This document shows positions 1 to 39,629 of a DNA stretch of 39,629 nucleotides, piece after piece. The DNA is from Phycisphaerales bacterium UBA1161 (GTDB lineage Bacteria > Planctomycetota > Phycisphaerae > Tepidisphaerales > Tepidisphaeraceae): positions 1 through 39,629 of the forward strand of contig DBZL01000019.1 in assembly GCA_002311745.1 (NCBI GenBank), written 5' to 3'. The notes beneath the pieces are model-generated. The model was not told where the DNA came from and did not search any database. It was given only the letters and a program-made list of their open reading frames with translations. Within the stretch, counting starts at the first letter, position 1; each line of letters starts with the position of its first letter. The position numbers were made by a program, and so were the translations under genes.

Positions 1-22
1 TCGTCATTCGAATTTCGTCATT
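1..22. repeat. short intergenic repeat, copy 1
   Basis: Two tandem TCGTCATT units separated by CGAATT form a small direct repeat at the edge of the window, overlapping the livF stop codon. The reverse complement recurs at 18262-18293, also just after a gene end. Its function is unknown. It is short enough that chance is possible, but the paired-unit arrangement is the same at both sites. Confidence 0.4.
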
Positions 23-779
23 ATCCCCCGAGGTATGCTCGTTTTACTTCGGGGTTTTGCAGTAAATCGGCGGCGGGGCCGGCGAGGATGATGCGGCCGG
101 TCTGCAGGACGTAGCCGCGATCGGCGATGCTCAGAGCCATGTGGGCGTTCTGCTCCACCAGAAAAATCGTGGCGCCGTCCCGGCTGATCTGGCGGATGAT
201 CTGGAAAATCTTCTGCACGAGAATCGGCGAAAGGCCCAGGGAGGGCTCATCCAAAAGGAGCAGTCGCGGCTGAGCCATGAGGGCGCGGCCAATGGCCAGC
301 ATCTGCTGCTCGCCGCCGCTGAGGGTGGCGGCACGCTGGTGCTTACGCTCAAGGAGCACGGGGAAGAGCGAAAAGCATCTGTCCAGGCCGTGGCGAATCT
401 GCTCGCGGTGGCGGTTTTGAAACGCGCCCAGAAGCAGATTGTCCTGCACCGTCAGATTGGCAAAGATCTGGCGGCCTTCGGGGACGTGGCTGATGCCCAG
501 GCGGACGATCTGGTCCGGCCGCAGGCCGACCAGTTCCGCGTAGGGCGAGAAATAGTTGAGCGTATCACCCGGCTGGGCCGGCGTGGGCGGCGGGTTCCAG
601 GCGATGCTGCCGGCGGTGGGACGGAGCAATCCGCTGATCGTGCGCATGAGCGTGGTCTTGCCGGCTCCGTTGGCGCCGATGAGGGCGACGATTTCGCCGC
701 GGTCGATCTCGACGCAGACATTTTGCAGTGCGGTGATGGCGCCGTACGAGACGGTCAGGTTGCTTGCCGACAGAAGCAT
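21..779 (-). CDS. livF: branched-chain amino-acid ABC transporter ATP-binding protein LivF
   Basis: One of the two cytoplasmic ATPases that power uptake of branched-chain or related amino acids. Walker A (GANGAGKTT) lies at about residues 35-43, the ABC signature LSGGEQQ follows in the second half, and Walker B is LLLLDEPSLGL. At 252 residues it is longer than the usual roughly 235. The extra residues form a Pro-rich insert after the Walker A region (around residues 62-80, NPPPTPAQPGD), which is unusual for LivF. It is the last gene of the minus-strand operon livK-H-M-G-F, starting 12 nt after livG ends. The substrate is inferred from the family; other amides or amino acids are possible. Confidence 0.93.
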   Translation of the reverse strand: MLLSASNLTVSYGAITALQNVCVEIDRGEIVALIGANGAGKTTLMRTISGLLRPTAGSIAWNPPPTPAQPGDTLNYFSPYAELVGLRPDQIVRLGISHVPEGRQIFANLTVQDNLLLGAFQNRHREQIRHGLDRCFSLFPVLLERKHQRAATLSGGEQQMLAIGRALMAQPRLLLLDEPSLGLSPILVQKIFQIIRQISRDGATIFLVEQNAHMALSIADRGYVLQTGRIILAGPAADLLQNPEVKRAYLGG

Positions 780-791
780 GCGGCGGCCATT

Positions 792-1562
792 TTACGCCGG
801 TTCGGGGCTGCCCAGATAGGCCTCGATGACCTTGGGGTTTTCTTGAATCTCCGCGGGGGAGCCGACGGCGATGGTTTCGCCGTGGTCCAGGACGGTGATG
901 CGCTGGCAGATGCTCATCACCAGTTTCATATCATGCTCGATGAGCCACAGGCCGACGGAGAATTTCCGGCGGATCATGGCGATGAGGTTCATGAGGTCGA
1001 TTTTTTCCTGGGGGTTCATGCCGGCGGCGGGTTCATCGAGGAGGAGGATTTTGGGCCGGGTGGCCAGGGCGCGGGCGATCTCGAGGCGGCGTTGCGGGCC
1101 GTAGGCCAGGGTGCGGGCCGGGTCGTGCAGACGGTCCAGAAGATCGAAAGTGCCAAGAAGCTCGATGGCTTGCTGCTCGTGCAGATGTTCTTCGATCTGG
1201 TGGGCGTGAGAGCGCAGGAGCGTGCCGACAAAGCCGTGGGCGACGGATTGGTTGAAGCCGATCAGGACGTTGTCCAGGACGCTGAGGCCGCCGAAGAGGC
1301 GCACGTTTTGGAAGGTGCGAGCGACGCCCAGGCGGTTGATGCGGAACGGTTTGAGTCCGACGATGGACTTGCCGGCGAGGCGCACGTCGCCGGCATCGGG
1401 CTGGTAGACGCCGGTGACGATGTTGAAGACGGTGGTTTTCCCGGCGCCGTTGGGGCCGATGAGGCCGACCAATTCGCCCTGGTCGAGGGTGAAATGGAAA
1501 TCGGACAGGGCCCGCAGGCCGCCGAAGTCGATGCCGAGATGGGAAATTTCCAGCAGGGGCAT
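792..1562 (-). CDS. livG: branched-chain amino-acid ABC transporter ATP-binding protein LivG
   Basis: Second ATPase of the Liv transporter, 256 residues from the chosen ATG. Walker A GPNGAGKTT is at residues 36-44. The signature is AYGPQRRLEIARAL, where the family usually has YGQQ, and Walker B is ILLLDEPAAGMNP. The LivG-type C-terminus (GSPAEIQENPKVIEAYLG) is present. The reading frame is open further upstream, but the ATG at 1562 lies 2 nt after the livM stop and begins the normal domain, so the longer version is rejected. It should pair with LivF on the inner face of the LivH-LivM channel. Confidence 0.93.
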   Translation of the reverse strand: MPLLEISHLGIDFGGLRALSDFHFTLDQGELVGLIGPNGAGKTTVFNIVTGVYQPDAGDVRLAGKSIVGLKPFRINRLGVARTFQNVRLFGGLSVLDNVLIGFNQSVAHGFVGTLLRSHAHQIEEHLHEQQAIELLGTFDLLDRLHDPARTLAYGPQRRLEIARALATRPKILLLDEPAAGMNPQEKIDLMNLIAMIRRKFSVGLWLIEHDMKLVMSICQRITVLDHGETIAVGSPAEIQENPKVIEAYLGSPEPA

Positions 1563-1564
1563 GT

Positions 1565-2581
1565 TCACCGCTCGACAGCGAGCAATCGGCGGCGGGTCCA
1601 CCACAGCTCGCGATTGCCCAAAAGTCCTTCGGGACGCAGGAGCATCATGAGGATCAACAGCAGGGCGTAGATCACCAGGCGCCAGGACTCCAGGGCGCGC
1701 AGCCATTCCGGAAGAAGGGTGAGGACGGCGGCGGCGAGGATGGAGCCGGTGATGCTGCCCGAGCCGCCCAGGACAACCATCATGACGATTTCGATGGAGC
1801 GGACGAAGCCGAAGGCCGCGGGGTCGAGGTTTCCCGACAGCGTTGCGGAGAGGACGCCGGCGACGCCGGCGAAAAAGGCGCCCACCACAAAGGCGGCGAC
1901 CTTGTAAAAGGTGGTATCGACGCCCATGGCGGCGGCGGCAATCTCATCTTCGCGCACGGCAAAAAAGGGCCTGCCCTTCTGCGAATAAACGAGGCGCGCG
2001 ACCACGACGACGCAGATCAGGGCGGCCAGGAACGTCCAGAAGAAATTGGTCGTGATGGGGATGTTGTGCAGGCCGGCCGAGCCGCCGACTTCGTACGAGC
2101 CGATGGATTCGATCTGATTGAGCACGACGGTGATGATCTCGCCAAAGCCGAGGGTGGCGATGGCCAGGTAATCGCCGCGGAGGCGCAGGGTGGGCACGCC
2201 GACCAGCACGCCCGCGGCGGCGGCGGCCAGGCCGCCCAGGATCATCAGTCCCAAAAACATGACCGGCACGGCGGCGCCTTGGGGGGCGGCGTGTTTGAGG
2301 ATGACGCCGCCGACGTACGCACCCACGGCCATGAATCCCGCGTGGCCCAGGGAGAATTGGCCGGTGATGCCGTTAATCAAATTCAGGCTGACCGCCAGGA
2401 TGATGGCGATGCCGATGTGCAGCAGAAGATCGAGATAGTAGGGATCGAGGTTCTTGTCGAAGGCTTTGCCGATGAACCAAAGGACGACGACGAGGCCGAG
2501 CAGTGCGCCGTTGACGGCCCAGCCGGGGACGCGGCGGCGCTGGAACATCGTCGCCGTGAAGGGTGGGTCGGTTTGCGTCAT
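1565..2581 (-). CDS. livM: branched-chain amino-acid ABC transporter permease LivM
   Basis: Inner-membrane permease subunit, 338 residues from ATG 2581. It shows many hydrophobic segments and the family hallmarks GQFSLGHAGFMAVGAY and ATLGFGEI, with the C-terminal LLRPEGLLG signature. An upstream in-frame TTG at 2605 would overlap livH; the ATG gives a 7-nt gap and is preferred, although no strong ribosome-binding site is visible. It forms the translocation path with LivH. The operon position between livH and livG is the standard one. Confidence 0.93.
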   Translation of the reverse strand: MTQTDPPFTATMFQRRRVPGWAVNGALLGLVVVLWFIGKAFDKNLDPYYLDLLLHIGIAIILAVSLNLINGITGQFSLGHAGFMAVGAYVGGVILKHAAPQGAAVPVMFLGLMILGGLAAAAAGVLVGVPTLRLRGDYLAIATLGFGEIITVVLNQIESIGSYEVGGSAGLHNIPITTNFFWTFLAALICVVVVARLVYSQKGRPFFAVREDEIAAAAMGVDTTFYKVAAFVVGAFFAGVAGVLSATLSGNLDPAAFGFVRSIEIVMMVVLGGSGSITGSILAAAVLTLLPEWLRALESWRLVIYALLLILMMLLRPEGLLGNRELWWTRRRLLAVER

Positions 2582-2588
2582 GGCAGCT

Positions 2589-3521
2589 TTAGACCTTTTC
2601 GGCAACGGGTTTGCCGAGCAATCCCGTGGGGCGCACGAGTAGAACCAGGATGAGCACGAAGAAGGCGGCGGCGTCGGAATAGCCGCTGTAGCCGCCGGGC
2701 AAATATCCCTTCAGGAGGGTTTCGACCAGTCCCATGAGCAGACCGCCCAGGACGGCGCCGGGGATGGAGCCGATGCCGCCCAGCACGGCGGCGACGAACG
2801 CCTTGATGCCCTGGACCAGTCCCATCATCGGCTCGACGTGATAGCGCATGGCATCCACCACGCCGGCCACCGCCGCCAGGGCGGAGCCGAGCATGAACGT
2901 GACGGAGATGACCCAGTTGATGTTGATGCCCATCAGGGCGGCGGTGTCGACGCGAAAGGAGACGGCGCGCAGGGCCAGGCCCATCTTGGTGCGCAAGACG
3001 AACCAGCTTAGGGCGATCATGAGGACGAAGCAGAGGCAGAGGCTGATCAAGTCGAGGTTGCTCATGGTGACGGGGGCGGCGCCGCCAGCGGCTGGGATGC
3101 TGATGATCGGCTTGATGTCGAAAAGGCGGGGCATGTTTCGCGGGGCGGCGCCGAACAGGTGCGGGTTTTGAAACAGGTTTTCCAGGAGCAGCGAGACGCC
3201 GATGGCGGTGATCAGCGCCACCAGCCGGGGGCGGTGGCGCAGGGGACGGTAGCAGCAGAATTCGATGACAAATCCGAGCACGGCGCAGCCGGCCATGGCG
3301 CCCAGGAAAATGATCGGCAGGGTGATGTACAGCGGGGCCGCCAGGCCGATCATGCAGCGCGCCAGCTCATAGCCGAGGACCGCGCCCACCATGTACACGT
3401 CGCCGTGGGCGAAGTTGATCAGCTTGAGCACGCCGTAGACCATCGTGTAACCCAGGGCGATCAAGGCGTAGACCGCCCCGATGGACAGGCCGTTGATCAA
3501 TTGCTGCAGGAAGATGTGCAT
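2589..3521 (-). CDS. livH: branched-chain amino-acid ABC transporter permease LivH
   Basis: Inner-membrane permease of 310 residues with about eight hydrophobic segments. The family sequences GLSIGAVYALIALGYTMVYG at the N-terminus, INFAHGDVYM shortly after, and AVLGGIGSIPGAVLGGL in the last third identify it. The start ATG lies 3 nt after the livK stop, consistent with co-translation. It partners with LivM and with the LivF/LivG ATPases. Confidence 0.94.
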   Translation of the reverse strand: MHIFLQQLINGLSIGAVYALIALGYTMVYGVLKLINFAHGDVYMVGAVLGYELARCMIGLAAPLYITLPIIFLGAMAGCAVLGFVIEFCCYRPLRHRPRLVALITAIGVSLLLENLFQNPHLFGAAPRNMPRLFDIKPIISIPAAGGAAPVTMSNLDLISLCLCFVLMIALSWFVLRTKMGLALRAVSFRVDTAALMGININWVISVTFMLGSALAAVAGVVDAMRYHVEPMMGLVQGIKAFVAAVLGGIGSIPGAVLGGLLMGLVETLLKGYLPGGYSGYSDAAAFFVLILVLLVRPTGLLGKPVAEKV

Positions 3522-3524
3522 GTC

Positions 3525-4649
3525 TCATTCGGGCTGGATCATGTCGGCCAGATGCGTTTTTCCGCCGCGGATTTCCAGGATGGCGATGGGCTTTTTGGCG
3601 TTGTGATTGGCGTCGATGGTGATGGAACCGCCGGCGCCGGGGAAATCCTTGGTGCTGGCGATGGCGTCACGGATGGCGTCGCGGTCGGTGGAACCGGCGC
3701 GGCGGATGGCGTCGCAGAGGACGCGGGCGGCGTCATAGCCGGTGATCCCGAAGGCGTCGGGAATCTGGCCGTACTTGGCCTTGTAAGCGGCGATGAACGC
3801 CTGCACGCTGGGGCGGGGGTCCTCGGGCGAGTAGTGATTGGTGAAGAAACAGCCCTCCGAGTTGGCGTCGAGCGTCGCGCCATCCCAGCCGTCGCCGCCG
3901 AAAAACGGCGCCTTGAAGCCCAGGTTGTTGCGGGCCTGCCTCAGGATCAGGTCGACTTCCGAATAATACCCGGGCAGATACACCGCATCGGGATTCTGCG
4001 ACTGGATGTGGGTGAGCTGGGCCATGAAATCCTTGTCGCTGTCGCGATAGGTTTCCTCGGCGACGATCTGCCCGCTCTTGGCGAACGATTCCTTGAAGAA
4101 ATAAGAGAGTTTTTTGCTGTAGTCGGAATTGGCGCAGGAGAAAATGGCGACGCGTTTCCAGCCCTTGCGGATGGCGAACTGGGCGCCGACCGAGCCTTGA
4201 AAGTCATCGGTGAAGCAGACGCGGAAGACGTAATTGCGGTTCTTGGTCACGTCGGGGTTGGTGCTGGAGGGGGAGATCATGGGGACGTGGGCCTGCTCGC
4301 AGACGCCGCCGCCGGCCAGGCTGCGGGTGCTGGCCACTTCGCCAAGAACCGCCAGGACGTTGTCGCGGTCGATCAATTTTTTGACGACGGAGACGGCCTC
4401 GTCCTGGTTGCCGCGGTCGTCCTCGGCGATCACGCGGACGGGCTTGCCCAGCACGCCGCCGGCGGCGTTGATCTGCTCGACGGCCAGCACGATGCCGTTG
4501 TGCGTGCCCTGGCCGAAGACGGCGGTGGAGCCGCTGAGAGAGTCGAATTCTCCGATGAGGATTTCGCTGGATGAACCGGGCTGTTTTTTGCAGCCGGCGA
4601 TGGTGAACATCGCGGCCACGAGAAGCAGCCAATATCGCATCACCCGCAT
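3525..4649 (-). CDS. livK: branched-chain amino-acid ABC transporter substrate-binding lipoprotein LivK-like
   Basis: Type-1 periplasmic-binding-fold protein that captures the substrate outside the membrane. From ATG 4649 (GGAG ribosome-binding site about 7 nt upstream) it is 374 residues, with a signal peptide ending in the lipobox FTIAGC, so Cys20 is the likely lipidated residue. Family sequences include LSGSTAVFGQGTHNGI, EDDRGNQDEAV, MISPSSTNPDVT and GYDAARVL. An in-frame GTG 21 nt upstream would add seven residues and is less likely. It is the first gene of the liv operon, so the promoter should lie in 4650-4760; no clear -35/-10 pair was found there. Confidence 0.92.
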   Translation of the reverse strand: MRVMRYWLLLVAAMFTIAGCKKQPGSSSEILIGEFDSLSGSTAVFGQGTHNGIVLAVEQINAAGGVLGKPVRVIAEDDRGNQDEAVSVVKKLIDRDNVLAVLGEVASTRSLAGGGVCEQAHVPMISPSSTNPDVTKNRNYVFRVCFTDDFQGSVGAQFAIRKGWKRVAIFSCANSDYSKKLSYFFKESFAKSGQIVAEETYRDSDKDFMAQLTHIQSQNPDAVYLPGYYSEVDLILRQARNNLGFKAPFFGGDGWDGATLDANSEGCFFTNHYSPEDPRPSVQAFIAAYKAKYGQIPDAFGITGYDAARVLCDAIRRAGSTDRDAIRDAIASTKDFPGAGGSITIDANHNAKKPIAILEIRGGKTHLADMIQPE

Positions 4650-4762
4650 GCAGTTTCTCCGCAAGCCCACCGGCTAGAACCGACCACGAAAACCGAATGT
4701 AAAGCGCGGCGATCCGGCCCGCAAGGCACGCGGCCGCGCGTTCAATTCTGCAAAAACGGGAG

Positions 4763-4850
4763 AAATGCAACCGCAGAGACGCAGAGACGCAGAGGAAGCC
4801 GCAGAGAAAACATTAAATTGATTTTTGATTTGGCCTCTGCGGCTGCATCT
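4763..4850. repeat. palindromic GCAGAGAC intergenic repeat, copy 1
   Basis: Starts AAATGCAACCGCAGAGACGC with tandem GCAGAGAC units, passes through an AT-rich centre (TTAAATTGATTTTTGATTT) and ends with the complementary CCTCTGCGGCTGCAT. The transcript or single strand could fold into a long stem-loop. A longer copy lies at 5850-5963. The sequences 4650-4762 and 4851-4913 hold no recognisable gene. Confidence 0.85.
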
Positions 4851-4913
4851 ATTTTTTGGGAGAACCCAAAGACCCTGCCCGTGGCTACAATGGGGCAATA
4901 GAGAGGTGCCCGC

Positions 4914-5066
4914 ATGAGCCGCGCTGCGGCGAACAATCCGTCTGCTCGGCCGGGTTCAGCGATGTCTGCGCCGACCGCGATTTGGGCGGCGTGGCCCAGC
5001 GGCCGGGCCATGGTGTACACGATGGGTGACCGTTACGATCCCGCCGTCCCCCTGAGCGATCCATGA
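4914..5066 (+). CDS. possible 50-residue small ORF coupled to lutA
   Basis: ATG at 4914 is preceded by AGAGG about 7 nt upstream. The frame stays open for 50 codons and its TGA overlaps the lutA ATG (ATGA at 5063-5066), a common arrangement for translational coupling. The product is rich in Ala and Pro, has no recognisable domain or signal peptide, and may act only as a leader that brings ribosomes to lutA. A TACAAT at 4886-4891 could be a -10 element, without a convincing -35. Chance in GC-rich DNA cannot be excluded. Confidence 0.3.
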   Translation: MSRAAANNPSARPGSAMSAPTAIWAAWPSGRAMVYTMGDRYDPAVPLSDP

Positions 5067-5839
5067 CCAACGCAACCCAACCGTCGCACAAACCGCAAGT
5101 CGCCTTGTTCATCACCTGTCTGAGCGACCAGTTCTTCCCGCGTGTCGGCGTGGCGGTGACGAAAATCCTGGAGCGATTCGGCTGCACGGTGGAGTTTCCG
5201 GCGGCACAAACCTGCTGCGGGCAACCGATCTTCAACAATGGGTTTCATGCCGAAGCGCGCCAGCTCGCCAAGCGACACGTGGAGATCTTCGAGCCATACG
5301 AATTCATCGTCACACCCAGCGGCTCGTGCTGCGCCATGATCCGCGAGTATTATCCGCAACTGCTGGGCGGCGAGGCGGCGTGGGAGGCGGGAATGCGGCG
5401 GGTCTGCCAGCGCACGTACGAATTCGTGGAATTTTTGCACAAGGTGCTGAAGGCGGATTTGTCGGCCTTTGCGCTGCCGCAGCGGCAAACGGTCACGTAT
5501 CACTACACCTGCCACCAGCGGGGGCTGGGGCTGAGCGATGAAGCGGTTCGGTTGCTGAACCAGATCGGCAACGTGCAGTTTGTGGCGATGGAGCGGGCGG
5601 ATCAATGCTGCGGGTTTGGGGGCACGTTTGCGGTGAAGTATCCGGTCATCAGCGGCGCGATGGTGCAGGACAAGACCGACTGCATTGCGAAAACGGCGGC
5701 GCAGACGCTGGTCTGCAACGACGCCGGCTGCACGATGAACATTGGGGGGATGCTGCATCGCCGCGGAATGCCGATGCGGGTCAAGCACATTGCCGAAGTG
5801 ATGGCCGAGGCCATGGGGATCGATCTGGACGCGTGGTAG
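5063..5839 (+). CDS. lutA: lactate utilisation protein LutA (CCG-domain Fe-S protein)
   Basis: A 258-residue protein of the LutA/YkgE family, part of the LutABC complex that oxidises L-lactate to pyruvate. It has two CCG cysteine-rich domains: the first with ALFITCLSDQF and TCCGQPIFNNG plus PSGSCCAMI, the second with YHYTCHQRG, DQCCGFGGTFA and CNDAGCTMNIGG. These cysteines bind an Fe-S or heterodisulfide-type cluster. It lies 153 nt before lutB, separated from it by a palindromic repeat, so the two may have separate promoters although the order lutA-lutB is standard. Confidence 0.93.
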   Translation: MTNATQPSHKPQVALFITCLSDQFFPRVGVAVTKILERFGCTVEFPAAQTCCGQPIFNNGFHAEARQLAKRHVEIFEPYEFIVTPSGSCCAMIREYYPQLLGGEAAWEAGMRRVCQRTYEFVEFLHKVLKADLSAFALPQRQTVTYHYTCHQRGLGLSDEAVRLLNQIGNVQFVAMERADQCCGFGGTFAVKYPVISGAMVQDKTDCIAKTAAQTLVCNDAGCTMNIGGMLHRRGMPMRVKHIAEVMAEAMGIDLDAW

Positions 5840-5849
5840 GGAATAAACT

Positions 5850-5963
5850 AAATGCAACCGCAGAGACGCAGAGGGTGCAGAGTGCCGCAGAGAAAACAAT
5901 TAATGGATTTTTGATTTCCCTCTGCGGCTGTCTCTGCGTCTCTGTGTCTCTGCGGTTGCATTT
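5850..5963. repeat. palindromic GCAGAGAC intergenic repeat, copy 2
   Basis: Begins AAATGCAACCGCAGAGACGC and ends with the exact inverse GGTTGCATTT. GCAGAGAC units on the left are mirrored by GTCTCTGC units on the right, around an AT-rich centre closely matching copy 1 at 4763-4850. The element starts 10 nt after the lutA stop and ends about 30 nt before the lutB start, so a hairpin here could end lutA transcription or protect the mRNA. Confidence 0.88.
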
Positions 5964-5982
5964 TAGTGGCGGTCGATACAAT
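5956..5982 (+). promoter_or_regulatory. candidate lutB promoter
   Basis: TTGCAT at 5956-5961, formed by the last bases of the repeat, and TACAAT at 5977-5982 are 15 nt apart. This would start transcription only a few bases before the lutB ATG at 5993, giving a nearly leaderless mRNA. This fits the absence of a properly spaced ribosome-binding site. The 15-nt spacing is short, so the call is tentative. Confidence 0.3.
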
Positions 5983-5992
5983 CTTGGCAAGG

Positions 5993-7408
5993 ATGGCTTC
6001 GCTCTCGCTGCCGCAGGTTGACTTTCGCGCTGCCGCCGCTGAAGGCGCGGCCGATGCGCGCTTGCGCGAGGCGGTCCGCAACAACACGCTGCGCAAGCAG
6101 GAGGGGCGGGAGGCCCGCTGGACGGAACTGCCCGATGCCCAGGCGCTTCGCGAACTGGCCGCGCGCATCAAGCAACACACGCTGGAAAACCTCGATTATT
6201 ACCTGCGGCAACTCGTGGACGCCGTGCGGCGCAACGGGGGCGTTGTACATTTTGCCGCCGATGCGGAGCAGGCGCGGCAGATCGTGCTGGAGATCGCCCA
6301 ACAAACCGGTTGCCGGCGCATCATCAAGAGCAAGTCGATGGCCACCGAGGAGATCGAGCTCACGCCGCACTTGGAACGCGCCGGGTTGGACGTGGTGGAA
6401 ACGGATTTGGGGGAGTTCATCATCCAGGTGAGCCACGACCGGCCCAGTCACTTGGTGGCGCCGATCATCCACAAGGACCGGCGCTCGATCGCCCGGGTGT
6501 TCAGCGAATATTTTCACGCGCCGTACAACGACGATCCGCCGGCGTTGACACAGCAGGCGCGGTTGTTTTTGCGGGACAAATTCCGCCGCTCGGAGATGGG
6601 GATAACCGGCGGGAATTTTCTGGTGGCGCAGACGGGGCAGGTGTGCGTGGTGGAGAACGAGGGCAACGCGCGGCAATCGCTGACGACGCCGCGCGTGCTG
6701 GTAAGCTTGGTGGGGATCGAAAAGTTGGTGCCGCGGATGAGCGACCTGGCCGTCATGGTCAAGCTGCTGGCGCGCAGCTCGACGGGGCAAATCATGACGG
6801 TGTACACGAATATTTTCGGCTCACCGCGGCAAAACGGCGAGCGGGATGGGCCGCAGGAATTTCATCTGATTTTGCTGGACAACGGGCGCAGCCAAATTTT
6901 GGGCGATCCGGAATACCGGGAAGTCCTGCGGTGCATCCGCTGCGGCGCGTGTCTGAACGTCTGCCCGGTTTTCCGCAGCATCGGCGGGCACGCGTACAAC
7001 AGCGTGTATCCCGGCCCCATCGGGGCGCTGCTCAGCCCGCTGATGTTCGGCCTGGAGCGATATAAGGACCTGCCGCAGGCCACCAGCCTTTGCGGGGCTT
7101 GCGGCGAGGCCTGCCCGGTGAAGATCGATATCCCCAGGCTCCTGATCAGCCTGCGCCGCGACATGGTAAATCGCAGGCTGAGCGGGAAACTGGAAAGGCT
7201 GATCTACCGCCTGTGGGCCTGGGGTTTGCAGAGCCGTTTTCTTTACCGCGTCATCGGGGCGCTGCAGCGCTGGGACCTTCGGCGGCGGGCGGATGCCGAC
7301 GGCTGGATCGCGCGTTTGCCCAAGCTCGCGGCGGGATGGACGGCCCAGCGCGACATGCCCGCTGCGGCGCGGCGGTCGTTTCATAATATCTGGAAGGACC
7401 GACATTGA
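5993..7408 (+). CDS. lutB: lactate utilisation protein LutB (LUD domain + 4Fe-4S)
   Basis: Iron-sulfur subunit of the LutABC lactate-oxidising complex, 471 residues. The N-terminal two thirds is a LUD domain (KSKSMATEEIELTPHLE, GITGGNFLVAQTGQ, VENEGNARQSLTTPRVLVSL). A ferredoxin-like region follows with CIRCGACLNVCP and CGACGEACPV, the two 4Fe-4S ligand sets. The frame is open from a GTG at 5966, but ATG 5993 is the better start because it lies downstream of the candidate promoter. The TGA stop overlaps the TTG start of the following glycosyltransferase. Confidence 0.93.
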   Translation: MASLSLPQVDFRAAAAEGAADARLREAVRNNTLRKQEGREARWTELPDAQALRELAARIKQHTLENLDYYLRQLVDAVRRNGGVVHFAADAEQARQIVLEIAQQTGCRRIIKSKSMATEEIELTPHLERAGLDVVETDLGEFIIQVSHDRPSHLVAPIIHKDRRSIARVFSEYFHAPYNDDPPALTQQARLFLRDKFRRSEMGITGGNFLVAQTGQVCVVENEGNARQSLTTPRVLVSLVGIEKLVPRMSDLAVMVKLLARSSTGQIMTVYTNIFGSPRQNGERDGPQEFHLILLDNGRSQILGDPEYREVLRCIRCGACLNVCPVFRSIGGHAYNSVYPGPIGALLSPLMFGLERYKDLPQATSLCGACGEACPVKIDIPRLLISLRRDMVNRRLSGKLERLIYRLWAWGLQSRFLYRVIGALQRWDLRRRADADGWIARLPKLAAGWTAQRDMPAAARRSFHNIWKDRH

Positions 7409-9102
7409 AGGGTTCTCTTCACGCCGTCGTGCTGGCGCTGGTTCTGGCCGGCTCGTTTGTCCTGAAGCTGCATCACCTGGATCACGCCGCCGTCAAACCG
7501 CTCGATGAGGTCTTCCACGCCATCGTGGCGCGCAATCTGCTGAAGCATCCGTTATTGCCGACGCTGGTGGATCGCCCGTATCTGCCCTACGACTACCGCG
7601 ACTGGCAGAGCAGCCACATCTGGCTGCACAAACCGCCGATGGCACTTTGGCAGACCGCGCTTTCCTACGCGATCCTGGGCGTCAATGGCCTGGCGCTGCG
7701 CCTGCCATCGGCGATCCTGTCCACGCTGGCGGCGTGGATGACGTACCTGATCGGCAAGGAACTGCTGGACCGCACCGCCGGCCTGATCGCGTCGGCGCTG
7801 CAGGCGTTCAATCCCACGCTGCTCATGATGGTGCACGGATACGTGTTTTCCGATCAAGTGGACGTCTCCCTGCTCTTCTGGACGGAGGTGGCGATTTTGT
7901 TCCTGGCCCGCGGTGTGCGCAGCGGCCGGAGTTCGGACATGGTGTTGTGCGGCGTCGCCCAGGGCTTGGCGTTCCTGTCCAAGAATTTTCCGGCTTTGGT
8001 GGTGACGGGGCTTGTGGTCGTTGCGTGGCTCCTGCCGCGCACCAGACTAGCCAAGCGCGATGCGAGCCGCGTCGTCGGCCGCGGCGTGCTGGTCATGCTG
8101 GCGGCGACGGTCGCCATGGTGATGCCGTGGATGATCTACATCTTTGTCCGCTTTCCCGTGCAAGCGCGGTATGACAATCTGCTTCTGTGGCAGCATTTCA
8201 ACAGAAACGTCGAGCACTGGGCGGCGCCGTGGGATCGTGTGATCTTCACGTATTGGATCGAGGTTTTTCACGTGTACTACCCGGCCGTCCTTGCGGCCGC
8301 CGCCGTGCTGACGATTCGCGCTGCCCGCCATCGCCAGATGGGCCTGTGGCTGGTCCTGGCCTGGGCGGCGGGGGTAACGCTGCCCAATCTGCTGGTCGTT
8401 TCGAAAACCATGACGGCGTCGCTGCTCGGCTGGCCGGCGATGTGGCTGCTGCTGGGATATCTGATCTGGCTGGCACTTTGCGGCGATGCCTGGGCGTTGG
8501 GCACGTGGCTGGCAGCGATGCTCCTGGCGGCGATCTTCCTGAATCGCGCGTCCATCCCGCAAGAAGGCTGGGGCTACGACCCGCATGGGTCGATCATGCT
8601 TCAGCACCTGTGGGTGATCTGGCATGTTGTTGGCGCATTGGCGATGGGTGCAGGGGTCGCGTGGATCATGCGCAGACGAACCGGGCTGCGGCGGCCGCTG
8701 GTCATGGTGGTGACACTGGCCATGCTCTATTTGGGTGTGCGATGGTGGAAGGGGGCCGTGCCGCGCGGCTACGCGTACCTCGCCTGGGAAGTGACGCAGA
8801 TCGACAAAGAGCATCCCAATTTTCTGGAGGTCGGCCAATTTGCCCAAACATTGCCGGCCAACGCAGCGTTCATTGTGGATGAGAGCGATCGCCTGGAGAA
8901 CAAGCTGCTGGAATTTGCCGCCGATCGGTCGTGTTACCCGATGGACGGCGGCGGTTGGCGCCAGCAGGCATCGGCGTTGACGGCGGCGGGGGCGCTGCCG
9001 TATGTGGTGTCGTCTGGGCCGCAGGCGTTGCCGGCGGTGTTTATCGACCGCGACGAGCGGCACAACATATACGCCGCGACGAGCCGGACGTCAGGGAAGT
9101 GA
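7405..9102 (+). CDS. polytopic GT-C glycosyltransferase (PMT/ArnT-like, family 39/83)
   Basis: A 565-residue integral membrane protein with about a dozen hydrophobic segments. After the first segment comes the acidic LDEVFHA motif, then HKPPMALW and LRLPSAILSTLAAWMTYLIG, typical of polyprenyl-phosphate-dependent mannosyl/arabinosyl transferases (ArnT/PMT_2). Such enzymes move a lipid-linked sugar onto a protein or lipid on the outer face of the membrane. The start is a TTG that overlaps the lutB stop (TTGA) with AAGGA about 7 nt upstream. It sits between lutB and lutC, with lutC starting 1 nt after its stop, which is an odd position for this family. The acceptor cannot be read from sequence. 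Confidence 0.85.
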   Translation: MKGSLHAVVLALVLAGSFVLKLHHLDHAAVKPLDEVFHAIVARNLLKHPLLPTLVDRPYLPYDYRDWQSSHIWLHKPPMALWQTALSYAILGVNGLALRLPSAILSTLAAWMTYLIGKELLDRTAGLIASALQAFNPTLLMMVHGYVFSDQVDVSLLFWTEVAILFLARGVRSGRSSDMVLCGVAQGLAFLSKNFPALVVTGLVVVAWLLPRTRLAKRDASRVVGRGVLVMLAATVAMVMPWMIYIFVRFPVQARYDNLLLWQHFNRNVEHWAAPWDRVIFTYWIEVFHVYYPAVLAAAAVLTIRAARHRQMGLWLVLAWAAGVTLPNLLVVSKTMTASLLGWPAMWLLLGYLIWLALCGDAWALGTWLAAMLLAAIFLNRASIPQEGWGYDPHGSIMLQHLWVIWHVVGALAMGAGVAWIMRRRTGLRRPLVMVVTLAMLYLGVRWWKGAVPRGYAYLAWEVTQIDKEHPNFLEVGQFAQTLPANAAFIVDESDRLENKLLEFAADRSCYPMDGGGWRQQASALTAAGALPYVVSSGPQALPAVFIDRDERHNIYAATSRTSGK

Positions 9103-9103
9103 C

Positions 9104-9766
9104 ATGGTGCAGAGCGATCCTCATGATCTGATCCATCGCGTGGGCAAAGCCCTGGGCCGCACCAAGCCGCTGGATGCGCCTCCGACGCCCCCGGTGATCG
9201 ACGAGCCAATCACGCGCCTGGTGCACAGCGACGTTCAACTGGTCGAGCTGTTTCTCAAGAGAGCCGAGGTCGCGCAGTTCCTGGTCGAGCCCAGCGCCGC
9301 CGGCGAGCTGGCGGGAAAATTGATCCAGTTTCTGCGGGCGCAAAATTGCCGCCGCATCGGCCTGAGCGTCTCGCCGCTGTTGGAGAGCTTGAATCTCCCG
9401 GCTGCCCTGAAAGCGGCCGGCTTGGACGCGCATACCTGGGACCAGTTGACTCTGGATCAGACCTACGATCTGGACTGCGGCATCACGGACGTGTGGGCGG
9501 CGGTGGCGGAAACCGGCAGCCTGGTCATCCGTCCCGATCCGGCGCAGGGGCGGGCCCTGTCGCTGACCCCGCCTGTTCACGTCGCCATCGTGGAACCGAA
9601 GAACGTGCTGGCCGACTTGCTGGACCTGTTTGAAAAGATCGCGCACGAGCAGCCGCCGCCCAACGTGACGGTCATCACCGGCCCGTCGCAGACCGCGGAT
9701 ATCGAGGCGGTCATGGTGAAAGGCGTGCACGGCCCGGGCGTGGTGAAGGTGTTCGTGGTGACGTAG
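9104..9766 (+). CDS. lutC: lactate utilisation protein LutC (LUD domain)
   Basis: Third subunit of the LutABC lactate-oxidation complex: a 220-residue stand-alone LUD domain. Typical segments are CGITDVWAAVAETGSLV, SLTPPVHVAIV and VTVITGPSQTADIE, followed by GVHGPG near the end. ATG 9104 has AGGGAAG upstream and lies directly after the glycosyltransferase stop, so it is probably translated from the same mRNA. Separation of lutC from lutB by a foreign gene suggests a later insertion that kept the operon reading through. Confidence 0.92.
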   Translation: MVQSDPHDLIHRVGKALGRTKPLDAPPTPPVIDEPITRLVHSDVQLVELFLKRAEVAQFLVEPSAAGELAGKLIQFLRAQNCRRIGLSVSPLLESLNLPAALKAAGLDAHTWDQLTLDQTYDLDCGITDVWAAVAETGSLVIRPDPAQGRALSLTPPVHVAIVEPKNVLADLLDLFEKIAHEQPPPNVTVITGPSQTADIEAVMVKGVHGPGVVKVFVVT

Positions 9767-9788
9767 CCCCGCATGTACATGCGGGGCT
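9765..9788. terminator. 24-bp perfect palindrome after lutC
   Basis: A perfect inverted repeat with half-site AGCCCCGCATGT overlaps the last base pairs of the lutC stop codon. It would form a strong hairpin, but no T-run follows, so it may be a rho-independent terminator of the GC-only kind or a protein site. It argues that the lut transcript ends here and that the next gene has its own start. Confidence 0.5.
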
Positions 9789-9877
9789 TCGGCGATGCGT
9801 CATCGGACGAAGCGAAAATCGGCTTGCAGGCTGGTCATGCACAGTCCCGGCGATGGAATTTATTCCGGCGCGGGGGC

Positions 9878-11080
9878 ATGATTACACACATGGACAGGGA
9901 CAAACTGTTTGCGTTGCTGGACGCGTTTGCGGTGGAATTGCCGAGCTGGGGGTTCGCCGATACGGGGACGCGGTTCGGCAAATTCCTGCAGCCGGCGGCG
10001 GCCTCCACCATCGAGGAAAAAATCGCGGACGCGGGGACGGTCCACCAATACACCGGCTGCTGCCCCAGGGTGGCGGTGCACGTGCTGTGGGATTTTTCCA
10101 TGGGGGTGGACGCCACGGCGACGGCCGATCTGGCGGCCAAACATGGCATCCGCATCGGGGCCGTCAACCCGAATTTCTTTGAAGACCAGGTGTACAAATT
10201 CGGCTCCGTGTGCAACCCGGATGAATCGGTCCGCGAGCACGCGCATCGGCACATGATGGACAGCATCGCCATCGCCAAGGCGGTCAAGAGCGACACGATC
10301 AGCCTGTGGTTCGCCGACGGCACCAACTACCCCGGCCAGGACGAGATCGCATCCCGCAAAGGGCGCATGCACGGGGCCCTGCGGCAATGGCATGATGCGC
10401 TTGCGCCGGGGATGAAAATGCTGATCGAATACAAGCCCTTCGATCCGGCGTTCTATCACACGGATATCACGGATTGGGGCATGGCGTACGTCTTCGCCAA
10501 GGACGCGGGCCGCAAGGCCAAGGTGCTGGTGGATACGGGGCATCACTTGCCGGGACAAAACATCGAGCACATCGTGGCGTTTTTGATCGACGAAGAAATG
10601 CTGGGCGGATTTCATTTCAACGACCGCAAGTACGCGGATGACGATTTGACGTTTGGGAGCATCGACCCGTACGCGGCGTTTCGGACTTTTTGCGAGATTC
10701 GCAACGCCGCCGAGGCGGGAAAGGATGTGTCCGGCATCGCGTACATGGTGGACCAGAGCCACAACCTCAAGCCCAAGGTGGAGGCGATGATCCAGACGGT
10801 GGTCATGGCGCAGGAACTTTACGCCAAGGCGTGCCTGGTGGATCGGGGGAAACTGCGCGATGCGCAGGCGCGGACCAACACCATCGACGCCGAGGAGTGC
10901 CTCAAATCCGCGTTTTTCACGGATGTGAAGGCGCTGTTGGCCGAGTGGCGCAAGGGCAAGAGCCTCGAGGCCGATCCGCTGGGGGCGTATCGCGTAAGCG
11001 GCTACGAAGCGCGCGTGGCCAGGGAGCGCGAGGCCGTGCGGGCCGCCCGCGGGGGCACGTCATCCACGTCATACGCGTAG
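9878..11080 (+). CDS. rhaI: L-rhamnose isomerase-type TIM-barrel sugar isomerase (RhaI)
   Basis: About 400 residues; interconverts aldose and ketose sugars such as L-rhamnose/L-rhamnulose using a divalent metal. The family segments MLIEYKPFDPAFY (metal-binding Glu), VLVDTGHHLPGQNIE (Asp/His) and GGFHFNDRKYADDDLT match the Pseudomonas-type rhamnose isomerase rather than E. coli RhaA. Two ATGs compete: 9878, directly after a GGGGG run, and 9890, four codons later; the family N-terminus fits either. The open frame further upstream runs into the lutC palindrome and is not used. The MFS transporter 9 nt downstream is likely its operon partner. Other six-carbon sugars are possible substrates. Confidence 0.85.
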   Translation: MITHMDRDKLFALLDAFAVELPSWGFADTGTRFGKFLQPAAASTIEEKIADAGTVHQYTGCCPRVAVHVLWDFSMGVDATATADLAAKHGIRIGAVNPNFFEDQVYKFGSVCNPDESVREHAHRHMMDSIAIAKAVKSDTISLWFADGTNYPGQDEIASRKGRMHGALRQWHDALAPGMKMLIEYKPFDPAFYHTDITDWGMAYVFAKDAGRKAKVLVDTGHHLPGQNIEHIVAFLIDEEMLGGFHFNDRKYADDDLTFGSIDPYAAFRTFCEIRNAAEAGKDVSGIAYMVDQSHNLKPKVEAMIQTVVMAQELYAKACLVDRGKLRDAQARTNTIDAEECLKSAFFTDVKALLAEWRKGKSLEADPLGAYRVSGYEARVAREREAVRAARGGTSSTSYA

Positions 11081-11089
11081 CCGATTCCC

Positions 11090-12361
11090 ATGCAAACGCG
11101 ACTGCCGACTTTCCGCAGCCACCTCACGCTCGTGCTGTCTGCCGTGCTGCACGCGTTCACGCACGCCTACGCCTCGATGCTCGTGCCGCTGTATCTGGTG
11201 ATGGTCACGGACCTCAAATTGGGCGGCGTGCGCTCGGCGTCGCTGATCGTGACGCTGTACGGGGCGGTGTATTGCCTGGGCAGCTACACGGCGGGGGCGC
11301 TGTCGGACCGGTTTGATCGGAAAGTTTTGCTGAGCATCGGCCTATTGGGCAACGCGGCCAGCATCGTGGCGATCGGGCTGTGCCGTAATTATCCGATGAT
11401 CGTGATGCTGGGGATCGCGGCGGGGGCGTTCGGGACGCTGTTTCATCCCGCGGCCAATGCGCTGGCGCCGGCGCATTACCCCAAATCGCCGGCGATGGCC
11501 ATCGGGCTGTTGGGCGCCGGCTCGGGCGTGGGATTCTTCTTCGGTCCGCAATACGCCGGCTGGCGTACCCACACGGCCGCATGGCATTGGGCAAGCGTCG
11601 CCCAATGGCAAAAACCGTGCGTGGAACTGGGGGTGATGGGCCTGATCGTCGGTGTCATATTTCTCTTTGTCGGCGCCGAAGCGAACGATTCCGCCTCGCG
11701 CCATGTGCCGGACAAGATCAATCGCGTCCAGCGGGTTCGGGTGATCCAGTCCGCGTTGATCCTGATGTTCCGCGATTTTTGCGGGGCGGCGATTTTTTCC
11801 CTGGCGGCGATCTATCTGCAGCGCGCGTTTCACGTCGGCGTGCAGCGCACCGGCTTGATGGTGGGAATCATGGTCTTGCCCAGCGTGCTGTTCAATCCGT
11901 TATTCGTGTATCTGACGTCGGGCCGGCGGCGCATGGGCGGGCTTAGCCTGATTCTTTTCCTGGCGGCGGTGGTGGCGGCGGTTACGCCGCTGGTCGGCGG
12001 GGGGTGGGTACTTGCGATTTTGTGCGTGTACCAGACGCTGCAAATGGGGAGCTTTGCCGTGGGCGACGTGGCGATGCTGGAGCGCGTGGCGCCGGAAGTT
12101 CGCGGCAGGGTGGTGGGATTGTTCATGGTGATCGCCGGCACGTTCGGGGCGCTGGGGCCGTGGGTCATGGGGGCATGGACCGACCTGCTGGGCCCGCGCG
12201 GCGGCGAACCATCCGGCTATTTTGGGCCATTCGGACTCATCAGCGCTTTCATGCTGCTTGCCGCGGTTGCGCCGCCTTGGCTGGCAAAACTGGGGCCGGT
12301 GTCCGAGACCATGAAGCTGGTGGAAGAAATCTCCCCGGCGACCATGGGGGCAACGCCGTAG
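11090..12361 (+). CDS. MFS transporter
   Basis: A 423-residue membrane protein with about 12 hydrophobic segments. The first-half loop GALSDRFDRKVLLSIGLLG is the MFS loop 2-3 motif, and FHPAANALAP and GLLGAGSGVGFFFGP resemble the FSR-like group of drug or small-molecule exporters. Start ATG 11090 is 9 nt after the rhaI stop, with a weak ribosome-binding site. Pairing with rhaI suggests sugar or sugar-product transport, but family resemblance alone points as much to efflux. It is convergent with the next gene, 11 nt apart. Confidence 0.82.
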   Translation: MQTRLPTFRSHLTLVLSAVLHAFTHAYASMLVPLYLVMVTDLKLGGVRSASLIVTLYGAVYCLGSYTAGALSDRFDRKVLLSIGLLGNAASIVAIGLCRNYPMIVMLGIAAGAFGTLFHPAANALAPAHYPKSPAMAIGLLGAGSGVGFFFGPQYAGWRTHTAAWHWASVAQWQKPCVELGVMGLIVGVIFLFVGAEANDSASRHVPDKINRVQRVRVIQSALILMFRDFCGAAIFSLAAIYLQRAFHVGVQRTGLMVGIMVLPSVLFNPLFVYLTSGRRRMGGLSLILFLAAVVAAVTPLVGGGWVLAILCVYQTLQMGSFAVGDVAMLERVAPEVRGRVVGLFMVIAGTFGALGPWVMGAWTDLLGPRGGEPSGYFGPFGLISAFMLLAAVAPPWLAKLGPVSETMKLVEEISPATMGATP

Positions 12362-12372
12362 TCAGACACTTT

Positions 12373-13017
12373 TCACGGCCGCGGGGAGATCAGCAGTTGA
12401 TCCTGATTGTTCAGCCAGGCATCGACGGTATGACGCGCGCCGTCCGTGTCGTAATCGAAGGTGAAATGGGACGGATTCGATGCATCGACCTGGCCGGCGA
12501 AAACTTTGAGACGCCGGCACGACGGCGGAATAGCTACCGACTGCATGTTGTTCGGTATTTTACGGTACGGCGGAGGATAATCATTGAGGTCATTGGCGCC
12601 AATCTGAACGGAAAAACTGGATTCCTCTAATGGGGCGCTCCACATTCCAACATCGGCCCAGACGACTTCACGTGCACCATTCGGTTGACGCATCTCGTGC
12701 AAGAAGAGCGTTCCGTGGAAGGTCAGACCTGAACTGCATCCGCCAAAGTCCTGCAAATGAGCTTCGGCTGGTACCGCGTCGCAATACAAAAGCTGGCGGT
12801 GCGCAACATCAAAGTCGAAAACGACATGATCGCGCGGCGACGTGTAACCCAGGCAGCGATTTTGCCAATAGAGGAATTGCGTCCATCGCCAGGTGGGTGG
12901 GCCTAGGAAATAAACCGTGGCGATTGCTCCCAGAAGGAGGATGACTCGGACACTGCGGCGGTACCAGCGCTTTTGGCTGGTGGGAATCTGTCCGTAATCG
13001 AGGATGCGCTCGTCCAT
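12373..13017 (-). CDS. unknown single-pass membrane protein downstream of hisS
   Basis: 214 residues, not recognised. A hydrophobic segment at about residues 22-40 (VILLLGAIATVYFLGP) is followed by a soluble, probably extracytoplasmic region with several Cys (CLGY, YCDAV, GGCSSG, PPSCRRLKVF). ATG 13017 is taken as the start; a GTG six codons upstream is possible and neither has a good ribosome-binding site. It follows hisS by 27 nt on the same strand. Confidence 0.6.
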   Translation of the reverse strand: MDERILDYGQIPTSQKRWYRRSVRVILLLGAIATVYFLGPPTWRWTQFLYWQNRCLGYTSPRDHVVFDFDVAHRQLLYCDAVPAEAHLQDFGGCSSGLTFHGTLFLHEMRQPNGAREVVWADVGMWSAPLEESSFSVQIGANDLNDYPPPYRKIPNNMQSVAIPPSCRRLKVFAGQVDASNPSHFTFDYDTDGARHTVDAWLNNQDQLLISPRP

Positions 13018-13044
13018 GAGCGAAGCGCGTCGCACGCGACGCGG

Positions 13045-14316
13045 CTAAAAGTCGGGAATCATCGAACGCATACGTTCAATCAATTCGACGCGCGGAATGG
13101 ATGATTGTTCACCGGTGCCGAGATTTTTCACGGTCACCTGGCCGTTTTTCAATTCGTCGTCGCCGAGGATCAGACAAAGCTTGGCTGATTCCCGATCGGC
13201 CTGTTTGAATTGTGCCTTGATCGAACGATCCGACAAGTCTATGTCCGCGGCGATGCCGGCGCTTCGCAATTCTCGCAATAAATCCCAGCACGCTTGGCGT
13301 GCGGCGGGGCCGTGGGCGATGAGCCAGATCAACGGGCCGCGCGGATCGGGCAACTGGGCCTGCTGGGCGTCGAGGGCGATCAAGAGGCGCTCGATGCCGG
13401 CGCCGAAGCCGACGCCGGGAGTCGGGCGGCCGCCGAGCGTTTCCACCAGATTGTCGTAACGACCGCCGCCGCCGATGGCATTTTGCGCGCCCAGCCCCGG
13501 GGCCGTTACCTCCCAAAGCGTCTCGGTATAGTAGTCAAAACCACGAACCAGGTTGGCGTTTGCTTCAAAAGCAGCGGCGCCTTGGAGCAGTTCTTGCACG
13601 CGCTGGAAATGCGCGCGACTGCGGTCGGACAGAGAGTCGACGGCCGGTGGGGCGCCTTTGCACGCTTCCACATCCCGAGGGTCCTTGCTATCGAGAATCC
13701 GCAGCGGGTTTTCCGTCAGACGCCGTTGGCTGTCTTCGCTCAGCGACGATTTTTGGGGAGTAAGAAAGCGCACCAGCGCGTCGCGATAGCGTGTTTTGCT
13801 CTCGGCATCGCCGAGGCTGTTGATGTGAAGGACGAAATCCTTCAGGCCGCAACGGCGATAGAAATCCAACTGAAGGAGGATGCACTCGACATCCTGCTCG
13901 GGCTGGGCGATGCCGAAGGCCTCGACACCGAATTGCCAGTGCTGGCGGAGGCGGCCTTTTTGGGGCCGTTCGTAGCGGAAGTTGGGGCCGATGTAGAAGA
14001 CCTTGGCGCGGCTGCCTTCCTGGGCGATCAGATTGTTTTCTATCACCGCGCGGACGACGCCGGCGGTTCCTTCGGGGCGAAGGGTGATCGAGTCGCCGCC
14101 GCGGTCGGTGAAGGTGAAGGTTTCCTTGGAGACGATGTCCGTGGTTTCGCCGACGCCGCGGTGGAACAGCTCGGTGTATTCAAAGATGGGCGTGCGGATT
14201 TCCTGGAAGTGGTAGAGGCGAGCGACCTGGCGGGCGATGGATTCGACGGACTGCCATTTCCAGCTATCGGCGGGAAGGATATCTGCGGTGCCGCGGGGCG
14301 CCTTGATGCTGGACAT
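13045..14316 (-). CDS. hisS: histidine--tRNA ligase HisS
   Basis: Class II aminoacyl-tRNA synthetase of 423 residues that charges tRNA-His with histidine. Motif 1 region (APRGTADILP, IRTPIFEYTELF), motif 2 (FRYERPQKGRLRQHWQFGVE), the histidine-specific LVRGFDYYTETLWEV and motif 3 (GVGFGAGIERLLIAL) are all present, followed by an anticodon-binding domain. ATG 14316 starts directly at the conserved N-terminus (MSSIKAPRGT), 13 nt after the tig stop; the open frame further upstream is ignored. Confidence 0.96.
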   Translation of the reverse strand: MSSIKAPRGTADILPADSWKWQSVESIARQVARLYHFQEIRTPIFEYTELFHRGVGETTDIVSKETFTFTDRGGDSITLRPEGTAGVVRAVIENNLIAQEGSRAKVFYIGPNFRYERPQKGRLRQHWQFGVEAFGIAQPEQDVECILLQLDFYRRCGLKDFVLHINSLGDAESKTRYRDALVRFLTPQKSSLSEDSQRRLTENPLRILDSKDPRDVEACKGAPPAVDSLSDRSRAHFQRVQELLQGAAAFEANANLVRGFDYYTETLWEVTAPGLGAQNAIGGGGRYDNLVETLGGRPTPGVGFGAGIERLLIALDAQQAQLPDPRGPLIWLIAHGPAARQACWDLLRELRSAGIAADIDLSDRSIKAQFKQADRESAKLCLILGDDELKNGQVTVKNLGTGEQSSIPRVELIERMRSMIPDF

Positions 14317-14329
14317 GGCTGGGGCGGCG

Positions 14330-15745
14330 CTAGGCCGGTTGGTCGTCTTCGACGGGCGGCTCGATCTCCTCAATCTGGGCGGATTCGAGGATTTTATCCA
14401 CGGCCTTCTGCTCGCGCATTTGGACGTACATGCTCATGAGCGAGCCGTCGGCGGACATTTCCTGGCGGACTTTTTCGGGGCGGCGGCCCGTCTGGGCGGC
14501 GATGCCGGCGATGCGGCCGTTGAGCTCGGCCTCGTTGACCTCGACGTTCTGCTCGGCGGCGACTTTCTGGAGGATGAAGAAGAGTTTCAGTTCGCGGGCG
14601 GCCTCATCGGCGGCGCCGCTGCGGAGTTCTTCCAGTTGTTCCTGGATTTTGGGCTCGGGCACGCCGCGCATCATCAGCTCGACCGTGCGCCGCTGCACGA
14701 CGCGGTCGGCCTGGCGCTGCGAGAGCTTGGCCGGGAGGTTGATCCAGACGTTTTGCATCAGGTAATTGTGCACCTGCTCGCGCATGGACTGCTGCACGTC
14801 GTAGGTGACGCGCTCGATCATCTGCTCGCGCAGGGCGTTGCGAAGTTCCTCTTCGGTGGAGAAGCCGAGGTTGGTCAGGAATTCCTGGTTGACCTCGGCG
14901 GGTTCCAGGCGCTTGAGGTCCTTGAGGGATACCTCGACGGTCACGTCTTTGCCGCGGATGTCGTAATTGGGGTGGTCCTCGGGCACTTTGACGGTGAACT
15001 CGCGCGTCTGGCCGGGTCGAAGTCCGCGGAGGTGCTTAAGCGAATCCTCGATCTTGATGCCGTAGATGTAGCCGGGTTCGGCGACGATTTCCAGGTCATG
15101 GCGGTGCCAGATGACGTTGCCGTCCACCTTGAGGTGGAGGTCGCCGAAGAGGTGATCGTTGGCCTCAACGCCGCGGTCCTCGATGGGGATGAGCACGCCC
15201 TGCTGGTCGCGGAGGTTTTTCATTGCCTTATCGATGTGCCGCTCAAGCACCTCGACTTTGGATTTTTTGATTCTCAATCCGGTCAGCGGGGGCAGGGTGA
15301 TGTCGGGCTGCACCTCGATTTGGAAGGAGTAGCTCAGATTTCCGGATTCTGGGAGTTTGAGGTCCTCGGGGTTGCCAAATTCCGGCTCGCCGATGACCTG
15401 CAGGGAATTCTTTTGCACGACCTGCTCGTAGGCTTCGCTGATGAGGGAACGACAGACCTGCTGGCGGACGTCGCCCTGGAAGCGGCGTTCGATGAGTTTC
15501 TGAGGGGCATGTCCGGGTCGAAAGCCGGGGACGGCCGCCTCGCGGCGCAGCTCCTGGAACTGCTCGGTCAGCTTGGAAGTGATCAGATCCTGGGGGATCT
15601 CGATGGTGACTTTTTTGGTGGCTGGGCCGACGTCCTCGATTTTCACCTGATAGGGCAGTTCCTCGGAGGCCTGGGCAGCGGGCTGGGCTGGGGGCTGAGA
15701 GGGCTCGGGGGTGGGTTCCTGAACGGCGGCTTCATTTTCGGCCAT
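14330..15745 (-). CDS. tig: trigger factor (ribosome-associated chaperone)
   Basis: 471 residues; binds the ribosome exit tunnel and folds nascent chains. After a Pro/Ala-rich N-terminal extension of about 28 residues comes the ribosome-binding domain with the signature PGFRPGHAP at about 73-81, then a PPIase-like middle region and a long helical C-terminal chaperone region ending in an acidic tail. ATG 15745 has GAGG 6 nt upstream. The open frame continues to 16003, but that part reads through a tRNA gene and is not coding. The Pro-rich N-terminal extension before the ribosome-binding domain is unusual. Confidence 0.94.
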   Translation of the reverse strand: MAENEAAVQEPTPEPSQPPAQPAAQASEELPYQVKIEDVGPATKKVTIEIPQDLITSKLTEQFQELRREAAVPGFRPGHAPQKLIERRFQGDVRQQVCRSLISEAYEQVVQKNSLQVIGEPEFGNPEDLKLPESGNLSYSFQIEVQPDITLPPLTGLRIKKSKVEVLERHIDKAMKNLRDQQGVLIPIEDRGVEANDHLFGDLHLKVDGNVIWHRHDLEIVAEPGYIYGIKIEDSLKHLRGLRPGQTREFTVKVPEDHPNYDIRGKDVTVEVSLKDLKRLEPAEVNQEFLTNLGFSTEEELRNALREQMIERVTYDVQQSMREQVHNYLMQNVWINLPAKLSQRQADRVVQRRTVELMMRGVPEPKIQEQLEELRSGAADEAARELKLFFILQKVAAEQNVEVNEAELNGRIAGIAAQTGRRPEKVRQEMSADGSLMSMYVQMREQKAVDKILESAQIEEIEPPVEDDQPA

Positions 15746-15858
15746 GGCAAACCTCGACTGGGCGACAACGTGCCGGCAGGGCCAATCCCGACGCGGCGAG
15801 TGGGGGCATTCTAGCGTTTGCTTCGCAAAAGAACAGTAGATCAGTAGAACGGTAGACC

Positions 15859-15895
15859 GTCCCGACCGGTCGGGACTCTGTTCGCCTGCGGCGAA
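15859..15895 (-). terminator. two tandem hairpins after tRNA-Arg
   Basis: A 17-nt hairpin (GTTCGCC-TGC-GGCGAAC, 15880-15896, sharing its outermost base with the tRNA discriminator position) is followed by an 18-bp perfect palindrome GTCCCGACCGGTCGGGAC (15859-15876). Their place right behind the 3' end of the minus-strand tRNA suggests termination or 3'-end processing. Confidence 0.5.
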
Positions 15896-15969
15896 CGCAC
15901 CCGGCAGGACTCGAACCTGCAACCGGCGGATTAGAAATCCGCTGCTCTGTCCTGTTGAGCTACGGGTGC
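15896..15969 (-). tRNA. tRNA-Arg (anticodon TCT)
   Basis: On the minus strand the acceptor stem is GCACCCG pairing with CGGGTGC. The D-arm begins AGCTC, the anticodon arm is GCGGA-TTTCTAA-TCCGC with anticodon TCT, and the T-arm contains GGTTCGAGTCC. Together these give a standard 74-nt cloverleaf reading AGA. No CCA is encoded: the bases after the acceptor form a hairpin. It lies in the 5' region of tig. Confidence 0.96.
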
Positions 15970-16183
15970 CGCCCCTATCGTACATCACCGGCCGCCCAGC
16001 CACGAGGGCACGCCGCCGGTGGCGCGGAACGCTTCCATGGCATGGCTCAAACGATCTGAATCATTCTGCTTCAAACGGTCGGACGGCGATTTGAAGTTTT
16101 GGACCTGACGCAAGGCGATCGGCGTCTGTAAATAAACAGGCGGATCGGGTATGCTGTACCCGGGCTTTCATGGAGGAACCCCT

Positions 16184-18238
16184 ATGGGGTCTCTGGACAT
16201 CTCCAAGCTGAATTTCGACGGATTGATCGAGCGGGAATGGCTGAGCGTCAACGGCCTGGGCGGATACGCCAGCTCCACCGTCTGCGGACTCAACACGCGC
16301 AAATATCACGGCTTGCTGGTGGCGGCCATGTCGCCGCCGGTGCGCCGAATGGTGCTGCTGTCGCACGTGGAGGAGACGGTGATCGGCGGGAGCGGGTCGT
16401 ATCAGCTTTCGACCAACGAGTATCCGGGCGTGATTTCTCCGGAAGGATACAAGCTGCTGCGGGCGTTCAGCGCCGATCCGTTTCCGCGTTGGGCGTACCA
16501 GAGCGAGGGATTCACGCTGGAGAAGTCGGTGCGGCTGCTGCAAGGGGAGAATACGGTTTGCCTAACGTACACGCTTCTGGGCGGGGGCAAATCGGTGTGG
16601 CTGGAGGCTCGACCGCTGCTGGCGCTGCGGGGCATCCACGAATTGTCGTATCAGTGGAACGGCCGCCTGGCGGGCGAGAGCCGCCCCGACGGCCTGGTGC
16701 GCATCGCCGCCACCATCAAAACGCCGGAAATCTTCTTCGCGCACGACGGCGAGTTCCGCGCCGAGCCGTACTGGTATCTCAACGCGATTTATCGGCGCGA
16801 GCAGGACCGCGGCTACGCCGGCCTGGAAGATTTGTGGAACCCCGGAATATTCCGCTGGACGATCTCGCCCGGTCAGAGCGTGCACCTGGTCTGCTCGCCG
16901 GAACCGATTCAACTGGACCGCGTCCTCAACGAGCTGCACCGTGCGGCGGACGATCTGGACCGCCGGGCGGCTGCCGTCGCCGTGCCGGGGCTGGGACAGC
17001 GCGACCAGAACCTGGAATCGCTGTTGCGTGCGGCCTCGGCGTTCATCGTCACCCTGCCCCCGGAAGCGCCCAGTCCCGTTCACGTGATCGGCCAATACCC
17101 GTGGTCCCCCCCGACGGGCCGGGCCGCGCTGATGGCGTTCGCGGGACTCTTCCTGGTGCCCGGACGATTCGTCGAGGGCCGGCGGCTGCTGGTCTCCCTG
17201 GCCGCGGGCATGCAAAACGGCCTGATCGCCAGCGAGTTTCCCGAAACCGCCGGGGCGCCGCTGTATGGCGGCGCCGACACATCCCTGTGGTTCGTCGCGG
17301 CCGTCAATGAATATCTTCGCTACACGGATGACCAGATAACGGGGCGGGCGCTGCTGCCGGCGCTGGAAACCATCGTTCAGGAATATCGCCGCGGAACCAA
17401 GCTGGGGATCACGAGCGACGCGGACGGACTGGTGGCAACGCGCTCGCCGGGAATCGCGGCATCGTGGATGGACGGCAAGATCGGCGAGAGCATCGTCACG
17501 CCGCGCTTCGGCCGGCAGGTTGAACTCAACGCCCTGTGGTACAACGCCCTGCGAATCGTCGCGGCGTTGGCTGCCAAGTTCGACAAGGGACCGCTTGCCG
17601 AGGAATTGAGTGCCCTGGCGGAGGGCGTCAAAGCCGCCTTCAACCGCCGCTTCTGGAACGAGAAGGCTGGCTGCTGCTTCGACGTGGTCGAAGACGACGC
17701 TCAAGACGCGTCGATCCGCCCGAATCAACTCCTGGCCCTGAGCCTGGCGCATCCGGTGCTGATCGAGGATCGGCACGCCGCGATGCTCAAAACGGTGATC
17801 GGCGAATTGCTCACGCCCATGGGACTGCGCACGCTGTCGCCGCGCGACCCGGCCTACCAGGGGCGGTACGAAGGCAGCGTCGTCTCCCGCGAACGCGCCC
17901 AGCACCAGGGCTCGGCCTATCCGTGGCTGCTGGGCCATCTGGGCACGGCGGCGATGCGCGTCTACGGCCGCAACGAACAATGTCTGGCCCGCATCCGCCA
18001 GTGGCTCGATCCGTGCCTGCAATACCTGCAATCGGATGGGGTCGGATACATCGGCGAGCTGTTCGACGGCAACGAGCCGCAGCGCTCCGGCGGCGCCATC
18101 GCCTCGGCCCTATCCGTCGCCGAAATTCTCCGCTGCTACACGCAGGAAGTTCTGGGCATTGAAGCCGCCCCGCATGGGCCGATCCGCATTCCGCCCATGC
18201 CCAGCAGTTCGCCCCTGCCCACGGGCCAGCCGAAGTAG
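16184..18238 (+). CDS. amylo-alpha-1,6-glucosidase / glycogen debranching-type enzyme
   Basis: 684 residues. The N-terminal domain starts with the family hallmark GLGGYASSTVCGLNTRKYHG. The C-terminal (alpha/alpha)6 barrel has SWMDGKIGESIVTPRFGRQ, VELNALWYNAL and AYPWLLGHLGTA, as in GDE_C (GH133-like) proteins that cleave alpha-1,6 branches of glycogen. The Asp of SWMDGK is the expected active-site neighbour. ATG 16184 has a strong GGAGG 7 nt upstream. The 214 bp before it hold no other gene. It converges on the first PEP-CTERM gene 57 nt away, and its last 18 codons are copied at 29908-29961. Confidence 0.9.
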   Translation: MGSLDISKLNFDGLIEREWLSVNGLGGYASSTVCGLNTRKYHGLLVAAMSPPVRRMVLLSHVEETVIGGSGSYQLSTNEYPGVISPEGYKLLRAFSADPFPRWAYQSEGFTLEKSVRLLQGENTVCLTYTLLGGGKSVWLEARPLLALRGIHELSYQWNGRLAGESRPDGLVRIAATIKTPEIFFAHDGEFRAEPYWYLNAIYRREQDRGYAGLEDLWNPGIFRWTISPGQSVHLVCSPEPIQLDRVLNELHRAADDLDRRAAAVAVPGLGQRDQNLESLLRAASAFIVTLPPEAPSPVHVIGQYPWSPPTGRAALMAFAGLFLVPGRFVEGRRLLVSLAAGMQNGLIASEFPETAGAPLYGGADTSLWFVAAVNEYLRYTDDQITGRALLPALETIVQEYRRGTKLGITSDADGLVATRSPGIAASWMDGKIGESIVTPRFGRQVELNALWYNALRIVAALAAKFDKGPLAEELSALAEGVKAAFNRRFWNEKAGCCFDVVEDDAQDASIRPNQLLALSLAHPVLIEDRHAAMLKTVIGELLTPMGLRTLSPRDPAYQGRYEGSVVSRERAQHQGSAYPWLLGHLGTAAMRVYGRNEQCLARIRQWLDPCLQYLQSDGVGYIGELFDGNEPQRSGGAIASALSVAEILRCYTQEVLGIEAAPHGPIRIPPMPSSSPLPTGQPK

Positions 18239-18261
18239 CCCCCGGCGGCGCGGCCGCGGGA

Positions 18262-18293
18262 AATCCGAATGACGAAATCCGAATGGCGAATCA
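18262..18293. repeat. short intergenic repeat, copy 2
   Basis: ATCCGAATGACGAA followed by ATCCGAATGGCGAA. It matches the reverse complement of the element at 1-22 and lies between two convergent gene ends. Confidence 0.4.
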
Positions 18294-18295
18294 GT

Positions 18296-18925
18296 TCAGT
18301 TCCGCCGCCGGCCGAGCAGTAAGGTTCCTCCTGCTAGAACCAATAGGGAAAACATGGCCGGTTCGGGGACAGCGACCTGGATGTTCCATGAGCCAGAATT
18401 ATCATCGTAATTGTCATCATTGACCCCAAGTTGAAGTTGCGTGCCTCCGGCCGGAACGGTAAACGTCCCCCAATCGCCAATCCCAAACGGTGTACCTACA
18501 ATTTCCCCACTACTATTGGCAAATGTTCCCACCAACTCCCCAGCATAAATGGGATAGGTTGAAGGGTCCATGTAATAGCTTGGTGCAGGGGGGTAGTTAC
18601 CTGTGAGATTGTTTAAGGCAAACCCTGGGACGCCAGCTGCATCGTAGGCCGGGGCATAGAAAGCAATCGCTATATCCCCACTCAGGTAACTAATTGTCAG
18701 GTTGTCTCCGGCAGAAAAAGGCAAGCCGTTTGCCGCGCTGACTACGGTCGGGGCTGCTTCTTCACCATAGCAATACTGATATGCCGTATTGAGGCCGTTG
18801 TTTACCCACAACCACGGCCCGGTAAGAGCGCCGACCGTTACGGCGACACTGGTGTTCTGAGCCGATGCGATGCCGGCCGGCAAAGCCAATAATGCGATAA
18901 TGACCGATGGTGATACTATTTTCAT
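18296..18925 (-). CDS. PEP-CTERM protein with LecA/PA-IL-like lectin fold (array member 1)
   Basis: 209 residues from ATG 18925 (AGGAGAA 7 nt upstream). It has a signal peptide ending at about residue 22 (PAGIASAQ). The central domain has GELVGTFANSSGEIVG, GTFTVPAGGTQLQLGVND and DDNSGSWNIQV, resembling the galactose-binding lectin LecA (PA-IL), whose C-terminus has a similar NNSGSFSV segment. The C-terminal sorting signal is VPEPAMFSLLVLAGGTLLL plus GRRRN, recognised by an exosortase that anchors the protein to the cell surface. It is a clear paralogue of the gene at 30714-31439. Sugar binding is inferred, not shown. Confidence 0.85.
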   Translation of the reverse strand: MKIVSPSVIIALLALPAGIASAQNTSVAVTVGALTGPWLWVNNGLNTAYQYCYGEEAAPTVVSAANGLPFSAGDNLTISYLSGDIAIAFYAPAYDAAGVPGFALNNLTGNYPPAPSYYMDPSTYPIYAGELVGTFANSSGEIVGTPFGIGDWGTFTVPAGGTQLQLGVNDDNYDDNSGSWNIQVAVPEPAMFSLLVLAGGTLLLGRRRN

Positions 18926-18985
18926 GATACGTTCTCCTATTGGATAGTTGATTTGTTTAGTGAATGTAATATCCACTGTTCTCTG

Positions 18986-19162
18986 CTAGCCGTCTGTGGT
19001 TAAACGCAGAACCGTTACGCCGCGGGTTACCGCGGTGGCGGCGCTGCCAGTGAGCGTTAGCCCTGCCGTGGTGGGAAAATCATTGGACGTTATTGTCTGG
19101 GCCGATGTCACGGAACCAACGACCAACGATGCCACCCCTGCAGCCAATTTGGTTCACCGCAT
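18986..19162 (-). pseudogene. decayed L-type-lectin-like exported protein, N-terminal fragment
   Basis: After GGAAGG comes ATG CGG TGA, then an open frame encoding TKLAAGVASLVVGSVTSAQ, a good signal peptide. TITSNDFPTTAGLTLTGSA and a segment ending VLRLTTDG follow, then TAG (18986-18988). The post-signal sequence resembles the first strands of legume/L-type lectin domains. A stop at codon 3 and truncation after about 30 mature residues mark it as dead; a TTG after the first stop could still start a short product. It lies directly upstream of array member 1. The 170 bp from 19163 to 19332 hold nothing recognised. Confidence 0.6.
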
Positions 19163-19332
19163 ACGCCACCTTCCTTTCTTTTTGTCAAGTGCATTGCGAA
19201 CCCAATAAACCACTCACCAAGCTCAAGATTTGCAGCCAAAAACGCTAACCAACCCGGATTGTGCGGGTGAACACGGTCGTTGCTCCTCTGAAAATGTGCC
19301 AGAGCCCGTGCCGTGGCACTACTGCGCCGTGC

Positions 19333-20034
19333 TCACTTCGCGTTCCGCCGGCGCAGCAGGAAGGTTCCTCCTGCTAAAGCCAACAGAAAAACCGAGGCCG
19401 GCTCGGGCACTATGTTAAAGTTCGTGACCGTCCAGGTATCTATTGGCTGCCATCCCCACATCTGGACCTGACATTGAGAAAGGCTCGAGGTAATGTCGCT
19501 TGGAATTGGATAAGAGATCCCGTCGACAGCGAGACCCAACGCTCCCGCGTCCGACACTTGGAACGTAATATGATATGGGGTACCGGCCACCACGTTGAAC
19601 GGGACGTAAGTCCACAACGTTGAACCAGTATTTGGTGCGGTTCGCTGGGAAATTTGAAGTTGATCTGTACTTTGGTTCTGGTAGACCATTTGCAGTTCCA
19701 GGTCTGGATAGGGCGTAGTGTTGGTCGGCCATCCTGTGGGAATCAGGCAGAGCCAAAAGCCCCCATCGTCGGCATACCGGCTGGCAAGCTGGACGTCCAA
19801 ATCGATGGTGAACGGACGAGAAAACGTTTCCAGTGTTCGGACAGGTTGGCCCTGTAGGATCACCTGGTTTGGACTGATAGTCGCAAGCTGACCCTGTGGC
19901 CCCGGCCAGTTGGCGTCGATTGGAAACGGCAGTGCTTGCCAGGTCGCCGTCTCTGCATGGATGGATGATACCCAAGCACACACGGAAAAAACGGCGAACG
20001 CGAATGGACACAAGCGAATTTTACGTATGAACAT
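19333..20034 (-). CDS. PEP-CTERM protein, concanavalin/LamG-like (array member 2)
   Basis: 233 residues from ATG 20034 (GGGAG upstream). The signal peptide ends near SSIHAETATW. The central beta-rich part (TFSRPFTIDLDVQLASRYAD, DGGFWLCLIPTGW, PYHITFQVSDAG) resembles concanavalin-like sandwich domains, weakly. The C-terminus is VPEPASVFLLALAGGTFLL plus RRRNAK, an exosortase signal. The leader upstream is shared with the mini-ORF at 36103-36399. Ligand unknown. Confidence 0.8.
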   Translation of the reverse strand: MFIRKIRLCPFAFAVFSVCAWVSSIHAETATWQALPFPIDANWPGPQGQLATISPNQVILQGQPVRTLETFSRPFTIDLDVQLASRYADDGGFWLCLIPTGWPTNTTPYPDLELQMVYQNQSTDQLQISQRTAPNTGSTLWTYVPFNVVAGTPYHITFQVSDAGALGLAVDGISYPIPSDITSSLSQCQVQMWGWQPIDTWTVTNFNIVPEPASVFLLALAGGTFLLRRRNAK

Positions 20035-20106
20035 GCTCTCTCCCTCGGGGTGTGATCCAATGGATAAACCCCGAATTCGCTTCTGCCCACGTTGCATGGA
20101 CAGAAG
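20035..20106 (-). promoter_or_regulatory. structured 5' leader, type A
   Basis: Two hairpins precede the ribosome-binding site of array member 2. One has stem CTTCTG/CAGAAG (20080-20106) and encloses the CAACG-containing loop shared with other leaders. The other has stem TCGGGG/CCCCGA next to GGGAG. The same layout recurs at 36400-36463. This may be an RNA regulatory element; no known family is recognised. The remaining intergenic bases to 20268 hold nothing further. Confidence 0.5.
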
Positions 20107-20268
20107 CCCCATTACCCCACGCGGTATGTCGAGTCATCGAAAAACGGCGCGTGTGCCGTACCCGGCCGATGACTCCCCAGCTCGCATACTGCCCTTTTGG
20201 CGTCCCTAGGAAGAAATGAGGGCAAAAACTGGGAACGCTTCCAGCCGCTCGCTGGCCGCGCTCTTCCC

Positions 20269-20322
20269 GGTCCTCAACGAGCTCCGCCGGGAAGGGCGCG
20301 ACCTCATTTCATGGAGCTTCGC
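20269..20322 (-). repeat. ECF-sigma-like relic, copy a
   Basis: On the minus strand this reads EAP, then TGA, then NEVAPF-like sequence. By hand alignment it matches 42 of 54 bases of the ECF sigma gene at 35737-35790 (GEAPWEQMSPFLEEAVED). It lies just downstream of the PEP-CTERM tail of array member 3. Confidence 0.6.
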
Positions 20323-20344
20323 ACCAACCCATTGCCAAGGTCGG

Positions 20345-21100
20345 TCACGCACTGCATCCGCCCCGCGCCTCGTTGTGGCGCCGGCGCAGCAGTAAGGTTC
20401 CTCCCGCTAAAGCCAACAGGGACAACGAGGCCGGTTCGGGAACCGCTATGGAGACATCATCCAGGGCGAAGTCATTCGGAAACGCGTCGAGGTCCGCATC
20501 TCGGATGGAGATGGTTGCCGTGGTGTTTGTTCCCGTGTTCCACGTTGCTCCGAACTGTTGCCAGTTGGGAACGCCGAATGCGACGGTGTATTGGGAACCG
20601 ACGCCAACGCCATTCACGAAGAATTGCAGGAGAGAGTGGACGCCGGTCTGGGTGTAGTCGTACGGATAGAGGTCCGAGGCCCAACCACTCAGTTGAAGGT
20701 TGGTGTTCGGTGTCAAGCCGGCGAATGCTTCTCGCCAGACATCACGGCCCGCTACGGTTGCGCCGTTGACCAGCAGAGAGAAATTGTCTGCCGACGGTGA
20801 ATGGTCATACCAAGCAGGCGGACTGAGAAAGGCCAGGTTCCATGCGTTGGGGTTGGCGCTGACGTTGTATTCACCTTCGCTGCTGTTGATCGTGGTGAAG
20901 GTGTAATCGCTCGCAAAGCCGGTATTGCCGAGGCTGAAATCGCCGTTGACAACCAGATTCTGCGCCGACAACCCTTGGGCAAGCGAGAAGAAACAAACCG
21001 GGGCCACGGCGGCGGCGAGAATGGCTGGCCGTTTTCGCCGCGTCAGTCCTCGTCCCGTGCACGTCGCCGCCAGCCGGGGGCAAATGGTAGGTATTAACAT
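20345..21100 (-). CDS. PEP-CTERM protein with jelly-roll-like domain (array member 3)
   Basis: 251 residues from ATG 21100 (AGGAGAG 3-4 nt upstream). An Arg-rich N-region precedes a signal peptide ending LAQGLSAQ. The mature part begins NLVVNGDFSLGNTGFASDY, typical of galactose-binding-like jelly-roll domains of exported proteins, and ends DFALDDVSIAVPEPASLSLL with LALAGGTLLLRRRHNEARGGCSA. The Arg cluster is followed by an extra HNEARGGCSA shared with member 4, so the 3' ends were copied together. The start NxxVNGDF..GN.GF.SDY is shared with member 9, suggesting a common domain ancestor. Confidence 0.82.
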   Translation of the reverse strand: MLIPTICPRLAATCTGRGLTRRKRPAILAAAVAPVCFFSLAQGLSAQNLVVNGDFSLGNTGFASDYTFTTINSSEGEYNVSANPNAWNLAFLSPPAWYDHSPSADNFSLLVNGATVAGRDVWREAFAGLTPNTNLQLSGWASDLYPYDYTQTGVHSLLQFFVNGVGVGSQYTVAFGVPNWQQFGATWNTGTNTTATISIRDADLDAFPNDFALDDVSIAVPEPASLSLLALAGGTLLLRRRHNEARGGCSA

Positions 21101-21113
21101 GATCTCTCCTTTC

Positions 21114-21128
21114 AGGTGAACAGTTTCC
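21114..21128 (-). promoter_or_regulatory. leader box (GGAAACTGTTCACCT variant)
   Basis: Variant of the box that precedes four other starts in the array by exactly 18 nt; here it is 14 nt upstream of ATG 21100. The rest of this leader (to about 21170) matches the one upstream of array member 10. Confidence 0.45.
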
Positions 21129-21214
21129 AGATTTCGTCACGCTGCGATGGCGCGCGGTTCAGCTCCGCCGCCGTTGGCGTCAGCGGCCGGCCGTTCGCCG
21201 GCCGTGCCATTCCC

Positions 21215-21268
21215 GGTCCTCAACGATCTCCGCCAGGAAGGGCGCGATCTCATTTCATGGAGCCTCGC
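21215..21268 (-). repeat. ECF-sigma-like relic, copy b
   Basis: Same element as at 20269-20322. The minus strand reads GEAP, stop, NEIAPFLAEIVEDRE. It lies between the leader of member 3 and the tail of member 4 and is preceded by the recurring CGGTTCAGCTCCGCCGCCG stretch. Confidence 0.6.
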
Positions 21269-21290
21269 CCGGACCCATCGTCAGGGTCGG

Positions 21291-22106
21291 TCATGCGCTG
21301 CATCCGCCCCGCGCCTCGTTGTGGCGCCGGCGGCGCAGCAGTAAGGTTCCTCCCGCTAAAGCCAACAGGGAAAACGAGGCCGGCTCGGGCACGGTCTCCG
21401 GCACGTTCAGGTCAACGGAGAATGCTCCGGTGTTGTTCTCCCAATCGAAACCGTCCATAGTGCCCAGATAGAGGCGGGTTGCGCCCGCGGGAACCGTGAA
21501 TTGCTGAACGACTTTCCCGCTGGTCATTCCGTCGCCGATGAAGAATGGCTGATACAGCAGCGGCGAGAGCGTTAGGAAATTAAGACCCAGGGCATTCGGA
21601 TGGCTCCCGGTCGGCGAGAAATCAAGCGGAGGGGGGGGCGTCGGGTCGCCCGTGTCCGGTCGGCCGCTGCCGAGAAATACGCCTACCAGCGAGTCGATCG
21701 GCGCGTACATGTCGGCGATCCCGTTTTCCGGCTGCGGCGAATCGCCCGGATTGCCGTCCAGATGCCCAAGGATGGAGTTGGGTGCGCCATCGGGCGGGTC
21801 GTTGGGGGTGTCACCGTCGTAATTGACCAAACCGGTCACATTCGAAAAGGTGATAACGTCGCCCGCCTGCGGCACCCAGGACGGCACCAGAACCGGTGAT
21901 TGAGCGGGCGCCACATCATCATACGACGCGGTCGATCCGTCAGGCATGCCCGCCAGATAGGGATCGGACGTACCGGGAACCACGATCCCAGGTATCGTGC
22001 CGGCCCACGCACTCAAGGCACCGGACAAAACCACACCCGCGATCAGCTTGGAATATTTGCAATAGCGCGCGAACGGGAACTTAGTAGAAACATGAATTGT
22101 GTCCAT
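21291..22106 (-). CDS. PEP-CTERM protein, LecA-like C-terminal domain (array member 4)
   Basis: 271 residues from ATG 22106 (GGGAG upstream). The signal peptide ends ALSAWAG. The middle is Pro/Asp-rich. The segment FTVPAGATRLYLGTMDG followed by DWENNTGAFSVDL resembles the end of LecA-type sugar-binding domains, as in members 1 and 10 but more distant. The sorting signal is VPEPASFSLLALAGGTLLL plus RRRRHNEARGGCSA, with the same post-Arg extension as member 3. Function is inferred as surface carbohydrate binding. Confidence 0.8.
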   Translation of the reverse strand: MDTIHVSTKFPFARYCKYSKLIAGVVLSGALSAWAGTIPGIVVPGTSDPYLAGMPDGSTASYDDVAPAQSPVLVPSWVPQAGDVITFSNVTGLVNYDGDTPNDPPDGAPNSILGHLDGNPGDSPQPENGIADMYAPIDSLVGVFLGSGRPDTGDPTPPPPLDFSPTGSHPNALGLNFLTLSPLLYQPFFIGDGMTSGKVVQQFTVPAGATRLYLGTMDGFDWENNTGAFSVDLNVPETVPEPASFSLLALAGGTLLLRRRRHNEARGGCSA

Positions 22107-22226
22107 CGCAATCTCCCTTCTTAAAGCCTTAGAGCGTGTCATGAACTTTGACGTTCACCCATCGCAAACGAAGAACGAAGCTGAGCCGCTTCCTGCGCGC
22201 CTCCCTCCCGCCGTTTTTATTCATGG

Positions 22227-23333
22227 TCATGGACTGGCAGTCTCTTGGGCCGCAGTAACAGGCCGACGCCGGCGCAGCAGGAAGGTTCCTCCCGCTAAAA
22301 CCAACAGGGAAAGCGTTCCCGGCTCGGGCACGCCGACCATATATAGGTACTGAACACTATCCATATTACCGGAGATCAGCGTAGGGGCACCGCTGCCGGT
22401 GTAGGCGTAGACATACCCGTTTACGTCACTGGCTTCGTATATTCCGGTACCGTAGTAAAGCGTGGTGTTACCGTCTGCAACCATTGCGGGGATATCGTTG
22501 GAGGCCATCAAAACGCTGTGCCAGGCTTCCGAGGAGTCCAGATATGCAAGCTTGCCGTTCTCGTAGCCCAGGTACAGCCGGTCTTGGAAGGGCTCCACTT
22601 GGTGGATGGACCATCCGTAGAAGTTATCGTTATCGTCAGAGAGAACAGCCGACCAAGTGACGCCATCGGTGGAACCGTAAAGGGACCCGTTTAACGCCGC
22701 ACCGTATAATTTGTTGTTGAACTCCGCGAAGTCATAAACGCAACTGCCGCCTTTCTCAGCGTCGAACTGGAGCTTGGTCCCGTCGAAATGTGCGAATTCA
22801 TCGGCATCATGTCCGCCCAGCTGGAGATACCCATACGAGGAGCTATACATCGCCCCGATTCCGTATTGGAAGACGGGATTGGCACTGTTATGGGGTACAA
22901 CAGTACCGACGTAGCTGAAGTTGTTCGCGCTCGCATCATAGCGATACAGCTTGCCCCCGTTGGCGAATGACTCGTTACCGGTGCCGGCATATAGCTGACC
23001 GTTGTAGACTGCGATGCGGACGTCCTGGTCCAAGTTGTCCCCAACGGCCGTCCATGAAGTGCCACCGTTGTACCGCCATACCCGGCCACTGGCCAAAGAA
23101 CTGCTAGATTCGGTGGAGGCGTACAGGCTCCCATCAAACTGGACAATGTTCAGGACCGCATAGTCGAGCCCGGGGGAGATGGCAGTCCAATTAGTCCCGC
23201 CCTGATAGGCGTAGACCTTACCCTGTCCCCCCTCAGATGTTCCTGCATAAAGCTGCTGTGCCGATGCCTCCGTAGATGCAAACGCAAGCATAGAGCCCAA
23301 CACAACCAAGCCGGCGAACAATGATCGCGTCAT
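22227..23333 (-). CDS. PEP-CTERM beta-propeller protein (array member 5)
   Basis: 368 residues from ATG 23333 (AAGGGA upstream). The signal peptide ends STEASAQ. Repeated blades share patterns such as LYAGTSEGGQGKVYAYQGG, SLYASTES, GRVWRYNGGTSWTAVGDN and LYGSTDGVTWSAV, indicating a beta-propeller of six or seven blades. The sorting signal is VPEPGTLSLLVLAGGTFLL plus RRRR with a short tail. An in-frame ATG 99 nt upstream (23432) also has a ribosome-binding site, but the intervening DNA carries the conserved leader box, so it is taken as untranslated. It is a recent tandem duplicate of member 6. Confidence 0.87.
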   Translation of the reverse strand: MTRSLFAGLVVLGSMLAFASTEASAQQLYAGTSEGGQGKVYAYQGGTNWTAISPGLDYAVLNIVQFDGSLYASTESSSSLASGRVWRYNGGTSWTAVGDNLDQDVRIAVYNGQLYAGTGNESFANGGKLYRYDASANNFSYVGTVVPHNSANPVFQYGIGAMYSSSYGYLQLGGHDADEFAHFDGTKLQFDAEKGGSCVYDFAEFNNKLYGAALNGSLYGSTDGVTWSAVLSDDNDNFYGWSIHQVEPFQDRLYLGYENGKLAYLDSSEAWHSVLMASNDIPAMVADGNTTLYYGTGIYEASDVNGYVYAYTGSGAPTLISGNMDSVQYLYMVGVPEPGTLSLLVLAGGTFLLRRRRPVTAAQETASP

Positions 23334-23350
23334 GGTTTTTCCCTTCGCGT

Positions 23351-23367
23351 GAGTTAAACAGTTTCCC
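23351..23367 (-). promoter_or_regulatory. leader box GGGAAACTGTTTAACTC
   Basis: Exact copy of the 17-nt box located 18 nt before the signal-peptide ATG of member 5. The same box and spacing occur before member 6, member 8 (two or three changes) and the pseudogene at 31556-31612. Confidence 0.55.
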
Positions 23368-23484
23368 GCCGTCGCCAACTCGACAACTCCAACATTCCGC
23401 AGCGAGATTCCTTTGGAAAATGGCGTGTTCATGGCTTGTGCTCCTTTCCCGTTGTGAAGGCCAAAAGCATCGCGCGCACGTTCG

Positions 23485-24543
23485 CTAATGCGCCGCGCGC
23501 CGCCGGCGCAGCAGCAAGGTTCCTCCCGCTAAAGCCAACAGGGAAAGCGTTCCCGGCTCGGGCACGCCGACCATATACAGGTACTGAACACTACCGATAT
23601 CGTCGGAGATCAGCGTAGGGTCGCCACTCCCCGTATAAGCGTAGACATACCCGTTTGTGCTGGCTTCGGCTTGTCCGGTACCGTAGTAAAGTGTGGTGTT
23701 ACCGTCTGCAAGCATTGCGGGGATATCCTTGGAGGCCTTCAAAACGCTGTGCCAGACTTCCGAAGAGTCCAGGTATGCAAGCTCCCCGTCTTCGTAGGCC
23801 AGGTACAACCGGTCTTGGAAGGGCGCCACTTGGTGGATGGACGCACCGTAATCGCCATTGTCGCTAGAGAGAACAGTTGACCAAGTGATGCCGTCGGTGG
23901 AACCGTAAAGGTGCCCAACATACGCCGCGGCGTATAATTTCTTATTGAACTCCGCGTAGTCATAAATGCAGCTGCCGCCCTCGGGATTCTCCTCAACGTC
24001 GAACGTAAGCTTGGTCCCGTCGAAATGTGCGAGATCATCGCACTCAATTCCGCCGAGCTGGAGATACCCATAGGAGGAGCTGTACATCGCCCCGATTCCG
24101 TACGTCATAAGGGGTACAGTACCCACATAACTGAAGTTTTTGGCGCTCGCATCATAGCGATACAGCTTGGGCGCGTTGCTAGCGGTGCCGGCATATAGCT
24201 GACCGTTGTAGACTGCCATGCGAACGTCCTGGTCCAAGTTGTCCGCAACGACCGTCCATGAAGTGCCGCCGTTGTACCGCCATACCCGGCCACTGGTTAA
24301 ATAGCTGCTAGATTTGGTGGAAGCGTAGAGGCTCCCATCAAACTGGACAATGCTCAGGACCGCATAGTCGAGCCCGGTGGCGGGGGAGATGGCAGTCCAT
24401 GTGGTCGCGCCCTGATAGGCGTAGACCTTACCCTGCCCATTTTCACATGTTCCTGCATAAAGCTGCTGTGCCGATGCCTCCGTAGATGCAAACGCAAGCA
24501 TAGAGCCCAACACAACCAAACCGGCGAACAATGATCGCGTCAT
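23485..24543 (-). CDS. PEP-CTERM beta-propeller protein (array member 6)
   Basis: 352 residues from ATG 24543 (GGGAG 6-7 nt upstream). It is closely similar to member 5 along its whole length, including the leader, with small in-frame gaps (for example the stretch GNESFANGG is missing). It has the same signal peptide and propeller blades; its tail is VPEPGTLSLLALAGGTLLL plus RRRRAAH. As with member 5, a longer start at 24642 is possible but covers the conserved leader. Surface-exposed propeller; ligand unknown. Confidence 0.87.
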   Translation of the reverse strand: MTRSLFAGLVVLGSMLAFASTEASAQQLYAGTCENGQGKVYAYQGATTWTAISPATGLDYAVLSIVQFDGSLYASTKSSSYLTSGRVWRYNGGTSWTVVADNLDQDVRMAVYNGQLYAGTASNAPKLYRYDASAKNFSYVGTVPLMTYGIGAMYSSSYGYLQLGGIECDDLAHFDGTKLTFDVEENPEGGSCIYDYAEFNKKLYAAAYVGHLYGSTDGITWSTVLSSDNGDYGASIHQVAPFQDRLYLAYEDGELAYLDSSEVWHSVLKASKDIPAMLADGNTTLYYGTGQAEASTNGYVYAYTGSGDPTLISDDIGSVQYLYMVGVPEPGTLSLLALAGGTLLLRRRRAAH

Positions 24544-24560
24544 GGTTTCTCCCTTCGCGC

Positions 24561-24577
24561 GAGTTAAACAGTTTCCC
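24561..24577 (-). promoter_or_regulatory. leader box GGGAAACTGTTTAACTC
   Basis: Identical to the box upstream of member 5 and again 18 nt from the start codon of member 6. Confidence 0.55.
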
Positions 24578-24768
24578 GCCGTCGCCAACTCGACAACTCC
24601 AACATTCCGCAGCGAGATTCCTTTGGAAAATGGCGTATTCATGGCTTGTGCTCCTTTTTCTTTTGCCTTCTCACGCTCAATTCGCCATGCAGCCGTCGCT
24701 CCTACCCCGGCGTCTTAATGTCACCAGGGCGCCCAGGACCAGCCGCGACAGCCTGGGGGGCATTAGCC

Positions 24769-24784
24769 ACGGAGCTTGCTCCGT
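24769..24784 (-). terminator. hairpin after array member 7
   Basis: ACGGAGC-TT-GCTCCGT forms a 7-bp perfect stem about 25 nt beyond the member 7 stop on the minus strand. No T-run follows, so it is a possible terminator only. The rest of 24643-24806 holds the AGCTCCGCC stretch recurring in the array and no gene. Confidence 0.4.
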
Positions 24785-24806
24785 CGTAGCAAGCGCTGCG
24801 CGCGGT

Positions 24807-26414
24807 TCAGCTCCGCCTCCGTCGGCGGACGAGCAATCCTGTGCCGCACAGCGCCAGCATCGCCGCCGCCGGCTCGGGGACGGCGCTGAACTTGTCCAAC
24901 ACGATCTCATTGGCGGGGTATGTGCTGCCGGTGCCGTAATGGACCATAAATGAGCCGGAGCCGTCGGTGGTCAGCAGCGTCCCACCGTTGGCGACGTCGA
25001 GGAAGCTGCCGCTGAGGGTGTACGGGGCATCGACTGCCAGCACCGTAAACTTATCGCTGCTGGAGATGGAGCCACCGGTCAGGGTCAGTTCCAAATTCCC
25101 CGCCAGCGACATGTTGCCATTAATCGACAGAGAGTCGTAATTCGTATTGCTGTGGATCTGGAACAACAGCGTGGATGGAGATGGAGCGGATGTTAATGTC
25201 ACGTTGCCGTTGATCGTACCTGTGCTGGCGAGGGAAGAACCCGGCAAGGAGCCGGTCAACGTGCCATCGCCAACGTTCAGACCATTCGGCGCGGTGATGC
25301 TACCGCTGCTGTGGACAGCAATCGTGCCGTGATTGGTGAAACTGCCGTCGATTTCCACTCCCGAATCTGAGCCGTCGGCCTTGACGGTGCCGGTGGCGCT
25401 GTTCGTGAAATTGGTGGAGGAGTGAATGGTCAGCGTTGCTTCACTGGTGGCTTCGACGAGGTTGTTGTTGATGAAGGTGCTGAGATAGACGTCCATGTTG
25501 TGGTCCGAGTCGTCGGCGTTGATCGTGCCGTTGTTGATCAGGGCGTCACCGGCGTTGTAGTTGTTGAATTGAGCTCCGCCGTGGACGAGGGTCGGAGCGA
25601 TCTTGGAGCCGAGGGTGAGGATCTGGGCGCCGCCGGAGCGCGGTCCGCTGGCACAGATGTTATAGACATCGCCGTTGGGGCCGCCGCGGTAAAAGTTGAT
25701 GTTGTCGATGTTCTGGCTGGCGCCGTCGAAATAGACACTGGCACTACTGCCCAGGTCCAGGTTGTGATTGTCGATCGTCAGGCCATTTAGCACGTACAGG
25801 TTGCCACTGTCGTTGACCTGCAGGTCTGCGGTTGCCGTGTTCGACGGGGTTGTACCGGTGACTCTCACGCCATCGAGCGTGCCATTGTTCACCTGGAAAC
25901 TGTACGGCCAGGATGCTGGGTTGCCCGTGCCCACTTCCGAGATCACCGCGCCCTTGATCGTTGCGCCGTATGAGCCGTTCGAGTCGTCGAGCAGGTAAGT
26001 TCCATGGGTGACGTTCAACGTGTTGGGGACGGCCAACGTAGGGGGGGAGAGGGTGAACGTACCACCCGTGTGGTCCAGAGTGGCGGAGGAAGAGTTGATC
26101 GTCAGACTGTCGACTGTGATGTCCGAATCGAGCGTGACGGTATAGGTGCCGGCGGCGCTAATGGATGCGGAGTAAGGAGCACCGGGGTTGCCGTTATCGG
26201 GATAGTTGGGGTTGCTGGACCATTTCGTCGCGTCGGTCCAGTTGCCGTCGACTGGATTCTGCCACGTCGCGGTGGTACCGGCGAGGGCGAGGGTGGCCAG
26301 CGAGCTGAACAAAACGGCCGCCGCTGCCGCCAGTGCAAAAGCCACCCGTCGGCGATCACGAGCACGCGCAATGTCACAACTGCACCCCAGAGGAGAATGT
26401 TTGAGTGCACGCAT
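24807..26414 (-). CDS. PEP-CTERM beta-helix/autotransporter-like adhesin (array member 7)
   Basis: 535 residues from ATG 26414 (GGGAGG 8 nt upstream). The signal peptide ends TLALAGTTATW. The opening WQNPVDGNWTDATKWSSNP is typical of exported proteins with autotransporter-like beta-helices. The body has repeated short strands (GTINADDSDHN, FINNNLVEATSEATLTI, NFTNSATGTV, NGTLDGV) rich in Asn, Thr, Ser and Gly. The sorting signal is VPEPAAAMLALCGTGLLV plus RRRRRS. Its 3' DNA differs from the near-identical tails of other members, so it probably has a separate origin or is an older resident. Confidence 0.85.
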   Translation of the reverse strand: MRALKHSPLGCSCDIARARDRRRVAFALAAAAAVLFSSLATLALAGTTATWQNPVDGNWTDATKWSSNPNYPDNGNPGAPYSASISAAGTYTVTLDSDITVDSLTINSSSATLDHTGGTFTLSPPTLAVPNTLNVTHGTYLLDDSNGSYGATIKGAVISEVGTGNPASWPYSFQVNNGTLDGVRVTGTTPSNTATADLQVNDSGNLYVLNGLTIDNHNLDLGSSASVYFDGASQNIDNINFYRGGPNGDVYNICASGPRSGGAQILTLGSKIAPTLVHGGAQFNNYNAGDALINNGTINADDSDHNMDVYLSTFINNNLVEATSEATLTIHSSTNFTNSATGTVKADGSDSGVEIDGSFTNHGTIAVHSSGSITAPNGLNVGDGTLTGSLPGSSLASTGTINGNVTLTSAPSPSTLLFQIHSNTNYDSLSINGNMSLAGNLELTLTGGSISSSDKFTVLAVDAPYTLSGSFLDVANGGTLLTTDGSGSFMVHYGTGSTYPANEIVLDKFSAVPEPAAAMLALCGTGLLVRRRRRS

Positions 26415-26464
26415 GATAATTCCTCCCAATTCGATAAAGGACCTAACCCATCTGTTCATCCGAA

Positions 26465-26830
26465 TTACCGAGCTCTTCCGGCGCCGGCGCAGCAGAAGAC
26501 CCCCGTGACGGCCAACTGCCGCACGGCCCTTTCCTGGGAATCCGCGATTTGGTCATCGACCAGCACCCAGCGTTGCCAAGGCCATCGGCGACGCAACTCC
26601 GCGGCCAACTGAGGGATGCTCATGTCGAGCAAGTCCCCGCCAACCAGCAGCAGGTCCACCTGGAGGACTTCAAGGAGTTCCAGTGCCGCTTGAGCGGTCT
26701 GACAGTGGATGATTTGCACGCGACCGCCGCGGTCCCTCAGATTCGGCAAGCCTATGGCGACGAATGTCGGTGTCTTTTCCCCGTCGCTGAATTCCTTGAC
26801 CAACTCGTCGATAACCCACGAAGCGAGCAT
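26465..26830 (-). CDS. receiver-like protein lacking the phospho-acceptor Asp
   Basis: 121 residues. The pattern IHCQTAQAALELLEVLQVDLL, VGGDLLDMSIPQLAAELRR, then RWVLVDDQ follows a response-regulator receiver fold, but the acceptor Asp position of the family reads Gly (LLVGGDLLDM) and the usual acidic pair in the first strand is not evident. Its last residues (CCAGAGRAR) are encoded by the same CGCCGGCGCAGCAG DNA that forms Arg-rich tails in neighbouring genes, read in another frame. It lies 247 bp downstream of a sigma-54 activator that lacks a receiver. The intervening 26831-27077 shows no gene. A partner role is a guess. Confidence 0.5.
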   Translation of the reverse strand: MLASWVIDELVKEFSDGEKTPTFVAIGLPNLRDRGGRVQIIHCQTAQAALELLEVLQVDLLLVGGDLLDMSIPQLAAELRRRWPWQRWVLVDDQIADSQERAVRQLAVTGVFCCAGAGRAR

Positions 26831-27077
26831 GACCTGCTATAACGAAGCATGTGCCAGTCGGGCGGCGCGGCGGTGAACGGCTGTAAATGGAAGGCGCAAA
26901 CGAGACTTAGGCTCGACGAGCAACCCACTGCCGCAACGGCGTGATCGCGGCCGGATTTACCAAGACGGCAAATGGGTGACGCCGACGGCGCATCCTAACA
27001 ACAGCCGCCACCGTCACTTGGAGAGACATTTGCCATTATGGCAAAATGGCAAGCTGTCCAGAACTCAAGAGTGGGGC

Positions 27078-28112
27078 TTAATCTGGGTCGTGGCCAGGGG
27101 AGACGGGTACGTGAATATTCAGGGCTTCCATGCGGCGGTTGAGCCGGCGGGTTTCGATGCCGAGCAATCGCGCCGCTCGGGGGCGATTGCCTCGCGCTCG
27201 CCGCAACGCTTCGAGGATCGTGCCGCGCTCAACATTATCAAGATTCAAGTCCGATGCCAGGGAATTAGGGAAGCCCCGCCCCGACATCTGAGGCGGCAAA
27301 TCGGCGGGCTCGATCACGCTTCCCTCGCTGAAGACAAAGGCGTGTTCAAGCACGTTGAACAACTCGCGGATGTTGCCTGGCCAAGGGTAGGGAAGCAAGG
27401 CTTCCATGGCCTGATGGGAAAGCGTCTTGGGTTCACCACCCCGCGTGCACAGTCGCTGGAGAATGCTCGACGCCAGGGGAATCACGTCGTCCGGCCGCTC
27501 GCGCAGCGGCGGCAGGCTCAGGCACAGCACGTTCAATCGAAAATACAAGTCCTCTCGGAAGGCGCCCTCGGCGACCATCGTCGACAAATCACGATGGGTG
27601 GCGCAAATGATGCGAATGTCGACCGGTCGGGGCCGGGTGTCGCCGACGGGCACAACGCTCCTTTCCTCAACGACCCGAAGCAGCTTGGGCTGCAGGCCAA
27701 GCGGCAATTCACCAATCTCGTCCAGGAACAGCGTGCCGCCATCGGCGGCGCGGATGAATCCGAGTGAATCGCGAATGGCCCCGCTGAAGGCGCCGCGCAC
27801 ATGTCCAAATAGCTCGCTCTCAAAAAGCGTTTCGGGTAGGGCGGAGCAATCCACCGGCACGAAGGGCTTGCCGGCCCGGGAGGAGTGTGCATGGATGTAT
27901 CGGGCCAGCATTTCCTTGCCCGTGCCCGTTTGCCCCAGCAGCAGGATGGTCGAAGGCTGCATCGCCGCCCGCCGGGCCGCCGCGGCCAGCCGTATCATGG
28001 CAGCAGACTCGCAGACGAACTGAGAATCACTCAGCCCGATTGCGGCTTCAGGCTCTTCGGTGAGAAGTGCTCCCACTTGTCCCTCGCCCGTATTATATAA
28101 ACTTCCACCCAT
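27078..28112 (-). CDS. sigma-54-dependent transcriptional activator (AAA+ and Fis HTH, no receiver)
   Basis: Up to 344 residues. Walker A is GQTGTGKE, the sigma-54 contact loop reads GAFSGA instead of GAFTGA, Walker B is GGTLFLDEIGEL, and the arginine-finger segment is REDLYFRLNVL. The C-terminal Fis-type helix-turn-helix is ILEALRRARGNRPRAARLLG. The N-terminal sensory part is only about 30 residues, so it has no receiver or PAS domain. ATG 28112 has no good ribosome-binding site; a GTG 36 nt downstream is an alternative. In other bacteria PEP-CTERM genes are often controlled by sigma-54 activators (PrsR type), which makes regulation of the array plausible. Confidence 0.87.
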   Translation of the reverse strand: MGGSLYNTGEGQVGALLTEEPEAAIGLSDSQFVCESAAMIRLAAAARRAAMQPSTILLLGQTGTGKEMLARYIHAHSSRAGKPFVPVDCSALPETLFESELFGHVRGAFSGAIRDSLGFIRAADGGTLFLDEIGELPLGLQPKLLRVVEERSVVPVGDTRPRPVDIRIICATHRDLSTMVAEGAFREDLYFRLNVLCLSLPPLRERPDDVIPLASSILQRLCTRGGEPKTLSHQAMEALLPYPWPGNIRELFNVLEHAFVFSEGSVIEPADLPPQMSGRGFPNSLASDLNLDNVERGTILEALRRARGNRPRAARLLGIETRRLNRRMEALNIHVPVSPGHDPD

Positions 28113-28206
28113 GCGTTAAATATAATCCCGATTCAATTATTCGAGGCGGATCAGTTCCGCCGTGGTTGGCGTCGGCGGCCAGCCAGTCGCCGGCCGCGCC
28201 CTTCCC

Positions 28207-28259
28207 GACCCTTTCGATCTTCGCCGAGAAGGGCGCGATCTCATTTCATGGAGCTTCGC
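28207..28259 (-). repeat. ECF-sigma-like relic, copy c
   Basis: Same element as copies a and b, with one deleted base. It overlaps the end of member 8, whose last codons (GLGRSSMK, then TGA) are read from it in a different frame. Confidence 0.6.
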
Positions 28260-29680
28260 CCCAACCCATTGTCAGGGCTGGTCATGCGCTGCATCCGCTG
28301 GGGCGCCGCGTTGTGGCGCCGGCGCAGCAGAAGGGTTCCTCCCGCTAAAACCAACAGGGAAAGCGTACCCGGCTCGGGAACTAAGCTTAGGGCAAAGATG
28401 GTTCCGTCGCCGTAGGCGCCGCCGTCGCCGGTCACGCCATAGAGGGTGGAGCCATCGGCGGAGAGGGTCAGGGAGCCGCCGGGATAGCCGCCATCGCTGC
28501 CACCTGTGAACGAGTACAGAACCTTGTATGCCGTGGCGGGGTCATTTGAGGACAAATCGTACTGAAAGACTGTTCCATCGTTGTGCACGCCACCGGACGA
28601 GGTCATGCCGTAAAGGGTCGGGCGGCCGTCGGGGGAGAGAACGAGAACCAGCGAGTCGACGGGGACTCTCCCATGGGTCCAGTCGAACGAGTGCAGGATG
28701 CTCTCGGCCCCCGTGTCCAAGTTGTACTCAAAGATGGTTCCAACTCCATGGGCGCCGCCAGTGCTGGTCATGCCATAGACCATTGAGCCGGCCTGGATCA
28801 GGGAGCCGCAGGGAGTAGACCCGTCGTTCGGGCCGCCGGCAAAGGAGTACTTCAAAACAAAGGGGGTTTCCGAAGTGGACGTATCGTATTGGAAGATGGC
28901 TCCGGCGTTGTAATTACCACCTCCACCTATGCCGTACAACATCGAACTGTGCTGGCTCCGGGAGTCCTGGATCAGGGAGCCGTCCGTGGTGGGAGGGCCC
29001 CCGCCGTACGAGAAGTAATACAGATTGGTTACGGGATTGGGCGCGGAGGGGTTGAACTGGAAGATATTACCATCATTAACGGATCCAAACGGGCTGGGGC
29101 CTAGGGCGTCGCCGGTCGTGCCGTAAAAGGTGGAGTTGTACCCGGGCCGGTAGTCCTGGATCAGGGCGCCGTCGGGGGTTTGGCCCTCGGTTTCGTTTAC
29201 GAAGCGATGTAGGTAGGTATAGGTATTTGTGGAAGTGTCGTACTTAAAAAAGCTCCCCAGGGCATCGTCGTCCGAGCTCATGCCGTAAAGGATTGAGCCG
29301 GATTTGAGCAGAGAGCCGGTGGGTACACACGCCTCGTAATCTGTATTGTTGAAGGCATGTAGGACGGCTTCGGTATGGGATGAGGTGTCGTATTGGAAGA
29401 TGGTTCCCCAGCCGTTGTCAGTGGGGTCGCCCATGCCGCCGCCCCAACACGTCATGCCGTAGAGAACTGAGCCGGACAAGACGAGGGTGCCGCACGGAGT
29501 GACGCCGTCGGTGCGTGCTCCCCCGAACGAATAGAGCGTGGTGAAGTTGGCGGCTTTGGCGGCGGGGGCGATGGTGCTAATGGCCGCGGCCACGGCGAGA
29601 ATGGCTTGGCGTTTTTGCCGCCTCAGCCTTTGTTCCGTGCGCGTCGCGCCAGGAGGGTGGCAAATGGTAGGTATAGACAT
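28241..29680 (-). CDS. PEP-CTERM protein with GloVer repeats (array member 8)
   Basis: 479 residues from ATG 29680 (GGAGGAA 4 nt upstream). The signal peptide ends APAAKAANF. The body is about eight repeats of the GloVer type (TIGR03803-like): TLYSFGGARTDGVTPCGTLV, SVLYGMTCWGG, GTIFQYDTSS, recurring as SMVYGMTSTGGAHGVGTIFEY and similar, which fold as a propeller-like structure. The sorting signal is VPEPGTLSLLVLAGGTLLL plus RRRHN, and translation then runs about 20 residues further, into the sigma relic. That extension past the Arg cluster is unusual for a sorting signal. Confidence 0.87.
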   Translation of the reverse strand: MSIPTICHPPGATRTEQRLRRQKRQAILAVAAAISTIAPAAKAANFTTLYSFGGARTDGVTPCGTLVLSGSVLYGMTCWGGGMGDPTDNGWGTIFQYDTSSHTEAVLHAFNNTDYEACVPTGSLLKSGSILYGMSSDDDALGSFFKYDTSTNTYTYLHRFVNETEGQTPDGALIQDYRPGYNSTFYGTTGDALGPSPFGSVNDGNIFQFNPSAPNPVTNLYYFSYGGGPPTTDGSLIQDSRSQHSSMLYGIGGGGNYNAGAIFQYDTSTSETPFVLKYSFAGGPNDGSTPCGSLIQAGSMVYGMTSTGGAHGVGTIFEYNLDTGAESILHSFDWTHGRVPVDSLVLVLSPDGRPTLYGMTSSGGVHNDGTVFQYDLSSNDPATAYKVLYSFTGGSDGGYPGGSLTLSADGSTLYGVTGDGGAYGDGTIFALSLVPEPGTLSLLVLAGGTLLLRRRHNAAPQRMQRMTSPDNGLGRSSMK

Positions 29681-29888
29681 AGTTCCTCCGCCGGTATGAG
29701 TTACACGGTCTCCCGCCGGCATCTGCCCGCCCTTGATGGGCAGAGCCTCTGTTCTTTCCCCAAGCTCTTTGGCAAGTCCGCGGAAATGGCAACTGCCTCA
29801 TTTCCGCACCCGGTTAAGGCACGATGGTAGTGTTTGAGATGCGCTGGGAAAGTCGGCTATTCAGCCGTCAGCTACGCAGGGGACAGCG
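29627..29888. repeat. 260-bp direct repeat, copy 1
   Basis: Covers the first codons of member 8, its leader and the last nine codons (RCPLRS and stop) of a lost LuxR-type gene. It matches 31559-31820 with a constant offset of 1932 bp. Some stretches of over 80 bp are near identical, for example around 29731-29812. Beyond 29888 the two copies diverge abruptly. Confidence 0.8.
29698..29807 (-). promoter_or_regulatory. structured 5' leader, type B
   Basis: Contains the box (29698-29714, variant with GTGTAACTC) 18 nt before ATG 29680. It also holds a hairpin with stem GGCTCTGCCC/GGGCAGATGCC (29718-29747) and a second with 9-bp stem GCGGAAATG/CATTTCCGC (29780-29807). It is duplicated at 31630-31739. 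The architecture suggests a cis-acting RNA; no known riboswitch consensus is recognised. Confidence 0.5.
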
Positions 29889-29907
29889 ACCGGCGCGTGA
29901 CGAGGTG

Positions 29908-29961
29908 CGCATTTCCCCCGTGCCCGGCACTTCGCCCCTGCCAACGGGCCAGGCGACATAG
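29908..29961 (+). pseudogene. copied 3' end of the debranching-enzyme gene
   Basis: Reads VRISPVPGTSPLPTGQAT and TAG, against IRIPPMPSSSPLPTGQPK and TAG at 18185-18238. By hand count 45 of 54 bases match. As at the original site, a PEP-CTERM gene converges on it a few tens of bases away. Nothing of the rest of the enzyme is present. Confidence 0.7.
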
Positions 29962-29990
29962 CGATTTCCCTCCCCGAAGCGGTTTCACCT

Positions 29991-30650
29991 TCACCGCTTG
30001 CGGCGGCCGAGCAGGCCCATGCCGGCCAGCGCCAGCAAGGAGCAAGATGCAGGCTCGGGGACGGCCTCGAACGAGAAGTCGTCGAACGCTACGTCGCCCC
30101 CCACAAAGGCCTGATTCAACTCGTAAATCTGAATGAGAGCTTGCGTGGCCGACTCGGAATCCCAGGGGATATTGAACTGCTGCCACTGTCCATTTGGTGC
30201 CGGGACCGTCAGAAGCCCGCCTTGCTGCAGGCCGTTGATGTTCATTTGCAGCACGGCCGGAGAGGGGTCGATGCCGGTGCCGACATATTGGCCCCACGAT
30301 GCCATCCAGCCCGAAAATGCATATGGCGTAGCGGGTGCCACTTGGATCGTTTCAGACCAGGCCACCGGGGCGGGGGAGAAATCCGCCCCGTTGCACAGGA
30401 ACATCAGGCCATGGCCGGTGGTATGGTCCCCGAACGACGCGCCGGCGCCGTTGTCGTCGTGCGGGTTTTTGGCCACGTCGTACGTGAACTTGGGCGCGAG
30501 GTTTCCGGGAGAATACGGGTAGTCACTGTGGAACCCCACGTTTCCCTGCTCGAAATCGCCGTTGACGAGCAAATTGGCTTGTCCGAAAGCCAGCCCGCAA
30601 ACGAGAGCCGGGGCTAGTCCCAGGAAGAATATTTTGGTTGATCGCTTCAT
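29991..30650 (-). CDS. PEP-CTERM protein with jelly-roll-like domain (array member 9)
   Basis: 219 residues from ATG 30650 (AAGGA upstream). The signal peptide ends CGLAFGQ. The mature part starts ANLLVNGDFEQGNVGFHSDY, like member 3, and has ETIQVAPATPYAFSGWMASW and DVAFDDFSFEAVPEP, typical of carbohydrate-binding-like jelly rolls. The sorting signal VPEPASCSLLALAGMGLLG plus RRKR differs in DNA from the near-identical tails of its neighbours, so its 3' end was not recently copied from them. Confidence 0.83.
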   Translation of the reverse strand: MKRSTKIFFLGLAPALVCGLAFGQANLLVNGDFEQGNVGFHSDYPYSPGNLAPKFTYDVAKNPHDDNGAGASFGDHTTGHGLMFLCNGADFSPAPVAWSETIQVAPATPYAFSGWMASWGQYVGTGIDPSPAVLQMNINGLQQGGLLTVPAPNGQWQQFNIPWDSESATQALIQIYELNQAFVGGDVAFDDFSFEAVPEPASCSLLALAGMGLLGRRKR

Positions 30651-30713
30651 GTTCCTTGCTCCATTCGCGTTAAAGTTCTTGCATGTCATCCCCCTGCGAT
30701 TCCTGAACGTCGT

Positions 30714-31439
30714 TCAATTGGTGCGCCGCCGGCGCAGCAGCAAGGTTCCTCCCGCCAAAACCAACAGGGAAAGCGAGGCCGGCTCGGGCACAGACTCAGT
30801 AATCTGGATGCTCCATGAGTCGGAATTATCATAATAGTCGTCGTCATTGGCCCCAAGTTGCAGTTGCGTGCCTCCGGCCGGAATGGTAAATGTCCCCAAA
30901 TCGCCAATCTTAAACGGCGTGTCTACAATCTCCCCACTACTATTGGCGAATGTTCCCACCAACTCGCCACAATTAATGGGATACGTTGAAGGGTCCATGT
31001 AATAGCTTGGTGCAGGGGGGTAGGTATTTCCAGGCGGGTTGCCATATGTGGAATTGTTTAGCGGATTAGTTGGGTCGCCATCTGCATCGTAACGGTTGGG
31101 ACCGACATTAATCGCTACACCCCCACTGAGGTAACCAATTGTCAGGCTGTCTCCGGCAGAAAAAGGCAAGCCGCTTGCCGCGCTGATTACGGTCGGTGCC
31201 GCTTCTTCACCCAAGCAATACTGATAATTTGTATTAAGGCCGCCGTTTTTCCACGACCACGGCCCAGAATGACCATAGACCGTTACGGTAACACCGGCGT
31301 CCTGAGCCGATGCGATGCCGGCCAAGAAGCCGAGCACGACGGCAGCAGCCGCCGCGAGAACAACTGGGCGTTTTCGCCCCTTCGTCTTACGCGGCGTCTG
31401 AGATACAATAGGTGAATAATTGAATGAACGCGTGAACAT
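30714..31439 (-). CDS. PEP-CTERM protein with LecA/PA-IL-like lectin fold (array member 10)
   Basis: 241 residues from ATG 31439 (AAAGGA upstream). A basic N-region (PRKTKGRKR) precedes the signal peptide ending LAGIASAQ. The central domain shares long stretches with member 1: YYMDPSTYPI, GELVGTFANSSGEIVDTPF, GTFTIPAGGTQLQLGAND and YDNSDSWSIQI. The sorting signal is VPEPASLSLLVLAGGTLLL plus RRRRTN. The N-terminus differs from member 1, while the leader resembles that of member 3, so parts have been reassorted. It is likely to bind surface or matrix sugars, by inference. Confidence 0.85.
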   Translation of the reverse strand: MFTRSFNYSPIVSQTPRKTKGRKRPVVLAAAAAVVLGFLAGIASAQDAGVTVTVYGHSGPWSWKNGGLNTNYQYCLGEEAAPTVISAASGLPFSAGDSLTIGYLSGGVAINVGPNRYDADGDPTNPLNNSTYGNPPGNTYPPAPSYYMDPSTYPINCGELVGTFANSSGEIVDTPFKIGDLGTFTIPAGGTQLQLGANDDDYYDNSDSWSIQITESVPEPASLSLLVLAGGTLLLRRRRTN

Positions 31440-31555
31440 GATCTGTCCTTTCATGTGAAAAGTCTGCAAATTTCGTCACGCTGCAATTGCACACGGTTCA
31501 GCTCCGCCGCCGGCGCGGCGATGGGGTTCCTCCTTTCAGGCGGGTTGGACAATTC

Positions 31556-31612
31556 TCAAATTGCACCTGTCCGCGTTGTGCCAGGCCGGGGACAAAATGT
31601 AGGTGTAGACAT
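31556..31612 (-). pseudogene. N-terminal stub of a member-8-like gene (empty unit 1)
   Basis: ATG 31612 follows GGAGGAA and the full type B leader (box at 31630-31646, hairpins to 31739), but after MSTPTFCPRPGTTRTGAI a TGA stops the frame. About 40 bp further on, near 31500-31530, lie bases resembling a PEP-CTERM tail (CGCCGGCGCGGC then GGTTCCTCC). The body of the gene is missing. The remaining bases to 31440 form the type D leader of member 10. Confidence 0.65.
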
Positions 31613-31820
31613 AGTTCCTCCGCTGGTATGAGTTAAACAGTTTCCCGCCGGCATCTGCCCGCCGTTGATGGGCAGAGCCTCTGTTCTTTCCCCAAGCTCT
31701 TTGGCAAGTCCGCGGAAATGGCAACTGCCTCATTTCCGCACCCGGTCAACGCACGATGGTAGTTCTTTAGTGGCGTCGGTAAAGTCGGCTATTCAGCCGT
31801 CAGCTACGCAGGGGACAGCG
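31559..31820. repeat. 260-bp direct repeat, copy 2
   Basis: Partner of 29627-29888. Here the right end continues into the intact small LuxR gene at 31800, showing that this is the more complete arrangement: LuxR gene, structured leader, PEP-CTERM start. Confidence 0.8.
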
Positions 31821-32138
31821 CCCCGTGCTCTGGTCGCCGCAAATGGGGGGAAGCTTGCTGCCGGGCACGGCGGTGAGGCACAGGAACGCGCCGAACAGAA
31901 CCAGCATGAGTTCCGCTCGGTTGCGGACGGAGAGCTTGGCATAGAGGCGCTCTAGGTGGGTGTGGACGGTGTGGCGCGACATGCCCAGGTCCCGGGCGAT
32001 GGCGGATTCCTTGCGGTCCCGGAGCACGCCCTGGGCGATTTGCAGTTCCCTTTGCGAAAGCCTTAGGCGGACGCCCAGCCGCTTCCACGCCTTCGGGCTG
32101 ACGAAATACGCCAACGGAGATGTTTCGGTCGGCGTCAT
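31800..32138 (-). CDS. small stand-alone LuxR-type HTH regulator 1
   Basis: 112 residues from ATG 32138 (AAAGGA 7 nt upstream). Nearly the whole protein is a LuxR-type helix-turn-helix: LRLSQRELQIAQGVLRDRKE, SAIARDLGMSRHTVHTHLER and LYAKLSVRNRAELMLVLFG. No receiver, PAS or autoinducer domain is present. The C-terminal PGSKLPPICGDQSTGRCPLRS, with two Cys, is shared with regulator 2. It lies directly upstream of a type B leader, so it may control the adjoining surface-protein gene. Confidence 0.85.
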   Translation of the reverse strand: MTPTETSPLAYFVSPKAWKRLGVRLRLSQRELQIAQGVLRDRKESAIARDLGMSRHTVHTHLERLYAKLSVRNRAELMLVLFGAFLCLTAVPGSKLPPICGDQSTGRCPLRS

Positions 32139-32328
32139 GGTCGATCCTTTCGCGGGTACGCCCCAAAACTTACGCGCCCCGGTATGTGTTGGAAGATCAT
32201 ACAGCAAAAAGCTCCAAAAAGCCGGATCAGAATGCCCGCTGCAATGTTTGCACTGCGTTCGGTTCCCTCGCCGCCGGCGCTGTAGCCAGCGTCAATCCTC
32301 GGCGGCGGTTTTGCCGTCGCGCCCTTTC

Positions 32329-32382
32329 GGCCCTCAACTTAGCTCCTCCGAAAGGGCGCGTTCTCATTTCATGGAGTTTCGC
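32329..32382 (-). repeat. ECF-sigma-like relic, copy d
   Basis: Fourth copy of the relic (see 20269-20322), downstream of the degenerate tail of the 32384-32512 remnant. Confidence 0.55.
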
Positions 32383-32383
32383 C

Positions 32384-32512
32384 TCAACCCTTCTTGCAGG
32401 GTTGGTCATGCGCCGCATTCGCTGGGCGCCTGGTTGCGCCGGCGGCGCAGCAATCGAGTTCCTGCCGCCTATGAGGCGCGCAAACCGGATGGCAAATCGT
32501 ACGTGTGAACAT
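32384..32512 (-). pseudogene. PEP-CTERM start joined to a degenerate tail (empty unit 2)
   Basis: ATG 32512 after GGGAGGAA encodes MFTRTICHPVCAPHRRQ, like the N-termini of members 8 and 10. It runs directly into tail DNA (GGCAGGAACTCGATTGCTG against GGAGGAACCTTACTGCTG of intact tails), now out of frame, and ends at TGA 32384. The whole central domain and the PEP motif are gone. The hairpin core at 32556-32578 upstream matches the type A/B leaders. Confidence 0.6.
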
Positions 32513-33041
32513 GATTCCTCCCGTGCGCCGCGATCGATGATTCCTCAAATTGCAACCGCCCACGTTGGATGGACAGGGCCGCGGCTCGCTTTGGGCCGCG
32601 GCATGGCTGAGCCCCGCAAGCGGCGAGTGCGGCGTTTGCACACACGGGCAACGGCTCGTCGCTCGTTTGCGCAGTTCGTTGAACGAACGGGCTATCGATT
32701 CGTCGGTTGCGCAGGGGGCAGAATCCCGCGCTGTGCTGGCCGCAGATTGGGGGAAGCCCGCTGCCCGGTTGACCCGTCAGGCACAGGAACGTGCCGAACA
32801 ACAGCAGCATCAGTTCCGTGCGGTTGGTGACGCCGAGCTTGGCGTAGACGCGCTGCAAGTGCGTGTGCACGGTATGCGGTGAGATATCCAGGCTGCACGC
32901 GATGGCGGATTCGTTGCGGTCTTGAGACACGCCCCAAACGATCTGCAACTCCCGCGGCGTGAGCTGCAAGCGGATGGACAGACGTTGCCACGCCTGGCGC
33001 GTGAAAAACTGAGCCAAAAGGAACGGTGTATTCTGGAGCAT
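32469..33041 (-). CDS. small LuxR-type HTH regulator 2 with stop-loss extension
   Basis: 190 residues from ATG 33041 (GGGGAG upstream). Residues 1-115 are homologous to regulator 1: LQLTPRELQIVWGVSQDRNE, SAIACSLDISPHTVHTHLQR and VYAKLGVTNRTELMLLLFG, ending in FCPLRN. Where regulator 1 has its TGA, this gene has CGA, so translation runs on for about 76 residues through the former intergenic DNA and into the start of the remnant at 32384-32512 in another frame. The extension is therefore accidental in origin. Likely DNA-binding regulator without a sensory domain. Confidence 0.8.
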   Translation of the reverse strand: MLQNTPFLLAQFFTRQAWQRLSIRLQLTPRELQIVWGVSQDRNESAIACSLDISPHTVHTHLQRVYAKLGVTNRTELMLLLFGTFLCLTGQPGSGLPPICGQHSAGFCPLRNRRIDSPFVQRTAQTSDEPLPVCANAALAACGAQPCRGPKRAAALSIQRGRLQFEESSIAAHGRNHVHTYDLPSGLRAS

Positions 33042-33202
33042 GGTCCACTCCCCCGGGGAACCCCCGGAACTAATTTAGGACCAACAACTTTTTACGGCTT
33101 GACCCCCTACACTTCTCTACGCGATACAGGACGTTGCCAACCGCAGATCATTTCACCAAAATTCGGCGCGCCAGCGCGTCTTCTTCACAAACCCCCGTCG
33201 AT

Positions 33203-36106
33203 TCAGTTTCCACTTTTTTGTGTCGTCGGCCGCGTGGCGGGCTGCGTCATCGCGGCGTCGAGCTGCCCCAGCGTCATTGCCGGGTTCTCTTTCAACGACT
33301 GCGCGGCTTGCTGCACCTCGTGGATCGTCTTGAGCAAATCTGGACGGTCCGAGACAAGTTGCGTCAGGGACTTGGACATATCCACGTAATATTCGCCATC
33401 GCTGCGCTTGACGATGGCCATTTCCCAATCGCCCCGCTCTTGCAGTCCGCCGTCCGGCTCGGACACCCAGTCCGGGATCGCAAAACTCCTTTCGCACCAG
33501 TTCACAGAAAGCAGCGTCTCGTTCTTGATTACGGCGTCTTGCCCAAACCTGGCCACGGCTTCGGCTTGAAAGCTCATCGAAGCGATGATCCAGCGTGCGA
33601 CCAAATCCACGAGATTGTGGGGATCATCCTGATTGCAAATTAGACGATGCCGCACCGCCGCGATATCCCCCTTTTCCCCCGCCTCGAGCATGGCCCGCAC
33701 CGCACCCATGGGCGTTTTGGGATCGGCTGCAAGGGCTTCAAATCGCTTCAAGCGGTGGAACGTGCTCCAGACCCACATCGTCATCCCCTCGGAATAGCGC
33801 TTTTGCATCGCCTCGACGGCCGCAGCCAGCTGCGCCGCGGACACGTCCGCGGTGGGCGGCTTCACCGGCTGGGCCGCAAAACCGCTGAACGTCACCCACT
33901 GCCGCTTGCGCTTCCATACGTGGAACGACTTCACCTTGGACAGCGGCACGCGATCAAACGTCGGCGCGGGGTCGCTGCGCCGATCGGTCGCTATTTGACG
34001 AAGACTGTAGGTGGCCGGATCCACCTCCGTGCCGTCCTGCAAGACCGCCGTGATCGTGACCAGATTCTCCGAGCCGTTCCTGCCGAAAAACTCGACCCCA
34101 AAACCGTTGTCTCTGGCTTGGAAAGTTCCCCCCAGCCGGTACGTTCTTCCGTCCACCACGATCGAGTCGCCGTCCCTGATCTGTCCCACCTTCTGCCACG
34201 GCCCCACGGGTATCCCCACCTCGAACCTGCTCGGCTGATCCACGGGAAACGACGCAAGGATTTGATGTGGTCCGTGTCCCGGCAAATCGCCACCACGGTT
34301 GTCCGACGGATGCCCGGTGGGTGTGTTTGGGGTCCAGGCTTGCTCCGGCCCGCTCAGTGTCAGCGCCACCCAGAACGGCTGCTGTGGGCTGTACGTGGAC
34401 ATCAACGCCCAGGGCTCGTCTACCGCTTGGCCCTGAGCGTCCCACCAGCAGTACGGCCACTGGTCCCGGCGACACATGCCGATCGCCGCGACGATCTTTC
34501 CGTCTTCCAGCTTCTTCTCGAAGGCGGGCAGAACCTGCGACGCCTCGTGCTTGGCCGCTGCCGCCCACAACACCGCCTGATTTTTGACCTTCAGCCGACC
34601 CTCCGGACCGTTTTGGCACCACCAATCCACGTCGTTGTCGAGCAGAGGCCCGGGCACGAACAACTGCCACTGAGTCGTCTTGAACGCCTCCCACACCACC
34701 AGGTGATGGCAGGGGGTTTGCGACGGCGTCGTGAACGAGCCGATAAACGCCAGCGACTCGCCCGCCCCCAGTGGTCCGTCGTACAGGATTGACTGCCCGC
34801 TCGATTCCGGCCCGACCGTCCCCGTTTGCCGATCGATGAACTGAATCCTGACTTTCCGATAATTCAGCTTGAGGTGCACCTGATCGTCGCCCACGACCTT
34901 CATCTGGCCCGTGCCGTCGCCGCCGCCTTGGACCTCGACGTTGTTCTCCCCGCCCGGCGGATAATTGAAGTTCAAGGGCACAAGGTCGTCTGGAATCTGC
35001 GGACCGCCTCTGACCTGCGCGAAGTTCAGCCAAATCGCGACCGCATCAACGCCGCCAGCCTTCCGGGCCTGGTCCACGGCCCCGCGCAGGGCAGCGGCGT
35101 TGAATACAATCGCGTCGTAAACCTTGCTGCCGGTCTGAACCGGCGTGCTCTGAAGTTGCTCGATCACGTTCAGGCCGTTGTCATTGAGCAGCACGTCCCA
35201 TTGCGCAAGTTGAACCGTTTGTCGCAGCTCCGGCTGGGTGGAGGCTTCGGTGGTGGGGGTGACGGCGACAACGGCGGGCCGCGTAGGCGCGTTGGAGGTC
35301 GCAGCGATGCGGGCACCGCCGGTGCCGCCGGTATTCAATACAAGCAAGATTCCGCCCGTGGACGCGGCTGTTGCGCAGGCCGCGCCCGCGAGCAGAATTT
35401 TGTAGAGGATTGCCTTTCTTCCCATGGCGGCCAGCGCTTTTTTTGCCACCCCCGCGCTGGCCGCCACAGTTGTGCCGGATGCCAAGCTGGCGGCGGCGAT
35501 CGTATGGACAAGGCCCACCGGGGCGGCTTGCGTCGTATGCGCGGTCAATGCGCCGACCAACGCGCCGGCGCCAAGGACCAATCCTCTGCGGGCAAAGGCG
35601 CCGCGCAGCTTTTCCACCGCCCGCACCACCCGTTTCCTGGCGCCTTCCTCGCTAATCCCCAACGCCTGGCCGACTTCAGCCCAACTCATTCGCTGGTAAA
35701 ACCGCAACAACACCGCTTCCCGATCGCGCCCTCCCAGGTCCTCAACTGCCTCCTCCAGGAAGGGCGACATCTGTTCCCATGGAGCTTCGCCCGAGTTGGC
35801 TGACATTTCACTGGCCTTGGCCGCTTCCCTTTCGTGAAAGCGTCGCCGCGCCTCGGATCGTAAGAGCTTGGCCGATGCGTACCGCATAACCTGAAACAGC
35901 CATGCCGACAGGATCGTTCCTTTTCTCAGTTGCTTGCACGAGGCCAGGGCGATGAAGACCGCTTGGGTCACATCTTCGGCCCGGTGAGGATCGTGGGTGC
36001 GCCGCAGGGCGGCCGAATAGACCCAGTCAATGTGGCGGGCCACCAACGCGGCAAACGCGTCCTGCGAGCCCTGGCGATATTGCACCAATAACTCAAGGTC
36101 GCTCAT
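33203..36106 (-). CDS. membrane-tethered ECF sigma factor with very large C-terminal region
   Basis: 967 residues from ATG 36106. Residues 1-95 are sigma region 2 (LVARHIDWVYSAALRRT, AEDVTQAVFIALA) and about 118-172 region 4 (DREAVLLRFYQRMSWAEVG, ALGISEEGARKRVVRAVEKL). Small hydrophobic stretches and a transmembrane segment at about 231-257 follow. The remaining roughly 700 residues are unrecognised and, if the topology is single-pass, lie outside the cytoplasm. They contain long Trp-rich beta-type regions (QWPYCWWDAQG) and a helical end (AVEAMQKRYSEGMTMWVW). This suggests a sigma factor with its own sensor. The start overlaps the stop of the mini-ORF upstream by ATGA. The longer frame upstream is rejected as it reads that ORF. 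Confidence 0.85.
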   Translation of the reverse strand: MSDLELLVQYRQGSQDAFAALVARHIDWVYSAALRRTHDPHRAEDVTQAVFIALASCKQLRKGTILSAWLFQVMRYASAKLLRSEARRRFHEREAAKASEMSANSGEAPWEQMSPFLEEAVEDLGGRDREAVLLRFYQRMSWAEVGQALGISEEGARKRVVRAVEKLRGAFARRGLVLGAGALVGALTAHTTQAAPVGLVHTIAAASLASGTTVAASAGVAKKALAAMGRKAILYKILLAGAACATAASTGGILLVLNTGGTGGARIAATSNAPTRPAVVAVTPTTEASTQPELRQTVQLAQWDVLLNDNGLNVIEQLQSTPVQTGSKVYDAIVFNAAALRGAVDQARKAGGVDAVAIWLNFAQVRGGPQIPDDLVPLNFNYPPGGENNVEVQGGGDGTGQMKVVGDDQVHLKLNYRKVRIQFIDRQTGTVGPESSGQSILYDGPLGAGESLAFIGSFTTPSQTPCHHLVVWEAFKTTQWQLFVPGPLLDNDVDWWCQNGPEGRLKVKNQAVLWAAAAKHEASQVLPAFEKKLEDGKIVAAIGMCRRDQWPYCWWDAQGQAVDEPWALMSTYSPQQPFWVALTLSGPEQAWTPNTPTGHPSDNRGGDLPGHGPHQILASFPVDQPSRFEVGIPVGPWQKVGQIRDGDSIVVDGRTYRLGGTFQARDNGFGVEFFGRNGSENLVTITAVLQDGTEVDPATYSLRQIATDRRSDPAPTFDRVPLSKVKSFHVWKRKRQWVTFSGFAAQPVKPPTADVSAAQLAAAVEAMQKRYSEGMTMWVWSTFHRLKRFEALAADPKTPMGAVRAMLEAGEKGDIAAVRHRLICNQDDPHNLVDLVARWIIASMSFQAEAVARFGQDAVIKNETLLSVNWCERSFAIPDWVSEPDGGLQERGDWEMAIVKRSDGEYYVDMSKSLTQLVSDRPDLLKTIHEVQQAAQSLKENPAMTLGQLDAAMTQPATRPTTQKSGN

Positions 36107-36399
36107 GGCCTGTCCATGCACCCGTAAATACCCGCACCCGAAAGAACCGGGACATTTTTCCGGGATGCCCCTCCTCCTTTGAACGCGACATCGGACTTCG
36201 CCTGGCGCAGCAAAAAAGTTCCTCCCGCCAATGCCAAAAGCCAGAGGGTGGTGACGTTTTGCCCGTTGGGGGATGTGATGGCGGTGGCGATCAGGGTGAT
36301 CGCCACCGCCGCCGCGAGCACGCCTCGACAGCTTTGCCGCGATATCCTGCCTCTTGCCCTTGACCCCCGGGCGCAACGAGAGATTTCGCTCGTGAACAT
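36103..36399 (-). CDS. 98-residue mini PEP-CTERM-like protein coupled to the sigma factor (empty unit 3)
   Basis: From ATG 36399 (AAGGGG 7 nt upstream) the product has a basic N-terminus (RCARGSRARGRISRQ) and a hydrophobic stretch VLAAAVAITLIATAI. NVTTLW follows, then directly the array-type tail segment LLALAGGTFLLRQ and about 30 further residues. No central domain and no PEP motif are present, so it looks like a surface-protein gene with its middle deleted. Its TGA overlaps the sigma-factor ATG (ATGA), indicating translational coupling. It may be a small membrane protein working with the sigma factor or only a decayed leader ORF. Confidence 0.5.
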   Translation of the reverse strand: MFTSEISRCARGSRARGRISRQSCRGVLAAAVAITLIATAITSPNGQNVTTLWLLALAGGTFLLRQAKSDVAFKGGGASRKNVPVLSGAGIYGCMDRP

Positions 36400-36463
36400 A
36401 ATTTTCCCCTTGGGGTGTGCTGCGAAGCCCCGAATTGGATCTGCCCACGTTGCATGGGACAGA
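36400..36463 (-). promoter_or_regulatory. structured 5' leader, type A, second copy
   Basis: Hairpin TCTGCCC...GGGACAGA (36440-36463) and the AATTCGGGG/CACACCCC element before the ribosome-binding site match the leader of array member 2 (20035-20106). Similarity extends to about 36550. The remaining bases to 36759 hold no recognised gene. Confidence 0.5.
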
Positions 36464-36759
36464 CTCCCCGTATCCCCCCCCAAGCGAGTGTCACGGAAGC
36501 GGCGCGTTTGCCGTCTTCGTGCCCCGTCTACGTCTGAGGGCACACGGTAACGTTTTTCCGCGCGCAATGAAAATCAGTGCAAAAATTGGGAAAATTCGAG
36601 CGGCGAACTAACTTCGTCGGGATAAAGCGAGCTCTATGAACCGCGGACCAGAGCGGCCCTTGCAAACCGGCGGGCAATTCCGACAATGTCTCCCCCTGGC
36701 GGCGGACTAATTTGTCCCACGCGTTTTTTCACCAACAAAGATTTTTTCCGGGAGATTCC

Positions 36760-38190
36760 ATGAGCGGGCAGGCGTTTGGCGTCATTGGTCTGGAAGTGAT
36801 GGGTCGCAACATCGCGCTCAACATCGAGCGCAACGGCTTCCCCATCGCGGTCTTCAACCGCACCACTTCCAAGAGCGAAAATTTCATCAGCGGCATCGCC
36901 CGCGGCAAAAAGGCGAAAATGGGACGCACGGTCGAGGAATTCGCGTCCCTGCTGGAACGGCCGCGGCGCATTCTGATCATGGTCAAGGCGGGCCAGCCCG
37001 TCGATCAGGTCATCGATAGCCTCAAGCCCGTGCTTCAGCCGGGCGACATCGTCATCGACGGCGGCAATTCCCTGTACACGGACACCGAGCGGCGCGGGGA
37101 TCAGCTCAAGGACACCGGCATCCGCTTCTTCGGCATGGGCATCAGCGGCGGCGAGGAAGGCGCCCTGTGGGGCCCGAGCATCATGCCCGGCGGCGACATG
37201 GAGGCCTACAAGCACCTGGAGCCGATCCTCACCAAGATCGCCGCCAAGAGCGAAGACGACGGCCCCTGCGTCGCCTACTGCGGCGCCCGCGGGGCGGGGC
37301 ACTTCGTCAAAATGTGCCACAACGGCATCGAGTACGGCGACATGGAGCTGATCGCCGAGGCCTACGACCTGCTCAAAAACGTCGGGGGCTTGAACAACAA
37401 ACAGCTCAAGGACGTCTTCTCCGAATGGAACACCAGCGAGCTGAAGAGCTTCCTGATCGAGATCACCACCAAGGTGATCGACTTTGCCGATCCGCTGAAC
37501 CCCAAGCAGCCGCTGGTCGAGCAGATTCTGGACGTGGTGGGGATGAAAGGCACAGGCACGTGGACGATCAAGGCGGCTCTGGACCTGCAAGTTCCGGTGC
37601 CGACGATGGCCGCGGCAGTCGATGCGCGCGAAATCTCCATGCTCAAGAACGAGCGCGTGGCGGCGTCCAAGGTCCTGACCGGACCCAAGCCGAACAAATA
37701 CACCGGCGACGTCAAGGCGTTCATCAAGGACGTGCGCGACGCCCTGTACTGCAGCAAGATCTGCTCCTACGCGCAGGGGATGGCCCTGCTGACGGCGGCG
37801 AACAAGGCGTTCAACTACGGCATCCGCCTGGACGAAATGGCCCGCATCTGGAAAGCCGGCTGCATCATCCGCGCCGTGTTCCTGGGCGAGATCAAGAATG
37901 CTTTCCATGAAGAGCCGGGCCTGGCCAACCTGCTGATGGCCAACCGATTCCGTGAAGCGATCCTGCCTCGCCAGGACGCCTGGCGGCGCATCGTGCAGCT
38001 TGGCGCCCAAAGCGGCATCACCACGCCTGCGTTCAGCGCGTCCCTGGCGTATTACGACGCCTACCGCCGCGAGCGTCTGCCGGGCAACCTGATCCAAGCC
38101 CAGCGCGACTTCTTCGGCGCCCACACCTACGCCCGCGTGGACAATCCCACGGGTCCGATGATCCACACGGAGTGGTCGGCCAAAAAGTGA
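36760..38190 (+). CDS. gnd: 6-phosphogluconate dehydrogenase, decarboxylating (Gnd)
   Basis: 476 residues; oxidises 6-phosphogluconate to ribulose 5-phosphate and CO2 with NADP in the pentose phosphate pathway. It has the N-terminal Rossmann fingerprint GLEVMGRNIALNIERNGF (Glu where many enzymes have Ala) and NRT. Substrate-binding DGGNSLYTDTERR and MGISGGEEGA are present, as are the catalytic Lys/Asn/Glu in GHFVKMCHNGIEYGDM and the C-terminal AQRDFFGAHTY. ATG 36760 has GGGAG 5 nt upstream. It is divergent from the sigma gene group and not obviously part of it. Confidence 0.96.
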   Translation: MSGQAFGVIGLEVMGRNIALNIERNGFPIAVFNRTTSKSENFISGIARGKKAKMGRTVEEFASLLERPRRILIMVKAGQPVDQVIDSLKPVLQPGDIVIDGGNSLYTDTERRGDQLKDTGIRFFGMGISGGEEGALWGPSIMPGGDMEAYKHLEPILTKIAAKSEDDGPCVAYCGARGAGHFVKMCHNGIEYGDMELIAEAYDLLKNVGGLNNKQLKDVFSEWNTSELKSFLIEITTKVIDFADPLNPKQPLVEQILDVVGMKGTGTWTIKAALDLQVPVPTMAAAVDAREISMLKNERVAASKVLTGPKPNKYTGDVKAFIKDVRDALYCSKICSYAQGMALLTAANKAFNYGIRLDEMARIWKAGCIIRAVFLGEIKNAFHEEPGLANLLMANRFREAILPRQDAWRRIVQLGAQSGITTPAFSASLAYYDAYRRERLPGNLIQAQRDFFGAHTYARVDNPTGPMIHTEWSAKK

Positions 38191-38386
38191 ACAAATAAAT
38201 CGAGTTGCTAGTCGCTGGTTGCCGGGAAGCGGCGTCGCTTTCTCGCCGGGGACTCCCTTTTCACTCGATGAAACCGGACACGCGCGGTTTGCGGGGCGTC
38301 GCGGCTCTATTCGGTCTTTCCAGCGGCCCGTTCCATCAGTTCCATTTGCCAACGAAAACCGCTCACGTCCGGGTTCCATCCGCCTC
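38191..38386. other. intergenic, nothing recognised
   Basis: 196 bp between convergent gnd and the unknown membrane protein gene. Short open frames exist on the plus strand but lack ribosome-binding sites and family features. No clear hairpin with a T-run was found. Confidence 0.5.
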
Positions 38387-39574
38387 TTACTGATCTTCTG
38401 ACGCCCGGCGGATGGACAGGACCGTGTCTTGTGTCGCGTATGCCCCCAACACGTCACCCTTCTCAGCCTTAAAGGAACTACTAAAGGTTAACCCAACGGA
38501 TCCGATGGATGTTTTCAGTTCGATAGGACTGATCGCTTGTGAAAAGGACAACTCTCCACCGAAATAAAAACCCACACCATTCATGGCGACGGCACATGGG
38601 AATTGCCGGTGCGACTCTATGCCAAGCGACCTCTCGTCTGTCTCGATGATGAACATGCTCGTCGCCCCCCGGGAGCCCACCTGGGCCGCCGTGGTAACCC
38701 CTATCTTACCTGCTGGTTTCAGTTGAGGGTTGATAGCGTATTGTGCGATAGCGTCACCGCTGGCGCCCGAAGCTTTTATCGTTCCAAAGCCTTCGGGCAC
38801 ATCAATATCCATCTGGCCCCCCATCGAAAAGCCCATGCCCTTCTCCGTTGGCGCGGCATCCACGGAAAGGTCGTCAAGCTTCCGGATTAGGTAATCGGTG
38901 CGGGCCATGCCGAACCAAAGCCTCGCGGGCAGGCTTGTTGACGGAACGACAAAGCAGTAGTTGGCCCACACTGCGTTGCCCGCATCGATAGTGAGTGGCA
39001 CAGACTTGACGGCTTCCCTGGATTTTTCGGTTGGTTTGCCGACCAACTGAGAGCTATCTATTGAAACACCAACACATGAAAACATCTCACCATCAGCTCC
39101 TTTGAACACAACGTCTCCGAGTTTGAATGTTGCTTTCTTGGCGTCCGTGTTCGTGACATTGACGCGGAGCGTCAACAGGCCGTCAGTCGGTTGCGTAAGG
39201 CCACCGCCGGAAAAAACGATCCAGCGACCGCTCTTGGTCAACGCGAGGGCCGCGGCCGCTACCCTGCTTGGCGTAATGCATGGCGCGATAGATACTACAG
39301 ATGATGAGTCATCTGTATCTTCCGATGGTAGATACATCGGTACTGGCGTTTGCGACCGAACGCCATCAACGTGGATAGCCCATTTGTCGAACGTTATGTC
39401 GGCCGCCCCCCGGGTTGTGGGCGAAAGTCGGGTCGGAGCAGAAGTCGTCCCCGTATCTTCGTCTCGTGGGCCAGCACCGGCGGCATTCTCAAAGCGCGAG
39501 CGCCATGGATGTAACGCGACCAGCACTACAACCGCAACCAGCGCGATCGCAAGCACGATGAATCGACGCGTCAT
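38387..39574 (-). CDS. unknown membrane-anchored extracytoplasmic protein
   Basis: 395 residues from ATG 39574 (GGAGG 5 nt upstream). The N-terminus MTRRFIVLAIALVAVVVLVA is an uncleaved signal anchor. The rest is soluble and beta-rich (SGRWIVFSGGGLTQPTDGLL, LRVNVTNTDAKKATFKLGD). The segment LTLRVNVTN...FKLGDVVFKGADG resembles DUF4352-type immunoglobulin-like domains that compare protein modifications, weakly. The second half has no recognised match. No operon partner is visible in the window. Confidence 0.7.
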   Translation of the reverse strand: MTRRFIVLAIALVAVVVLVALHPWRSRFENAAGAGPRDEDTGTTSAPTRLSPTTRGAADITFDKWAIHVDGVRSQTPVPMYLPSEDTDDSSSVVSIAPCITPSRVAAAALALTKSGRWIVFSGGGLTQPTDGLLTLRVNVTNTDAKKATFKLGDVVFKGADGEMFSCVGVSIDSSQLVGKPTEKSREAVKSVPLTIDAGNAVWANYCFVVPSTSLPARLWFGMARTDYLIRKLDDLSVDAAPTEKGMGFSMGGQMDIDVPEGFGTIKASGASGDAIAQYAINPQLKPAGKIGVTTAAQVGSRGATSMFIIETDERSLGIESHRQFPCAVAMNGVGFYFGGELSFSQAISPIELKTSIGSVGLTFSSSFKAEKGDVLGAYATQDTVLSIRRASEDQ

Positions 39575-39629
39575 TTCAACCTCCGGGACGCAGAACACGG
39601 GACAGATCTTAATGGCATCAATTTAAGCA

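Follow-up and report, generated by a model that had tools for sequence, protein, structure and literature searches.

Sharing of sorting-signal DNA among neighbouring PEP-CTERM genes with unrelated cargo suggests recombination at the tail

The window analysed here is a whole contig (C69) of 39,629 bases from a draft genome of 2.93 Mb that is 79.5% complete in 79 contigs. Ten genes for PEP-CTERM surface proteins, U1 to U10, lie on its minus strand at 18296-31469; the initial annotation had placed the start of the array at 20345, but its first gene, U1, is found already at 18296. Each of the ten opens with what by inspection looks like a signal peptide and continues through a middle to a PEP-CTERM tail, and in all ten a VPEP motif, a hydrophobic stretch and an arginine-rich end can be read. 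The profile PF07589 has 33 matches in the genome at E 0.001, seven of them in the window, and among the eight array proteins scanned with TIGR02595 six score above the 16-bit cut-off, with U1 and U7 giving no match at E 0.001. Two exosortases (PF09721) are encoded in the genome, on contigs C78 (172 bits) and C9 (153.5 bits).

By BLAST and leader comparison, U1 (18296..18976) joins a native-type leader to an array-type tail and belongs to the cargo family of U10 (30714..31469), which in self-BLAST has the same tail as U1 and a different leader. Self-BLAST and tail codons also assign an array-type tail to U2 (19333..20112), the start region of which resembles that of a relic described below (E3), and to U4 (21291..22142), where a profile match agrees; the same type of tail is found by self-BLAST in U3 (20345..21100; TIGR02595, 24.3 bits). 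U5 (22227..23432) is a tandem duplicate of U6 (23485..24642) according to self-BLAST, and the outside relatives of the U6 cargo that were listed in the homologue comparison are without the array tail. By its tail codons U7 (24807..26459) does not carry the array-type tail, and its body is related to gene A of a second cluster, on contig C42. U8 (28241..29722) is a GloVer-repeat gene (TIGR03803, 141.4 bits) with the array tail and an upstream block in common with relic E1, and U9 (29991..30689) compares with U3 in its cargo family but has a different leader and a tail of the C42 type. A sigma-54 activator gene also lies within the array (27078-28112); its match to TIGR02915, the model for the PEP-CTERM-box response regulator, is below the cut-off (295 vs 502.6 bits), and other activator models match it as well. 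There is no excess of sigma-54 -24/-12 sites (22 found vs 22.35 expected) or of promoter-like sites (4 vs 5.7).

The tails of U1, U2, U3, U4, U5, U6, U8 and U10 are linked in all 28 pairs by self-BLAST of the window, and where the matches are confined to the tail, pairs extending into flank or body being set aside, they span 65-79 nt at 80-94% identity; U7 and U9 stand outside this group with 24-32 differences in 60 nt. The near-identity had been described as exceeding what protein constraint needs, and for these eight of the ten genes this is clearly the case. Over a 19-codon core, counted where the amino acids coincide and with expectations taken from codon usage in 14 genes of the window, the eight tails agree in 361 of 446 codons (0.809 vs 0.393 expected), a test that is not blind since the tails were picked by self-BLAST linkage, the gap being large nonetheless; none of 2000 codon-redrawing simulations reaches this agreement (maximum 0.529). 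The 28 other tails used for comparison, 26 from elsewhere in the genome together with U7 and U9, agree among themselves in 1394 of 3256 codons (0.428 vs 0.402 expected), and the array tails agree with them in 883 of 2173 (0.406). The leucine codon TTA, which makes up 1% of the leucine codons in the 14 window genes, occupies one position in six of the eight array tails.

In U3, U4, U8 and relic E2 the sharing continues past the stop codon into a non-coding 3′ flank of about 100-140 nt, located on the minus strand at 20241..20344 (U3), 21154..21290 (U4) and 28146..28240 (U8), and the BLAST matches of tail plus flank to U3 reach E values of 9.3e-71, 1.7e-54 and 5.5e-22. Elsewhere in the genome the same U3 query matched only tail-sized stretches, on contigs C77 and C35. 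The flank folds into a hairpin with z scores of -3.9 in U8, -3.2 in E2, -2.1 in U3 and -1.3 (weak) in U4, and 89% of the cells pair; two-sided pair changes are absent, and therefore covariation support is absent as well. The hairpin may represent a transcript end; sites resembling intrinsic terminators show no excess (17 vs 19.4).

The flank also resembles part of an ECF sigma factor gene (33203..36106, minus strand; TIGR02937, 74.4 bits). The segment at 35725-35793 is similar to the flanks of U4, U3 and E2 and weakly to that of U8 (scores of 65, 59, 50 and 38, with shuffle maxima of 32, 31, 34 and 29, respectively), and it folds no better than shuffled sequences. The simplest reading would be that an ancestral unit once lay beside a sigma gene of this kind, the position that E3 still has, and took a fragment of it along. 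The protein extends at its C-terminus by nearly 800 residues, and its Pfam matches are confined to the sigma regions.

Self-BLAST places a match of 100 nt (82%) between U3 and U8 inside the coding leader. The third and tenth members had been credited with a common leader, and U3 and U10 do match over 78 nt (87%), but most of this lies ahead of the start codon of U3, while their coding leaders are weakly alike (43 nt, 74%). U3 is a composite, having its coding leader in common with U8, its upstream region with U10 and its cargo family with U9. Most of the centres are unrelated, as originally stated, but U1 and U10, U5 and U6, and U3 and U9 are related to each other, and U4 is weakly related to U1 and U10 (score of 92 against a shuffle maximum of 71). 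U1 and U10 do have a domain in common (602 nt, 80%; 18303-18878 vs 30724-31323), but its designation as a lectin is unsupported because neither protein matches any Pfam family. These two genes share middle and tail under different leaders, and U3 and U9 have middles of one family but differ in both leader and tail, the U9 tail matching that of the C42 cluster over 71 nt (82%).

The duplicated genes mark the tail as a boundary. The homology of U5 and U6 covers 1202 nt (85.6%; 22264-23447), starting shortly before the start codon and stopping where the arginine cluster of the tail ends, and that of U1 and U10 stops at the same point of the tail. At a dS of about 0.25 (0.24 for U5/U6 and 0.27 for U1/U10) co-duplicated spacers should still align, yet the homology stops at the tail end. 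U3, U4, U8 and E2 present the reverse case, with tail and flank in common and different middles; as the duplicates end at the tail and these similarities begin there, the tail is a joint from both sides. The tract edges vary by pair and fall upstream of the start codon, in the signal peptide, at the tail start or at the tail end. In U5/U6 dS is lower early in the middle (0.13 and 0.10 over the first 120 codons) than later (0.26-0.37), a gradient that fits later conversion, if not uniquely, and positive selection on the middles is unsupported (dN/dS of 0.48 and 0.67). Counted from the outgroup on C77, the U1 tail has 22 differences and the U10 tail 14; with U1 the farther of the two, the U1/U10 tail comparison alone is no proof of exchange and may show a rate effect. 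That ends have recombined against middles, as proposed in the initial annotation, is nevertheless borne out by tail, flank and leader DNA lying under unrelated middles.

Three further loci on the minus strand consist of a leader or start region beside a tail, much as the first description of them as empty units had it. In E1 (31505..31613) self-BLAST and shuffle tests identify a U8-type leader joined to a tail remnant. E2 (32318..32512), found by BLAST and shuffle tests as was E3, has a short leader and a tail (together at 32428-32512) and the 3′ flank with its hairpin, and E3 (36199..36477), directly upstream of the sigma gene, has a U2-type start region and part of a tail without the PEP motif. 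The leader and tail parts of E1 and E2 and, in E3 (36199-36399), the tail part score above all 300 shuffles; the tail part of E1 is closest to the tail end of U7 (38) and scores lower against array-type tails (27-28). The leader of E3 fits that of U10 poorly, at a score reached by one of 300 shuffles, but between the start regions of E3 and U2 there is a match of 92 nt (73%, E 5e-6). E1 runs into a stop after 18 codons, the tail of E2 is out of frame, and E3 has an open frame from which the PEP motif is absent. Judged by these features the three seem to be products of failed joining rather than empty cassettes that are being maintained. The motif GGAGGAAC, present in tails and some ribosome-binding sites, occurs 13 times in the window where 1.16 occurrences are expected and might, at a guess, have seeded the empty joints; CCTGAAAGGAG, which E1 has in common with the stretch preceding U3, is present in two copies where 0.55 would be expected, a number equalled in 7 of 100 shuffles. 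Two small LuxR/GerE genes, alike at 72% over 306 nt, precede E1 and E2 (31800-32207 and 32469-33041), and the relic of a LuxR/GerE 3′ end at 29637-29891, 90% identical over 255 nt to 31569-31823, precedes U8.

Outside the genome, 285 homologues of U10, U6 and U3 were listed, those of U3 being the best 120 of 188. The middle of U3 agrees with P0167-P0171 in 115-119 of 172 residues and the tails in 8-12 of 32. For U1 and 12 outside relatives (P0003-P0014 of the 76 listed) the agreement is 94-111 of 162 residues in the middle and 8-14 of 24 in the tail, the leader of U1 agreeing with that of P0006 in 21 of 40; for U6 and P0079-P0089 (of 89 listed, some of them fragments) it is 127-168 of 300 in the middle and at most 8 of 26 in the tail. 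The tail LAGGT[LF] occurs in five of the 285, all of them window proteins or near-identical cluster representatives. The outside relatives of all three families thus have different tails or none, so that in the array a single local tail is attached to cargo families that originated separately.

Between the window and the cluster representatives of U10 (P0001) and U5 (P0078) a single residue differs in each case, with leader, middle and tail unchanged; both changes fall within the PEP motif (PEL and PDP), each on one short contig, and possibly represent an assembly error or a loss of sorting. Those of U6 and of the covered parts of U1 and U3 show no differences and may be the window's own proteins. 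For the flanking gene, a glycogen-debranching enzyme, the relatives in 61 genomes are at most 67% identical, over part of the length, and 55% identical at best where the match is nearly full-length, and in one further scan of genome contigs the best of nine loci reached 50%; relatives this distant make a syntenic comparison with sister genomes unfeasible. A search of 150 genomes with the tail and flank matched 12 others, at 40-43 bits only.

A second cluster in the same genome, on contig C42 (10899-22366), has four tails that agree in 62 of 83 codons. A block of about 1.2 kb (73%) there begins inside a tail and runs on, at two sites, into the following gene; the two copies of this gene, B and E, have leader and middle in common with different tails, and a leader remnant precedes gene D. 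On contigs C22 (4/19 codons), C44 (3/6), C19 (6/13) and C77 (4/8) the tails show no codon excess in what are few comparisons, and the agreement on C30 (7/10) is a hint only.

PF07589 was also sought in 13 genomes of relatives, five of which were chosen because neighbouring genes were visible among the matches listed; the tails analysed there are 91 of 193 matches (in genome G006, 12 of 16 listed). Among 13 neighbour pairs within 5 kb, six with related upstream sequence were set aside, and in the seven left, which come from four genomes, 67 of 99 tail codons are identical where 38.5 are expected. None of 20,000 draws of random distant pairs from the same genomes reaches this value. By pair the agreement is 11/14, 12/16, 12/14, 13/17, 7/12, 6/12 and 6/14, some pairs sharing a gene, and since the last three have little excess the pattern is not present in every neighbour pair.

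Several other explanations of the array can be weighed against these observations. PEP-CTERM is a conserved signal, and the similarity of the tails could be ascribed to protein constraint and codon bias; as the sole cause this is rejected by the tail codon test and is virtually untenable, the 28 other tails being near the codon-usage expectation, the rare TTA recurring and the sharing reaching non-coding flanks. Amino-acid constraint consequently does not explain the tails. Descent from one ancestor by tandem duplication, with leaders and tails conserved and middles diverged past recognition, is unlikely although duplications do happen here (U5/U6 and U1/U10). True duplicates at a dS of about 0.25 keep recognisable middles, the synonymous agreement of the tails is far above an expectation that purifying selection on the protein could account for, the common flanks of U3, U4 and U8 are non-coding, and the middles of U3, U1/U10 and U5/U6 have separate relatives elsewhere with other ends. 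The fragmented and incomplete draft, and the single short contig behind each of the U10 and U5 representatives, might point to an assembly chimaera of repeats, but the repeats that unrelated genes have in common are short, diverged stretches, and the clusters of U3, U6 and U1 are listed on 17, 32 and 32 contigs of up to 124,606, 124,606 and 101,398 bases, respectively, longer than that of the window, which makes such an artefact highly improbable.

The common ends, differing middles and three empty units had originally been read as a possible cassette-exchange system; a dedicated one would swap middles between fixed leader and tail sites and leave empty cassettes behind. This reading is unsupported and appears very unlikely. 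No tyrosine recombinase (PF00589) is found on the contig, and the two elsewhere in the genome are on C26 and C19, the latter (C19:28408) about 6 kb from the two PEP-CTERM genes whose tails are without codon excess. Reverse transcriptase (PF00078) gives no match in the 79.5% complete genome, where a diversity-generating retroelement would require one; these two profiles are the recombination machinery that the search covered. E1 and E2 are broken in frame, the differing tract edges define no single fixed site, and leader, middle and tail stand together unchanged in the representatives of U10 and U5 from the database.

The cluster has probably been shaped by birth and death of PEP-CTERM genes, with ectopic recombination at the DNA of the sorting signal producing chimaeras and selection preserving those that are in frame. 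Genes of different origin would have entered the cluster or arisen there by duplication, and leaders and tails would have been exchanged or grafted between neighbours by ordinary ectopic recombination, along a homologous route where tails of 65-79 nt or start regions of 80-100 nt match. Tails and leaders of such match length suffice for homologous exchange. The remaining joints could have formed by short-homology or illegitimate recombination. Selection would then keep those in-frame chimaeras of leader, cargo and tail that an exosortase can sort, and failed joints would decay into leader-tail remnants. We infer general recombination as the agent, together with the direction of grafting and the sorting of the products. 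A broader proposal, to which we give rather less than even credence, is that PEP-CTERM DNA is a general grafting module, in which a local tail, often with a leader, is repeatedly spliced onto incoming secreted genes; if so, foreign cargo becomes a sorted surface protein, and tails cluster by chromosomal neighbourhood and not by cargo ancestry.

Surface-protein arrays that evolve by birth and death have conserved ends around variable centres, recombine at these ends and leave pseudogene remnants. The PEP-CTERM array is similar in its conserved ends, variable centres and remnants, but it differs from such arrays in that neither an expression site nor a silent donor cassette nor phase variation has been seen in it. 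Haft et al. (2006; PMC1569441) describe PEP-CTERM/EpsH proteins as a signal peptide, variable cargo and a 24-residue tail, the latter a module appended to proteins with tail-less homologues, and report lineage-specific tail clades, species-specific expansion and frequent gene duplication and loss, and they count PEP-CTERM proteins with the fastest-evolving sets in the respective genomes. Their argument is made at the protein level, and the terms "recombin", "shuffl" and "gene conversion" are absent from the main text; the present array adds the sharing of tail DNA by neighbours, tracts with edges at the tail and leader-tail remnants. For ice-binding proteins, of which some end in a PEP motif, a proposal of domain shuffling has been made (PMC9957290), whereby transferred cargo would likewise be combined with other domains in a new host, but as presented there the case concerns domain architectures only, without DNA tracts or joints. 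An ice-binding protein of Nostoc, probably acquired from a planctomycete (PMC7783341), similarly has a PEP-CTERM tail on cargo whose previously reported relatives are signal-less; that account differs in treating a single gene, with at least 23 further annotated cases, and, as presented there, in bringing no DNA evidence on the source of the tail.

The titles and abstract openings listed in a limited literature search contained no DNA-level account of tail sharing by neighbours. We know of no explanation so far of the route by which new cargo gains a sorting tail. The window adds a view at the level of DNA, with the sorting signal as the place where neighbours of unrelated cargo recombine, and the sharing of tail DNA by neighbourhood offers a simple and testable route by which cargo could gain a tail, namely recombination at the sorting signal.

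The window also contains a short repeat outside the array, at 4763-4845, 5850-5930 and 5884-5963, the direct copies of which are 87% and the inverted ones 81% identical.
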